DNA of 64,000 bases from assembly GCF_040958095.1 (NCBI RefSeq), contig NC_091193.1:30120470-30184469 (forward strand), in the 5' to 3' direction. Below, piece after piece: positions 1-64,000 of this stretch. Both the position numbers and the translations under genes were made by a program. This stretch comes from Procambarus clarkii. Taxonomy: Eukaryota > Arthropoda > Malacostraca > Decapoda > Cambaridae. How positions within the stretch are numbered: position 1 is the stretch's first letter; every line of letters starts with the position of its first letter. Under the pieces are notes generated by a model. The model did no database searches, had not been told where the DNA came from, and saw only the letters and a list, made by a program, of their open reading frames with translations.

Positions 1-843
1 GTCATCGGCTTCCTCTTTGGGTTTTTCGGTGTTCAGTGCCTTGGTGCCTACCCGAGCCCTCACTCGATGTGTACACAGATGAGTCATCTCTCGGCTGGGG
101 CTCTGTGACCAGTGCTTACCAGGCCGGCTAGGGGCGTTGAGATCCGTCCTTCCGTCGACCTCACAGCACGGTGCGGGAGTTCGCGGCAGTGTAGTTTGCT
201 CTTGGGAGGATTCAGGTGGCCCGCGGATCGACGATTCGGCTCCATTCGGACTGCTCTCCGTGGGTTCATTGCGTGAACCGCGGGGGTTCGATGTGGTCCT
301 TGTCTCTTTGGGGTTGGTCACTTCGGGTGACTCGTCTGCTGAGTTCTCGGGGTTTAGCTCTCCTGGCAGTTCACGTACAGTGAGTGTCCAACGTCTTGGC
401 CGACACCCTGTCTTGCTTCGTTCCCCTCTACACGGAGTGGACGGTCGACGACGAGTCCTTCCATTGGCTTTGCCAGACGTTCGGTCGCCCCGAGGTGGAC
501 CTCTTCGTGTCGGCGTGGTCGCGGCGTCTTCCCGTGTATGCGGCGCCCTTCCCCCGATCGCGAGGCTGTCGGGGTCGATGCCTTTCGGCTAGACTGGTCG
601 AGGTGGGGGTTCCTGTATTTCCCTCAGTTCGGCTGTTGCTCCAGGTTCTGACTCCCTTAGAGACTTACCAGGGGAGAGTTGTCCTTCTGGCCCCTTGGTG
701 GCCGGCCCAGCCTTGGTTTCAGGCGCTGGTTGCTCGGTGTCCGAACCCGAGGGTTTTCCCGCGGCTCCGCCTCTTTCAGCATATCGGGCCAGTACGTCAC
801 GTGGCTGGTTCGATCTTCTCCTCGAGTCTTCACACATGGGTTT

Positions 844-1834
844 TTTGACTCGAGTTTATCATCATCTCTATGTTCATCAGGTGGCCTCCTTGTTGGTGTC
901 CCACCTGAGGGCTTCTTCTCAGCGGCAGTATGAAGTTTCCTGGCGGTCCCTCTGTTAATTTTTGCGTCTTCGTCGTGTTAGTTCCTTGTCTGTTAGGGTG
1001 GCCTTGTCCTTCCTCTCGTGGTTGTTTCAGGACCGTCATCTTATGCCTAACACTGTCGCCTCGTATTGTGCGGCGCTGGCGGAGCCGCTTCAGCTTGCCT
1101 TTGGTATCGATGTTATGTCTGCGCTGTTTCGCAAGCTGTCTCATGCATTACTTCACCTCCGGCCTGCTCATGCGCCGCCTGAGTCATCCTGGTCTTTGGA
1201 CCGAGTGCTCACCTTCCTTTCGTCTCCTCGTTTCGTTGTGGCCCCTTCAGTCCAAGATTGTTTCTCCAAGGCTCTTTTCTTGTTGGTATTAGCCTCTGGG
1301 GGTCGGGTAGGGGAGCTTCATGCTCTCTTCCGGCGCAGGGGTTTCTGCTCTTTTGGTCGTGGAGATGGTTTTGTTCGCTGGCAGCCGTCTCCTTCTTTTC
1401 TGGCGAAGAATGAGACTGCTGCGTTCCGGAGGGGTCCGTGGGTGGTTGATGCTTGGTTGGTCAGGCCGGGGGTACATGATGTTTTGTGTCCGGTTGCGGC
1501 GCTTCACCGTTATTTGCGCTCCACGGCTTCTGTGTCCAGGGACGCGCTTTGGGTTGATCCAGTTTCCCTTCTTCCCTGTTCGCGGGTTCGGGTCGTCCAG
1601 GTTGTCCATAGGGTTATTAAGTCCAGCCAGCCTGTGGTCTATCCCGGTGCCCATGACGTCTGGCTCTTGCTGCCGTCTTTGGGAATATATCTTGGTCTGA
1701 TATTCGGGCGCAGGGATTTTGGCGGTCGAACAGGGTCCTGGCTGCTCGTTACCTTGTGAATGTCCCTGGGCCCCATCGGGCCTGTGTTGCTTTGGGTCGG
1801 CGGTTGCAGCCAGTTGTCTCAGCTTCAAGTTGAG
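844..1834 (+). pseudogene. DIRS tyrosine recombinase remnant (copy A)
   Basis: The translated frames contain the phage-integrase-like fold of DIRS recombinases. An N-terminal core-binding part reads MPNTVASYCAALAEPLQLAF (from ~1043). Box I is LASGGRVGELHAL (catalytic Arg, near 1290-1320), followed by a variable strand-rich part. The H-x-x-R box survives only as HDVW near 1652, after which the frame is lost. The C-terminal Tyr box is still recognisable at the nucleotide level near 1740-1760. In the family this enzyme integrates a circular DNA intermediate. The frameshift and the lost HxxR arginine make this copy inactive. Confidence 0.75.
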
Positions 1835-1886
1835 GAGTGAGCGACAACCGCCTCCCGGGTAAGTCCCTCTTTTTTCCGTCTGTGGG

Positions 1887-1990
1887 TAGCTTGCTCCGGG
1901 GAGCCAACGCGGCTTCCCCCAGAAAATCAGCATTGAATGTAATGAAACACCATTTTCTGGGTGAGTCCCGGAGGCTCCCCGGCATTCCTC
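1887..1990 (+). repeat. DIRS internal complementary region (copy A)
   Basis: This block lies after the recombinase. Its first part (CTCCGGGGAGCC...TTCCCCCAGAAAA) is the reverse complement of the outer end of the left terminal repeat of sister copies. Its second part (CATTGAATGTAATGAAAC...TCCCGGAGGCTCCCCGG) is the reverse complement of the right terminus at 2430-2505. A junction of complements of both termini is the diagnostic DIRS internal complementary region, thought to template end completion and circularisation. Confidence 0.8.
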
Positions 1991-2021
1991 CCTCCCTCCG
2001 GTCAGCGTTTTTTTCACGTTT

Positions 2022-2512
2022 TTGATATCCAGGCTCAAGAACTGAGGTGTGGGTAGCCGGCGTGGAGGGTCTCGGGCTCCCCCTTTCCCCTCCCGGGGAG
2101 GGGGGAAGCTGCGCAGACAGCGCTGCGGCGACGTGTGATGTCACACTAGTTTGCTTGTTTTCTGTTGGGGAGTTCTATCCACTAGTTCGGCTTTTGGTAG
2201 CAATTTTAACCAGAATAGGTGTTTGTTTTGAGGCGCTTACCTTTCTGGGTGCCTGTTCTGGTCGATGGCAGACATAGAATGCTTCCAACCACACGGGGGC
2301 TTCTATAGGCCATTGCTCCCCTTGCCTCTCTGAGGGGGCCCGGTTCTGGCCATGGTCCCCGGTAGGCCTAAGAACTCCATCACATGACTGATGGCAAAGT
2401 CTGACATTAGCATATCAGCCTGGAAAAGCTCCGGGGAGCCTCTGGGACTCACCCAGAAAATGGCGTTTCATTACATTCAACGCTGGTTTTTTTCATCAAA
2501 ATTGGGGTCGTA
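2022..2512 (+). repeat. DIRS right inverted terminal repeat (copy A)
   Basis: This is the reverse complement of the left terminal repeats found at 5362-5790, 20521-20955, 27488-27930 and 45472-45930. Landmarks in order are a C/G-rich palindrome near 2085-2110, CCAGAATAGGTGTTTGTTTTG near 2210, GGTCGATGGCAGACATAGAA near 2261, and the terminal block CACCCAGAAAATGGCGTTTC near 2450 followed by CATTCAACGCTGG and a T-run. Confidence 0.8.
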
Positions 2513-2673
2513 AGTATAAATTCGTAATTCGTAAGTTGTAAGTTGAAGTGCCACTGTTCTGTAATTCGATGACCTGAATTACTTATTTCAGTTTTTGTTT
2601 GTTTTCATTGCTAAATTATGCATTTTGATTAATAAAAGTTGTGTATGAACACATATGATAAGATGGTTGTAAT

Positions 2674-2692
2674 GATTCTTTAATGTTTGCAG
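2674..2692 (+). other. Probable 3' splice site before the first coding exon
   Basis: A T-rich stretch ending in TTTGCAG immediately precedes 2693. No in-frame coding sequence is evident upstream of the ATG at 2815, so the exon probably carries about 122 bases of 5' untranslated sequence joined to an upstream non-coding exon. Alternatively the transcript may start locally; a TATATAAG at 2715-2722 lies downstream of this site and would give a short leader. Confidence 0.45.
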
Positions 2693-2814
2693 ATTGACAA
2701 TGGAATGCGCAGTATATAAGGAACAAAGTCTCAACTGTCAACCAGCAAACACTTACACTAAATTGTCCTCATATCAATTAAAATTACAAAGGAGGAAGCC
2801 AAAAGAAGAGTAAC

Positions 2815-4930
2815 ATGGAAGATAAAATTGAAGATAATGCAGGGATGGGGACAAAACCTCAAGTGAAAGACCTTTTAGCACACATGGACCCTATGATATA
2901 TCTAGCAGGAACTGCTGACAATACCTCAGAAATGTTGTTATACCTTTCTGACATGGATCCTGCATTTCACAAGTTGCTGCTGGTCAAAAGTTTGAGAAAA
3001 GGAATGCGGGAGGAACTTAGTGCAGTTATAGAGGGACTTGTTGAAGATTACCTGAAGGAACATAAAGGAAAAATGCGATCTGAGAACCCAGTTGATTTCT
3101 TATTGGAAAAAGTTGTATCTGAAGAAAAATTTAATGATTTTTTGAAAAATGTTAAGTTAAGCTTGGAAAGTTCAGTGCAAGACATTACTAATCATTTTGA
3201 TGATGAAATAGTGACAGGAATGTTTGCAAATTATGAAGAAACCACATACGCTAGCCCAAATAACTCAAATGAGTCTTCTTTAAATTCCTCATTAAATCAA
3301 TCTGGACTCTTATTTTTGCACCCAGCACAATATCATAACATAGCCAAATGTCTTCAAAGCAGAAAAGATAGAGAAGCTTGCAATGATTCCTTAAATATCT
3401 TGCTAGCAGTAACACCTTGCGAGCCAGTGATGCAGGATTGTTGGTGTGACTTAAAGAAAGGGCTAAGAGAATGCCTGTTTGATGACACACCAGAAATATT
3501 TGACAAAGCCTTGAAGGTACATTGTAAACTTCTAACATCTCAAGTACATAATGCAGTAAAAGAGGCATATTTAAATCTTTTGGGTGCTGTTGCTGGCTTT
3601 TACATGTCTAAGCGGTTTCTTTCAAAAATTCCATTAAAGGGAGAAAATATTAATTTGAACTCGTGTGCAAACATTATTAGACTCTTAAAAATCTTAATTG
3701 ACTTTCAAAAAGAACTACCTCTTCTTTGGATAAGATATCCGGAAAGATTTGTTGATGATATGGTTGAAGCCACATTTAACTTATTAGGTTTAAATCTTTC
3801 CATCAAGGATAATAAACAGATGACAGTACTGGATATGTATTCTGTAATTGACCCCCAAGCTTCATGGCTAAGAAAGTGGGTACATGGGCAGTGGGGAAGA
3901 AGCAAAACGTTTTCTGCAATGAGAAGTAACTCAATGGTACTTCTCCACTCTGTGTCATTTTGCATTAAACACTTGGAAAATGTGACAGAAATTTCACAAG
4001 TAGACACTAGAGAGATAATTAGTTCTAGCCTTGTATCTCATTTAAGATTTGTCCATAGTATTAATGTAATCATGGCAGTCCTGGAATATTCTGATGGAAG
4101 GAAACTCTTTCCTGTGAATGTTCCTTCCAAAGAAGAGCTGGTGACCATGCAAGGAATAATTCAAACTCTTATCAGAGCAGTTAACTGCAATATATCTGAA
4201 ATAATAAATATAGAAGTAAGTAGTCTGTTAAACAAGTTCTGTTCACATGATGAAATGAAAAGTTGGATTTTATGTGATGCTGGAGTTGTAGAGTTACTTC
4301 TTCAAGAAGTGAGCAATTTTGATAACCTCCCACAACAGAAAAAAGATTTGAAAGGAGATTTAGAAAAAATGATTCCATCAAGTTATATTAAGGCTGTCCT
4401 TGTTATTCTGGATACCATTTTAGCAACTCACATTGGACAAAAGTACATCTTACTAGGAAGGAAGAGGAAATCCAGTTCCAAATCTGGCTTGTCTGGGATT
4501 ATTAGCAGCCCAGCACATGAAGTGATGAATTTGGTTTTACACATATTGAGAAGTAAACATGCCAGCTCAGATTTAAAAAGGATTTCAATCAGTGTCTGCT
4601 GCAACTTGCTTGCCTCACCGATAGGCATGCACATGTGTGCTAAACATCCTCTCATAGAAAGTGTGATTGAACACCTCAAGAATAAAAATAAATCGGTTTC
4701 AACAGAAAAAATCTCACTTGGGATTGATCCAAGAACAAGTGAGTTACTTCATCTTAGCGTTCCACAGTCACTGCCTCTGCTGACTACACTGTTGCTGTCG
4801 TATAAAGGATTCTTTCTCTTGGAGAGTGAAGGAGTGTTACCTTTGGCACTAACACAGGTTTTGCCAGAGATGGCCAGAAAGGGCACCCTGAATGCCAAAA
4901 TTCTTGCAAGTGTTTGCTGCTCACCACAAG
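2815..4930 (+). CDS. TBC1D32: TBC1D32/broad-minded-like protein, first coding exon (partial gene)
   Basis: A single open exon encodes about 705 residues before the donor at 4931. The acidic N-terminus is followed by a helical, armadillo-like region without transmembrane segments. Recognisable family features are a motif reading LWIRYPERFVDDMVEATFNL (residues ~304-323), a W-rich stretch WLRKWVHGQWGRSK (~351-364) and FVHSINVIMAVLEYSDGRKL (~412-431) followed by FPV. I recognise these as the N-terminal half of TBC1D32/BROMI, a protein required for ciliary structure and Hedgehog signalling; the TBC-like domain is C-terminal and not in this exon. The start ATG has a purine at -3 and G at +4. Translation past 4930 gives only MQLYLS and a stop, as expected for intron read-through. 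Codon use is AT-rich, unlike the GC-rich DIRS sequence on both sides. The family call is from pattern memory. Confidence 0.75.
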
Positions 4931-4953
4931 GTATGCAATTATATCTATCATGA

Positions 4954-5361
4954 ATTTGAGTTTTATCAATATTTATGAGCTGTCTCATGTGGTGGCTTCC
5001 TAAGGCAAGATTCCACTTTAATATAAACTGGAATAATGAATAGATGGGTAGAACAAAGTTTAGGCACAAACACTGCGGAGATTTGTTATCATCCCAATTA
5101 GGTCATATAATGAGCTAGGGAGGCACTGGAATTAAAATAAAGTGTTCATAAATATCGTTACATCTATCACCGACCAGCTATCTTGGGGCCAAGATGGCTG
5201 GTCGGCAGAAACTAACATCAATCACAGCTTTAAGTTCTTTATTACAAACACTTGTGCTATGACATTTACTAGGAAACATATCATCCACCATCTACCCTGG
5301 CCCATGTATGGAAGTCAAGTTGTATACATATTAGGAGTATGCAAAAGTTTTAGGGATGGTT
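4954..5361. other. Intronic sequence, no gene seen
   Basis: This AT-rich sequence lies between the read-through stop and DIRS copy B. It holds ACCAGCTATCTTGGGGCCAAGATGGCTGGTCGG at 5172-5204, an imperfect inverted repeat, and otherwise nothing I can assign. Confidence 0.4.
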
Positions 5362-5790
5362 TTTGTGGAAAGCCCTTTCAGCTCCCCGGAGCTATACCAA
5401 GCTGATGTTTATATATTAGACCGTGGCAATAGTCATTCGACGGAGTTCTTAACCTACTGGGAACCACAAGCCAGAACCTGACCCCCCTCAGTGAGGCATG
5501 AGGAGCAATTGTCTATGGACACCCCCCATATAGTTGGGAGCTGTCTATGTCTGCCATCTACCTGGTCAGGCACCAGAAAGGCAGGAATCCCAAAACAAAC
5601 TACAGCTGGTTAAAAATTGCAAACCGAAAACCGAACGAGCAGGCAGAACTCCCCCATCAGAAAACAAGCATGACATCACCACAGCTGCTGCACTGCTGTC
5701 TGCGCAGTTCCCCCCTCCTCGGGAGGGGGAAGGGGGAGCCCCAGACCTCCTGTGCCAGCTACCCAACCCCAGTTCTGAGGCTGTCGTGTA
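5362..5790 (+). repeat. DIRS left inverted terminal repeat (copy B)
   Basis: The order of landmarks is opposite to the right repeats: CAGCTCCCCGGAGCT near 5381, GGGAACCACAAGCCAGAACC near 5459, TCTGCCATCTACCTGGTCAG near 5549, AAAACAAAC near 5592, and the C/G palindrome CTCCTCGGGAGGGGGAAGGG near 5713. It is the reverse complement of the block at 9731-10083, with moderate divergence. Confidence 0.75.
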
Positions 5791-6406
5791 GAGTGGTGGT
5801 CGATCGACTCTGGCTCCAATCCTTGAGCAGTGCTGTGCTTTGTGGTGTTGTGCTGCGGTGTGGTGGTGTGCGAGCCAGGAGTAATTCCAGATATATTGAG
5901 GCTGCATGTGCCTAGGGTCACATTCTGTAGGTGCCCTGTAAGTACTGCCCTGGCAGTTTAGAGTTACCTTCCACAAACTGTTCAGGGGACTCCCTCCACA
6001 GAGTTCTTTTCCTGCTCGGTGATTGCTCGCCCTTGAGGTCAGCTGGGGTTTTTCCTACCACTGTTTGGCCTTGGGTAGGAGGTAGCCTCGTCGCTGACTG
6101 GGGCGCAAGGTATTGTGCAGCTGTCTTATATTATGCATAGAGGCCGGTTCTATTCCTGCTGGAGGTGTACTTTTGCGGGGTGTTTCTCTTCTTGTGTTTC
6201 TTTGTTTTTGTTTTGCCTGATGGGGGGCAGGGTCTGCCTAGTGTGGCTGTAAAACCTCTTGTGTTATTTTGCTGGCCCTCCACTAGGTCCTCATGATTGC
6301 ACATGTCACAGGGGTTAATCTTTTGTTTGTTTGTTTGGTAGTTCTGGGATAACAAGTTAACATTACCTTGCCTGGGCTTCTCTTAGCAGTCAGTCTGAGG
6401 GCCTTA

Positions 6407-6558
6407 CCTTGAGGTTACCTTGAGGTGCTTCCGGGGCTTAGCGTCCCCACGGCCCAGTCGTTGACCAGGCCTCCTGGTTGCCGGACTGATCAACCAGGCT
6501 GTTGGACGCGGCTGCTCGCAGCCTGACGTATGAGTCACAGCCTGGTTGATCAGGTATC
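6407..6558 (-). mobile_element. 5'-truncated LINE tail inserted in DIRS B
   Basis: On the minus strand this reads ACCTGATCAACCAGGCTGTG, then the coding tail, then GGCCTGGTCAACGACTGGGC, ending in the tandem 3' unit CTCAAGGTAAC. The same 3' end occurs at 16483-18079, 29920-30139 and 42135-42438. Only about 150 bases were copied, as expected of abortive target-primed reverse transcription. DIRS sequence resumes on both sides (compare 21540-21560). Confidence 0.85.
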
Positions 6559-6596
6559 CTTTGGAGGCCCTGGAAACCCCCGTTAGGGTTCTTTGG

Positions 6597-9500
6597 TCCA
6601 GTGGATGTGTCCTCTGAGTTCCATCTTGCTTCGTGCGAGTTTGAAGGTTGCTCTGTCCCCTTGTCTCAGGGTGACACTCACCGTCTTTGCCCCCATCATT
6701 CTGCCTGTTGGGTCAATGACACCTTTGACTCGAAGTCCTGCGAGTGGTGTTCCTTGCTTGTACTCCAGTTTACCCAATCCTCTGATACTGATATTCGGGA
6801 GCAAGCAGCTTCTGCATTGCATGCGAGGTTTAGGTTGCTACAATGAGTTAGGTTGGTTGCCTTTCCGGATGCCCCGTGGCTGCCCTGCTTAAGTTATAGT
6901 GACCCGGACTTGGGAAAGTTAGTCTCCTTGACTTTAGTTTCGTCCATGCCACCTTGTCCTTTCCCTGTTGTGGTTCATTCTGCTCCCCTTCCCCTGCTCC
7001 CGACTCCCAAAATGTCTGCGGGTTTCAGAGTCGGGGAAGGGCTTTCTTGGTGGTGAGACATGGGAGGGCTTTGGGGACTGCCCCTTATGGATTGGCGGCA
7101 GAGGCCTTCGAGCCTGTTCCTCCTGCCGGGGCTTTTGAGTCGGGCCAGCAGATGTCCCTTTTCCCTGCTTTTCCAGTGAACTCTTCCCTTTCTCAAGAGG
7201 CAGAGGGTTTGGAGGATGGCTTTGTCCCGGGTCCTGACATGGAGGATCCCGGGGCTGGGGAGTGGACTTGGGGGGGGGGGGCTTGGGCCCCATTTGATCC
7301 TGCTTGGGTGTTGGTACCCTTGGCGCGGGGCTTGTTGTTACAGGGGGAGGGGTTTCCCTATTCCCTCCCCCCTCCCTGTGTGAGTTTGATATGGGTTTGG
7401 CTCCTCCTCGGATTCGATTCTAGGTTCCCTTGGGTTCCTTGGTTCCTTCCTTCCGGAGGTTTTTGGCTTCCCACATCCCGTCTTGGAAGGTGTGGGAGGC
7501 CTTTGCGGCTTACCTCTTGTGAGACCCGGATTACACCTTGATAATGGATCCTCCTCCTTTTTTTAATTTGGCTCCTCTTTTCCTTACTGGGTGCATTATG
7601 GAGTGCTGAAGTCTTCCTGGCTGGCAGACTGCCTGTTGTGTGTTTTGTTGGGGGGCGGGGGGGTGTAGCATGCGTTATTTCAGACACTCATGCTTGAATG
7701 GCGGGAGTTGACTAAGATTGTTCAGGTTTACCTGAGGGGCGAGTTGGAGTGCCTCAATGCATGCTTGATTTCCCCTGTGTTTCCTCACGATGTCGGCTAG
7801 GTGCAGCTTCACGTGCAGGTTCCCTCCCTTTTGGCGTCTCTGGTCGCTGAGGATTTGTGCGCCCGTTGACATTTGGCTTTGGTCTTGCGTTTCTTTTCCC
7901 TGCTGGAGCTGTTTTCGGACTGGCGTGAGGATGTGGAGGAGCTGGGTTATGGGCCAGCGTCCGTTGCTCTTGCCTCGGCAGCTCGGGTGTCGGCTGCCTT
8001 GTTGAAGTTGTTTGCGCCGATTCTGAAGGAAGCAGTGTCTCTTTTCTTTGCTTCTCGCCTCGCGTGCCGACAGGCGGTGCTTGTCCACTTTTTGGAACCT
8101 TCTTGGGCCCTGGTTCTTAAATTTTCATCGCCTTATTGTCCGTTGCTGTTTGCAGAGTCTGCGGTGGTGCATTTTCTGCAGGCAGCTTTGTCTAGTTGCC
8201 GGGGGATATCGGACTTGTTGGTTCTCCGGGGGGGGGGGGGGGCCATGAGGGTCCTGCTTGGAAGGTTTGTGCCAGGGCTCGGGATTCTTTTGATCGCTGT
8301 AAGCCAGTGGTGCTGGATTTGGGGCTGGCCCTTCTTGCGGAGCCGCCGGCGTCTGGTTGGTGCAGTAATCGCTCTGAGCATCTGTCGGGCTCTCGTAAGG
8401 GTAGTCAGCCTTTTTGCAGTTGGCCAACGAGCCTTTCCCTTGGGGAAAAGGCTTGTGCTGTTAGCTCTCGCCTGGTCCCACAATTCGTGGGTGTTTTGGG
8501 TTGTTTCCTCCAGCCTGCGGTGGCATTGGGTGGTTCCTCCTCCTTTGGGGGTGGTTTGGGACTGGTGGGGCAGGCCTCTTTCCCTGCGCTCTATTGGGTC
8601 ATCCTGGAGTGGGTACACTTTGGCGTGGTCAAAACGACGACGTCCCTTAGGCGGGTTCCTCGCCTGTTTCCAGTTATAAAATGGATCCTGTGTGGATCTG
8701 AGGTTTATTTTGGACTTGTTCCATCTGAACCCCTGGGTCTTTTACCCCTCCTTTCAGGTGACAACTCTACCCCAGGTTCAGCTGCTTTTGTAGCTTTTTG
8801 TAGCTGGGTGCTAGGATGGTGTCCCTAGATCTTCGGGATGCATATTGGCACATCTTGATTCATCCGGAGTTCAGGGACTGGCTCAGTTTTGTCGTGGAGA
8901 AGCACGCTTACTGCTTTCATTGCCTTCCATTCAGCTTGAATCTGGCATCTCACATTTTTTAACTCGCCCTACCCTGGTCGTGGTGACCTGTTTGCGTCTG
9001 TTCGGGGTTCGGGTTCTGGCTTACCTCGACGACTTGCTGGTCTGGGCTTCCAGCTGGTCCGCGTGTCTGCTCGCCAGGGATTTGGCTCTTTCCCAGCTCA
9101 CCGGGTTCGGGTTCTTGGTTAACTGGAGGAAGTCCCAATTTGTTCCCTCTCAGGTTTAGACTTGGCTGGGTCTTGTGTAGGACTCTCGGACTGCTTCCTT
9201 GTCTCTCCCTCCCATGGTGTGGCTGCGGCTGAGGTCCCACCTTCGGCTATTTTTGGGAGGCACCCAGGTCACTCATTGGTTGTATGAGCAACTGTGCGGA
9301 AGTCTGAACTTTGCTGTGCTGGTGTACCCGTTGGGTCAGATCTTGCTTTGGCCGCTGTTCTGGTTCCTTCAGGGACGTCCCTTCCGCTGCTCTCGCGATT
9401 GCTGAGTTCGGACCCTGGGGGTCTTGCGTCAGCTGCTGCATCACTGGCGTTCTCTTCAGGTTTTTCGGGATTCGGTGTGGTGGCGCCTACTTGAGCCCTA

Positions 9501-9650
9501 GCTCGATGTGTTCACGGATGCAAAATCTCTTGACGAGTTTTGTGACCAGTACTCACCTGACCGGCCAGGATCGGTGCATCCATCCTTATGGGCTCACAGC
9601 ATGGTTCACGGCGGTGTGGCTTTCGCTTCAGAGGGTTCGCATCCCTCTGA
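6597..9650 (+). pseudogene. DIRS gag-like, RT and RNase H regions (copy B)
   Basis: The gag-like start encodes a Cys/His-rich block (CEFEGCSVPLSQGDTHRLC, then HHSACW and SCEWC; 6630-6750) shared with copies E, F and I. A Pro/Gly-rich section follows, then a conserved helix region reading LLKLFAPILKEA near 8002. RT motifs include a stretch equivalent to LDLRDAYWH near 8826, FGVRVLAYLDDLLVWASSW near 9002-9058 (the YLDD catalytic box) and GFGFLVNWRKSQFV near 9103. RNase H begins with VFTDAKSLDEF near 9510. Stops and frame changes occur between all of these. Confidence 0.75.
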
Positions 9651-9730
9651 AGAGAAAGGGATGCGAACTCTTTCGAGACCCTTTCTTTGGTACGAAACTA
9701 ATGCATAATGTAGATGAGGCCACATTATGC
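9626..9730. repeat. Stacked inverted repeats at a DIRS deletion junction
   Basis: Four overlapping stem-loops sit exactly where RNase H sequence is lost. CTTCAGAGGG (9626-9635) pairs with CCCTCTGAAG (9643-9652). TTCGCATCCCT (9636-9646) pairs with AGGGATGCGAA (9657-9667). TTTCG (9671-9675) pairs with CGAAA near 9693-9697. GCATAATGT (9703-9711) pairs with ACATTATGC (9722-9730). None of the segment after 9642 is found at this place in sister copies. It looks like filler copied back from nearby sequence during break repair (inference). Confidence 0.7.
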
Positions 9731-10083
9731 CTGTACCACGTTTTCTGTTGGGGAGTTCTGTTCACTACTTCGGCTTTCAGTAACAATATTTTAACCAGAA
9801 TAGGGGTTTGTTTTGGGGTGCTTACCCTTTTGGGTGCCTGACCTGGTCGATGGCAGATATAGAATGCTTCCAACCACACAGAGGTTTCTATAGGCCATTG
9901 CTCCTCGTGCCTCAATGACGGGGTCAGGCTTTGGCTTGTGGTCCCCGGTAGGCCTAGAACTCCATGTGCATTGACTGATGCCAGCGTCTAATACATTCAT
10001 ATCAGCCCAGTTACTTCTGGGGAGCCTCTGGGTCTCGCCCAGAAAATGGCGTTTTTCATTATATTCAACGCTGGTTTTTTTTA
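9731..10083 (+). repeat. DIRS right inverted terminal repeat (copy B)
   Basis: It holds the same landmarks as copy A: ACCAGAATAGGGGTTTGTTT (9794), GGTCGATGGCAGATATAGAA (9844), GGTCCCCGGTAGGC (9940), and the terminal CAGAAAATGGCGTTT block (10040) with CATTCAACGCTGG (~10063-10072) before a T-run. The inner part with the C/G palindrome is missing, which puts the deletion breakpoint inside this repeat. Confidence 0.75.
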
Positions 10084-11361
10084 TGCCTCTCGTAGGTATC
10101 CCATGTTCTTTATCTGTGCATCAAGGTCTCCAGCTTACTCAAAGTCTTGTTGCATATGTCTGGAATTTTTACATTTCTTTTTTACATTACATTACATTTA
10201 TAGTTTACATTTACATTTTACATTTACATATACATTTTACGTTTCTCCATTTTCACTCCTGGTTTAACCTGTTTAAATTGGACTATGGTTGTTTTATGTA
10301 TTTGCCAGCTCTGCCCTTGCCAATTCATTGTCTTAACACTTTACACCAAACTGGCCTGCATCTCGGCTCGGGAATTTTGTATTTTTTAACAAACTCAGAG
10401 TTTATACAGTGTATGTGAAAACTGGTGCTCATAATTACAAGATTGTCATGACCTTTATTAGCTTCAGTAGTGTACACAGTTCCTCCAATGTCCCCATTGA
10501 AATCCCTACTAGCTCTCAAGCGTGTAGGAAAGCCTCACTCTCCCAGCCTTTGTCGAGTCATCTCAGAGTAAGTGCTTTTGGGTATGGTCGAAATTATTTC
10601 ATCTCTTCAGTGGGTTTCCCGTGTGGGGAAATCTGGTTCTAGTTTAATACTAATAATGTATAATTTTATGAATGCAAAATAATATATAATTCAAAGATAG
10701 CTCAAAGGACCAGAATTCTATTCTAAATGAGAGAACCAGTGACTTATGGATCTCTATGATCTCTATGCAATAAATTCTATTATTCTATTATGCAGTGAAC
10801 TGTAAAATTCTATACATTCTAGAACCATCTTCCCATGACACATTTTGGGGGGTCTTCTATGAGGTTAGTCTACGTGATACATATATAATAATTGTATACA
10901 TGATAATGATGATAAAATGCACACACACACAGATTATATTGATTAGTAAATTGTAATGCGAAAATACTACTGCATACTAAAGATCAAATAATATGTAATC
11001 AATATGCAATATAGTATGTATTGACTCTCACAACTGAGAGAGAACTATCTACAATAAGAACTAATTAAATCTCAGCTGTGACAGAGGAACGTAGTTGGCG
11101 TCCAATCTCTACAACAGTGTGTAATCAGCCCTGAGATAGTGATCTTGTGAACACGTGAGCATACGGACAGTCACACGCCTCCTCAGTTGTCTTGCACACC
11201 GTGCTCCAATAATTAAATTCCATAATTTCCGCTCCAAACTAGTATTTACACAAATGCAAGAGCTAAATATTTGGAGGGGGGTGGAAACAGCACTTACATG
11301 GGGGTTTATTTTATCGCCTACAGCGTCATGACAGGGTATCTACATTAGCAAAATATTCAAG
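10084..11361. other. AT-rich intronic stretch, no gene or element identified
   Basis: The stretch contains an ACATT/TTTACA-type low-complexity tract at about 10178-10245, a short (AC)n at 10919-10931 and scattered AT-rich sequence. I see no coding, tRNA-like or terminal-repeat signatures. Confidence 0.4.
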
Positions 11362-12985
11362 AGCTCAGTAATAACCACCCCCCCTTCCCGGGAGGGGGAA
11401 GGGGGAGCCCCAGATCCTCCACGCCGGCGATCCAACTGGCGGTTCTTGACTGATAGAATTACTGTCAGTCGAGTGCGTCTGGCTCCGATTTTTGTTTCAG
11501 TTCTGTGCCTTGTGGTGTGGACTGCCTCTACCGGTGGGGTGTGAGCCAGGAGTAAGATTTCACGGTACTCGGGCTGCATGCGCCTAGGGCTCTCTTCCCT
11601 AGGTGCCCTGTAAGTACTGCCCTTGGGGTTTGGGGCCACCTTCCACAAGTTACTTTGGGTTCTACCTCTGCTGTGTCCTTTACTGCTCGGTACTGGGCCG
11701 CCCTTGGAGTCGGCTGGGGTTTTGTTGCCCTGGTTTGTCTTTGGGTAGGTGGTAGTTTTCGTCACTGGTAGGGGCGCGGGGTACTGCACAGCTAGTTTTC
11801 ACCTATAACAGCGGTCGGCTGTGTTCTGCCTGGGTACGTTGTCCTCTTGCGGGGATTTCCTTTTGTTTTTGTTTTTGCCTGGTGGGGGGTCTGCCTTTAT
11901 GGTCCCTCTTTACTGTTATAGGTGTTTTTATTTAGATATTTTCTGTTGGTGGTACTCCCCGCTTGGCCCCCGTGAGTGGACACGTCCCGGGGGTTCAGCT
12001 TTTAGAAGTTTATTTGGTAGACTTGGGCGCCGGTTCGCAGTACCCTGCCTGGGCTTCTCTTAGCGTGTACCAAAGGCTAAGGCCCATGGAAAACCCCACG
12101 GGGGCTCCGTGGTCCTATGGGTGTGTCCCCGGAATCCCCCCCTCGCATCTTGTGAGTTTGACGGTTGATCTGTCCCCTTGTCTCAAGGTGACACTCACCG
12201 GTTGTGCCTCCACCATGCTGCCTGTTGGGTCATTGTTTCTTATGGCCCAGAGTCATGCGACGGGTGTTGTCGGTACGTGCTCTCGTTCACCCAGGCCACT
12301 GGTCTTGACAATTGGGTGCAGGCAGCTGTGGCGTTGCTTGCTAGGTGTAGGTTGCTGCAACACTCTTGGTTGTTGCGGCCCTGGATGGCCCGAGGCTGCC
12401 CCATTTTGGTTGTTGGGGTCCGGACTTGGGGGTGTGGATCGCTTCGGCTCTGGCTCCAGCTCCTTCCACTCCTCGTCCTTCCCCTTCTGTTCTGCACACT
12501 TCCTCCCTTGCTTCCGGCTCCGAACCATAGGCGGGTTTCAGGGTTGGAGCGGGGTCTGGTTGGTTTGAGACTCGCGGGGTCTCTGTTCTTTTTTTCCTCT
12601 TTCGGGGTGGCGGCGGAGGCATTCCAGTCTGTTCCTCCCACCGTGTCGTATGGGTCTGACCAGTGGGCTCCATTCCTTAGTGTTTGTACGGCTGCCCCGG
12701 CTTTTCCTTGTAAAGCTGGGGCTTTGGGGGTGCGGCTTGCCCCGGGTCTTGCCGTAGAGGTTCCCGGGGTTGGGGAGGGGTTGCCTGGGGGGCCTTGGCC
12801 CTATTTGCCCGTCTTGGGTCTTTGTACCCTCGGTGAGGGGCTGGCAGTTCCTCAGAGTGGGGTTGTTCCTTCCCCCTCTGTGTTCATGTTAGTTTCGGAT
12901 ATACCCCACCCTGGGTTCAGTTCCGTGTCCCTTTGGGTCCGTCAGTCTTGTCGTTACTGGGGGTGTGTTTCGCCCTTTTTCCTCA
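11362..12985 (+). mobile_element. DIRS-like fragment copy C (inner left repeat, leader, gag start)
   Basis: It begins inside the left terminal repeat at the C/G palindrome (CTTCCCGGGAGGGGGAAGGG, 11384-11403). It continues through the leader (landmark GGGCTGCATGCGCCTAGGG near 11571) into a gag-like region with LSQGDTHRLC, HHAACW and SCDGCC (12180-12260). Similarity to sister copies is lost near 12985. The outer left repeat and everything after gag are missing. Confidence 0.7.
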
Positions 12986-13920
12986 CCCTTTTTGCACTTC
13001 CGTCGCGTTACTGCTCCCTTCGTATTGAGGTCCCTGTTTGGCCCTTGATCAGGGGGTGTATTTTTGTCTATATGTACCTCCGTGCATTTGTGCTTGCTTG
13101 TCGTGGTTCTCATTGGTTCGTGAACCTCTTCGTACCTTCCAATATTATTAGAACGTCTGTTGACTTTCGATGGGGGTTCCCTCTGGTCCTTTGTCGGCCT
13201 CGTTGGTTCCTTTCCGTCCTCTTTGTCTTCTTTTGTTCTGGTTTCACCTTGTTTTGTTTTCACGTCTTCTCTCCTTCCAGTTTCGACGTTCCTCATCTTC
13301 GTTACATACACCTTCCTGGTATTTGTACGATGTGAGTATACGATGTGTCTGTACATTATGTGTATGTACGATATGTGTGTCCACCTGGTATACGAGCCAT
13401 GCCACCCGGTAGACTGGTGTTGTGTTTCATACCTCGCGCGCTGGGGCCGGGGTGTTCGTTTTGTTTCTGGGCGGTGTGCTCATGTGTTCCGTGTTGTTTA
13501 TAGCGGTTTTCTACGGCTTCTTGCTCGTTTTCTCCCTCCAGTCGTAGCCCTCTAGATGCTGGGAGTGTTCTGGATTTTATATATGGGGACGTCGCTTCGT
13601 TCTTTCCTCTGCTTCCGAGTGTAGGGAGTGTCGGAGTGGCACCTCCTTCCCCACTGTATTGCTCCTTGTCTTCAGCTGGGCGCGCGTCTCTGGACATATT
13701 TTACCTTCGACTGCCGATTTTTATTCAGGTAACAGTACATGCAATGCTTCTTGCCTCTTGTATGCATGGCGTTCAAGCGCACCACTAGCGATGCTCCTGG
13801 TATGTTACTTGGCTCGACTGTGTTGTGGCACGGTTGTGTCTCTGCTCTGCCAGTGAGATTGTCCTGTCGGGTGCCTCTGTCAGCCAGGTGCCGGTTCTTA
13901 ACTTTTGGTGGGGTGCTTGC
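12986..13920. other. Pyrimidine-rich stretch, nothing assigned
   Basis: The plus strand is T- and C-rich with TGTGTATG-type short repeats near 13340-13380. It gives long but featureless open frames. It could be very diverged DIRS or LINE sequence, but I cannot support that. Confidence 0.3.
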
Positions 13921-14190
13921 CTAGTTGTGCTTGCGGGAGTTGAGCTATGGCTCTTTGGTCCCGCCACTCTCCTGTCAGTCGACAGGTGGGCAGTTTCCAG
14001 AGCCTCCTGGGCACTATCTTCTCTATGTTTGCTCCTGTGGGTGGAGTCTGCCTCCACCACGTTGCTTCCTAGTGCATTCCTATCTATCTCCTCTGACATT
14101 GATCAGGTTCATGTTCATGTCTATGGCTCATTTGGGTACTCAGCTTCCTCGTGTGTCTCCTTATGCATGTGCCACCCTTGGTCACTGCTC
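13921..14190 (-). mobile_element. CR1-like LINE 3' end fragment
   Basis: The minus strand encodes a run reading ALGSNVVEADSTH near 14040-14080. This corresponds to the WNxLSxxVVEADSIHSFK C-terminal motif of CR1-like reverse transcriptases, followed by a 3' UTR containing GGGACCAAAGAGCCATAGCT. The same 3' end occurs at 16257-16482, and its continuation at 18080-18477, which supports a family assignment. Confidence 0.65.
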
Positions 14191-14663
14191 CATCCTTGTT
14201 TACTCTGTCACTTCCCCGCTTGGCAGGGTTGTGTCGATGACTCCTAGCAGGGGTGTTAGGTGTTGTGTGTTTTGTTTGGACATCTTGCGTGTGTCTTCAG
14301 TGACTTTCCTTTGTCCATGTATCTTGTTCTTTGTTGTCCTGTGGGGCTCTGCCCCACATTTCGGTGCTTTTGGTTTCGTTTGTCGGCACCTGGGTCTTTT
14401 CCCTATCTTTGGACACTCCTTCATTCCCTTGGTCTTTGTTTGTGTCCTTCATTGCTTAGTTTCTGATCTCTGGACACTCATTCCTTGCCTATCTTCTGTG
14501 CCTGGCTGCACCCTGATATCCATGGTATCCCTCGGGTATGTGCGCCCTCCACTGAAACTTTTGTGGTTGGTCGTATGCATTGCATTCCCGGCTGCTCCTT
14601 GGTCCGTGTTCGGGGTTTTCCTTGCCTATTTCCGTTTTTCCTCCTCCTATACTACATATGACT
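14191..14663. other. Unassigned sequence between LINE fragments
   Basis: This is a pyrimidine-rich plus strand similar in character to 12986-13920. No domain, repeat boundary or RNA gene was recognised. Confidence 0.3.
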
Positions 14664-15008
14664 GTAATTACCTAAGTGTAGTTACAGGATGAGAGCTACG
14701 CTCGTGGTGTCCCGTCTTCCCAGCACTCTTTGTCATATTTGCAGTCTCCGTGGTGTAGTGGTAAGATACTCGCCTGGCGTTCCGCGAGCGCTAAGTCATG
14801 GGTTCGTATCCTGGCCGGGGAGGATTTACTAGGCGCAATTCCTTAACTGTAGCCTCTGTTTAACACAACAGTAAAATGTGTACTTGGATGAAAAAACGAT
14901 TCTTCGCAGCAGGGGATCGTATTCCAGGGACTGTAGGATTAAGGACCTGCCCGAAACGCTACGCGTACTAGTGGCTGTACAAGAATGTAACAACTCTTGT
15001 ATATATCT

Positions 15009-15052
<44 letters not shown>

Positions 15053-15801
15053 GCTTTGAAACTACTGACGGTCTTGGCCTCCACCACCTTCTCACTTAAC
15101 TTGTTCCAACCGTCTACCACTCTATTTGCGAAGGTGAATTTTCTTATATTTCTTCGGCATCTGTGTTTAGCTAGTTTAAATCTATGACCTCTTGTTCTTG
15201 AAGTGCCAGGTCTCAGGAAATCTTCCCTGTCGATTTTATCAATTCCTGTTACTATTTTGTTTGTAGTGATCATATCACCTCTTTTTCTTCTGTCTTCTAG
15301 TTTTGGCATGTTTAATGCTTCCAACCTCTCCTCGTAGCTCTTGCCCTTCAGTTCTGGGAGCCACTTCGTAGCATGTCTTTGCACCTTTTCCAGTTTGTTG
15401 ATGTGCTTCTTAAGATATGGGCACCACACAACAACTGCATATTCTAGCTTTGGCCTAACAAAAGTCATGAACAATTTCTTTAGTATATCGCCATCCATGT
15501 ATTTAAATGCAATTCTGAAGTTAGAAAGCATCGCATAGGTTCCTTGCACAATATTCTTTATGTGGTCCTCAGGTGATAGTTTTCTATCTAGAACCACCCC
15601 TAGATCTCTTTCTTTATCAGAATTCTTTAAAGATTTCTCACATAATATATAGGTTGTATGGGGTCTATGTTCTCCTGTTCCACATTCCATCACATGACAT
15701 TTATTAACATTAAATTCCATTTGCCAAGTGGTGCTCCATATACTTATTTTGTCCAGGTCTTCTTGAAGGGCATGACAATCATCTAAATTTCTTATCCTTC
15801 C
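14664..15801 (-). mobile_element. Rex1/CR1-like LINE, 5'-truncated copy 1, interrupted by a SINE
   Basis: This minus-strand element is nearly identical to those at 36971-38615 and 58588-60224. Its 3' end carries TTACACTTAGGTAATTA and it is truncated at the equivalent of RT residue RIRNLDD. It encodes the RT thumb and C-terminal part, with HINKLEKVQRHATKWLPELK and NRVVDGWNKLSEKVVEAKTV motifs. A SINE with a 42-A tail (14739-15050) is inserted between the 3' UTR and the last coding codons. Confidence 0.85.
14739..15050 (+). mobile_element. tRNA-derived SINE with long poly(A)
   Basis: A tRNA-like head begins at 14745 with polymerase III box A (TGGTGTAGTGGTAAGA, ~14751) and box B (GGGTTCGTATCC, ~14801). 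Its acceptor-like stem TCTCCG/CGGGGA is intact but the anticodon arm is not. A body of about 190 bases follows, ending in TATATCTC and 42 consecutive A residues (15010-15051). The empty site is seen in the two sister LINE copies (TTTGTCATATAACGCTTTG at 37036 and 58667), which gives precise borders. No long target duplication is visible. Confidence 0.8.
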
Positions 15802-16482
15802 CTCATTCCTGTTCGGGTCTGCTGGGCGTTTAGTTTGTCTGTGGTCTTGGTTTTTTAGGTTAGGGTGCGTGGTGTCCGCCTCCCAGATCCGGGGAGCCGA
15901 AGGGGCTCCCCCTAGAAAACCAGTGTTGAATGTAATGAAACACCATTTCCTGGGCGAGTCTGGGAGGCTCGCCGGCATCCCTCCCTCCTTCCGGTCGGCG
16001 GTGTTTTTCGCGTATTTTGACATTCAGCCTAAGAACTGCCAGTTCGATCGCCGGCGCAAAGGCTCTGGGGCTCCCCCTTCCCCCTCCCGGGAAGGGGGGA
16101 TTGCGCAGATGGCGGCACGGCGACGTGATGACATCATGCAAGTTTGATAATTTTGTTTGGGGCATTCTGTTCACTTGTTTGGCTTTCGGTAGCAATATTT
16201 TCACCAGAAAAGGGGTTTGTTTTGGGGCGCCTACCTTTCTGGATGTCTATCCCGGTCGATACTCACCTAGTTGTACTCGCCTAGTTGTGTTTGCGGGGGT
16301 TGAGCTCTGGCTCTTTGGTCCCGCCTCTCAACTGTCAGTCAACTAGTGTACAGATTCCTGAGCCAATTGGGCTCTATCATATCTACATTTGAAACTGTGT
16401 ATAGAGTCTGCCTCCACCACAACGCTACTTAATGCATTCCATTTGTTAACTACCCCTGACACTGAAAAAATTCTTTCTAACG

Positions 16483-18079
16483 CTAACTTTCTAACTAAAA
16501 CCACTATCGCAGGCCCTCCACATTCTGTGGAGACAAAGCCTAGATACTGGCATTATTCCTGATATACTAAAAACAGCAGAGATAGCACCACTTCATAAAG
16601 GAGGAAATAAGGCAGAGGCAAAAAATTACAGACCGATAGCACTAACATCGCACATCATAAAAATTTTTGAGAGAGTGCTAAGAAGTAAGATCACAAAATA
16701 CATGGAATCACAGCATCTCCATAACCCCGGACAACATGGTTTCAGAACAGGGCGCTCTTGCCTGTCGCAGTTGCTGGACCACTATGATATGGCATTAGAT
16801 GCTATAGAAGACAAACAAAACGCTGATGTAATTTACACAGATTTCACAAAAGCTTTTGATAAATGTGACCATGGTGTTATTGCACATAAAATGCGTTCAA
16901 AAGGAATTACCGGAAAAATAGGCAGATGGATCTACAATTTCCTGACCAACAGAACCCAATGTGTAATAGTCAACAAAATAAAATCCAGCCCATCAACCGT
17001 GAAGAGCTCAGTCCCCCAGGGTACTGTGCTTGCTCCAGTACTTTTTCTCATCCTCATATCGGACATAGACAAGAACACAACCTATAGCGCTGTATCATCC
17101 TTTGCAGATGACACTAGGATCTTCATGAGAGTAGGCAACATAGAGGACACGGCGAACCTCCAGTCAGATGTAGATCAGGTCTTTCTATGGGATACAGAAA
17201 ATAATATGGTGTTTAACGAAGATAAGTTCCAGCTTATGCGCTATGGAAAAAATGAAAATATAAAAACGGAAACCACGTACAAAACTCAGGCAAATCATAA
17301 CATAGAACGAAAAGGCAATGTAAAGGATCTGGGTGTACTCATGTCGGAAGACCTTACCTTTAAAGAACACAATAAAGTAGCCGTCACAACTGCAAGAAAA
17401 ATGACAGGTTGGAAAACAAGAACTTTTCACACTAGAGATGCTATACCGATGATGATACTTTTCAAAACGCTTGTGCTCTCTAGAGTGGAGTACTGCTGCA
17501 CAATGACAGCACCTTTCAAAGCTGGAGAAATTGCTGACCTGGAGAGCATGCAGAGATCCTTTACTGCTAGAATCCACTCAGTAAAACATCTAAACTATTG
17601 GGACCGACTAAAGAGCCTAAAACTGTACTCCCTTGAGCGCAGGCGGGAGAGGTACATAATAATTTACACACGGAAAATATTAGAGGGGCTGGTCCCAAAC
17701 CTGCACACAGAAATAACATCACATGAGACCAGAAGACATGGCAGGATGTGCAGAATACCCCCGTTGAAAAGCAGAGGTGCAACAGGTACTCTGAGAGAGA
17801 ACTCTATCAACATCAGAGGTCCGAGACTGTTCAACACGCTTCCACTACACATAAGGGGCATAACTGGCCGACCCCTCACAGTGTTCAAGAAAGAACTGGA
17901 TAAGCACCTCCAAAGGATACCTGATCAACCAGGCTGTGACTCATACGTCAGGCTGCGAGCAGCCGCGTCCAACAGCCTGGTTGATCAGTCCAGCAACCAG
18001 GAGGCCTGGTCGACGACCGGGCCGAGGGGACGCTAAGCCCCGGAAGCACCTCAAGGTAACCTCAAGGTAACCTCAAGGT
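16483..18079 (+). mobile_element. Non-LTR retrotransposon (CTCAAGGTAAC-tail family), 5'-truncated
   Basis: The flanks share AACG (16479-16482 and 18080-18083), a likely 4-bp target duplication. The sequence starts inside the RT domain and runs through the C-terminus and a 3' tail ending in three CTCAAGGTAAC units. It is the longest copy of the family whose tails also appear at 6407-6558, 29920-30139 and 42135-42438. Confidence 0.8.
16675..18036 (+). CDS. Reverse transcriptase, C-terminal ~450 residues of a LINE ORF2
   Basis: This frame is open for 453 codons; coding similarity begins upstream near 16510 (LWRQSLDTGIIPD-like), so the Met is not the true start. RT motifs in order are GFRTGRSCLSQLLDHYD (fingers), DVIYTDFTKAFDKCDHGVI (first catalytic Asp), SSVPQGTVLAPVLFLI, and SSFADDTRIFMRV (FADD catalytic box). 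The thumb region reads VEYCCTMTAPFKAGEI, and the long basic C-terminus contains LKLYSLERRRERYIIIYTRK. The C-terminus ends in a stretch whose DNA is shared with a SINE tail. Family placement is in the broad CR1/L2/Jockey group; I do not assign a clade. The endonuclease domain and ORF1 are absent because of 5' truncation. Confidence 0.8.
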   Translation: MLRSKITKYMESQHLHNPGQHGFRTGRSCLSQLLDHYDMALDAIEDKQNADVIYTDFTKAFDKCDHGVIAHKMRSKGITGKIGRWIYNFLTNRTQCVIVNKIKSSPSTVKSSVPQGTVLAPVLFLILISDIDKNTTYSAVSSFADDTRIFMRVGNIEDTANLQSDVDQVFLWDTENNMVFNEDKFQLMRYGKNENIKTETTYKTQANHNIERKGNVKDLGVLMSEDLTFKEHNKVAVTTARKMTGWKTRTFHTRDAIPMMILFKTLVLSRVEYCCTMTAPFKAGEIADLESMQRSFTARIHSVKHLNYWDRLKSLKLYSLERRRERYIIIYTRKILEGLVPNLHTEITSHETRRHGRMCRIPPLKSRGATGTLRENSINIRGPRLFNTLPLHIRGITGRPLTVFKKELDKHLQRIPDQPGCDSYVRLRAAASNSLVDQSSNQEAWSTTGPRGR

Positions 18080-18711
18080 AACGTCTCTGTGGCTCATCTG
18101 GGTGCTAAGTTTCCACCTGTGTCCCCTTGTTCGTGTTCCACCTGTGCTAAAGGGTTTGTCTTTGTCCACTCTGTCAATTCCCCTGAGAATTTTGTAGGTG
18201 GTTATCATGTCTCCCCATACTCTTCTGTTTTCTAGGGTTGTGAGGTTCAGCTGCCTTAGCCTTTCCTCGTAACTCATTCCTCTCAGTTCCGGGACCAGTC
18301 TGGTGGCATTCCTCTGAATCTTCTCTAACTTCGTCTTGTGTTTAACTAGGTATGGACTCCAGGCTGGAGCTGCATACTCCAGGATTGGTCTTACATAAGT
18401 GGTATACAGGGTCCTGAACGATTTCTTACACAAGTTTCTAAAGGCACTTCTTATATTGGCCAGTCTAGCATATGCGGCCGATGGCAGACATAGAATGCTC
18501 CCAACCACATGGGGGGTTTCTATAGGCCATTGCTCCTCGTGCCTCTCTGAGAGGGCCAGGTTCTGGCTCATGGTCCCCGGTAGGCAAGAACTCCAAGCAT
18601 TTTGACTGATGCCAGAAAGCTATACATATCTATTCAGCCTGGATAGCTCTGAGGAGCCTCCGGGACTCACCCAGAAAATGGCGTTTCATTACATTCAACG
18701 CTGGTTTTTTA

Positions 18712-20520
18712 TGCATTTGACTTGGTTCGTGGTGATCCGTCTCCGTTTGTCACGTCTTCAGGTCTTGGCCTACCTCGACAACTGGCTAGTTAAGGCTCCC
18801 AGCTGGTCTGCTTGTCTGCTAGCCAGAGATCTGGGGCCAGATTCACGAAAGCACTTACGCAAGCACTTACGAACCTTTACATCTTTTCTCAATCTTTGGC
18901 GGCTTTGTTTACAATTATTAAAGAGTTAATGAGATCCGAAGCACCAGGAGGCTGTTTATAACAATAAGAACAGTTGATTGGCAAGTTTTCATGCTTGTAA
19001 ACTGATTAATAAATGTAACCAAAGCCGTCAAAGATTGAGGAAAGATGTACACGTTCGTAAGTGTTCTTTTGTGAATCTGGCCCCTGGTTCTTTCCCAGTT
19101 TGCACAACAAAGGTTCCTGGTGAACTAGTGAAAGTCGGAGTTGGTTCTGTTTTGGGTTTAGATCTGGTTGGGCCCGACTTGGGATTCTCGGTTGACGTCA
19201 CTTTCCTTGCCTCCAGCAGCCTTGCTCTGGCTGCATTCCCGCTGTCTGGTAGTGTTGAGGGAGACCCCGTGACACAGTGGTTGCTCGAACAGCTGTACGG
19301 GAGCCTTAACTTTGCCCTTCTGGTTTACCTGTTGGGCAGGGTTTTTCTTCAGAGGCTGTTCTGGTTCCTTCATGGCAGTCCCTTTTGCCACTCACGCAAT
19401 CGCTAGGTACTTTATCTGGTGTCCCTGCGCTAGTTGCTGCATCACCTGCTTCCTCTCTGGGTTTTTACAGGGTTCTCTGCCATGGCGCTGTCTCCGTCCC
19501 TCGATCAAAGTTTTCATAGATGCCTCGGCTGTTGGGGGGTGCACAATATAATGTGGGAATTCGTGGCTGTGTGGCAGGGGCTGCGGAGAGTGCGATTCCT
19601 CGGGCCTCTTCTTTCCACAGAATGGACCATCGATGCCGATTCCATCATCTGGCTTTACTAGATGTTCAGGTGCCCAGATGTCGAACTCTATGTGTTGGCG
19701 TGGTATTGGCATCTGCCTCTTTATGCAGCACTGTTTCCTAACTGCGAGACCCTCATGGCAGATGCCTTTCCGCTGGACTGGTTGAGATGGGGGTTCCTTT
19801 ACCTCATTCCTCTGGTCCAGCTGTTGCTCTGGGTTCTGGCACAGCTGGAGTCTTACAGGGAAAGAGTGATCCTTCTGACTCCTTGGTGGTCGGCCCAGAC
19901 TTGGTTTCAAGTGGTGCTTGGTCAGTGTCTGAACCCCAAGTGTTTTTCTATGGCTCTGCCTCTATCAAAAGGTCAGACGGGTGACGTACCTCGCTGGTTC
20001 GTTCTTCTGAACTTTTTGACAGGTCTTTATCCCCATTTGTATGGTGATCGGGTGGCTGGGTTGATGGTGTCTGACCTGCAGTCTTCTTTTCATTGACAGT
20101 ATGAAACTTCTTAGCGATCTTTTCACCATTTTCTCTCCTTCGTCATTTTCGTTCCGTTTCATTGTTTTGTCCTTTCTTTCTTATCTTTTTTTCTATTAGA
20201 ATCTTCTGCTGAATACTGTCACTTTGTATCATGCAGAATTGGCGGAGACGCTTCTGCTTGCATTTGGAGTGCATACATCTTCAGTCTGGTTTTGTAAGCT
20301 TTCTCGGGCCTCCTTTCACTTCCAGCCTGATCCAACGCTGCCTGGATTTTGGGTTGGGTTCTTTTATTTTCTTTCTTTCTTCCACTCATTTTACAGTGAC
20401 CCCTTTGGTCCAGGATTGTTTTCAGAAAATGTTGTTTTGGTTTCCTTGGTCTCCATCTGTCAGGTTGGTGAGCTTCATGCTCTGGTCTGGCACCAAAGAT
20501 TTTGTTCTTTTGTTTTGTTT
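18712..20520 (+). mobile_element. Older outer DIRS copy D/H, first part (RT to mid-recombinase)
   Basis: It starts in the RT active-site region (VLAYLDNWLVKAPSWSACLL, 18771-18830; the second Asp of YLDD is replaced by Asn). After a MITE it continues through RNase H (VFIDASAVGG near 19510), the linker and the recombinase, up to QRFCSF near 20497-20514. There a younger DIRS (E) is inserted at a T-run. The missing second half of the recombinase lies at 42741, after copies E and F/G. Divergence from the other copies is higher, consistent with greater age. Confidence 0.75.
18833..19084. mobile_element. 252-bp foldback MITE
   Basis: The element begins GGGGCCAGATTCACGAAAG and ends with the reverse complement, TTTTGTGAATCTGGCCCC. 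The inverted arms extend about 80 bases each (left arm through CTTTGGCGGCTTTGTTTACA at 18894-18913; right arm from TGTAACCAAAGCCGTCAAAG at 19013), around a 100-base AT-rich centre. It has no coding capacity. Sister DIRS copies read AGGGATCTGGTTCTTTC across the site, so the host sequence resumes precisely. Confidence 0.85.
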
Positions 20521-20955
20521 TTCTGGGGGGAGCTCCTACGGCGCCCCGGAGTTATCCATGGCTGATATGGATACCCTAACTATTTTGCATCAGTTGATGT
20601 GGGTGTTCTAGCCTAGCGGGGACCACGAGCCAGGACCTGGCCCCCTCACAGAGACACGGGGAGCAATGGCCCCATAGAATTTCACATGTGATTTGGAGCA
20701 TTCTATATCTGCCATCAACTGGACAGGCACCCAGAAAGGTAAGCGCCACAAAACAAACCCCTATTCTGGTTAACAACCAAAATCGACAAACGAATGGACA
20801 GAACTCCCCAAAAGAAAAATGAGCAAACAAGCATGATGTCAAACGAGCCACACCGCATGTCTGTGCAGCTCCCCCCTCCCCGGGAGGGGGAAGGGGTAAG
20901 CCCCAGACCCCCGCGCCGGCGATCCCCGCCTCAGTTCCTCGGCTGATGGGACAGT
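20521..20955 (+). repeat. DIRS left inverted terminal repeat (copy E)
   Basis: This is the reverse complement of 27036-27487. Landmarks are CTGGGGGGAGCTCC at the outer end, GGGGACCACGAGCCAGGACC (20618), TCTGCCATCAACTGGACAGG (20707), AAACCCCTATTCTGGTTAAC (20755), and the palindrome CTCCCCGGGAGGGGGAAGGG (20876-20895). Confidence 0.8.
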
Positions 20956-21590
20956 GCATGGTCGTGTGGCTCCAGCTCCGGTGTTGTCTCAGTGCTGTGA
21001 CTTGTTTTCAGTGCTGCTCTTACAGTGGTCATGTGAGCTGGGAGTAGTATTCTCACGTACTCGGGCTGCATGTGCTTAGGGTCACCTTCCCCGAGTGCCC
21101 TGTAAGTACCGCCCTTGGAGCTTGAGGTTGCCTTCCTCAAGTCACCTTGGGTCTACCTCTGTTGGCTTTTCGCTGCTTGGCGTTTGGCCGCCCCGAGTGT
21201 TTGGTGGTTTTCCTCCCTTGTTTACCTTGGGGTTAGTGGTAGTTATAGCACTGGTGAGGCGCAGGGTACTGCGTAGCTAGTTTTCACCAATAACAGCGGC
21301 TGGCTCTGTTCCCACTGGGTACGTTGTCCTCTTGCCAGGTTCTTCTTTTATTTTTGTTTTGCCTGGTGGGGGGGAGGGGTCTGCCTTGTGTTTTTCCCTC
21401 CCTCTTATATTAGGGTCGTTTGTGTGGTGGCACCACCTGCTTAGCCCTCGCGAGTGGACACGTCTCGTGGGTTCAGCTTTTAACAGTTTGCTTGGTAGTT
21501 GGGACGCCGGTTAGCAGTGCCCTGCCTGGGATAACCGTTAGCAGACCAGTCTAGGGGGCCTGGGAAACCCCGCGGGGGCTCTCAGGTTCG

Positions 21591-24010
21591 ATGGAGGAGA
21601 CCCTTGTGTCCCTTCTCGCTGTGTGCGAGTTTGAGGGTTGCTCTGTCCCCTTGTCTCAGGGTGACTCTCATTGTTTATGCCTCCGTCATGCTGCCTGTTG
21701 GGTCGGTGACACATTCGACCCTGAGTCCTGCGAGCTGTGTTGCTTGTTCGTGACTCAGTTCACCCAGTCTGCTGATGATTTACTTCGGGTGCAGGCAGCT
21801 CGTGCATTGCAAGGTAGGTTTAGATTGTTGCAACGCGCTCGGGTTGTCACTTCCCCGGATGCCCCGAGGCTGCCCCGCTTTGTGTATTGGGACCCGGACT
21901 TGGGGGTGTTGGTCACTTCGGCCTTGGTTCCGTCTGCGCCCCCTTGTTCTTCCCCCTTTGGTGGTTCATTCTGTCCCCCCCTCTTCCCCCCCCCCCCCGA
22001 CTTCCGGCCCCTAAGTGTCTCAGGGCTTTGGGGTCGGGGTAGGGCTTAGAGGTTTCTGAGACTCGGGCAGTTTTGGGGGTTGCCCCGTCCGGGGTGGCTA
22101 CAGAGGCATTCGAGTCTGTTCCTCCGGCCAATGCTCCGGGGTCTGACCAGTGGGCCCCTTTTCTTCCGGCTCTTTTGGCTGCCCCGGCTTTTTCTTGTGA
22201 GGCCGGGGCTTTGGAGGACGGCTCAGCCCCGGGGCCTGGTGTAGAGGCTCCTGGGGCTGAGGAGGAGCGGACTTGGGGGCCTTGGGCTCCATTGGACCGT
22301 GCATGGATGTTCCGTCCTTCTGAGCGGGGCTTACTTTTGCAAGGAGTGGGGTTTTCCTTTCCCCCCTCTGCGTACAATTGGACTTGGGTTCTGCTCCTCC
22401 CTGGGTTCGGTTCCGTGTCCCTGTGGATTCTTCGGTTCAGTCCTTCCGGAGGTTTTCGGCTACCCGCATCTCTCCGCCTGAGGTGCGGTCGACCTTTGCG
22501 GCTTACCTCCTGCGTGACCCGGAGTACGCCTCCATAATGGATCCTTCTTCGTTCAGGTTTGGATCGTCGTGTCCTTCCTGGGTGCGTTATGAGGTTTCGG
22601 GGTCATCCTGGTTTGCAGACTGCCCCTTGTTTTCACTGGATGCTTGGGACTCGTTCTGTCGGACCCCCACGTTTGAGTGGCGTGAGGCATTGACAGTGGT
22701 CCAGGTTTAGCTGGGCGGTGATTTTAAGCACCTTAATGAGTGTCTTCGCTCCTGCCTTTCTGTGGGATGTTGGTGTGGTGCAGCTCCATGTGCAGGTTCC
22801 TTCCCTGTCGGCTGCTCTTGTGGCTTTTTTGGCTTCGGTCCTGCTTTTCTTTTCCCTCCTGGAGCTATCTTCTGACTGGCTTGCGGAGGATGTTGAGGCG
22901 CTTGGGGCCGTTCCTGGGTCTGATGCTTTGTTCTCGGCTGTTCGGGCATGGTCTGCCATGTTGAAGCTTTTTGCGCCGATCCTGCGGGAGGCGTTGCTGT
23001 GGTTTTTCGATGTGCATTTCGCATGTCGTTAGGCGGTCCTTGCTTCCTCCTTGGAATTCGCTTGGGCCCTGGTTCTTAGATTGTCTTCTCCCTTTTGTCC
23101 TCTGCTTTTTGAGGCTTCTGCGGTTGAGCGTTATATTCAGACGACTTCTTCCTCTTGCCACCCTATGTCTGAGTTGTTAGTGCTCAGGGGGACCTGGGGG
23201 TTGTTGACCAGACCACACACTAGAAGTTGAAGGGACGACGACGTTTCGGTCCGTCCTGGACCATTCTCAAGTCGATTGTGATGAGGAGGTAGGGACAGGC
23301 AATAAATAGGCAAGAGAGAGCTGAGGAGGAAAGTAAGGTGTAGGGGATAGTAGTAAAAATGAGAACTGCAGAAGGCCTATTGGCCCATAAGGCGGGCATG
23401 TTCAGGGAAAGGAGATCCAGAAGTGTTGAACTGGAGAAAGTGAGATAAAGAAAGAGGGAGAACTTGCTCAGCAAGACAGTCTTTGAGAAACCTGAGCTGG
23501 TTCTTTCGACGCTTGGCGGCAAGAAGGGAAGATTCAAGGGCGCGAAAAGGCCGTTTGAAGGAAGGTAGAGCATCGAAGAAATTAAACAGAGTAAGACGCG
23601 TACGTGTGGTATCCATATGCAAGCGATGAGTCACAATAACGTGGCTGAAGTATGTTGACCAGACCACACACTAGAAGTTGAAGGGACGACGACGTTTCAG
23701 TCCGTCCTGGACCATTCTCAAGTCGAACCGAAACGTCGTCGTCCCTTCAACTTCTAGTGTGTGGTCTGGTCAACATACTTCAGCCACGTTATTGTGACTC
23801 ATCGCCTGCACCTGGGGGTTCCTTCCCGGCAGGGTCGTACCAGGGCTCGCGGTTCCGTTCGTCAGGGTAGGCCAAAGGTGTCGGGTTTGGTGCTGGTGCC
23901 ACCTGCGGTCCCGCCTGTGCCTGGTCGGCGCGGTGTTCGCTCTGCGTGCAGGTCGGGTTCTCATAAGGGGCAGCGGCCCTTTCGCTGTTCGCCCCATTCA
24001 TGGGGAGATG
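21591..24010 (+). pseudogene. DIRS gag-like ORF1 (copy E), frameshifted and interrupted
   Basis: The ATG at 21591 opens a frame with a Cys/His cluster, CEFEGCSVPLSQGDSHCLC, then LRHAACWVGDTFDPESCELC (residues ~13-52). This suggests a zinc-binding module. A Pro-rich region follows, then a segment reading RDPEYASIMDPSSFRFGSSC near 22517, a helical region with LLELSSDWL near 22850 and LKLFAPILREALL near 22962, and a basic Arg/Gly-rich C-terminus (23820-23990) that may bind nucleic acid. The first frame stops near 22047 and a Penelope-like fragment splits the 3' part. The comparison with DIRS gag proteins is by position and composition only. Confidence 0.65.
23203..23809 (-). mobile_element. Penelope-like element fragment
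   Basis: Perfect 11-bp duplications (ACCTGGGGGTT) flank it at 23192-23202 and 23810-23820. On the minus strand it has a 5' hairpin with arms of about 80 bases (23731-23809 and 23619-23698). A short coding part follows, reading RKNQLRFLKDCLAEQVLP near 23450-23510, like the N-terminal region of Penelope-like proteins. A second copy of the terminal block ends the insert (23203-23275). Terminal blocks in direct and inverted order are typical of Penelope pLTRs. RT and GIY-YIG domains are absent. Confidence 0.7.
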
Positions 24011-25467
24011 GGGGGAGGCTTTCTCTGTTCGCTCATGCTTGATCTCACGATTTGTGGGCTTTTCGGGTCGTTTCTCGCGGCCTGCGGTGGCGTTGGGTGG
24101 CTCCTCTTCCTATGGGGGGTTCAGGGCTGAAGGGGCAGGTTTCCTCTCCTTCGCTCCGTCGGGTCATCTTGGAGTGGGTGCGCTTGGGCGTGGTCGAAAC
24201 GACGCCGTCCCTCAGGTGGGTTTCCTGCCTGTTTCCGGTTCCGAAACGGGACTGTACAGACCTGCGGTTCATTCTGGACTTGTTCCCTCTGAACCCTTGA
24301 GTTTCTTGTCCCTCGTTTTGGATGACCACTCTGTCCCAGGTCCGGCTTCTGTTGGAGCCAGGTGCTTGAATGGTGTCCCTGGACCTCAAGGACGCGTATT
24401 GGCACGTAACTATTCATATGGGGTTCCGGGACTGGCTCAGTTTTGTTGTGGGGCGTCAGTGCTACTGCTTTTGTTGTCTTCCCTACGGGTTGAATCTGGC
24501 ACTTCGCGTGTTTACACGCATTACCCGGGTCGTGGTGGCCTGTCTGCGTCTGTTAGGTATTCAGGTGTTGGCTTACCTCGACGACTGGCTGGTTTAAGCT
24601 CCCAGTCAGTCAGCGTGTCTGCTCGCCAGGGATTTGGTGCTTTCCCAGCTCGCTGGGTTCGGATTTCTGGTGAACTGGCAGAAGTCCCGTCTGGTTCCCT
24701 CCCAGGTTCGGACCTGGCTGGGTCTTGTGTGGGACTCTTGGACCGCTTCCTTGTCTCTTCCTCCAGAGTTTCTCCTTCGGCTGCGGTCTTGCCTGTGTCT
24801 GTTTCTGGGGGGCTTCCGGGTCACCCAGCGGTTGCTCGAGGGTTTGTGCGGGAAACTGAACTTCGCGGTGTTGGTCTACTTGCCGGGTCGGGTTTGGCTT
24901 CGTCGGCTGTTCTGGGTCCTGCGGGGATGTCCCTTCCGCCTCTCTCGCAATTGCTGGGTTCGACCCCTGGGGGCTTTACGTTGACTGCTGTGTCGCCGGC
25001 TTCCTCTTCGGGTTTTTCAGGGTTCAGTGCCTTGGCGCCTGCCCGAGTCTTCACTCGATGTGTTCATGGACGCGTCGTCTCTCGGCTGGGGCTTTGTGAC
25101 CAGTGTTCACCAGGCCGGCCAGGGGCAGTGGGGTCCGTCCTTCCATTGGGTCCACAGCATGGTGCGGGAGTTCACGGCGGTGTGGTTTGCGCTCCGGAGC
25201 GTTCGGGTCGCCCGCAGATCGACGATCCGGCTCCATTCGGACTGCTCCCCGGTGGTTCATTGCCTGCACCGAGGGGGTTTGGTGCAGTCCTTGGCTCTTT
25301 GGGGTTGGTTGCTTTGGGTGCCTCGTTTGCTGAGTTCTTGGGGTTTGGCTCTCCTGGTGGTTTACGTCTGGGGGGTGGGGAGGGTGTCCAACGTCCTGGC
25401 GGATGGCCTATCCAGGTTCGTTCCCCTCTCCACAGAATGGACAGTCGATGCCAATTCCTTCAGTTGA
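24011..25467 (+). pseudogene. DIRS reverse transcriptase-RNase H (copy E)
   Basis: RT motifs are VSLDLKDAYWHVTIHMGFRD (24373-24432, first catalytic Asp), LPYGLNLALRVFTRITRVV (24478-24534) and LGIQVLAYLDDWLV (24556-24597, YLDD box; stop immediately after). A continued thumb follows, GFGFLVNWQKSRLVPSQVRT (24655 on). RNase H shows VFMDASSLGWGF (25062), MVREFTAVW (25159) and LHSDCSPVVHCLHRGG (25225), i.e. the D, E and D of the catalytic set, and a final VSNVLADGLSR with Asp. Two in-frame stops and one frame change separate these pieces. Confidence 0.8.
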
Positions 25468-26842
25468 TTCTGCCGGACGTTCGGGCGCCTGGAGGTGGAC
25501 CTCTTCGTGTCTGCGTGGTCGAGGTGTTTTCCGGTTTATGTGGCGCCCTTCCCCAACTGCGATGCTGTCGGGATTGACGTTTTTCAGCAGGACTGGTCGA
25601 GGTGGGGGTTCCTGTACCTCTTTCCCCCGGTTCGGCTGCTGCTCCGGGCCCTGGCTCGCTTGGAGACCAGGGTCGAGTGGTTCTCTTGGCCCCGTGGTGT
25701 CTGGCCCAGCCGTGGTTTCAGGCGCTGCTTGCCCTGTGTCTGGACCCGGAGGTTTTTCCGCGGCTCCGTCTCTTTCAGGAGATCGGGCCAGTCTGGTACG
25801 TGTCTGGTTCGCTCTTCTCCGCAAGTCTTCCCGTTTGGTGTTTTTGACTCGTGTTTATCACCATCTTAATGGTGAGCAGGTGGCTTCCTTGTTGGTTTCT
25901 CACTTGCTGGTTTCCTCTCGGCGGCAGTATGAAGTTTCCTGGGAATCCTTCCGGTTCTTTTTGGCCCTTCGTCGTTTTTCGTCACTTTCAGTTCGGGTGG
26001 TGTTGTCCTTTCTCTCTTAGTTGTTTCAGGACCGTCATCTGATGCCTAATACTGTTGCCTCATATCGTGCGGCGCTGGCGGAGCCGCTGTGGCTTGCTTT
26101 CGGTATTGATGTTACTTCTGCGCCATTTCGCAAGCTTTCTCGGGCGTTGCTTCACCTCCGGCCTGCTCATGCGCCGCCTGAGCCATCCTGGTCTTTGGAC
26201 AGAGTGCTCATCTATCTTTCTTCTCCTCTGTTTGTTGTGCCCCCTTCGGTTTAAGATTGCTTTGCTAAGGCTCTTTTTCTGTTGGCATTGTCCTCTGGGG
26301 GTCACGTGGCGGAGCTTCATGCTCTTCTCCGGCACAGAGTTTTTGCTCCTTTGATTGCTGTCTTAAGTATGTTCGTCTGCAACCATCTCCCTCTTTTTTG
26401 GCGAAGAATGAGATTGCTGCTTTCCGGAGGGGTCCTTGGGTTGTTGATGCTTGGGTTGTCAGGCTAGGGGGTTCACCATATGTTGTGTCCAGTTGCGGCC
26501 CTCCGCCGTTGTTTGTGCACCACGGCTTCTGTGTCTGGGGATGCGCTTTAGGTTGATCCGGTTTCCTTTCTTCCCTGTTTGCGGGTTCGGGTCTCTCAGG
26601 TCGTCTGCAGGGTTATTAAATCCAGCCAGCCTGCTGTCTATCCCCGTGTTGTGACGTTCGTAAGTTTGCTGCTCCTGCTGCCGTCTTCGGCAATATGTCT
26701 TGGGCTGACTTTCAGGCACGGGGATTTTGGCGGTTGAACAGGGTCCTGGCTGCACGCTCTCTTGTGAATGTTTCTGGGCCCAGTTGGGCCTGTGTTGCTT
26801 TGGGTCAGTGGATGCAGCCCTTTGTCTCGACTTCGCGTTGAG
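25468..26842 (+). pseudogene. DIRS linker and tyrosine recombinase (copy E)
   Basis: The linker reads VDLFVSAWSRCFPVYVAPFP (25495 on). The recombinase core-binding part starts near 25850 and reads MPNTVASYRAALAEPLWLAF (26042). Catalytic box I is weak here (SSGGHVAELHALL near 26294; the first Arg is replaced by His). The second box reads DVRKFAAPAAVFGN (26650-26694): the Arg is kept but the preceding His codon is lost to a frame slip. The tyrosine position reads AARSLVN (Tyr to Ser). Three catalytic positions are therefore altered and the enzyme should be dead. Confidence 0.7.
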
Positions 26843-26902
26843 CAGTGGAGCACCGACTGCCTGTCTGGTAAGTCCCCATGGTTTTCTTTGGTAGTCTTTG
26901 GT

Positions 26903-27000
26903 GAAGTAGCTCCGGGAAGCCATAGGGGCTTTCCAAGGATACCAGTGTTGAATGTAATGAAACGCCATTTTCTGGGTGAGTCCCGGAGGCTCCCCGGCAA
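26903..27000 (+). repeat. DIRS internal complementary region (copy E)
   Basis: The block reads AGCTCCGGGAAGCCATAGGG, then GATACCAGTGTTGAATGTAA, then TCCCGGAGGCTCCCCGG. It complements the outer end of the adjoining left repeat (27490-27530) and the right terminus (27425-27487), as in copies A, J and H. Confidence 0.75.
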
Positions 27001-27035
27001 CCCTCCCGCCCTCCGCTCGCCGTTTTTTCATGGTT

Positions 27036-27487
27036 TTTGATATCCAGCCTCTGAACTGGGGCGAGGATCGCCAGCTCAGGGGGTCTGGGGTTCCCCCCTT
27101 CCCCCTCCCGGGGAGGGGGGAGCTGCGCAGACATGCGGCGCAGCTCGTGTCGACATGCTTGTTTGCTCATTTTTCTTTTGGGGAGTTCTGTCCATTCGTT
27201 TGTCGATTTTCATTGTTAACCAGAATAGGGGTTTGTTTTGAGGCGCTTATCTTTCTGGGTGTCTGTCCTGGTCGATGGCAGATATAGAATGCTCCAAATC
27301 ACATGTGCCATTGCTCCCCGTGCCTCTGTGAGGGGGCCAGGTTCTGGCTCGTGGTCCCCGGTAGGCTAGAACTCCACCCACATTGACTGATGCAAAATAG
27401 TTAGTTTATCCATATCAGCCATGGATAGCTCCGGGGAGCCTCCGGGACTCACCCAGAAAATGGCGTTTCATTACATTCAACACTGTT
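27036..27487 (+). repeat. DIRS right inverted terminal repeat (copy E)
   Basis: It starts GATATCCAGCCTCTGAACTG, passes the palindrome CTCCCGGGGAGGGGGGAGCT (27103-27122) and AACCAGAATAGGGGTTTGTT (27219), and ends with CACCCAGAAAATGGCGTTTC and CATTCAACACTG before the T-run shared with copy F/G. Confidence 0.8.
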
Positions 27488-27930
27488 TTTTTTTCTGGGA
27501 GAGCCCCCTACGGCTCCCCGGAGCTTACTAGGCTGATATGCTAATGTCAGACTTTGGCATCATTCATGTGTATGGAGTTCTTGTGGGCCTACCGGGGACC
27601 ACGAGCCAGAACCTGGCCCCCCATTAGAGAGGCAAGGGAAGCAATGGCCTGTAGAAACCCCCGTGTGATTGGAAGCATTCTACGTCTGCCATCGACCGGG
27701 TTAGGCACCCAGAAAGGTAGGCGTCCCAAAACAAACCCTTATTCTGGTGAAAATTGTAACCAAAGACCGAACGAGTGGATAGAACTTCCCAAACGAAAAC
27801 GAGCAAACTAGTATGACATCACCCGTCATCGCGCCTCTGTCTGCGCTGCTCCCCCCTCCCCGGGAGGGGGAAGGGGTAGCCCCAAACCCACCGCGCTGGC
27901 GACCCACACCCCCAGTTCTTGAGGCTGATG
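27488..27930 (+). repeat. DIRS left inverted terminal repeat (copy F/G)
   Basis: It begins TTCTGGGAGAGCCCCCTACG at the T-run, then CCCCGGAGCTTACTAGGCTG. GGGGACCACGAGCCAGAACC is at 27594, TCTGCCATCGACCGGGTTAG at 27685, and the C/G palindrome near 27850. It is the reverse complement of 42439-42740 and of copy E's right repeat. Confidence 0.8.
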
Positions 27931-28574
27931 TTATTGCCTCGGTTTTGTGCTCTGGCTCTGGTCTTTTGCGGCGCTGCGCCTTGTGTGTGGCTGCTGTACT
28001 TCAGGGGTGTGAGAGCCTGGAGTTATTCTTCAGTACTCGGGCTGTATGCGCCTAGGGTTCCCTTCCCTAGGTGCCTTGTAAGTACTGCCCTTGGAGCTTG
28101 GAGTTACCCTCCACAAGTTCCTCGGGGTCTGCCTCTGTGTGTCCGTTTCACTGCTCGGTTTTTCGGCTGCCCTTTGGGTACTTGGGTGTTTTGTCTCCCT
28201 CATTTACCTTAGGGTAAGAGGCAGTTTTTGCACTGGTAGGGGATGCAGGGTGCTGCACAGCTAGTTGTCACCTATCACAGCGGTCGGCTCTGTTCCTTGG
28301 GGTACGTTGTCCTCTTGCGGGGGTTTTGTTTTTTCTTTTTGTACTTGCTCAGGTGAGGGGGGGGGGGGTTCTGCCCTACTTGCCACTGGTGTTTGGCCTC
28401 ACCCTGATATTTGGTGGTGCCCCCTGCTTGGTCCCCGTGAGTGTACACGTCCCTGGGGTTCACCTTTAGTCTGTTTGGTTGGTAGTTTTTGGACACCAGT
28501 TAGCAGTACCCCTGCCTGGGCACGAGTCCTCTTAAAGTAAACGCTCAGGACCCTGGGAATCCCCTAGGGGATGC

Positions 28575-30640
28575 ATGGGTCTGATGGATGTGACCCCAGG
28601 GTTTCCCCCCCTCGCTTTGTGCAAGTTTGAGGGTTGTTCGGTCCCCTTGTCTCAGGGCGACCCTCACTGTTTTTGCCTCCGTCACGCAGCCTGTTGGGTC
28701 GGTGACACTTTCGACCCTAAGTCCTGTGAGTACTGCTGCTTACTGGTGACTCAATTTACCCAATCTGTGGATGATCATCTTCAGGTACAGGCTGCGCGAG
28801 CGTTGCATTCTAGGTTTCGTTTGTTGCAACAACTAGGTTAGTTGCTCACTCGGATGCCCCACGGCTGCCCCGTTTTGCTTATAGGGACCCGGACTTGGGG
28901 GTGGGGGTCGCTTCAACCCTGGTTCAGTCGCAAACTCCTAGTCCTTCCCCTTCTGTTGTACGTTCTGGTCCCCCTCCCCTGCTTCCGGCCCCAAAACGTC
29001 TGAGGGTTTCGGAACCGGAGCTGGGGTTAGTTGGTCTTGAGACTTGGGCAGCCTCGGGGGATACCCCTTCCGGTGTGGCAACAGAGGCATTCAAATCTCC
29101 TCCCCCAGCCGAAGCCTCTGGGTCTGACCAGTGGGCCTCATTCTATCCGGCTTCTACGGCTGTGCCGGCCTTGTCTGGTGGGCTTGGTGCTTGGGGGGAG
29201 TCTTGGCCCCGGGTCCTGTGGAGGAGGACCCTGGGGCTGGGGAGGGGCTGGCTTGGGGGCCTTGGGCTTCGTTGGACCCCGCCTGGGTTTTTCTGCCCTC
29301 TGAGTGGAGCTTTCTGTTACAAGGAGTGGGGTTTTCTTTTCCCCCCTCTGCGTATGAGTTGGACTTGGTGTCTTCTCCTCCCCTGGTTCGGTTCCGTGTT
29401 CCCCCGGGTGCTTTGGTTCCGTCTTTCCGGAGGTTTTCGGCTTATCGCATCCAACCTGCTGCGGTGCGGGCGGCCCTTGCAGCTAACCTCCTGTGTGACC
29501 CGGATTATGCCTCGGCAATGGATCCCTTGGCTTTCAGGTTTGCAATTTCGTTCCCTTTCTGACTCCGTTACAAGGTTCCGGAGTCTTCCTGGCTGGCGAG
29601 CTGTCCTGTCTTTGCTTTGGAGGCTTGCCACTCCTGCAGTTCCCGCACGTTTGAGTGGTGGGAGGCTTCAACGTTGCTTCAGGTTTTCCTGGGGGGGGGG
29701 CGACCTTGAGCACCTCAGTGAGTGCTTGTTTGCTCCTCCCCTTCCCTGGGATTTTGGTGTCGTTCAGCTACACGTGCATGTCCCCCTCCTTTCGGCGGCA
29801 CAGGTGGCGGAGGACTTGCGCGCTCGGGGCCTTTTGGTTGCGGCCTTGCGCTTTTTTTCCCTCCTGGAGCTGTCTTCGGACTGGCTCACGGCGGATGTGG
29901 GGGCACTGGGGCTTGACTGCACATAAGGGACATAACTGGCCGACCCCTCACAGTGTTCAAGAGAGAACTGGATAAGCACCTCCAAAGGATACCTGATCAA
30001 CCAGGCTGTGACTCATACGTCAGGCTGCGAGCAGCCGCGTCCAACAGCCTGGTTGATCAGTCCGGCAACCAGGAGGCCTGGTCGACGACCGGGCCGCGGG
30101 GACGCTAAGCCCCGGAAGCACCTCAAGGTAACTTCAAGGGGTTCCTGGGTCTGGCGCCTTGACCTTGGCGGCTCACTCGTCGGCTGCATTGCTGAAGCTT
30201 TTCGCGCCGATCTTGCGGGATGCGGTTGCTCTGTTTTATGCTTCCCAGCTCGCATGTCAGCAGGCTGCGCTTGCCTCCTCTATGGAATCTGCTTGGGCCT
30301 TGGTTCTTAGGATGTCTTCTCCCTTTTGTCCTCTCTTGTTTGAGGCTTCCGCCGTTGCGCAGTATGTTCAGGCTACTTCAGCTTCTTGCCGTCCTATGTC
30401 GCACTTGTTGGTTCTCCGGGGGTCCCGTGGTGGACCTTCCTGGAAGGGTCGTGCCAAGGCTCGGGGTTCCTCTCATCATGGTAGGCAACTGGTGTCTGGT
30501 TCGGGTTCGGTTCCTCCTTCGAACCCGCCTCCGTCTGGTCGGCGCGGTGTTCACTCTGTGCGTGGTTTTGGGTCTCGTAAGGGGCGCCAGCCCTTTCGTG
30601 GTTTGCCCCATTGACGGGGCGATGGGGGGGAGGCTTGCGC
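28575..30640 (+). pseudogene. DIRS gag-like ORF1 (copy F/G)
   Basis: The ATG at 28575 (or the inner one at 28584) opens a frame with the same Cys/His cluster: CKFEGCSVPLSQGDPHCFC, then HAACWVGDTFDPKSCEYCC. Downstream, in shifting frames, are a Pro-rich section, CDPDYASAMDPLAFRF (29502 on), SLLELSSDWLTADVGALG (29864 on), LKLFAPILRDAVALFYASQL (30193 on) and a Ser/Arg-rich basic end (30440-30610). A LINE tail interrupts it at 29920-30139. A G-run at 29692-29700 coincides with a frame change. Confidence 0.65.
29920..30139 (+). mobile_element. 5'-truncated LINE tail inserted in DIRS F/G gag
   Basis: The last coding part and 3' tail of the CTCAAGGTAAC-tail LINE family (compare 17845-18065) end in CACCTCAAGGTAACTTCAAGG. 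DIRS sequence resumes with GGTTCCTGGGTCTG, matching 22909-22922 in copy E. It is 220 bases long and clearly 5'-truncated. Confidence 0.85.
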
Positions 30641-32138
30641 TGTTCGCTCACTCCTGGTTCCACGATTTGTGGGCGTTTCGGGTCATTTCGCATGGCCTCC
30701 GGTGGTGTTGGGTAGCCCCTCCTCCTGCAGGGGGTTCGGGGCTGGCGGGGCAGGCTTCTTCCCCTGCGCTCTGTCAGGTCGTCCTGGAGTGGGTTCGCTT
30801 GGGCGTGGTCGAAACGACTCCGTCCCTCAGATGGGTTTCCCGTCTGTTTCCAGTCCCAAAACAGGACTGTGCGGACCTGTGGTTCATTCTGGACTTGTCC
30901 CGTCTGAACCCCTAGGTTCATTGCCCCTCCTTTCGAATGACTACGCTGTCTCAGGTTCGGCTTCTGTTGTAGTTGGGTGCTTGGATGGTGTTCCTGGACA
31001 TCCGCGACGCTTATTGGCATGTCCCGATTCATCTGGAGTTCTGAGACTGGCTAGGTTTTGTTGTGGGGCTTCGTGCTTACTGCTTTCGTTTTCTCCCGTT
31101 CAGTTTGAACCTGGCACCTCACGTTTTCACACGCCTCACGAGGGTCGTGGTGACCTGTCTGCGTCTGCTAGGTGTTCGGGTGTTAGCCTACCTTGATGAC
31201 TGGCTGGTTTGGGCTCCCAGCCAGTCCGCTTGTCTGCTGGCCAGGGATCTGGTTCTTTCTCAGCTCTCTGGGTTCAGGTTCTTGGTGAACTGGAGGAAGT
31301 CCCATCTGGTTCCCTCCCAGATTTGGACCTGGCTGGGCCTTGTGTGGGACTCTCGGACCGCTTCCTTGTCTTTTCCTCCGGAGTCTCTTCTGCGGCTGCG
31401 GTCCCGCTTGTGCCTGTTTCTAGGGGCTCCTGGGTCACCCGGCAGTTGCTCGAGGGTCTGTGCATGAGCCTGAACTTTGTGATGATGGTCTACCCGCCGG
31501 GTCGGGTTTGGCTTTGTCGGCTCTTCTGGCTCTTTCAGGGACGTCCCTTCCGCCTCTTGCGATCGCTGGGTTCAGGCCCCGAAGGCTTTGCGTCGGTTGC
31601 TGTGTTGCCGGCTTCCTCTTTGGGTTTTTTGGGGTTCAGTGCCGTTGCGCCTACCCGAGCCCTCACTCGATGTGTTCACGGATGCGTCGTCTCTCGGCTG
31701 GGGCTTTGTGTTCAGTGTTCATCAAGCCGGTAAGGGACGGCGGGGTCTGTCCTTCCGTTGAGCCCACAGCACTTTGCTGAAGTTCGCGGCGGTGTGGTTT
31801 ACTCTTCAGAGGCTTCGAGTCGCCAGTGGATCGACAATCCAGCTCCATTCAGACTGCTCCCCGGTGGTTCATTGTCTGAACCGGGGGTGTTTGATGTGGT
31901 CTTTAGCTCTTTGGCGCTGGTCGCTTCGGGTGACTCGTCTGCTGAGTTCTCGGGGTTTGGCTCTCCTGGCGGTTCACGTATGGGGAGTGTCCAGTGTCTT
32001 GGCTGATGGGCTGTCTCGTTTCGTTCCCCTTTCCACGGAATGGATGATCGACGCCGACTCCTTCCAATGGCTTTGCCAGACATTCGGATGCCCCGAGGTG
32101 GACCTCTTCACGTTGGCGTGGTCGCGGCGCCTTCCCTT
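30641..32138 (+). pseudogene. DIRS reverse transcriptase-RNase H (copy F/G)
   Basis: A pre-RT region reads WFHDLWAFRVISHGLRWCWV (30657 on) and FPVPKQDCADLWFILDLSRL (30849 on). The catalytic YLDD box is in VRVLAYLDDWLVWAPSQSAC (31174 on), followed by GFRFLVNWRKSHLVPSQIWT (31270 on) and WDSRTASLSFPP. RNase H starts near 31670 (VFTDASSLGWGF in frame) and keeps LHSDCSPVVHCLNRG (31843 on) and SSVLADGLSRFVPLSTEW. It is interrupted at 32138 by the LINE. A few stops break the frame, for example after RDAYWHVPIHLEF. Confidence 0.8.
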
Positions 32139-32366
32139 ATTAATATATCAGCGAATTAATATATCAGCATTAGTAACTGGCAACTGACGGCATCAGCTGG
32201 CGGCCTGGGACAACAACGTGTCAACAGTACAGCCTCTGGGACCCTAACCCTCGACCATGCGATAAGTACTGACCATACAGTAGAACAAATAAACATATAT
32301 ATTATTACAAATATACGGTATACATATATTATAAATATATAGATATATACAACAAAACAAGGCAAA

Positions 32367-33318
32367 ATGGGAGTAAATAAACAAATTTGTGGCTACGGTA
32401 ACAATTCCTTAAAGTCGAAGGCAACGGGAATTGAATGTTATATCTGTAAGAATAGATTTCATTAGGCTTGTACAGAAGTGAGTAACACCACGGCACTGAG
32501 AGCTGGCCACTTGCTCTGGGTGTGTAAAAATGACCTGCCAGCTTGGAATATCCTAAAAACCCTTCTAGATAACATGACACATGAACGGAAAACATCGTTC
32601 ATTGAAAGCCTACCAGCCATCCAGAAGGAGTGGGAAAGGAACAACAACAATTCTAATATACCAGGGGTGGAGGCTATAGTCAGGGATGAAACTGAGGCTG
32701 AAACTCAGGAAGTTGTAAACTCTGACTCAGTAGGCCCGGATGCAGATGACAGTAAACTAGAAAGTGTAACAGACAGCACTGACAGCTCGATAGGTACAGA
32801 CACTACAACGGTTCCCAATAGAGCGAGTCAGACCAGAAGGACAGACTTACAGAAATTTTATGCAAAGGGCATATGCAGACAGATATGCTGGTAATAAAAA
32901 AGGATTAGAATGCAGTTACCAACATCCCAAAAAATGTTTAAATATGCTTAGGAAAGGTGAGTGTCGATTTGGATCAATATGTAGGTTTTTCCATCCTGAC
33001 ATGTGCCAATCCTCACTGGAGGACAGAAAATGCTATGACCTCAGCTGCCCATACTTTCACGTGAAAGGCATGGAACGCTACAAAAAGAGTGGCAAGCAGG
33101 ATAATGAATTTGGAGGAAACTCGATAAATTTTTTATACCCAACCGAAAGAGAATTCAAAAGGAGGAGCATGGAGAATGTATGGAACTGGATGCCAGATCA
33201 ACTTGCATTCCAGAATTACAGATACAATTACACATCGAAAGGGAACTACAACTACGACAGACAACTGCCCTACAACAATCAGTACTGGTCAGAACAAACT
33301 CAATATGTCCACGCATAA
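32367..33318 (+). pseudogene. LINE ORF1 with PHD-like and CCCH-type zinc fingers
   Basis: From the ATG at 32367 the frame reads ICGYGNNSLKS, then GIECYICKNRFH and, after a TAG stop at 32463, ACTEVS. The C-x2-C and H-x2-C spacing resembles a PHD-like finger seen in ORF1 of some CR1/L2-type elements. An acidic Ser/Thr-rich linker follows. After a frameshift near 32870-32890 there are CCCH-type fingers: GECRFGSICRFFHPDMC (C-x5-C-x3-H) and CYDLSCPYFH (C-x4-C-x3-H). The role expected in this family is binding of element RNA. One stop and one frameshift make it a pseudogene. Confidence 0.65.
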
Positions 33319-34014
33319 TGGGCTTGCCGAAAAAGTCTCCCAGTCCAACTATCCCTAATAGAATAACCTCATTCATCTTTGCCAACATACAAGGACTAAA
33401 AACAAGAACAAACAACAAAGTACAGTTCATAAATGGTCTCCTCACGGAGTCAAATGCAGTATTTGGCGCTTTCACAGAAACCCATGCAGGGGAATTCTTA
33501 GACAGTGAGATCTAGATTCAAGGATATAACCTATACAGGTGTGATAGGAAAATTAGGTCACATGGAGGAGTGGGTCTGTATATTAGGGAAGACCTTGTAT
33601 ACTCAAAGCTCCTTAACATTACAAATGAGGTGGTAGAGGTACTGGGATCAAAAATAGAGAAAATTAATTTAGTGATTATTCTAATATACAAACCACCAGA
33701 TGCAACGGCTGAGGAATTCACAGAACAGATAAACAAAATAGAGAATAGCCTTGATAATTTGGAGAACCCGATACCTGATATTATCTTTCTAGGTGACTTC
33801 AACTTGCCTAGTCTCAGGTGGAGAATAGCAAACAATAATATTATACCAGAAAATCTATCAGGACCTAACCAACCACAGATTAGAGAACTACTTAGATTCT
33901 GTGACAAATTTTCACTCAATCAGCAGATATCGGAGCCAACAAGAAATTAAAATATTCTAGATCTGGTCTTTACAAACAATGAAGACATTATCAGAGACAT
34001 TACGATATCAGATA

Positions 34015-36135
34015 CAGAGCACCACTTGGTTTCCGAACCCCTTGGGGACGAGACCCGTCGGTTAACATGTAAGTTCGTATACGAGAAATAGAGGGAAAAA
34101 ATAAACTAGAAATGTAAAAAGAAATTTTTCCGAAAAATTTATGAAAAAAACTCTAGGGAAAAAAATCGTCAGGTTCATGGCGTAAATGCGACCGTGTTTT
34201 GTTTGTACTCATCAATAAGTGAAGTCCTGATCCGCTTTATAAAAGTCCTTAATTGTTCCTAACTGATTATTAAGAAGTCTGGCAAACATCCTCTGGATGT
34301 TTCCTGCCAGCCTGCAGGCGCATCCTGCCTAAAATATACGATGATGTACTGTACATTTAAGAAACAAATCTGGGTCACAGGTCTGTGGAGTGTGGTTAGG
34401 CTTACGGAGTCAGCCGGTCCCTCCCCCACCACCATCACACCTCCCCCTCTCCCCCCACCACCGACACACCTCCCCCTCTCCCCCCACCACCGACACACCT
34501 CCCCCACCCCCCACCCCAAACCCATACACACACACACACACACTCTCAAAGGTCACGTGGTTCACAGTTCACTTCAACACCCATATATCGCTTCCTGCCT
34601 GCCTGCCTCCTTCCCACCCTGCCAGCCTGCTTCCTTCCCAGCCTGCCTCCTTCCCAGCCTGCCTGCCTGCCTGCCTCCTTCCCAGCCTGCCAGCCTGCCT
34701 CCTTCCCAGCCTGCCTCCTTCCCAGCCTGCCTCCTTCCCAGCCTGCCAGCCTGCCTCCTTCCCAGCCTGCCAGCCTGCCTCCTTCCCAGCCTGCCAGCCT
34801 GCCTCCTTCCCAGCCTGCCAGCCTGCCTCCTTCCCAGCCTGCCAGCCTGCCTCCTTCCCAGCCTGCCAGCCTGCCTCCTTCCCAGCCTGCCAGCCTGCCT
34901 CCTTCCCAGCCTGCCAGCCTGCCTCCTTCCCAGCCTGCCTCCTTCCCAGCCTGCCAGCCTGCCTCCTTCCCAGCCTGCCTCCTTCCCAGCCTGCCTCCTT
35001 CCCAGCCTGCCTCCTTCCCAGCCTGCTTCCTTCCCAGCCTGCCTGCCTGCCTCCTTCCCAGCCTGCCAGCCTGCTTCCTTCCCAGCCTGCCTCCTTCCCA
35101 GCCTGCCAGCCTGCTTCCTTCCCAGCCTGCTTCCTTCCCAGCCTGCCTCCTTCCCAGCCTGCCTTCTTCCCAGCCTGCCTCCTTCCCAGCCTGCCTCCTT
35201 CCCAGCCTGCCAGCCTGCCAGCCAGCCTGCCAGCCTGCCAGCCAGCCTGCCAGCCAGCCTGCCTGCCTGCCTCCTTCCCAGCCTGCCTCCTTCCCAGCCT
35301 GCCAGCCTGCCAGCCAGCCTGCCAGCCAGCCTGCCTGCCTGCCAGCCTGCTTCCTTTCCAGCCAGCCTGCCTCCCCCCCTGCCATCATGCTAACGGGTAG
35401 TGTGTGTTAGGCTTATCTTCGGGAATGAGCCGGTCTCACCCCCACCACCAACAAACCACCCGCCCCCCTACATCCCATCTCTCAAGGTCACGCGGTTCAA
35501 CCGCGTGACTACCACTCACTCCCTGCCTGCAAGCTAGCCTGCCTGCCTGCAAGCTAGCCTGCCTGCCTGCCTGCCTGTGCCTGCCAGCCTGCCTTTCCCT
35601 CCCTAATTCTCACTACTTCCATCCCTTCCTGCCTACCTCCTAGCATCTCTCCCTACCTTCCCCTCCCTCTTAGCATCTCTCCCTACCTCCTAACATCTCT
35701 CCCTACCTCCCCCTCCCCCCTAGCATCTCTCCTCCCCCCCTCTCTCACTGATTCTCCCCCCCCCCCTCATTCATACTGCCTCCCACCTAAGTTCCATCGT
35801 CCATCCACCCACCAGTCAGCCATCACTGACGCAATGGGTGCATTTGGAGCCAACATGGTGCACAGATGTTTCTTGATTGTGCAGATATGTAAAACAAAAG
35901 CACAGAATGAACATTCCAGCCTTATGGCAATTCAAAATAATAGGAATAATAGGCCGTGAATCTGTGAAGTCACAGTGGGCAAACTGGACCATCGCCCACC
36001 CACCACCACAAGCCGGCGTGACGCTTGGCGGACCCCTTCCTACCCGAACTTTGTTCGGGTAGCATGACTCCCCAACCCCAATCAGGAAACTGGAAGTTTC
36101 GGATAACTAAAGTTCGGAAACCAAGTGGTGCTCTG
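34015..36135. mobile_element. TA-flanked DNA transposon (Tc1/mariner-type, non-autonomous) filled with minisatellite
   Basis: Perfect 24-bp terminal inverted repeats (beginning CAGAGCACCACTTGGTTTCC) lie at 34015-34038 and 36112-36135. They are flanked by TA dinucleotides at 34013-34014 and 36136-36137. Collapsing the element to a single TA restores the LINE frame (ISD-TTYSDHK). The 2121-bp interior has no transposase. It holds (AC)n near 34527, a large C/T-rich minisatellite (34590-35390) and a second one near 35515-35600. Near the right end there is a perfect hairpin, CTACCCGAAC-TTT-GTTCGGGTAG (36040-36062). The superfamily is inferred from the TA duplication and CA start. Confidence 0.8.
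34590..35390. repeat. Minisatellite, CCTGCCAGCCTGCCTCCTTCCCAG-type
   Basis: This is about 800 bases of tandem units built from CCTGCCTCCTTCCCAG (16) and CCTGCCAG (8), most often in a 24-base order, with irregular higher-order arrangement. Long open frames on both strands (Pro/Ser/Ala/Cys-rich on plus, Gly/Arg/Gln/Ala on minus) are by-products of the repeat. A shorter CTTGCCTGCCTGCAAG-type cluster follows near 35520-35600. Confidence 0.9.
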
Positions 36136-36970
36136 TACCACATATTCAGATCACAAGCTCATTGAAGTGCAAACGACCATCAATACTCAGAATAGACCTA
36201 AAACGTTGATAAAGCGAGAGGGGCTATTCAGTAAATTCAATTTTAATAATAAAAGGATAGACTGAGCGATAATAAACAGGGAATTTAAAAACATTCCATG
36301 GGAAACTGTTTTAAGTAATACAAGTCCTACAGAAGGAATAGAAAAACTGACTTCGGAAGCGTATCAAGTCTGTCTGAAGCATGTTTCTTTGAGGAAAGCC
36401 AGAAAGAGATCCTACGTAGAAAGAGAACGCAGACGACACTATAAACGCAAGAAAAAAATAACGGAACTGCTTATGCAGACACGAATTTCCCATCAAATAA
36501 GGAATAATTTAAATAGGGAGATTGAAGAAATTGAGCGGAAATTGAAACACTCGTATGAAACTGAAGAAAGGCAGTTAGAACAGAAAGCAATTCAGGAAAT
36601 AAAGAAAAATCCAAAATACTTCTTCACATATGCAAAATCAAAAGCAAAAACCACTGCCAGTATTGGACCTATACGTACAAGTAAAGGTTTATACACGGAG
36701 GATAACAAAGAACTTAGTGAAATCCTAAAAAAGCAGGATGAGGACATGTTTAAAACTCCAATAAACAACATGAAAGTGGAATATCCAGACAATTTCTCTA
36801 TGTGGGATATTCAAACCCCTGTAAATATAACTGATATCAACACGAGCACACTAAATTTTGAAAGAGAAATTGAAAACATGCCCATGCACTCGGCCCCAGG
36901 TCCAGACTCATGGAATTCAATATTTATAAAGAAATGCAAAGTGCCGGTAGCACAGGCACTCGGTATAGTG

Positions 36971-38615
36971 TAATTACCTAAGTGTAGTTACAGGATGAGA
37001 GCTACGCTCGTGGTGTCCCGTCTTCCCAGCACTCTTTGTCATATAACGCTTTGAAACTACTGACGGTCTTGGCCTCCACCACCTTCTCACTTAACTTGTT
37101 CCAACCGTCTACCACTCTATTTGCGAAGGTGAATTTTCTTATATTTCTTCGGCATCTGTGTTTAGCTAGTTTAAATCTATGGCCTCTTGTTCTTGAAGTT
37201 CCAGGTCTCAGGAAGTCTTCCCTGTCGATTTTATCAATTCCTGTTACTATTTTGTACGTAGTGATCATATCACCTCTTTTTCTTCTGTCTTCTAGTTTTG
37301 GCATATTTAATGCTTCTAACCTCTCCTCGTAGCTCTTGCCCTTCAGTTCTGGGAGCCACTTAGTAGCATGTCTTTGCACCTTTTCCAGTTTGTTGATGTG
37401 CTTCTTAAGATATGGGCACCACACAACAGCTGCATATTCTAGCTTTGGCCTAACAAAAGTCATGAACAACTTCTTTAGTATATCGCCATCCATGTATTTA
37501 AATGCAATTCTGAAGTTAGAAAGCATTGCATAGGCTCCTTGCACAATATTCTTAATGTGGTCCTCAGGTGATAGTTTTCTATCTAGAACCACTCCTAGAT
37601 CTCTTTCTTTATCAGAATTCTTTAAAGATTTCTCACATAATATATAGGTTGTGTGGGGTCTATGTTCTCCTATTCCACATTCCATAACATGACATTTATT
37701 AACATTAAATTCCATTTGCCAAGTGGTGCTCCATATACTTATTTTGTCCAGGTCTTCTTGAAGGGCATGACAATCATCTAAATTTCTTATCCTTCCTATT
37801 ATCTTAGCATCATCAGCAAACATGTCCATATAATTCTGTATACCAACTGGTAGATCATTTATGTACACAATAAACATCACTGGTGCAAGAACTGAACCCT
37901 GTGGTACTCCACTTGTGACATTTCTCCATTCTGATACATTGCCTCTGATTACTGCCCTCATTTTTCTATCAGTCAGAAAATTTTTCATCCATGATAGAAG
38001 CTTACCTGTCACCCCTCCAATATTTTCCAGTTTCCAGAACAACCTCTTATGTGGAACTCTGTCGAAAGCCTTTTTTAGGTCCAGATAGATGCAGTCAACC
38101 CAGCCATCTCTTTCCTGTAATATCTCTGTGGCCCGATCATAGAAACTGAGTAAATTCGATACACAGGATCTTCCTGATCGAAAACCATACTGTCTGTCTG
38201 ATATTATATCATTTCTCTCCAGGTGTTCTACCCATTTAGTTTTGATTAGCTTTTCCAATACTTTCACTATTACACTTGTCAATGATACAGGTCTATAATT
38301 GAGGGGGTCTTCCCTGCTGCCACTTTTGTAGATTGGAACTATGTTAGCCTGTTTCCACACGTCTGCTACGATTCCTGTACACAGGGATGCCTGAAAGATC
38401 AGGTGAAGTGGAATGCTGAGCTCAGATGCACATTCTCTCAGAACCCATGGTGAAACGCCATCTGGGCCAGCTGCTTTGTTCCTCCCGAGCTCCTTTAGCA
38501 TATTTTCCACTTCATCTCTAGACACCTCTATCCGCTCTATGTTGTTCTCTGGAATTCTTATTGTGTCTGGTTCTCTGAAGATTTCATTTTGTACAAACAC
38601 ACTTTGGAACTTTTC
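36971..38615 (-). mobile_element. Rex1/CR1-like LINE, 5'-truncated copy 2
   Basis: This 1.65-kb minus-strand insertion sits inside the LINE RT gene. Its 3' end carries the TTACACTTAGGTAATTA unit at 36971 and its 5' end is near 38615. It is nearly identical to the copies at 58588-60224 and 14664-15801 and carries a continuous RT frame. No long target duplication is visible. Confidence 0.85.
37002..38615 (-). CDS. Rex1/CR1-like reverse transcriptase (intact frame, 5'-truncated)
   Basis: An open frame of more than 530 codons encodes the RT and C-terminal domains. Motifs include NKAAGPDGVSPWVLRECASE (palm entry), NYRPVSLTSVIVKVLEKLI, QYGFRSGRSCVSNLLSFYDR, DCIYLDLKKAFDRVPHKRLF (first catalytic Asp), SGVPQGSVLAPVMFIVYIND, MFADDAKIIGRI (FADD box), KERDLGVVLDRKLSPEDHIK, LEKVQRHATKWLPELKGKSY and the terminal NRVVDGWNKLSEKVVEAKTV. 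The true N-terminus and endonuclease are missing; the apparent Met near 38660 lies in the host LINE. Lack of stops suggests recent insertion. Confidence 0.85.
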   Translation of the reverse strand, partial: EKFQSVFVQNEIFREPDTIRIPENNIERIEVSRDEVENMLKELGRNKAAGPDGVSPWVLRECASELSIPLHLIFQASLCTGIVADVWKQANIVPIYKSGSREDPLNYRPVSLTSVIVKVLEKLIKTKWVEHLERNDIISDRQYGFRSGRSCVSNLLSFYDRATEILQERDGWVDCIYLDLKKAFDRVPHKRLFWKLENIGGVTGKLLSWMKNFLTDRKMRAVIRGNVSEWRNVTSGVPQGSVLAPVMFIVYINDLPVGIQNYMDMFADDAKIIGRIRNLDDCHALQEDLDKISIWSTTWQMEFNVNKCHVMECGIGEHRPHTTYILCEKSLKNSDKERDLGVVLDRKLSPEDHIKNIVQGAYAMLSNFRIAFKYMDGDILKKLFMTFVRPKLEYAAVVWCPYLKKHINKLEKVQRHATKWLPELKGKSYEERLEALNMPKLEDRRKRGDMITTYKIVTGIDKIDREDFLRPGTSRTRGHRFKLAKHRCRRNIRKFTFANRVVDGWNKLSEKVVEAKTVSSFKALYDKECWEDGTPRA

Positions 38616-40144
38616 ATTTATGGAGGAAGAGCTTGGACACGAGGGAGATACCAGATGCACTTAAAGTAGCAGACATAGCCCCTCTACACAAGGGAGGGAG
38701 CAAAGCATTGGCAAAGAATTATAGACCAGTTGCACTAACATCGCACATAATAAAAGTATTTGAGAGAGTGATTAGGAGTCAGGTCACCAATTTCATGGAG
38801 CCCAATGACCTTCACAACCCAGGCCAACATGGATTACGAGTGGGAAGATCGTGCCTCTCACAGCTACTGGAGCACTACGACAAAGTCACTGAGGCATTAG
38901 AAGAAAAACAGAATGCTGATGTTTTATATATGTTGATGATATACACGGACTTCGCAAAGGCTTTCGATAAATGTGACCATGGCGTGATAGCACACAAAAT
39001 GAAGTCAATGGGAATAACCGGTAAAGTAGGACGCTGGATACTCAGTTTTCAGTCAAACAGGACTCAGCGAGTAACGGTCAACCATATAAAATCTAGTCCA
39101 AGTGCAGTTAAAAGCTCTGTACCGCAGGGTACAGTCCTTGCACCGCTGTTTTTCCTTATTCTCATATTAGATATAGACAAAAATACAAGTCACAGCTTCG
39201 TATCATCCTTTGCAGATGACACGAAAATCAGTATGAAAATTATCTCGGCTGAAGACATTGAAAAACTTCAAGCTGATATTAATAAAGTTTTCGACTGGGC
39301 ATCAAAAAAAAACATGATGTTTAACAGTGATAAATTCCAGGTACTCAGGTACGGTAAAAATGAGGACCTTAAACATAATACAGGGTATAAAACACAATCA
39401 ATGTACCCATAGTAGGAAAACAGCATGTAAAGGATTTGGGAATAATGATGTCTGACGACCTAACGTTTCGGGAGCATAACCAAGCAAATATTGCGACAGC
39501 CAGAAAAATGATAGGATGGATTACGAGAACTTTCAAATCCAGGGATCCCATCACAATGGTTGTATTCTTCAAGTCACTTGTGTTGTCCCGTCTTGAGTAC
39601 TGCTCAGTATTCACTTCCCCCTTCAGAGCAGGAGAGATTGCTGAAATAGAGGGAATACAGAGAACATATACAGCACGCATAGACGCGATAAAGCACCTAA
39701 ATTATTGGGATCGTCTCAAAGCCCTCCAAATGTACTCACTAGAAAGAAGACGAGAGAGATATCAAATAATATACACCTGGAAGATACTGGAGGGCCAAGT
39801 ACCAAATCTACATAGTAAAATAACAACGTACTGGAGTGAATGATATGGAAGAAAATGTAGAATAGAACCAGTGAAGAGCTGGGGTGCCATAGGCACAATC
39901 AGAGAACACTGTTTAAACATCAGAGGTCCGCGGTTGTTCAACACCCTCCCAGCAAGCATAAGAAATATTGCCGGAACAACCGTGGACATCTTCAAGAGGA
40001 AACTAGATTTATTCCTCCAAGGAGTGCCGGACCAACCGGGCTGTGGTGGGTATGTGGGCCTGTGGGCCGCTCCAAGCAACAGCCTGGTGGACCAAACTCT
40101 CACAAGTCAAGCCTGGCCTCGGGCCGGGCTTGGGAAGTAGAAGA

Positions 40145-40711
40145 ACTCCCAGAACCCCATCAACCAAGTAACCAGGTATCAACCAGGTCAGGATAAGGAT
40201 TTGGGATGGGACGGTAGGGAAGGAATGGTGACCAACCACTTGGATGGTCGGGGATTGAACAACGGCCTACTCAGTGCCTACAAAATGCCCTACTCCTCAA
40301 AAATCCATTCTGACATAAAGAAACCTTATGAGTCTGTGTAATCTTAACTACTGCACTATTTAACTGCTGCAGAACCTACTGCCTTAGTTACGGGGGGATA
40401 GATGTAATAATTAACTAGGCCACTGGTGGAACTGTGGACACTAGCAAGAAAGGGAACTAGCTGTTCTATCACCTGCCTGGTAGTGAGTACACCCCACCCT
40501 TATCAAGCAGCTGGGAACAACCATGGACATCTTCAAGAGAAAACTAGATTGTTTCCAAGAAGGAGTGCCGGACCAACCGGGCTGTGGTGGGTATGTGGGC
40601 CTGCGGGCCGCTCCAAGCAACAGCCTGGTGGACCAAACTCACACAAGTCAAGTCTGACCTCGGGCCGGGCTTGGGGAGTAGATGAACTCCCAGAACCCTA
40701 TCAAGCAGGTA
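40145..40711 (+). repeat. LINE 3' region with a partial duplicate of its own tail
   Basis: After the RT stop (40140), the 3' UTR runs to CCAGGTATCAACCAGGTCAG (40172-40191). An unassigned stretch follows, with TGGTGACCAACCACTTGGAT (40226), a sequence that looks repeat-derived. At about 40508 the coding tail starts again (ACAACCATGGACATCTTCAA, 40516), running through NSLVDQ to the 3' end. The second tail is either a separate truncated insertion or a local duplication. Confidence 0.6.
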
Positions 40712-40717
40712 TCCCTT

Positions 40718-42026
40718 GTATGTGGCGCCCTTTCCCGACAGCGAGGCCGTTGGGGTCGACGCCTTTCGGCAGGACTGGTCGAGGTGGGGGTTCCTGTACC
40801 TGTTTTCCCCGGTTCAGCTGTTGCTCCAGGTCCTGACTCTCTTGGAGACTTACCAGGGGAGAGAAGTCTTCTTGGCCCACTGGTGGCCGGCCCAGCCGTG
40901 GTTTCAGTCGCTGCTTGCTCGGTGTCCGAACCCGGAGGTTTTTCCACGGCTCCGCCCTTCCAGCAGATTGGTCCTGTCCGCCTCGTGGCTTGTTTGATCT
41001 TCTCGAGTCTTCATGTATGGTATTTTTTACTCTAGTTTATCATCATCTCTATGGTTGTTAGGTGGCTTCCTTATTAGTTTCCCACCTGCAGGCTTCATCT
41101 TGGTGGCAGTATGAAGTTTCCTGGTGGTCCTTCCGATTCTTTTTGTGTCTTCGTCGTTGTGCTTCGCTTTCTGTTAGGGTTGTGTTGTCCTTTCTCTCTT
41201 GGTTGTTCCCGGACCGTCTCCTTATGCCTAACACTGTCACCTCGTATCGTGCGGCGCTGGCAGAGCCGCTGCAGCTTGCTTTTGGTATAGATGTCAAGTC
41301 TGCGTCATTTCGCAAGCTGTCTCGGGCATTGTTTCACCTCCGGCCTGCTCATGCACCACCTGAGCCGTCCTGGTCATTGGACAGGGTGCTCTCTTTTCTT
41401 TTTTCTCCTCATTTTGTTGTAGCCCCTTCGGTTCTGGATTGTTTTTCGAAGGCTCTTTTCCTGTTGGCATTGGCCTCTGGGGGTCGGGTTGGTGAGCTTC
41501 ATGCTCTCCTCCGGTGCAGAAGTTTCTGCTCTTTTGGTCGGGGTGATCGTTTTGTACGTCTGCAGCCTTCTCCTTTTTTTCTGGCAACGAATGAGACTGC
41601 TGCTTTCTGGAGAGGTCCCTGGGTTGTTGATGCTTGGTTGGTTCAGCCGGGGGTGCATCATGTTTTGTGTCCAGTTGCGGCTCTCCGTTGTTATTTGCAT
41701 GCCACAGCTTCTGTATCCGGTGGACGCGCTCTTGGTTGATCTGGTTTCCCTTCTTCCCTGTTCGCGGGTGCGGGTCTCCCGGGTCGTCCGCAGGTTAATT
41801 AAGGCTAGCCAGCCTACGATCTATCCCCGTGCCCATGACATCAGCAAGTTCGTCGCTCTTGCCGCCGTCTTTGGAAATTTGTCCTGGGCTGACATTCGGG
41901 CACGGGGATTTTGGCAGTCGAACAGGGTCCTGGCTGCTCGTTACCTTGTAAACGTTCCTGGGCCCAGTCGGGCTTGTGTTGCTTTGGGTCGGTGGATGCA
42001 GCCAGTTGTCTCGACTTCGCGTTGAG
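40718..42026 (+). pseudogene. DIRS linker and tyrosine recombinase (copy F/G, best preserved)
   Basis: The linker reads YVAPFPDSEAVGVDAFRQDW (40716 on) and the core-binding region MPNTVTSYRAALAEPLQLAF (41224 on). One open frame from 41062 to 41739 carries box I, LALASGGRVGELHALLRCRS (catalytic Arg). After one frame change come HDISKFVALAAVFGNLSWAD (41836 on), with the His but Ser in place of the HxxR Arg, then GFWQSNRVLAARYLVN with the nucleophilic Tyr (near 41940), and the stop at 42024. The enzyme class cuts and rejoins circular retro-DNA through a 3'-phosphotyrosine. The missing Arg and frameshift argue against activity. Confidence 0.75.
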
Positions 42027-42084
42027 GAGTGAGCGGCAACCGCCTCCCGGGTAAGTCCCTATTCTCTTTCCTCTGTGGGTAGTT

Positions 42085-42134
42085 AGCTCCGGGGAGCTGT
42101 AAGCACTGGTTTTCTGGGAGCCCCTCCCAGAAAA
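42085..42134 (+). repeat. DIRS internal complementary region, first half only (copy F/G)
   Basis: AGCTCCGGGGAGCTGTAAGC followed by ACTGGTTTTCTGGGAGCCCC keeps the complement of the left terminus. The second half, and the inner part of the right repeat, are replaced by a LINE tail at 42135, so the insertion was accompanied by a deletion. Confidence 0.6.
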
Positions 42135-42438
42135 TAAAAAGCGGAGGTGCAACAGGTACTCTGAGAGAGAACTCTATCAACATCAGAGGCCCGAGACTGT
42201 TCAACACACTTTCGCTACACATAAGGGGCATAACTGACAATCCCCTCACAGTGTTCAAGAGAGAACTGGATAAGCACCTCCAAAGGATACCTGATCAACC
42301 AAGCTATGACTCATACATCAGGCTGCGAGCAGCCACGTCCAATAGCCTGGTTGATCAGTCCAGCAACCAGGAGGCCTGGTCGACGACCGGGCCGCGGGGA
42401 CGCTAAGCCCCGGAAACACCTCAAGGTAACCTCAAGGT
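42135..42438 (+). mobile_element. 5'-truncated LINE tail inserted in DIRS F/G 3' region
   Basis: This is homologous to 17765-18079, from AAAAGCGGAGGTGCAACAGG to the terminal CCTCAAGGTAACCTCAAGG. It is 304 bases long and 5'-truncated, with a coding strand matching the C-terminal SLRVPVAP-type antisense shadow and the sense LRENSI...QRIPDQP region. Confidence 0.85.
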
Positions 42439-42740
42439 TGGTTGCAATTTTCACCAGAATAGGGGTTTGTTTTGGGACGCCTACCTTTCTGGGTGCCTAA
42501 CCCGGTCGATGGCAGACATAGAATGCTTCCAATCACATGGGGGGTTCTATAGGCCATTGCTCCCCCTTGCCTCTCTAGAGGGGGCCAGGTTTTGGCTCGT
42601 GGTCCCCGGTAGGCCCACAAGAACTCCATACACATAACTGATGCCAAAGTCTGACCTTAGCCTATCATCCTAGTAAGCTCCGGGGAGCCTCTGGGATTCA
42701 CCCAGAAAATGGCGTTTCATTACATTCAATGCTGGTTTTT
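42439..42740 (+). repeat. DIRS right inverted terminal repeat (copy F/G), inner part deleted
   Basis: It runs from CACCAGAATAGGGGTTTGTT (42453) through GGTCGATGGCAGACATAGAA (42506) to CACCCAGAAAATGGCGTTTC (42699) and CATTCAATGCTGG plus a T-run. It is followed directly by recombinase sequence of the outer copy D/H. Confidence 0.8.
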
Positions 42741-43815
42741 TTGCTGCAGCCGGCTCCTTCTGTTCTGATGAAGAATGAGTCGGCAGGCTTTCAGTGTGGT
42801 CCTTTAGAGGTGGCTGCTTGGCTGGTTCGACTGAGAGTGCATGATGTGCTCTGTCTGGTGGTGGCTTTACTCCATTACCTTCGTGTCACTGGTTCTATTT
42901 CCGTAGACTTGTGAGTTGATCCGATTTCCCAGGTTCCCTGTTCCAGGGCTCGTATTTCTCGGGTTGTCCTCATGTCATTAAGTCTAGCCAGCCTGCAGTC
43001 TATCCTTGTGCTCATGATATCCAGAAGTATGTCGCTCTGATGGCTGTCTTTGGTAATATGTCTTGTGCTGATATTCGAGTGTGGTGGTTTAGGAGGTTGA
43101 CCAGGGTCTTTGCTGCCAGGAATCCTGTTAACTTTTCTGGTCCTCTGTGGGCTTGTGTAGCTTTGGGCCGATGGTTTCTTCTTCTTCTTGATACCTGCAG
43201 TGCTGCCTTCTTACTGGTAAAGGCCCAATTTTGTCCTTGTCTATGGTTAGTTAACTTCAGGGAGCTAATGGGGCTCCCCACAGAAAACCAGCGTTGAATG
43301 TAATGAGATGTCGGAGTTTGAGTGAGCCCTGGAGGCTCTCTGACACCCTCCCTTTCCCAGGTCATTGGTGTATTTTATCATAATTGAACTGGACAGTGGG
43401 AGGCTCAGCTGACCTGGGCCAGCTCCCTCCCTCCCCAAATGAGGGGGGTAGGTGGGGCAAACTGACAGGGGGCTAATTTCACATAATTTTGGTTGGTTGT
43501 TTTCATTGTTGGCAAGGTTGTGGCCTCGGTGTCGTTTTTTAAATCATGGAGTAGCTTGTTTTAATTTGCCTATCTTTGTGGGTGCTTCCCTGGTGGTGGC
43601 AAAGATGATAAACTTTAAGTGTAAAGTGTTCATAGGCCATCACTCCCTTTGCCTCTGTAGAGGGGGGCCCAGGTTCTGGCTCTTGGTCCCTGGTGAGCTA
43701 ATAGAACTCCGCAACTGATGACTACTAGTAGTATGGCACTTAATCAGTGTGATAGCTTCAGGGAGCCTCCGTGGCTTACCCAGAAATTGGCATTGTATTA
43801 CATTCACGCTAGTTT
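42741..43815 (+). mobile_element. Older outer DIRS copy D/H, second part (end of recombinase, complementary region, right repeat)
   Basis: The recombinase resumes with CAGCCGGCTCCTTCTG (QPAPS), which in copies A and F/G directly follows the GFCSFGRGDxFVRW segment where part D stops at 20520. HDIQKYVALMAVFGNMSCAD is at 43014 on, and the Tyr position reads AARNPVN (Tyr to Asn). The complementary region is at 43255-43345 and the right repeat ends near 43815 (CCCAGAAATTGGCATTGT). Divergence is clearly greater than in E and F/G. Confidence 0.75.
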
Positions 43816-43927
43816 CTTCAATTTGTTCAATTTAATGAAAATTAATGCTGATGAATTATTTGTACAGTATAATACAGTACAGTACAGTATTACCAACTGA
43901 TGTGGTTAAAGAAATATATTCCAACAG

Positions 43928-44095
43928 GATGTTCTGTTGTTGGCAGTTTAAAAGTCTTGCAGCCATTCTGGGATATTCTTGGCCATGTAGCAAAAGGGGA
44001 AGAGCTGCTACAGCAAACTCCTACAGAAGAGGAGAAAGAAGAAGCAATAGAAGCAGCAGCTGCACCACTCATGGCATTAACAGCAACATATCAAG
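43928..44095 (+). CDS. TBC1D32: TBC1D32-like gene, internal exon (168 bp)
   Basis: The acceptor is TATTCCAACAG|GA and the donor TATCAAG|GTAGTA. Both ends are phase 1, so the exon adds exactly 56 codons: CSVVGSLKVLQPFWDILGHV, then AKGEELLQQTPTEEEKEEAI, then EAAAAPLMALTATYQ. The codon split with exon 1 is G+GA (Gly), giving VCCSPQGCSVVGSLKVLQPF. This continues the helical repeat character and matches, as I recall it, a CxS-xxPG-xxAL-type stretch in vertebrate TBC1D32. The acidic low-complexity EEEKEEAIEAAAA run suggests an exposed loop or helix. The exon lies only ~110 bases from a DIRS terminal repeat. Confidence 0.7.
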
Positions 44096-44777
44096 GTAGT
44101 AAACTGGAGTGTTTTTTTTTTAAATTGTTATAAATATACGTACAGTTTATTTACAACATTATTCAGTTCAGACTGAGTTAAATGATTAATTTCTTGTGTT
44201 TGGCACATTACTGCAAATAGAAGTACTGTAATTGGTATCCCATTTTCAGGGACAGAATGTCTGTTAGGCTTATTGAGGTCCCTAAAGAGCAATATGATCT
44301 GTACCAGGATGTTACCCACAACAGTTAGCTATTTCCAAGGTACCTATTTTAATGCAAGGTATAACAGAGGCATCAGGTGCAAGTAAATGTGCCCAAATGT
44401 TTCAAACCCAGGACCTTTCAGTTGTGAAATGTGCAATGTTTTGTGGTATCTCACTCTACTACTCCCTGAAGTAAGTTCTGCTGTGTGTGTGTGTGTTGGA
44501 GATAACAGATAGATAGCTAGACAGATAGATAACAGATAGCTCAAGATAACCTCAAGATAACCTGGACATAAATGTACACTCTCAGACAGGATGACATACA
44601 TACCTGCTTGTCCTGTACTACAAATCCTACCTGTTTCAGGTGCTTCATTGGGCAAATACTATCAGGTAATCCACTAGAGATTACCTCCCAAGAGTCAATA
44701 AACATGGAACTACAAAGTTAAAAAAATTGAGTACTGTATTTACATCCAATTTCTCATCCAATCATATATTTCTGCAG
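44096..44777 (+). other. Short intron between exons 43928-44095 and 44778-44970
   Basis: AT-rich, with a T9 run just after the donor, a (TG)n at 44481-44494, GATA-type repeats near 44505-44535, and two CTCAAGATAAC units (44540-44562). The latter equal the terminal unit of the SINE at 50693-50943. The 3' end is ATATATTTCTGCAG. Confidence 0.5.
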
Positions 44778-44970
44778 TTACTGCAAGTGGTATGGGCCTG
44801 TCAGGGTATCCTCATACCACACATGATCATGTGGTACTTACGGCTGCTAATGATAAGTGGTTACAAAGGACTGTCGGTCTAGGTCCAACCTCCAGTGATT
44901 CGTACATAATGTTACAGAAAAATTTGCCATGTTGCATATACCTACAGCTTGTCTGCAGAATGCTTATGAT
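44778..44970 (+). CDS. TBC1D32: Candidate next exon of the TBC1D32-like gene
   Basis: The acceptor TTTCTGCAG|TT is strong and its phase (needs two bases) fits the previous exon. Joined, the frame reads VTASGMGLSGYPHTTHDHVV, then LTAANDKWLQRTVGLGPTSS, then DSYIMLQKNLPCCIYLQLVC, then RMLM. The donor is assumed at ATGAT|GTAAAA (44971), which is weak. The composition looks like host coding sequence and no transposon match is seen. I cannot confirm homology from memory, so it is a candidate only. Confidence 0.5.
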
Positions 44971-45001
44971 GTAAAATCACTTTCTTCCAAACAGTCTGTG
45001 C

Positions 45002-45220
45002 AGTTTTTTTTTCTGGGGGAGTGGCTCACTGAATCTGTATGCTGAAATGATTACCATCTACTGGGCCACATCAGCCACAGAGTTATAGAGGCCTACTGGG
45101 GACCATAGACACAACCCAGACACACAGAGATACGCAGAGAGACACAGAGATACAGAGAGCGGCAACATTTATTTTTCCTACTTCACCGGGAAAGACAACC
45201 AGAAAGTCAGTGAGTTAAAC
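45002..45220 (+). repeat. Degraded DIRS left terminal repeat fragment
   Basis: TTTTTTTTCTGGGGGAGTGG, then CCTACTGGGGACCATAGACA (45092), and ACCAGAAAGTCAG (45198) follow the landmark order of the left repeats, but with an ACACAGAGATACGCAGAGAG simple-repeat expansion in place of the middle. Confidence 0.45.
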
Positions 45221-45471
45221 TACTACAGCGGAACCTTGATTGACAACTGCCCTAGAAGACAAATTTTTTTGAACACGACATCAAATTCGTCGTAAAGTTT
45301 GAATTGGTGCACGACGGTTTACTTAGCAGACAAAGTCTGTTTATATGCATATGGGTTGAACGAGCGCATGGTGCTGGTGGCGCGGGATGAGGCACACTGT
45401 TTACAAGCCTATGACGCGTAGTGACGAGTGCAGCTGCGCTTGAATTCTTTGTGAAGAATTTCATTGTATGC
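45221..45471. other. Possible pogo/Tigger-like terminal fragment
   Basis: CTACAGCGGAACCTTGATTG (45221-45240) resembles the CAGxGGAACCTCGATT start of Tigger-type terminal repeats. The following 200 bases have no ORF of note. Only one end is visible. Confidence 0.25.
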
Positions 45472-45930
45472 CTGCTTTTCTGGGGGGGGGGGGGAGCTCC
45501 ATTGGTGCCCCAGAGCTATCCAGGCTGATATGGATATATTAGACTTTGGCATCAGTCAGTGTGAATGGAGTTCTTTGGCCTACCGGGGATCACGAGCCAG
45601 AACTTGGCCCCCCTCAGAGAGGCATGAGGAGCAATGGCCTATAGAATTGCATATGTGATTCGGAGCATTCTGTGTCTGCCATCTACCGGGTTAGGCACCC
45701 AGAACAGTAAGCATCCCAAAACAAACCCCCTATTCTGGTTGAAACTGCTACTGAAAGTCAAACGAGTGGACAGAACTCCTCAAAGAAAAACAAGCAAACA
45801 AGCATGACATCACCATGTCATGCTTGTCTGCGCAGCCGTCTGCGCAGCTCCCCCCTTCCCGGTAGGGGGAAGAGGGAGCCCCTGACCTCTCACGCTGGCT
45901 ATCCACACCTTCAGTTCTCGGCTAATGTGT
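45472..45930 (+). repeat. DIRS left inverted terminal repeat (copy I)
   Basis: It begins CTTTTCTGGGG with a G-run, then GGGGATCACGAGCCAGAACT (45585), TCTGCCATCTACCGGGTTAG (45675) and AAACCCCCTATTCTGGTTGA (45724), with the palindrome region near 45850. There is no matching right repeat downstream. Confidence 0.75.
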
Positions 45931-46599
45931 TTGAGGCTTGGTCGTGTGACTCCAGCTCCCGATTCTTGTGTTTTCAGTGGTGTGCCTTGTGTCTAGGGAT
46001 GTCTTCAGGGTGGTGCATGAGCTGGGAGTAATTTCACAGGTGCTTGGGCTGCATGCGTTTAGTGTTGCCTTCCCAAAGGGCCACTGTAAGTGCCGCCCTT
46101 GGGACTTGGGGCCATCTTCCACAAGTCACCTTTGAGTCTACCTCTGTTTGGTCTTTTGCTGTTCGGTAATTGACTGCCCTGAGTCTGTTGAGGGGGTTTC
46201 CTCCTCCCCTATTTACTTTAGGGTAAAAGGTAGTTTGCACTGGTAGAGGCATGGGGTACTGCACAGCTCATTATTACCTATTATAGCGGCTGGCTATGTT
46301 CTGCCTGGGTATGTTGTTCTCTTGTGGGATTTCTCTTTTGTTTTTGTTTTCCTACCTGGTGGGGGTCTGCCTTTGGTTGGTTGCCCACATCTATACTTAG
46401 GATTATATACATATCTGTGTTTCTGGGTGGTACCCCCTGCTAGGCCCTTGTGAATAGACACATCCCGGGGAAGCTTCAGCTTTTAGATGTTTGATTGGTA
46501 GACTTGGGCGCTGGTTCCCAGTACCCTGCCTGGGCTTCACCTTACCGACACCAGTCTAAGGGCCCTGGGAAACCCCACGGGGGCTCAAGGGATCCGATG

Positions 46600-49560
46600 A
46601 ATGTTAGTCCATCGGACCCCTCTCGCCTTGTGTTAGTTTGAAGGTTGCTCTGTCCCCTTGTCTCAGGGTGACTCTCATTGTTTTTGCCTCCGTCATGCTG
46701 CCTGTTTGGTCGGTGACACCTTCGACCTGGAGTCCTGCGAGTTTTGTTGCTTGTTAGTTACTCAGTTCACCCAGTCCACTGATGACTATTCGGGTGCAGG
46801 CAGCTCAGGTGTTGCATGTTAGATACAGGTTGCTGCAATGCACAAGGTTGATTGCTAACCCGGAAGCCCAAGGCTGCCCCGTTTTGCTTATAGGGACCCA
46901 GTCTTGAGGGTGTTGGTCGCTTCAGCCTTGGTTCAGTCCGCACCCCCTCATTCTTCCCTTGCTATGGTGCATTCTGGTCCTCTTCCCGGCTCCAAAAAGT
47001 GTGAGGGCTTCAGGGTTGGGGCAGGGTTTAGAAGGTTCTTGGGGGGCCCAAGGACCCACAAGCTGACTTGGGGACCTTGAACCCCGTTGGACCCGGTTGG
47101 ACCCCGCCTGGCTTTTTCTACCCTCTGAGCGGGGCTTACTGTTGCAAGGAGTGGGGGTTTTCTTTTTCCCCCTTTGCGTATGATTTGAATTTAGTGTCGG
47201 CCTCTCCATGGGTTCGGATCCGTGTCCCTTTGGGTCCGTCGGTCCCGTCTTTCTGGAGGTTTTCGGCTTCCCGCATCCTGCCTCATGAGGTGCGAGGCGG
47301 CCATTGCAGCTTACCTCCTGCACAACTCGAATTACACCTCTATAATGGATACATCTTCATTTGGGTTTGGATCTTCGTCTCCCTACTGGGTTCCTTTATG
47401 AGGTTCCGGAGTCGTCCTGGCTAGTGGACTGCACTGTGTTGTCTTTGGATGCTTAGAGTACTTTCTGTCATACCCACACACTTGAGTGGCACGAGGTGCT
47501 GACAGTGGTCCAGGTTTACTGGGGGGGGGGGGGCAACTTCGAGCACCTCAATGCGTGTTTGTTCACCCTGCCTTTCAGCGGGATGTTGGCATGTTGCAGC
47601 TTTAGGTGCAGGTTCCCTTACTTTTGCTGCACTGGTTGCTGAGGACTTGCGCGCTTGTTGCCTGCTGGATTCGGTCTAGTGATTCTTTTTCCTCCTGGAG
47701 CTGTCTTCGGATTGGCTTGAGGCGGATGTGGAAATGTTTGGGGCTGTTCCTAAGTCTGGTGCCTTGGTTTCAGTGGCACGCGCGTCGTCCGCGCTGTTGA
47801 AGTTGTTTGTGCCAATCCTGCAGGATGTGGTGTCGCTGTTTTTTGCTTTGTGTCTCGCATGTCGGTATGTGGTTCTCGCTTCTTCCTTGGAATCTGCTTG
47901 GGCACTAGCTCTTAAGTTTTCGTTACCATTTTGTCCCTTGCTTTTTGTAGAATCTGCTGCTGGGCAATATCTGCAGGCAGCCTCTTCCAGTTGTCGCCTG
48001 ATGTTGGACTTGTTGGTTCGTCGGGGGTCCCGGGGAAGGTGGGGTTCCTCCCAGAAGGGTCGCGCCAGGGCTCAAGGTTTCCCTCATCATGGTAGGTCGC
48101 TGGTACCAGTTTCTGTGCCGGCGCCATCTTCAGACCCGTCTTCGTCTGGTCGGCATGGTGATTGCTCTGTGCATAAGTCGGACTCTCACAAGAGGCGTCG
48201 GCTCTTTCGTGGCTCGCCCCATTGACGTGGCGATGGGGAGGAGGCTCGTGCTGGCTGCTCACGCCTGGTCTCACTATTTGTGGGGTTTGTGGGCTTTTGG
48301 GCAGGCTTCTTCTGCACTGTCGGGTCATATTGGGTGTGGTCGTAACGATGGCATCCCTCAGGTGGGTTTCCCGTCTGCTTCCAGTCCTGAAACAGGACTG
48401 TGCGAACCTGCGGTTTATTCGGGACTCGTCCCTTCTGAATCCCTGGGTCTAGTGCCCATCTTTTCGGATGACTACTCTGTCCCAGGTCCGGCTTCTGTTG
48501 AAGCTTGGCACTTGGATGGTGTCCCTTGGACCTCCAAGATGCGTATTGGCACATCCCGATTCATCCGGGGTTCTGGAATTGGTTCGGTTTTGTTGTTGGG
48601 CGTCTCGGTTACCACTTTCGTTGGCTCCCGTTCGGGTTGAACCTGGCACCTTGTGTGTTCACACACCTTACCCGGGTCATGGTAGCCCGTCTGCGTCTTT
48701 TAGGTCTTCGAGTGCTGGCCTACCTCGATGACTGGCTGGTCTAGTCTCCCAGCCAGTCCGCTTGTCTGCTCGCCAGGGATCTGGTCCTTTCCCAGCTCTC
48801 CAGGTTCGGGTTCCTGGTGAACTGGCAAAGTCCCATCTGGTCCCCTCTCAGGTTTGGACTTGGCTGGGTCTTGTGTGGGACTCTCACCTCTTCCTTATCT
48901 CTCCCTCCAGATTCTCTGCTTTGGCTAAACTTCCGCCTTCGCTTATTCCTGAAGGGCTCCCAGGTCATTTGGCAGTTGCTCGAGAGTTTGTACGGGAGCC
49001 TGATCTTTGCCATGATGGTCTACCTGCTGGTTCAGGTTTGGCTTTGTCGGCTGTTTTGGTTCCTTCGGGGACGTCCCTTCTACCTCTCTAGCAATCACTG
49101 GGTTTGGGCCTCCGGGGGTCTTGCATCGGGCTGCTGCGTCGCTGGCTTCCTCTTTGTTTTTTTTCGGGGTTCAGTGCCTTGGTGCCTACCAGAGCCCTCG
49201 CTCGATGTGTCCACGGACTTGTTGTCTCTGCTGGGGCTTTGTGACCACTGCTCATCAGGCTTGTCGGGCGGTGGGGTTCATTATTCCGTTGAGCTCACAG
49301 CACGGTGCGGGAGTTCGCGGCGGTGTGGATGTCACTTCGGAGGGGTTTGGGTTGCCCGCGGATCGACGATCAGGCTCCATTTGGACTGCTTCATGGTGGT
49401 TCATTGCCTGAACCGAGGGGGTTCGATGCAGTCCTTGGCTCTTTGGGGGTGGGTTTGGCTTTCCTGGCGGTTCACATTTGGGGGGTGTCCAACATTCTAA
49501 CGGACTGCCTGTATTCGTTCAGTTCCCCTGTCCACAGAATAGACGATCAACATCGACTCA
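46600..49560 (+). pseudogene. DIRS gag-like, RT and RNase H regions (copy I)
   Basis: The Cys/His block is at 46640-46750 (nucleotide match to CSVPLSQGDSHCFCLRHAAC). The gag helix region reads LLKLFVPILQDVVSLFFALC near 47797. RT shows LDLQDAYWHIPIHPGFWNWF (48526 on), RLRLLGLRVLAYLDDWLV (48691-48744, YLDD) then a stop, and PGELAKSHLVPSQVWTWLGL in a shifted frame. RNase H is recognisable from 49200 (VSTDLLSLLGLC at the first Asp position) to VSNILTDCLYSF near 49490. Confidence 0.7.
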
Positions 49561-49949
49561 TTCAGTTGGCTCTGCCGGACGGGCTCCCAGAAGTGGACCT
49601 CTTAGCGTCGGTGTGGTCGAGGTGTCTCCCAGTAAATGTATCACCCTTCAATGACTGACAGTCTGTTGGGGTCGACACCTTCAGGCAGAATTGAGCGAGG
49701 TGAGGTTACCTGTACCTCTTTCCCTAGATTCAGCTGTTGCTCCACATCCTAGCTCACTTGAAGACTTACCAGGGGAGAATAATCCTCTTGGTCCCTTGGT
49801 GGCCGGCGCAGCATTGGTTGCAGGCACTGCTTGCTTGGTATCCGAACCCAGAGGTTTTCCCGTGGCTCCACCTCTTTCAGCAGATCGTCTGGTCCGTTAC
49901 GTGGCTGGTTTGACCTTCTTGAGTCTTCGCGTCTGGTATTTTTACTCGA

Positions 49950-50437
49950 GTCCTTCACCGTCTGTATAGTGATCAGGAGGCTTCGTTAATGGTGTCCCAC
50001 GTCTCACCTGTGTGTTTTGTCTCGGCGGCAGTGTGAAGTTTCCTGGCGATCCTTCCGTTTCTTTTTGTCTCTTCGTAGGTTTACTTCGCTTTCTTTTAAG
50101 CTAATCTTCTCCATTCTCTTGTGGATGTTTGAGGACCGTTGTCTTATGCCGAATGCTGTCGGCTCATATTGTGTGGCACTGGCGAAGCCGCTGCAGCTCT
50201 CTTTTGGCATTAATGCTACTTCTGTGCTATTTTGCAAGCTGTCTTGGGCGTTGTTTCACCTCCGGCCTGTTCTTGCACCGCCTGAGCTGTCCTGGTCGTT
50301 GGACAGGGTTCTCTCTTATCTGTCTTATCTGTCTTATCTATCTCTTATCTTATCTGTCTTATCTGTCTATCTTATCGGTTCAGGATTGTTTCTCCGAGGC
50401 TCTTTTTTCCAGTTGGCATTGGCTTCTGGGGGTCAGG
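49950..50437 (+). pseudogene. DIRS tyrosine recombinase, 5' part only (copy I)
   Basis: The core-binding part reads MPNAVGSYCVALAKPLQLSF (50146 on) and FHLRPVLAPPELSWSLDRVL (50251 on). It is interrupted by a (CTTATCTGT)-type microsatellite at 50311-50385 and ends at LALASGGQV, the start of box I with Gln-Val instead of Arg-Val. The sequence then changes abruptly to AT-rich DNA. Confidence 0.65.
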
Positions 50438-50692
50438 TCTATTTTATAATTTAACACTACTTCCTGTCCACTAATGACAAATTCATACCTCTTCCCTAAT
50501 CACAGTAAACACTACTTCCTAACCATTTAGTGGATGGTGAGGTGAGGTATGGACCGATTATATAAGCAATCAATAAGAGAATAATCATCTTGCAGGCTAT
50601 TCATGCCCGTGCCACCTCTTGGGTGGCTTGATCTTCATCAATCATCAGAATAATCATCAGTCAAAACTCCAAGAGTGGTTCAGTACAGACGC
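50438..50692. other. Unassigned repeat-like sequence
   Basis: ACACTACTTCCT occurs twice (50453 and 50510), about 57 bases apart. CATGCCCGTGCCACCTCTTG (50606 on) looks like a dispersed repeat I associate with decapod SINEs. No coding potential. Confidence 0.3.
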
Positions 50693-50943
50693 TTATCTTG
50701 AGGTTATCTTGAGATGATTTCGGGGCTTTAGTGTCCCCGCGGCCCGGTCCTAGACCAGGCCTCCACCCCCAGGAAGCAGCCCGTGACAGCTGACCAACTC
50801 CTAGGTACCTATTTACTGCTAGGTAACAGGGGCATTCAGGGTGAAAGAAACTTTGCCCATTTGTTTCTGCCTCGTGCGGGAATCGAACCCGCGCCACAGA
50901 ATTACGAGTCCTGCGCGCTATCCACCAGGCTACGAGGCCCCAG
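50693..50943 (-). mobile_element. tRNA-Thr-derived SINE sharing its 3' tail with a LINE
   Basis: On the minus strand a tRNA-like head (50869-50938) has a perfect 7-bp acceptor stem (GCCTCGT/ACGAGGC). Its anticodon arm is CAGGA-CTCGTAA-TTCTG with anticodon CGT (50904-50906), and its T arm GCGGG-TTCGATT-CCCGC gives box B. The body follows, then GAGGCCTGGTCTAGGACCGG, then CCGCGGGGACACTAAAGCCC and CTCAAGATAAC units. The last ~75 bases match the 3' end of the LINE at 16483-18079 (GGCCTGGTCGACGACCGGGC ... CTCAAGGTAAC), implying mobilisation by that LINE. Confidence 0.85.
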
Positions 50944-51022
50944 ATATAGAGAGATATCTCGCTTGAGAGATATCACACCGACTACTCTGTCACACCATTC
51001 ATATTCAGCGTGCACGTGACTG

Positions 51023-51145
51023 GAGAGCAAACCTGGAGAGTCCATACCTGGAGAGTCCATACCTGGAGAGTCCATACCTAGAGAGTCCATACCTAGAGAG
51101 TCCATACCTGGAGAGTCCATACCTGGAGAGTCCATACCTGGAGAC
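51023..51145. repeat. Minisatellite, 15-bp unit
   Basis: Eight units of CATACCTGGAGAGTC (some with CTAGAGAG) lie in tandem. They are bracketed by two similar sequences: TTCATATTCAGCGTGCACGT at 50997 and TTGATATTCAGTGTGCACTT at 51167. Confidence 0.85.
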
Positions 51146-51618
51146 TCACCGAGTTTTTGTTATACCTTTGATATTCAGTGTGCACTTGGCTTGCCATCAC
51201 ACCTAGTAAGGTAAAGTCAATTTTATTCAGGAAAGTACATACATAGTTGATTTACAAACATAATGTTAGATTTATAGATAGAGCTAGTACATAGACTACC
51301 TAAAGCCACTAGTACGCATAGCATTTCGGGCAAGGTGAGGTGGGGAAAAAACACTTAGACTAAAACTAATAGTAATTGAGCTTAAAGTATAAATTGCATT
51401 GAAAAAAAAAATAAAAGATAAAAAAAGGGGGGAACATGGTAGAAAATAGCCTATATACAAGTTGGTCAACAAGCAGCATTGTTTAAAAATAGTAAGACGA
51501 GTTGACATTTAGGGGTAAGGTAGGTTACCTTTACTTACCAAGCTTCACCTACAAACTCCTGTAGACTACATTAGTCCAAATATATTTATTTTATTAGTAT
51601 CAACAATATTAGTAGATA
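51146..51618. other. Spacer before piggyBac, no gene seen
   Basis: AT-rich, with A-runs at 51401-51429. CTAAAGCCACTAGTACGCAT (51300) looks like a dispersed repeat. No coding or RNA signature was found. Confidence 0.35.
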
Positions 51619-51622
51619 TTAA

Positions 51623-54600
51623 CCCTTAAAGTGCGCATCACTTCATATGAAGTGTAAATCGTTTTACCAGTCAACTGCGCTTCACGTCATATGAAGATTT
51701 TGGGTACCGCGCACGATTTGAATGGCCCGCGGTGTAGCTGGGGGTCCCATACGCTGCCCAGGGGCTCTAGTAAACAGCGGCCATTTTGAAAAAAATCCCG
51801 CTCACGAACCGAAGGCATGGGAGGCCTCAGTTTAGTGAGAGTCACCATGGCGAGCGCACGGTCAAACGCCTCACGGGCACGCACCACTCAGTCCCTCACC
51901 CCAGAGCAAATAGCCCACGAATTATTCTCTGAAGGTGAAGAAAGTGTGTTTGACGAATCAGACAACGATGAGGATTATACACAGTTGTCGGGTGATAGTA
52001 GCAGCAGCAGTGAAAGTGAGAATGACCGCCATGCCATGGCGAGGCCTCTACGCTCACCCATGCCTCCTCGGCCGTTTTCTACCCCAATTCTACCACGACC
52101 TCACAGTTCCTGTGGATATTTTCTGTTTGAGGGTGACGAGTCAGAGGGAGGTGACTCCTTTTCTGGGTTTAGTGACTCAGATCAAAGTTTTATTGAGCCT
52201 GTGGCTGGTACCAGTGGTGTAACTGGGCGAGAAATTGTCGCGTCAGCAGCATCTCGCCCGGCCAAGCGCCACCGCATGGCACCACATGAGGGACCAAGAC
52301 CCTCGTGTTCACGTGCATCCACCTCACGTGCATCCACCTCACGTGCATCCACCTCACGTGCATCCACCTCAAGTGCATCCACCTCAAGTGCATCCACCTC
52401 ACGTGCACCCACCTCACGTGCACCCACCTCACGTGCACGTAGCCGCCGTGCTTCTCGCAGACAGTATTCAGCTCCTGGTCGCCGGTATGCATCGCTTCCT
52501 CGCCGTCTTTCCTCTGCATCTCGCAGGACGCCTGGTGTACTCGAGTGGAGTGATGGTGACGATTTTATTCCTAATATTCCTCACTTTGACGATAAAGATG
52601 TAGGGATTACAAACCTTTTCCCTAATCAAGGTGAGGACATGGCTGAGATGGAATATTTTACAGCATTCTATGATGAACCACTCATGGAATACATTGTACA
52701 CCAAACGAACCTGCATGCTGCTTACCTGATTGAGAGGAAAATCACAGAATTTTCACGACTGCAGCGTTGGAAAAATACCACAGTGGCGGAAATGTATGTG
52801 TTTTTGGCACTCTGTTTGTTGATGAAGCACTGTCACAAACATGCAATAAATGACTATTGGAGCAAGGACAAGACAATACCAACACCTTTATTCGGGAAAT
52901 ATATGTCACGAGACAGGTTTCAGATACTCCTCAGGTGTCTACATTTTGGAAGTGTTCAGGACCGAACACCTGATGATAGACTGTGGCGAGTGAGGCACTA
53001 CATGAACGATGTTATTGGAAAATTCAGAGATTTTTACGTACCAGCACAGAAGCTGGTGCTTGATGAATCTCTCATACTTTTCAAGGGACGTGTTCCATTC
53101 AAACAGTACATTCCCTCAAAACGAAACCGATTTGGCCTGAAATTTTTTGTTCTTTGTGATTGTGAGACAGGATACGTGTTACACATGATTCTGTACTCGG
53201 CTAGTGATGTAGACATTCCCGGTAACGACGAACATGGATTCTCGGACAGTGTAGTGAAGACCATCATGGCTCTGTGGATGAACAAGGGACACATTTTATA
53301 CACAGATAATTACTATACAAGTCCCTTGCTAGCTCGGTTCTTGCTAGAAAATAGAACCGGATTGGTTGGTACAGTAAAGCCACAACGAAGGGAAATGCCT
53401 GTGTTTGACAACGACATTGCAGTTGGTGAGTGTCAGAGAAGGAAAAGTGATAACATTCTGTCAGTTCGGTGGAAAGACAAAAGAGAGGTGAACTTGTTGA
53501 CAACAATTCATGATGGAACAATGGTGAACAGTGGGAAAGTGAGCCATAAAACAAACGCACCACTATATAAGCCAGACTGTGTTTTAGACTATAATATCAA
53601 CATGCGGTTGATTGATAAATCAGACATGATGATTGGCACTGCAGAGTGTGTGCGGAAGACATGTAGGTGGACGAAAAAAGTGTTCTTCCATCTTGTGGAC
53701 ATGAGCATGCTGAACTGTTTCAACATGTACCTTGTGAGAACTGGACGTAACCCCACTTTCCGTGACTTTGTATTTGATGCTGCAATACAGTTATTAGGAA
53801 AGTTTGCAAAAGATGTCCCAGGTATTCAGCGGCCCATCATAAACCCACTGTTGCAGCATGCTGGTACTCCACGCCTCGCTCACACTGAAGGCTTCCTAGC
53901 ACACAAACTTAAGTATTTGCCACCTGGTGTGAAGCGTGCAATAGCCCAACGTGATTGCTTGGTGTGTAAAACAACGACACGTAGAGACAAGAAACGGAAG
54001 CTTGTGCAAACATGGTGTGAAACGTGTGGTATCCCATTATGTGCTGTCGACTGCTTCAATGACTACCACAGTCTAGAAATCTTCTAAGTGTGCTTCAAAG
54101 TGTGTATAGCGTGTGCGAGTGTGTAAATATGTAAACATATAAGCAGATAGCGTGTGCGTGTGTGTAAATATATACAAATATAAGCAGAACATACAATATA
54201 ATAGACTGTAATGACATATTATATTGCCGTAATTGAAAACATTTGTGTGCGCCTGTGTATACTCAAATATGCAACAATTATTGATACAAGATATGTTCAA
54301 ACAGTATTTGAAACACAATTAGTGAAAAAAAATTAGATAAAATGCGCTTAGACATTGTAAATAAATAGCGCGAAAATATATTTGTGGCAACTCTGGCTGT
54401 TTGAGGACCGCGCGCAACACCTCCCGGGCATGTACTGCATGAGCGAACATGCAGATTGTGACGTCATCACCGAGCTTTCCGGCTTTATTGCAACAAAAGT
54501 AAGTACAATAGAATTTTTTTTTTATTTTTCCCGTGATCAGTGAATAGAACTTAACAGATTAGCAAAAAAAAAAATTTTTTTTTTTTTCAAAATGACATGC

Positions 54601-54644
54601 GCCTGTGCGGATGGCAGGATATTAGACCCTGAGCATGTTAAGGG
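51623..54644 (+). mobile_element. piggyBac transposon, apparently complete
   Basis: TTAA duplications at 51619-51622 and 54645-54648 flank it. The termini are CCCTTAAAGTGCGCA (51623) and, as reverse complement at the right end, CCCTTAACATGCTCA; they share CCCTTAA and several further positions. Subterminal motifs include a perfect 16-bp palindrome, CACTTCATATGAAGTG (51639-51654), and a related TCATATGAAG at 51688-51697. It is 3022 bp long with a single uninterrupted transposase ORF, so it may be, or recently was, autonomous. Confidence 0.85.
51847..54087 (+). CDS. piggyBac transposase
   Basis: This start (GTCACCATGG context) is preferred over the upstream in-frame ATG at 51817. The protein is 746 residues. 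It has an acidic N-terminus and five-residue RASTS-type repeats at ~158-195 (15-bp DNA repeats). The DDE region follows: LVLDESLILFKGR (Asp ~406), HILYTDNYYTSP (Asp ~487) and INMRLIDKSDMM (Asp ~590 and ~593). Spacings of 81, 103 and 3 fit the piggyBac catalytic set. The C-terminus holds a cysteine-rich domain (CLVCKTTTRR, WCETCGIPLC, CFNDYH) that in the family binds terminal-repeat DNA. It catalyses TTAA-specific cut-and-paste in the nucleus. No stop or frameshift is seen. Confidence 0.9.
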   Translation: MASARSNASRARTTQSLTPEQIAHELFSEGEESVFDESDNDEDYTQLSGDSSSSSESENDRHAMARPLRSPMPPRPFSTPILPRPHSSCGYFLFEGDESEGGDSFSGFSDSDQSFIEPVAGTSGVTGREIVASAASRPAKRHRMAPHEGPRPSCSRASTSRASTSRASTSRASTSSASTSSASTSRAPTSRAPTSRARSRRASRRQYSAPGRRYASLPRRLSSASRRTPGVLEWSDGDDFIPNIPHFDDKDVGITNLFPNQGEDMAEMEYFTAFYDEPLMEYIVHQTNLHAAYLIERKITEFSRLQRWKNTTVAEMYVFLALCLLMKHCHKHAINDYWSKDKTIPTPLFGKYMSRDRFQILLRCLHFGSVQDRTPDDRLWRVRHYMNDVIGKFRDFYVPAQKLVLDESLILFKGRVPFKQYIPSKRNRFGLKFFVLCDCETGYVLHMILYSASDVDIPGNDEHGFSDSVVKTIMALWMNKGHILYTDNYYTSPLLARFLLENRTGLVGTVKPQRREMPVFDNDIAVGECQRRKSDNILSVRWKDKREVNLLTTIHDGTMVNSGKVSHKTNAPLYKPDCVLDYNINMRLIDKSDMMIGTAECVRKTCRWTKKVFFHLVDMSMLNCFNMYLVRTGRNPTFRDFVFDAAIQLLGKFAKDVPGIQRPIINPLLQHAGTPRLAHTEGFLAHKLKYLPPGVKRAIAQRDCLVCKTTTRRDKKRKLVQTWCETCGIPLCAVDCFNDYHSLEIF

Positions 54645-54664
54645 TTAATATATCTAGATATTAA

Positions 54665-56450
54665 CACTTTCCTGGATTTTCGACTTGGAATTACGGGCGT
54701 TTTCCCTAACCGCTTGTCGGATCACGACGTAAATTTACGGTGCGGTTTAAAAAATATTTGTAAAAAATCCAGTTTAAATCCGATTTACTTGGAGTTTGTT
54801 TCAATCTCCGCGCCATGAAATTCCTGTTCTCTCGGGTAGGCCGCAAGTCACGTCGGCCTACTGGGTCACGTGACAGGCCGTGACCCAGTGATCCGTCACG
54901 AGATCGGATCTCTCTCCCCTCGGCCGCCAAACTCGCACGTTTTCAAGGATTATTACCCGTTTGTGTGTGTTTATAACCCACTAAATTCATCAATAATGGA
55001 TCCAGCACCAGGCCCAAGCGGTGTTTCGGCTACAGGAGCCTCAGAATCAAGTGGAAAAGACAGGATTACCGCCATCTATAGGAGGTTTGCTGGTATGAGG
55101 CTCACTCCCACCAAGATTCCCAATGTCTTGGATGCCTTTGATCAAGCTGAAAATGAACGAAGTGATGCAGAAGGTGAGGATGTAGAAGAAGAATTTGAAA
55201 TTGGGGCCGTAGACCCCTTGGGGATGACTCAACAGAGGATGAGACTGAAAGCCAAACTGAGGAGGAGGAGGAGGGGCCGAGTTGCGGGCGACAAGCGAGT
55301 TGTCTCTATGATTACCAACCTACACAATGCAGACACAAAGAAAGTTCAGAAAAGAAAACGAGTTCGCAGGGCAGATGGAACAGTAAGACTACAGCAGGTT
55401 GTGGTGAACAAACCACAGGCAATTGTTGACTACAATAAGTTCATGAAGGGTGTTGACCACTTTGATCAAATGGTAAAGTATTACCATTTCGCCAGGAAAT
55501 GTCACAAGTGGACCAAGAAAATAACATTTTATTTCTTGCAAATGGCATTGCAAAACGTTTATGCATTGTACAAGGCCAACACAGATGATCGAAGGAAACT
55601 AACTCTGCTCCAGTTCCATGAAGTTGCTATTTGGTCTTTATTGAAATTTGACAAGGCAGAGTGGCCTGCAACAACTACACCATCTCCACATCTAGTTCAT
55701 GCTCCAGACATAAATGATGACACTGGTCCTGTGTATCCTGCTGCTGACCCGTCAACACCTGGCCCGTCGGGTGTGAGGCGCCCTCTCTTCACGTCTACAC
55801 CTAGTGCTGAAGCTGAATCTGATGAAGATAATTCATATTCCACATTAGTGTTTGAAAACAATAGTGAGAGCGACGATTCAGACAGTAGTTTATTGCCAAC
55901 CCAGAGACAACAGCGACGTGTTGTTATAGCAGAGACTCGCCTGAACTATAAATTGAAACATGAGCTGGTAAAAATCCCCAAACGTCGCAGGTGTGAAGTG
56001 TGTGCAAAGTCGGGTATCAGGAAGGAAGCTGGTATAGCGTGCAAGACATGTGATGTTCCACTTTGCGTCATACTTTGTTACACCACTTATCACAGGAAAA
56101 GGGTGTATTGGGTGGACAAGAAATAACCACCCGCACCAGCTTCACTCCACCTAGGAACATCTGTTGAGCAACTTCAGGAATCAGTACCTGAAGGAGGTGG
56201 AGTGGAGATAAAATGCTCAACTTATTTTACTACAATCGTCTTTGCTTTGGTAAGTACACATAATTGTCTTAGATTGTTTCAGTATTGTAGTCTATTTTCT
56301 TAGGAATATTTTGATACCTAAATGAGAACTGTAGCACGAAAACTAAAGTAAGTATACACGAAACAAGAGAAACTTTTTTTGTGGGTGTTGCGGGTGTTGC
56401 GGGTGTGAGTTGGAGTGTCAAGAGCGGGTTCCGGTTGTGTGTTTTCCGTC
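54665..56450 (+). mobile_element. Second piggyBac-like element, internally deleted
   Basis: TTAA at 54661-54664 is followed by CACTTTCCTGGATTTTCGAC, a plausible piggyBac-type left end, only 12 bases after the right TTAA of the first element. It contains the ORF at 54996-56126. No matching right terminus was found before the LINE that begins near 56450, so the 3' end is approximate or lost. Confidence 0.6.
54996..56126 (+). CDS. piggyBac-derived protein lacking the first two catalytic aspartates
   Basis: The open frame from this ATG gives 376 residues; an upstream in-frame ATG at 54870 is less likely because MDPAPGPSGVS is a typical piggyBac-type start. The N-terminal ~85 residues are acidic (EGEDVEEEFE). 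They join a basic RRRRRGRVAGDKRVVSMITN run (~94-113), which corresponds to the KDKR-VV strand late in the transposase core. DYNKFMKGVDHFDQMVKYYH follows, with the third catalytic Asp (HFD), then FARKCHKWTKKITFYFLQMA. A Ser/Asp-rich linker leads to a C-terminal Cys domain (CEVCAKSGIR, CKTCDVPLCVILC, TYH). An in-frame deletion of roughly 250-300 residues removed the first two DDE Asp residues, so it cannot be catalytic, yet both end domains are open. Confidence 0.75.
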   Translation: MDPAPGPSGVSATGASESSGKDRITAIYRRFAGMRLTPTKIPNVLDAFDQAENERSDAEGEDVEEEFEIGAVDPLGMTQQRMRLKAKLRRRRRGRVAGDKRVVSMITNLHNADTKKVQKRKRVRRADGTVRLQQVVVNKPQAIVDYNKFMKGVDHFDQMVKYYHFARKCHKWTKKITFYFLQMALQNVYALYKANTDDRRKLTLLQFHEVAIWSLLKFDKAEWPATTTPSPHLVHAPDINDDTGPVYPAADPSTPGPSGVRRPLFTSTPSAEAESDEDNSYSTLVFENNSESDDSDSSLLPTQRQQRRVVIAETRLNYKLKHELVKIPKRRRCEVCAKSGIRKEAGIACKTCDVPLCVILCYTTYHRKRVYWVDKK

Positions 56451-56454
56451 ATCT

Positions 56455-58479
56455 CTACAGCTGTGAATTCCAAGGAATTATATTTGATATGCATATGTCT
56501 GTGTAGGGAATTTTATTCCGAACACTATACAAAAGAAAAAAAACGGTGTGAAACAAATATAAACTCTGTCTCTTTGCCTCCGATTCCTTGGCAAGTGACT
56601 CCTCGAACTTGGAGAGACCTCTTTGAACAGACTGCCACCAGGCTGAACGGTCTGCAGCCAGTGTCTCCCATATAGCAAGATCGACGTCCATGGCTTTCAG
56701 GTCCCTCTTGCATATGTCTTTGTACCGTAGCTGGGGCTTGCCTGTTGGACGCTTTCCCTGCATCAGCTCTCCGTACAGGAGATCCTTGGGGATCCTGCCG
56801 TCGCCCATTCGCACAACGTGCCCGAGCCAGTGCATTCGTCTCTGTTTCAGCATTGTGTACATGCTGGTGATTCTTGCTCTCCACAAGACGTTGTTGTTTG
56901 TCACCTTGTCCTGCCAGGTGATGTCCAAGATGTGTCGAAGGCAGCGCATGTGGTAGGCATTCAGCTGTCTTTCCTGACGGGCGCGGAGTGTCCAAGACTC
57001 ACTGCCATAAAGGAGAGTGCTCAGGACACAGGCTCTATAAACCTGAATCTTAGTATACTCAGTTAGCCTATTGTTAGCCCACACTCTCTTTGTCAGTCTG
57101 GACATGGTAGTAGATGTCTTACCGATGCGTTTGTTTAGCTCCGTATCAAGAGAGAGGGAGTCAGAGATTGTGGAGCCCAGGTACACGAAGTCGTGAACGA
57201 CTTCCAGTTTGGAATCAGAGGTGCCGATGTCAGGTGGGGAGTCTACTCCTTGTCCCATGACTTGTGTTTTCTTCAGACTGATGGTGAGTCTGAAAGCCTG
57301 AGAGGCCTCGCTGAAGCGGGTTATTAGCCGTTGGAGGTCTTCAGCTGAGTGGGCAGTGACTGCTGCGTCGTCGGCAAAAAGGAAGTCGCGCAGACACCTC
57401 AGCCGAACCTTCGTCATGGCTCTCAGCCTGGCGAGGTTAAAGAGCTTTCCATCCGACCTGGTCCGGAGATAAATGCCTTCCATGACAGATCCGAAGGCGT
57501 GCCGCAGCATAACTGTGAAGAAAATCCCGAATAGGGTTGGAGCCAGTACGCAGCCCTGCTTTACTCCACTTTGGATGTCAAAGGCGTCTGATGTTAGGCC
57601 ATCAAAGACCACAGTGCCCCTCATGTTCTCATGGAAAGATCTGATGATGCTGAGGAGCCTGGGTGGGCATCCGATCTTGGGGAGTATCTTGAACAGGCCA
57701 TCCCTGCTGACGAGGTCGAAGGCCTTCGTCAGATCTATGAAGGCTACGAAGAGTGGCTGCTTCTGTTCCCTGCATTTCTCCTGCAGTTGTCTGAGGGAAA
57801 AGACCATGTCGATGGTGGACCTGCCAGCTCTGAATCCGCATTGTGATTCTGGATAGACTCTCTCTGCAAGTACTTGGAGCCTCTTCAATGCGACTCGAGC
57901 AAACAGCTTTCCGACAATATTGAGGAGGGAGATTCCACGGTAATTGTTGCAGTCGCCCCTGTCACCTTTATTCTTATACAGCATGACGATGTTGGCATCC
58001 CTCATGTCCTGTGGCACCTCTCCTTCTTCCCAGCAGAGGCAGAGAATTTCATGCAGCTCCATGAGCAGGCTACCTCTGCAGCACTTCAAGGTCTCAGCAG
58101 GAATGCCATCTTTGCCAGGAGCTTTACCAGAAGCAAGGAAGTCTAGGGCATCGCTGAGTTCTTCCAGGGTCGGTTCGCTGTCGTGCTCCATTAACACAGG
58201 CAGACACTCAATGGCGCTCAGGGCATCTTCGGTGACCACATTGTCCCTGGCGTATAGCTCAGAGTAGTGCTCGACCCAGCGCTTCAGCTGCAGTGTCTGG
58301 TCCTGAATCACCTCGCCATTGGCAGATTTCAGAGGAGCGGTCTTCCTCTGGATTGGGCCGAGGGCCTGCTTGATGCCGTCATACATTCCCCTTACATTGC
58401 CTGTATTTGCTGCAGTCTGTATCTGGGAGCAGAGTTGGAGCCAATAGTTGTTGGCACATCGCCTGGTGCTCTGTTGCAC
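56455..58479 (-). CDS. RTE-like LINE reverse transcriptase (long open frame)
   Basis: The frame is open for 674 codons. It contains SGKAPGKDGIPAETLKCCRG, NNYRGISLLNIVGKLFARVA, QCGFRAGRSTIDMVFSLRQL, LFVAFIDLTKAFDLVSRDGL (first catalytic Asp), SGVKQGCVLAPTLFGIFFTV, DFLFADDAAVTAHS (FADD box), VYLGSTISDSLSLDTELNKR, YGSESWTLRARQERQLNAYH and RRMHWLGHVVRMGDGRIPKD. The Met is not the real start: frames upstream (ending at 58587) continue the protein in another frame, so at least one frameshift separates RT from EN. The last ~45 residues run into AT-rich 3' sequence. Confidence 0.85.
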   Translation of the reverse strand: MQQSTRRCANNYWLQLCSQIQTAANTGNVRGMYDGIKQALGPIQRKTAPLKSANGEVIQDQTLQLKRWVEHYSELYARDNVVTEDALSAIECLPVLMEHDSEPTLEELSDALDFLASGKAPGKDGIPAETLKCCRGSLLMELHEILCLCWEEGEVPQDMRDANIVMLYKNKGDRGDCNNYRGISLLNIVGKLFARVALKRLQVLAERVYPESQCGFRAGRSTIDMVFSLRQLQEKCREQKQPLFVAFIDLTKAFDLVSRDGLFKILPKIGCPPRLLSIIRSFHENMRGTVVFDGLTSDAFDIQSGVKQGCVLAPTLFGIFFTVMLRHAFGSVMEGIYLRTRSDGKLFNLARLRAMTKVRLRCLRDFLFADDAAVTAHSAEDLQRLITRFSEASQAFRLTISLKKTQVMGQGVDSPPDIGTSDSKLEVVHDFVYLGSTISDSLSLDTELNKRIGKTSTTMSRLTKRVWANNRLTEYTKIQVYRACVLSTLLYGSESWTLRARQERQLNAYHMRCLRHILDITWQDKVTNNNVLWRARITSMYTMLKQRRMHWLGHVVRMGDGRIPKDLLYGELMQGKRPTGKPQLRYKDICKRDLKAMDVDLAIWETLAADRSAWWQSVQRGLSKFEESLAKESEAKRQSLYLFHTVFFLLYSVRNKIPYTDICISNIIPWNSQL

Positions 58480-58587
58480 TTTGCAGCGGACGGCCGAAGG
58501 ATCTGTAAGTTGCGTTGACTTGGGCAGGCTTTGTAGGCTGCCAAGGCATTTCTCTTCTCTTCGATGACAGGTGTCATCTCTTCCGAG

Positions 58588-60224
58588 TAATTACCTAAGT
58601 GTAATTACCTAAGTGTAGTTACAGGATGAGAGCTACGCTCGTGGTGTCCCGTCTTCCCAGCACTCTTTGTCATATAACGCTTTGAAACTACTGACGGTCT
58701 TGGCCTCCACCACCTTCTCACTTAACTTGTTCCAACCGTCTACCACTCTATTTGCGAAGGTGAATTTTCTTATATTTCTTCGGCATCTGTGTTTAGCTAG
58801 TTTAAATCTATGACCTCTTGTTCTTGAAATTCCAGGTCTCAGGAAGTCTTCCCTGTTGATTTTATCAATTCCTGTAACTATTTTGTATGTAGTGATCATA
58901 TCACCTCTTTTTCTTCTGTCTTCTAGTTTTGGCATATTTAATGCTTCTAACCTCTCCTCGTAGCTCTTGCCCTTCAGTTCTGGGAGCCACTTAGTAGCAT
59001 GTCTTTGCACCTTTTCCAGTTTGTTGATGTGCTTCTTAAGATATGGGCACCACACAACAGCTGCATATTCTAGCTTTGGCCTAACAAAAGTCATGAACAA
59101 TTTCTTTAGTATATCGCCATCCATGTATTTAAATGCAATTCTGAAGTTAGAAAGCATAGCATAGGCTCCTTGCACAATATTCTTTATGTGGTCCTCAGGT
59201 GATAGTTTTCTATCTAGAACCACTCCTAGATCTCTTTCTTTATCAGAATTCTTTAAAGATTTCTCACATAATATATAGGTTGTGTGGGGTCTATGTTCTC
59301 CTATTCCACATTCCATAACATGACATTTATTAACATTAAATTCCATTTGCCAAGTGGTGCTCCATATACTTATTTTGTCCAGGTCTTCTTGAAGGGCATG
59401 ACAGTCATCTAAATTTCTTATCCTTCCTATTATCTTAGCATCATCAGCAAACATGTTCATATAATTCTGTATACCAACTGGTAGATCATTTATGTACACA
59501 ATAAACATCACTGGTGCAAGAACTGAACCCTGTGGTACTCCACTTGTGACATTTCTCCATTCTGATACATTGCCTCTGATTACTGCCCTCATTTTTCTAT
59601 CAGTCAGAAAATTTTTCATCCATGATAGAAGCTTACCTGTCACCCCTCCAATATTTTCCAGTTTCCAGAACAACCTCTTATGTGGAACTCTGTCGAAAGC
59701 CTTTTTTAGGTCCAGATAGATGCAGTCAACCCAACCATCTCTTTCCTGTAATATCTCTGTGGCTCGATCATAGAAACTGAGTAAATTCGATACACAGGAT
59801 CTTCCAGATCGAAAACCATACTGTCTGTCTGATATTATATCATTTCTCTCTAGGTGTTCTACCCATTTAGTTTTGATTAGTTTTTCCAATACTTTCACTA
59901 TTACACTTGTCAATGATACAGGTCTATAATTGAGGGGGTCTTCCCTGCTGCCACTTTTGTAGATTGGAACTATGTTAGCCTGTTTCCACCCGTCTGCTAC
60001 GATTCCTGTACACAGGGATGCCTGAAAGATCAGGTGAAGTGGAATGCTGAGCTCAGATGCACATTCTCTCAGAACCCATGGTGAAACGCCATCTGGGCCA
60101 GCTGCTTTGTTCTTACCGAGCTCCTTGAGCATTTTTTCCACTTCGTCTCTAGACACCTCTATGTGTTCTATGTTGTTCTCTGGAATTCTTATTGTATCTG
60201 GTTCCCTAAAGATTTCATTTTGTA
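58588..60224 (-). mobile_element. Rex1/CR1-like LINE, 5'-truncated copy 3
   Basis: It is inserted in the RTE-like LINE. The 3' end has two units of TAATTACCTAAGTG (as read on plus) at 58588-58615, and the 5' end stops after FREPDTIR near 60224. It is nearly identical to 36971-38615. AGCCTCG occurs on both sides of a GTAAGAGTGA-type microsatellite (60225-60283) at the 5' border, which may be a duplicated target with local expansion. Confidence 0.85.
58633..60224 (-). CDS. Rex1/CR1-like reverse transcriptase (intact frame, copy 3)
   Basis: All RT motifs listed for the copy at 37002-38615 are present, including DCIYLDLKKAFDRVPHKRLF, SGVPQGSVLAPVMFIVYIND and NMFADDAKIIGRI. The C-terminal NRVVDGWNKLSEKVVEAKTV is present too, with only a few substitutions. 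The frame continues upstream without a stop into the host LINE as far as 60510, giving a 625-codon chimera. The 5' end of the genuine element is missing. Confidence 0.85.
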
Positions 60225-60283
60225 AGCCTCGTAAGAGTGAGTAAGAGTGAGTAAGAGTAAGAGTGTAAGAGTGAGCCTCGAAC
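60225..60283. repeat. GTAAGAGTGA-type microsatellite
   Basis: Irregular tandem GTAAGAGTGA and GTAAGA units lie between two AGCCTCG motifs at the 5' border of the inserted LINE. They are translated in the chimeric minus-strand frame as a HSYTLTLTHSYS-type run. Confidence 0.7.
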
Positions 60284-60627
60284 CAGTCTGCCAACCTGCT
60301 GGTCTTCTTGCCAAAGGTGGAAATGGCAGCGTTGAACACAGCGTCTCTGAAGTGCTCCCATCTTTTACAGGCAGTGACCCCAGCTGGGCCAGGGAGAGCT
60401 TCCTCGAGCACGTGTGCAAAATCTTCCACCTTGTCCTGGTTGCGGGTCTTGGTGGTGTCGATGCGAGGTTTGCCCGCCTTTTTCGAGTGATGAAACTTCT
60501 TTGGTTGCATCTTGACCCTGCTACATACCAGGGAGTGGTCAGTGTCACAGACAGCACTCTGGTAGCTACGTGTAATCTTGACGCTGGGTAGACTTGCACG
60601 CCTGGTAAGAATCAGGTCAAGCTGGTG

Positions 60628-61380
60628 CTAGTGCTTGGATCTGGGGTGTCTCCAAGATACTCGGTGTTGAGGCTTTGTGCCGAAGAACGTGGTGGTGACA
60701 CAAAGACCATGAAGGCAGCAGAGTTCTAGCAGACGTTGCCCGTTCTCATTTATCCTCCCTATGCCGAATTGACCCAGGCAAGTGGGCCAAATGTTGTGCT
60801 CGGCACCCACTCTGGCGTTGAAGTCGCCAAGGATGAACAGTGGCTCCTTTACAGGGATTCTCGCTATGACTCTGTTGAGGTCATCGTAGAATTTTTCCTT
60901 TGCCTCTGCTGGAGAAGTCATGGTTGGTGCATATGCACTAATTACATTGACTGGTCCTGTTTGGGAGTGCAGTTGCAGAGACAGAATTCGTTCGGTTTCC
61001 CCCATCGGTGGCATAATGTGTCCCAACAGTGCATGCCTGACGGCAAATCCCACACCATGTTCTCTGGTCTCATCTGGAGGTTTTCCTTGCCAGAAGAAAG
61101 AGAAGGTCCTCTCTCTCACACATCCTGATCCTGGGAGCCTGGTCTCTTGGAGAGCAACAATAACCATCTGCAGCTTGCTCAGCTCCCTATCGATTGGCTC
61201 CCTATCGATTGCTGTTTTTCTGGCGTCATTGATTTCTTGCAGGTCGTCAGAGAAACCTGGTGTCAGTGTCCTGACGTTCCATGTGCCCAGCTTTAGGGCA
61301 GTTAATATTTTCTTCTTTGGTTTGGTATTGCTTGGTGCAAAGTTGTTGGGCTGCTTGTCGGTTTTCACCCTAAACCCCAC
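60628..61380 (-). CDS. RTE-like LINE apurinic-type endonuclease (premature stop)
   Basis: This 250-codon frame begins with a Lys-rich leader then LKLGTWNVRTLTPGF (catalytic Asn). IVALQETRLPGSG (Glu), ENGVGFAVRH-like EHGVGFAVRH, NVISAYAPTMTSPAEAKEKF, FILGDFNARVGAEHNIWPTC (GDFNARVG box) and SWRHPRSKH follow. A TAG at the end (60628-60630) is followed in the same frame by HQLDLILTRR and a CDTDHSLV box with the catalytic His. The stop is therefore a point mutation inside the domain rather than a true terminus. The domain nicks DNA to prime reverse transcription. Confidence 0.85.
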   Translation of the reverse strand: MGFRVKTDKQPNNFAPSNTKPKKKILTALKLGTWNVRTLTPGFSDDLQEINDARKTAIDREPIDRELSKLQMVIVALQETRLPGSGCVRERTFSFFWQGKPPDETREHGVGFAVRHALLGHIMPPMGETERILSLQLHSQTGPVNVISAYAPTMTSPAEAKEKFYDDLNRVIARIPVKEPLFILGDFNARVGAEHNIWPTCLGQFGIGRINENGQRLLELCCLHGLCVTTTFFGTKPQHRVSWRHPRSKH

Positions 61381-61960
61381 GCACCCAGTGAGGTTAACGG
61401 ACCGTGGCGAGGCAACACCTTATTGGCTGGGGTTTGCCCAGCTTGAGGCGGGCGGTAGCTGCCCAGTGGGGCGCGATGACCCCTCCCACCGTCGGGAACA
61501 ACCCCTGGCGTCACACTCTTCGCCAATCGAGCAGAAGACTTAAAACCGGTAGACTGTCGCTTCCCGTGTTGGTTCGACGCTGTGAGGCGAAGCTGGAGTG
61601 TCCTCTCCAGGGCGCAAAGCCTGGGTAGGTAGATATGGAGGAGAAGCTGTTACCCATGCAGCAGGTCCCCCCTCTCCACGTTGCTGAAATTATCCAATAG
61701 AGGCAAATGCCAATACACATGGTTCCAGCAACGTCGCAGGAGCTGCCAGAACGAGGTCGACGTCAACAACGAACTGCCTTAGGGGCTCCAACTCCGGATT
61801 TTTCCTCGAGGTTGACTCCTGAAGCCTTTCCCAAGAAAGGTTATGGCCGCAAGGCAGCGGAGGTTTAATATCAGGGTTTTCCTTCCCTTAGATGGGCTGC
61901 CTTCCCAGGCTATCGAGTCCCATCTACCCGGAATTTATCATGTACAGTATCCACTCAATT

Positions 61961-62124
61961 TAACGGCCTCTTTTATACCGATCTGCCGGTAATAACGACC
62001 GGTTTGGGAGATCGGTATCTGGACCCTCATATACCAGTCTGGCGGTCGATATTATGGAAGGTCGGTATTGAGTTTGTTTTGGCATCGGCGGCCCCTCACG
62101 TGGCAACAGGCCACCGACCTCCAA
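61961..62124. other. Possible pogo-like terminal sequence
   Basis: TACAGTATCCACTCAATTTA (61942-61961) and GGCCTCTTTTATACCGATCT resemble the ends of pogo-type elements. Short inverted motifs ACCGGTTTGGGAGATCGGTA and GGTCGGTATTGAG follow. A similar TACAGTATTTGG appears at 63003 beyond the minisatellite, but pairing is not convincing. Confidence 0.25.
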
Positions 62125-62857
62125 GGCCTTGAGGGAGGGATGGGAGGCAGTGATTGATGGAGGGAGGGAGGGAGGGAGTTGGTCAGGAAGGGAGGGAGGG
62201 AGTTGGTCAGGAAGGGAGGGAGGGAGTTGGTCAGGAAGGGAGGGAGGGAGTTGGTCAGGAAGGGAGGGAGGGAGTTGGTCAGGAAGGGAGGGAGGGAGTT
62301 GGTCTGGAAGGGAGGGAGGGAGTTGGTCAGGGAGGAAGGGAGTTGGTCAGGAAGGGAGGAAGGGAGTTGGTTAGGGAAGGAGGGAGGGCATTGGCGAGGG
62401 AGGGAGGGAGTTGGTCAGGAAGGGAGGGAGGGAGTTGGTCAGGGAGGAAGGGAGTTGGTCAGGAAGGGAGTTGGTCAGGAAGGGAGGAAGGGAGTTGGTC
62501 AGGAAGGGAGGAAGGGAGTTGGTCAGGAAGGGAGGAAGGGAGTTGGTTAGGGAGGGAGGGAGGGAGGGAGTTGGTCAGGGAGGGAGGGAGGGAGTTGGTC
62601 AGGAAGGGAGGGAGGGAGTTGGTCAGGAAGGGAGAGAGGGAGTTGGTCAGGGAGGAAGGGAGTTGGTCAGGAAGGGAGTTGGTCAGGAAGGGAGGAAGGG
62701 AGTTGGTCAGGAAGGGAGGAAGGGAGTTGGTCAGGAAGGGAGGGAGGGAGTTGGTTAGGGAGGGAGGGAGGGAGTTGGTCAGGGAGGGAGGGAGTTGGTC
62801 AGGAAGGGAGGGAGGGAGTTGGTCAGGAAGGGAGGGAGTTGGTCACAGAAGGAGGAA
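62125..62857. repeat. Purine-rich minisatellite, ~24-bp unit
   Basis: About 730 bases consist of GGGAGGGAGTTGGTCAGGAA-type units (AAGGGAGGGAGGGAGTTGGTCAGG, 24 bp) with shorter GGAAGGGAGTTGGTCA variants. All three plus frames are open and Gly/Arg/Glu/Ser/Val-rich, which is a consequence of the repeat. Confidence 0.9.
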
Positions 62858-63189
62858 AAACTATTGTGGTGTGTATGGGACTCGCTTAAGCCTAACGAAG
62901 GTGGCGTTGGCGGTGTTGCAAGAAATATATTGTTTTCTTATTGCTGTGGAGAGCTAGTTCCGAATATTAATTAAATAACACTATAATAGATGAACAGTAC
63001 AGTACAGTATTTGGTTTGCTATTTATTCATTTAAATATTTACAATAAAATAAAATGGGATTTAACAGAACTTACGGCGCATCGTACAGCGCGTGTCAACA
63101 CCCACGTGTCTGTCGACACATGTGGAGGGGAGATGGGAAGGCTGGCGTGAGGTGGGTGAGGGGGGGTTGACCAGGCAGGAGATCACACG
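62858..63189. other. Spacer between minisatellites
   Basis: Unique-looking AT-rich sequence with CAGTACAGTACAGTATTTGG near 62995 and an AATAAAATAAAATGGG tract. No gene seen. Confidence 0.35.
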
Positions 63190-64000
63190 TGTCGTCCAGT
63201 CTCGCCACTTACCCACCTGTTCACCCACTTCCCTGCCCACCCACCTGTTTACCCACCTGTTCACCCACTTCCCTGCCCACCCACCTGTTCACCCACTTCC
63301 CTGCCCACCCACCTGTTCACCCACTTCCCTGCCCACCCACCTGTTTACCCACCTGTTCACCCACTTCCCTGCCCACCCAGCTGTTCACCCACTTCCCTGC
63401 CCACCCACCTGTTTACCCACCTGTTCACCCACTTCCCTGCCCACCCAGCTGTTCACCCACTTCCCTGCCCACCCACCTGTTCACCCACTTCCCTGCCCAC
63501 CCACCTGTTTACCCACCTGTTCACCCACTTCCCTGCCCACCAACCTGTTCACCCACTTCCCTGCCCACCCACCTGTTTACCCACCTGCCTGCATGCCCAC
63601 TTACCCACCTTGTTCACCCACTTCCCTGCCCACCCACCTGCCAATCCATCCACCCACCTGTTCACCCACTTCCCTGCCCACCCACCTGTTCACCCACTTC
63701 CCTGCCCACCCACCTGTTTACCCACCTGTTTACCCACCTGTTCACCCACTTACCTGCCCACCCACCTGTTTACCCACCTGTTCACCCACTTCCCTGCCCA
63801 CCCAGCTGTTCACCCACTTCCCTGCCCACCCACCTGTTCACCCACTTCCCTGCCCACCCACCTGTTCACCCACTTCCCTGCCCACCCACCTGTTCACCCA
63901 CTTCCCTACCCACCCACCTGTTCACCCACTTCCCTGCCCACCCACCTGTTTACCCACTTCCCTGCCCACCCACCTGTTTACCCACTTGGCTGCACACCCA
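63190..64000. repeat. Pyrimidine-rich minisatellite, 28-bp unit, reaching the window end
   Basis: Tandem units contain CACCCACTTCCCTGCCCACC followed by CACCTGTT (28 bp). A 12-base TACCCACCTGTT insert creates longer 40-bp variants. The array is uninterrupted to position 64000, so its full length is unknown. Confidence 0.9.

Follow-up and report, generated by a model that had tools for sequence, protein, structure and literature searches.

An old DIRS1-like element in Procambarus clarkii, split by later DIRS copies and layered with LINEs

DIRS1-like retrotransposons have been described as carrying inverted terminal repeats, an internal complementary region with a circular junction, and NTT ends (Piednoel et al. 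2011, PMC3266345). In the model set out in that source, integration proceeds by recombination between a circle, whose ends meet at a short core, and a genomic site with the matching short sequence. Families of this type have been reported in shrimps, lobsters and crabs (PMC2685390), and in Dictyostelium DIRS-1 is described as inserting by preference into copies already present (PMC5633606); further references are PMC6387122 and PMC10454600. Here we analysed a 64,000-nucleotide stretch of the 4.03-Gb Procambarus clarkii genome (the window), whose DIRS content consists of nine pieces making up seven copies, all in one orientation. Two of the pieces, D and H, follow one another within a single old DIRS1-like element. 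Our overall reading, to which we give a probability of about 93%, is that D and H are a single split intronic element that was later hit by the copies C, E and F/G, and then by LINEs; it builds on observed contiguity, a common clade, junction termini, nesting and a later empty site.

The window copies share with the DIRS1-like elements characterised in PMC3266345 the inverted terminal repeats, the internal complementary region, the NTT ends (here TTT) and short-core insertion without target duplication. They differ from the elements described there in that the internal copy reads AAAA and most of the sampled right ends carry six T, and copy E, at 6.97 kb (about 6.4 kb without its insert), is slightly longer than the largest of the 28 elements listed in Table 3 of that source (6283 bp). 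The decapod families of PMC2685390 belong to the same superfamily, a likeness drawn from description and not from sequence, and as reported they came from PCR of part of the pol region, unlike the genomic copies studied here; a SINE-like repeat may likewise point to a decapod host. Within the window, the inverted terminal repeats are 91% complementary over 410 aligned bases in E and 93% over 270 in F/G. The internal complementary region with its circular junction, in which the two ends appear joined and reverse-complemented around a central AAAA, is present in A, C, E and H, and this internal copy aligns to the right end over 41-66 bases in those four and in 15 of 16 genome loci; at L004 the alignment covers 14 bases only. 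Window junctions carry T runs, with no target duplication beyond the run.

Right ends were also sampled on C1, from 40 regions that were the first places listed for the terminal motif and not a random draw. These yielded 56 motif matches, 21 of which were set aside by script as internal copies; a further 7 of the remaining 35 were internal copies by BLAST, leaving 28 right ends with 20 distinct flanks. All 28 have at least four T, where the search pattern required three. DIRS1-like elements are characterised by reverse transcriptase and RNase H, a tyrosine recombinase and, between RNase H and recombinase, a methyltransferase domain. As for coding content here, a YLDD-like motif can be seen by eye in the DIRS frames and a piece of E gave a Pfam RT_RNaseH match below the cut-off (E-value = 0.017), Pfam making no reverse transcriptase call on the DIRS frames. 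On pieces of A, G, D and H it returned no recombinase and one irrelevant sub-threshold match. We take the putative tyrosine recombinase of these copies to be recognisable by motif.

The layout was derived on the + strand, on which all DIRS copies lie, from self-comparison of the window and inspection of termini. Copy A occupies 1-2493 and B about 5359-10080. The main part of C lies at 11379-16260 and its right terminus at 18476-18710, where it abuts D at a T run within the reverse transcriptase gene. D (18711-20518), assigned by tblastn and blastn to E, F, G, A, B and x and by its tree position, covers the old copy from the reverse transcriptase region into the beginning of the recombinase gene, and contains a MITE-like insert at 18835-19083. 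Within D/H follows E (20519-27490), a complete-length younger copy recognised by its termini and by inverted terminal repeats of its own, about 430 bp long, with an unrelated insert at about 23200-23816. E abuts F (27491-32136), the left part of a third copy, head to tail at nine T, and F holds an inserted LINE tail at about 29912-30139. A block at 32137-40711, to which no strand is assigned and which comprises a forward LINE and simple repeats, separates F from G; the short direct repeat TCCCTT can be seen by eye at both its edges, and a reverse LINE lies inside it at 36972-38620. G (40712-42741), the right part of the F copy, carries a LINE tail at 42137-42438 and ends in GCTGGTTTTTTT. H (42742-43815) supplies the remaining recombinase gene, the internal complementary region and the right terminus of the old copy, and a last copy, x, lies at about 45475-50440. 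At the left, E and x begin with T(4-5)CTGGG, a sequence slightly altered in B; at the right, A, B, C and G finish with GCTGGT(6-8), and the end of H has decayed to TTTCTT. An earlier sequence-only reading had placed the D and H pieces correctly to within 1-3 bp.

At the break itself, CTTTTGTTTTG closes D, and E opens directly after it with T(5)CTGGGG. On the other side G finishes with GCTGGT(7), after which H starts with GCTGCAGCC. Contiguity was assessed in 27 sequences, namely 24 genome loci similar to H or D, drawn from the best 40 candidates scored per search, together with window copies A, E and G. Homologues of D's end and H's start adjoin in 21 of these, comprising 19 of the 24 loci (four being near-duplicates of another locus, so that 15 are distinct) as well as E and G; the two sides were not seen together in L006, L007, L008, L027, L034 and A. 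The gap between them is 20-26 bp in 20 of the 21 sequences and 53 bp in one. By simple arithmetic, two independent breakpoints in an element of 6.4 kb have a chance of about 1% of lying within 30 bp of each other. Read from the alignment, D retains part of this gap as GTTTTGTTTT and has lost about 13 bp. The sequence-only reading held that the recombinase frame breaks off in D and resumes in H exactly where intact copies read through; the two points are indeed neighbours in relatives, and the word "exactly" fails by the roughly 13 bp missing from D. Its description of D and H as two halves of one old copy was right as to one element and too generous as to halves, as together they span about 3.0 of 6.4 kb in E coordinates, the right-hand ~47% of the element.

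Separate midpoint-rooted trees for D and H (22 and 31 rows) place both in the same clade, with support of 100/100 and 100/98, in the company of L021, L023, L024, L025, L027, L029 and L034. E, G and A cluster apart, with a young family of nearly identical copies (L030-L038 minus L034); D was flagged in the tree run for a letter composition unlike the rest of the alignment. Neither an overlap between D and H nor a difference in subfamily came to light, and with their adjacency in relatives and their common clade the claim that they are one element is upheld. It could still be asked if D and H stem from separate old DIRS copies and flank E and F/G by chance, a reading we regard as very improbable. 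It draws on the weak correlation between D and H when identity is taken over the whole length at each locus (rho 0.33, p 0.24, n = 14), and on the best whole-length relatives among the matches listed, which differ: C84:23498194 for D, leaving aside the inverted twin of the window described below, and C66:31691455 for H. Over like stretches (about 110 bases of D and 200 of H), however, the ranking by identity to D is in agreement with that by identity to H (rho 0.52, p 0.015, n = 21; without near-duplicates rho 0.45, p 0.068, n = 17), and L003, L005, L021, L029 and L004 are the five nearest loci on both sides, with 81-83% identity to the end of D and 76-84% to the start of H. L003-L005, which belong to these five, are also the best matches to H and have D's end directly adjoining; the shared clade and break positions that agree within about 26 bp likewise argue against two copies. 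Less credible still is an origin by unequal recombination between neighbouring DIRS copies in place of insertion of E and F/G. The common orientation of all seven window copies and the exact abutment of E on F would suit it, but the outer breakpoints of E and F/G resemble true termini that recur in window copies and genome loci, and unequal recombination would leave internal joins in register.

Nearly the whole window is repeated, inverted, at C44:29.803-29.859 Mb, 262 kb away on the same contig. The identity of this twin is 97-99%: its nine main blocks align over about 50,700 bases and contain 530 mismatches (1.05%), once LINE copies matching elsewhere and the repeats beyond 60269 are set aside. 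Both window and twin have the junctions D|E, E|F and G|H, and both contain the forward LINE in F/G. Simple empty sites are found in the twin for the reverse LINE inside F/G's LINE, for a LINE tail in B, for the MITE-like insert in D and for a reverse LINE at 58589-60268. The twin also lacks a reverse LINE in C, having 1,389 bp of other sequence there, partly C's recombinase gene, and is without about 2.1 kb around a simple repeat at 34016-36135; at 19537 it has 56 additional bases. A further 2.1 kb of E is absent from it; copy A has a colinear counterpart of this stretch, so the difference is a deletion in the twin and not sequence gained later by the window. We consider the twin to be probably the other haplotype, an unpurged haplotig, because its match ends at a 5000-N gap and because, among the 20 distinct right-end flanks taken from C1, 8 are present in two places, four of these in mirrored order. 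A true segmental duplication, which would render the empty sites paralogous and concerns only the dating of the last layer, is in our view unlikely; it is favoured by the inverted position on the same contig, the 262-kb distance and the 1.05% substitutions, but besides the gap and the doubled, partly mirrored flanks, the BROMI exon differs at only 7 of 2169 bases between the copies, with no stop in either.

The order of the layers is supported by nesting, tree end branches and within-copy clocks. End branches measure 0.19 for D and 0.17 for H, 0.14/0.16 for E, 0.11/0.12 for G and 0.053/0.06 for A. A first clock compares the right end with the internal copy within one DIRS copy and gives 12 differences in 57 positions (21%) for H, 7/58 for C, 4/60 for A and 0/55 for E, so that H exceeds E (p = 0.0003) and A (p 0.03); G aligns over 9 bases, its internal copy having been lost to the LINE tail, and F/G therefore stands outside this comparison. 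In eight loci of the young family (six distinct), 0-3 of 60-66 positions differ, from which it follows that this clock starts near zero in that family. In the D/H clade, L003, L005, L007 and L008, which form two distinct pairs (L003/L005 and L007/L008), show 10-11 differences in 58-60, L029 shows 10/43 and L025 5/41; because these loci also differ strongly, part of H's value may reflect subfamily and not age. A second clock, left against right inverted terminal repeat, applies to E, F/G and B but not to D/H, and yields 37/410 (9%) for E, 18/270 (6.7%) for F/G and 22% of 280 for B. The two clocks disagree for E (0/55 against 9%).

That E and F/G are less diverged than D/H, as had been claimed from the sequence, is accordingly borne out by end branches for both and by the first clock for E as well. 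The proposed succession of D/H, then E and F/G, then the LINEs, then insertions within those LINEs agrees with the nesting and with the twin, while E and F/G do not differ on the second clock (Fisher p = 0.32). This one locus provides a consistent order of several insertion layers, in which branches and terminal differences broadly agree and the twin's empty sites cover the last layer. It should be useful to calibrate DIRS terminal-repeat divergence as a clock. The nested record is datable but ordinary in kind, and knowledge of DIRS elements is unchanged by it.

As to the setting, an exon at 2782-4930 matches BROMI (broad-minded, BROMI/TBC1D32), and splice sites and frame, judged by eye, point to the next BROMI exon at 43928-44095, in which Pfam recognised nothing. 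Together these suggest a single 39-kb intron at 4931-43927, and the old DIRS copy probably sits in this intron of the broad-minded gene. We envisage that a DIRS1-like element inserted here long ago, D and H being what is left of its right-hand portion. Later DIRS copies may have integrated as circles joined at a T core, a proposal we make because the T runs at the junctions fit the published model (PMC3266345). C entered the old copy within the reverse transcriptase gene, and E and F/G, abutting each other, entered it within the recombinase gene. LINEs landed next in F/G, and a further LINE in one of these after the two present haplotypes, or duplicates, had split.

D is thus an element struck twice by DIRS copies, once by C and once by E and F/G, since the right end of C at a T run marks D's left edge, D starting directly after it at 18711. 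A search for D's missing left part found nothing beyond a stretch of about 100 bp at 10527-10625 (+ strand), tentatively a scrap of that part. Its identity to polymerase sequence from the region upstream of D's edge is 71-75% in alignments of 76-96 bases and 80% in one of 41. D's left part appears to have been lost after C inserted. C is also without its first ~350 bp, and a single deletion could have taken both C's start and D's left part.

DIRS copies inside DIRS copies are a feature shared with Dictyostelium DIRS-1 as presented in PMC5633606. A preference for landing in DIRS is not supported here, as, unlike what is said of that element, only one of the 20 distinct right-end flanks on C1 holds DIRS sequence within about 400 bases. 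The terminal motif has 10,100 exact matches genome-wide, internal copies included. Left-to-left junctions gave 0 matches, a figure from which we conclude nothing, and head-to-tail junctions like E|F are rare, with 48 matches in the whole genome that include E|F itself and the twin's version of it; many of the 48 have 5-7 T and may be internal copies. Under the circle model, the T core would be kept at each end of an insert, leaving the same site available to another hit, as at D|E|F. We also put forward, as a tentative and rather doubtful idea, that a T-rich sense strand makes T-core circles usually enter older DIRS in the same orientation, so that composition alone would lock nesting head to tail; only three nested insertions in the window bear on it, and these are not an independent sample. 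An excess of T could explain the common orientation of the copies: the TTTT/AAAA ratio is 8 to 13.5 in A, C, D+H, E, F/G and x and 5 in B, against 0.2 to 3 in four neighbouring non-DIRS stretches.

Exact matches to the DIRS terminal motif TTTCATTACATTCAACGCTGGTTT number 10,100 in the 4.03-Gb genome, internal copies (joined termini inside the element) counted in, and the tree gives end branches of 0-0.014 for loci L030-L038 without L034, the young DIRS family that groups with window copies E, G and A. Together, the motif count and the short branches indicate that the genome has probably seen a recent DIRS burst. According to PMC10454600, DIRS elements make up less than 1% of the repeats of nearly every decapod. 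Six T were found at 17 of 28 DIRS right ends sampled on contig C1 (L040-L079), whereas the T run of internal copies is mostly four.

Positions 1-63377 of the window recur as an inverted twin on the same contig (C44:29802565-29858759), 262 kb away and ending at a 5000-N gap. Four DIRS flanks sampled on C1 recur in mirror order at 4.59-5.75 Mb, and on contig C48 two locus pairs are repeated directly, ~2.87 Mb apart. From these three observations we conclude that the assembly probably contains unpurged haplotigs.

Self-comparison of the window revealed three reverse-strand LINE copies, at 14666-15886 (within DIRS copy C), 36972-38620 (nested in the forward LINE splitting DIRS copy F/G) and 58589-60268. 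They share about 98% mutual identity and all three are missing from the twin, which marks them as a recently active family.

A BROMI/TBC1D32 exon lies at 2782-4930 and a probable second one at 43928-44095, the probable 39-kb intron between them being filled with DIRS and LINE copies. Further along, a long open frame (51790-54084) is followed by a second (54840-56123) matching the piggyBac-type transposase DDE_Tnp_1_7 of Pfam. Short tandem repeats spaced 8 to 28 bases apart form long arrays at 34490-35400 and 62066-63991, and a reverse-strand tRNA match at 50868-50938 is enclosed by presumably SINE-like sequence.
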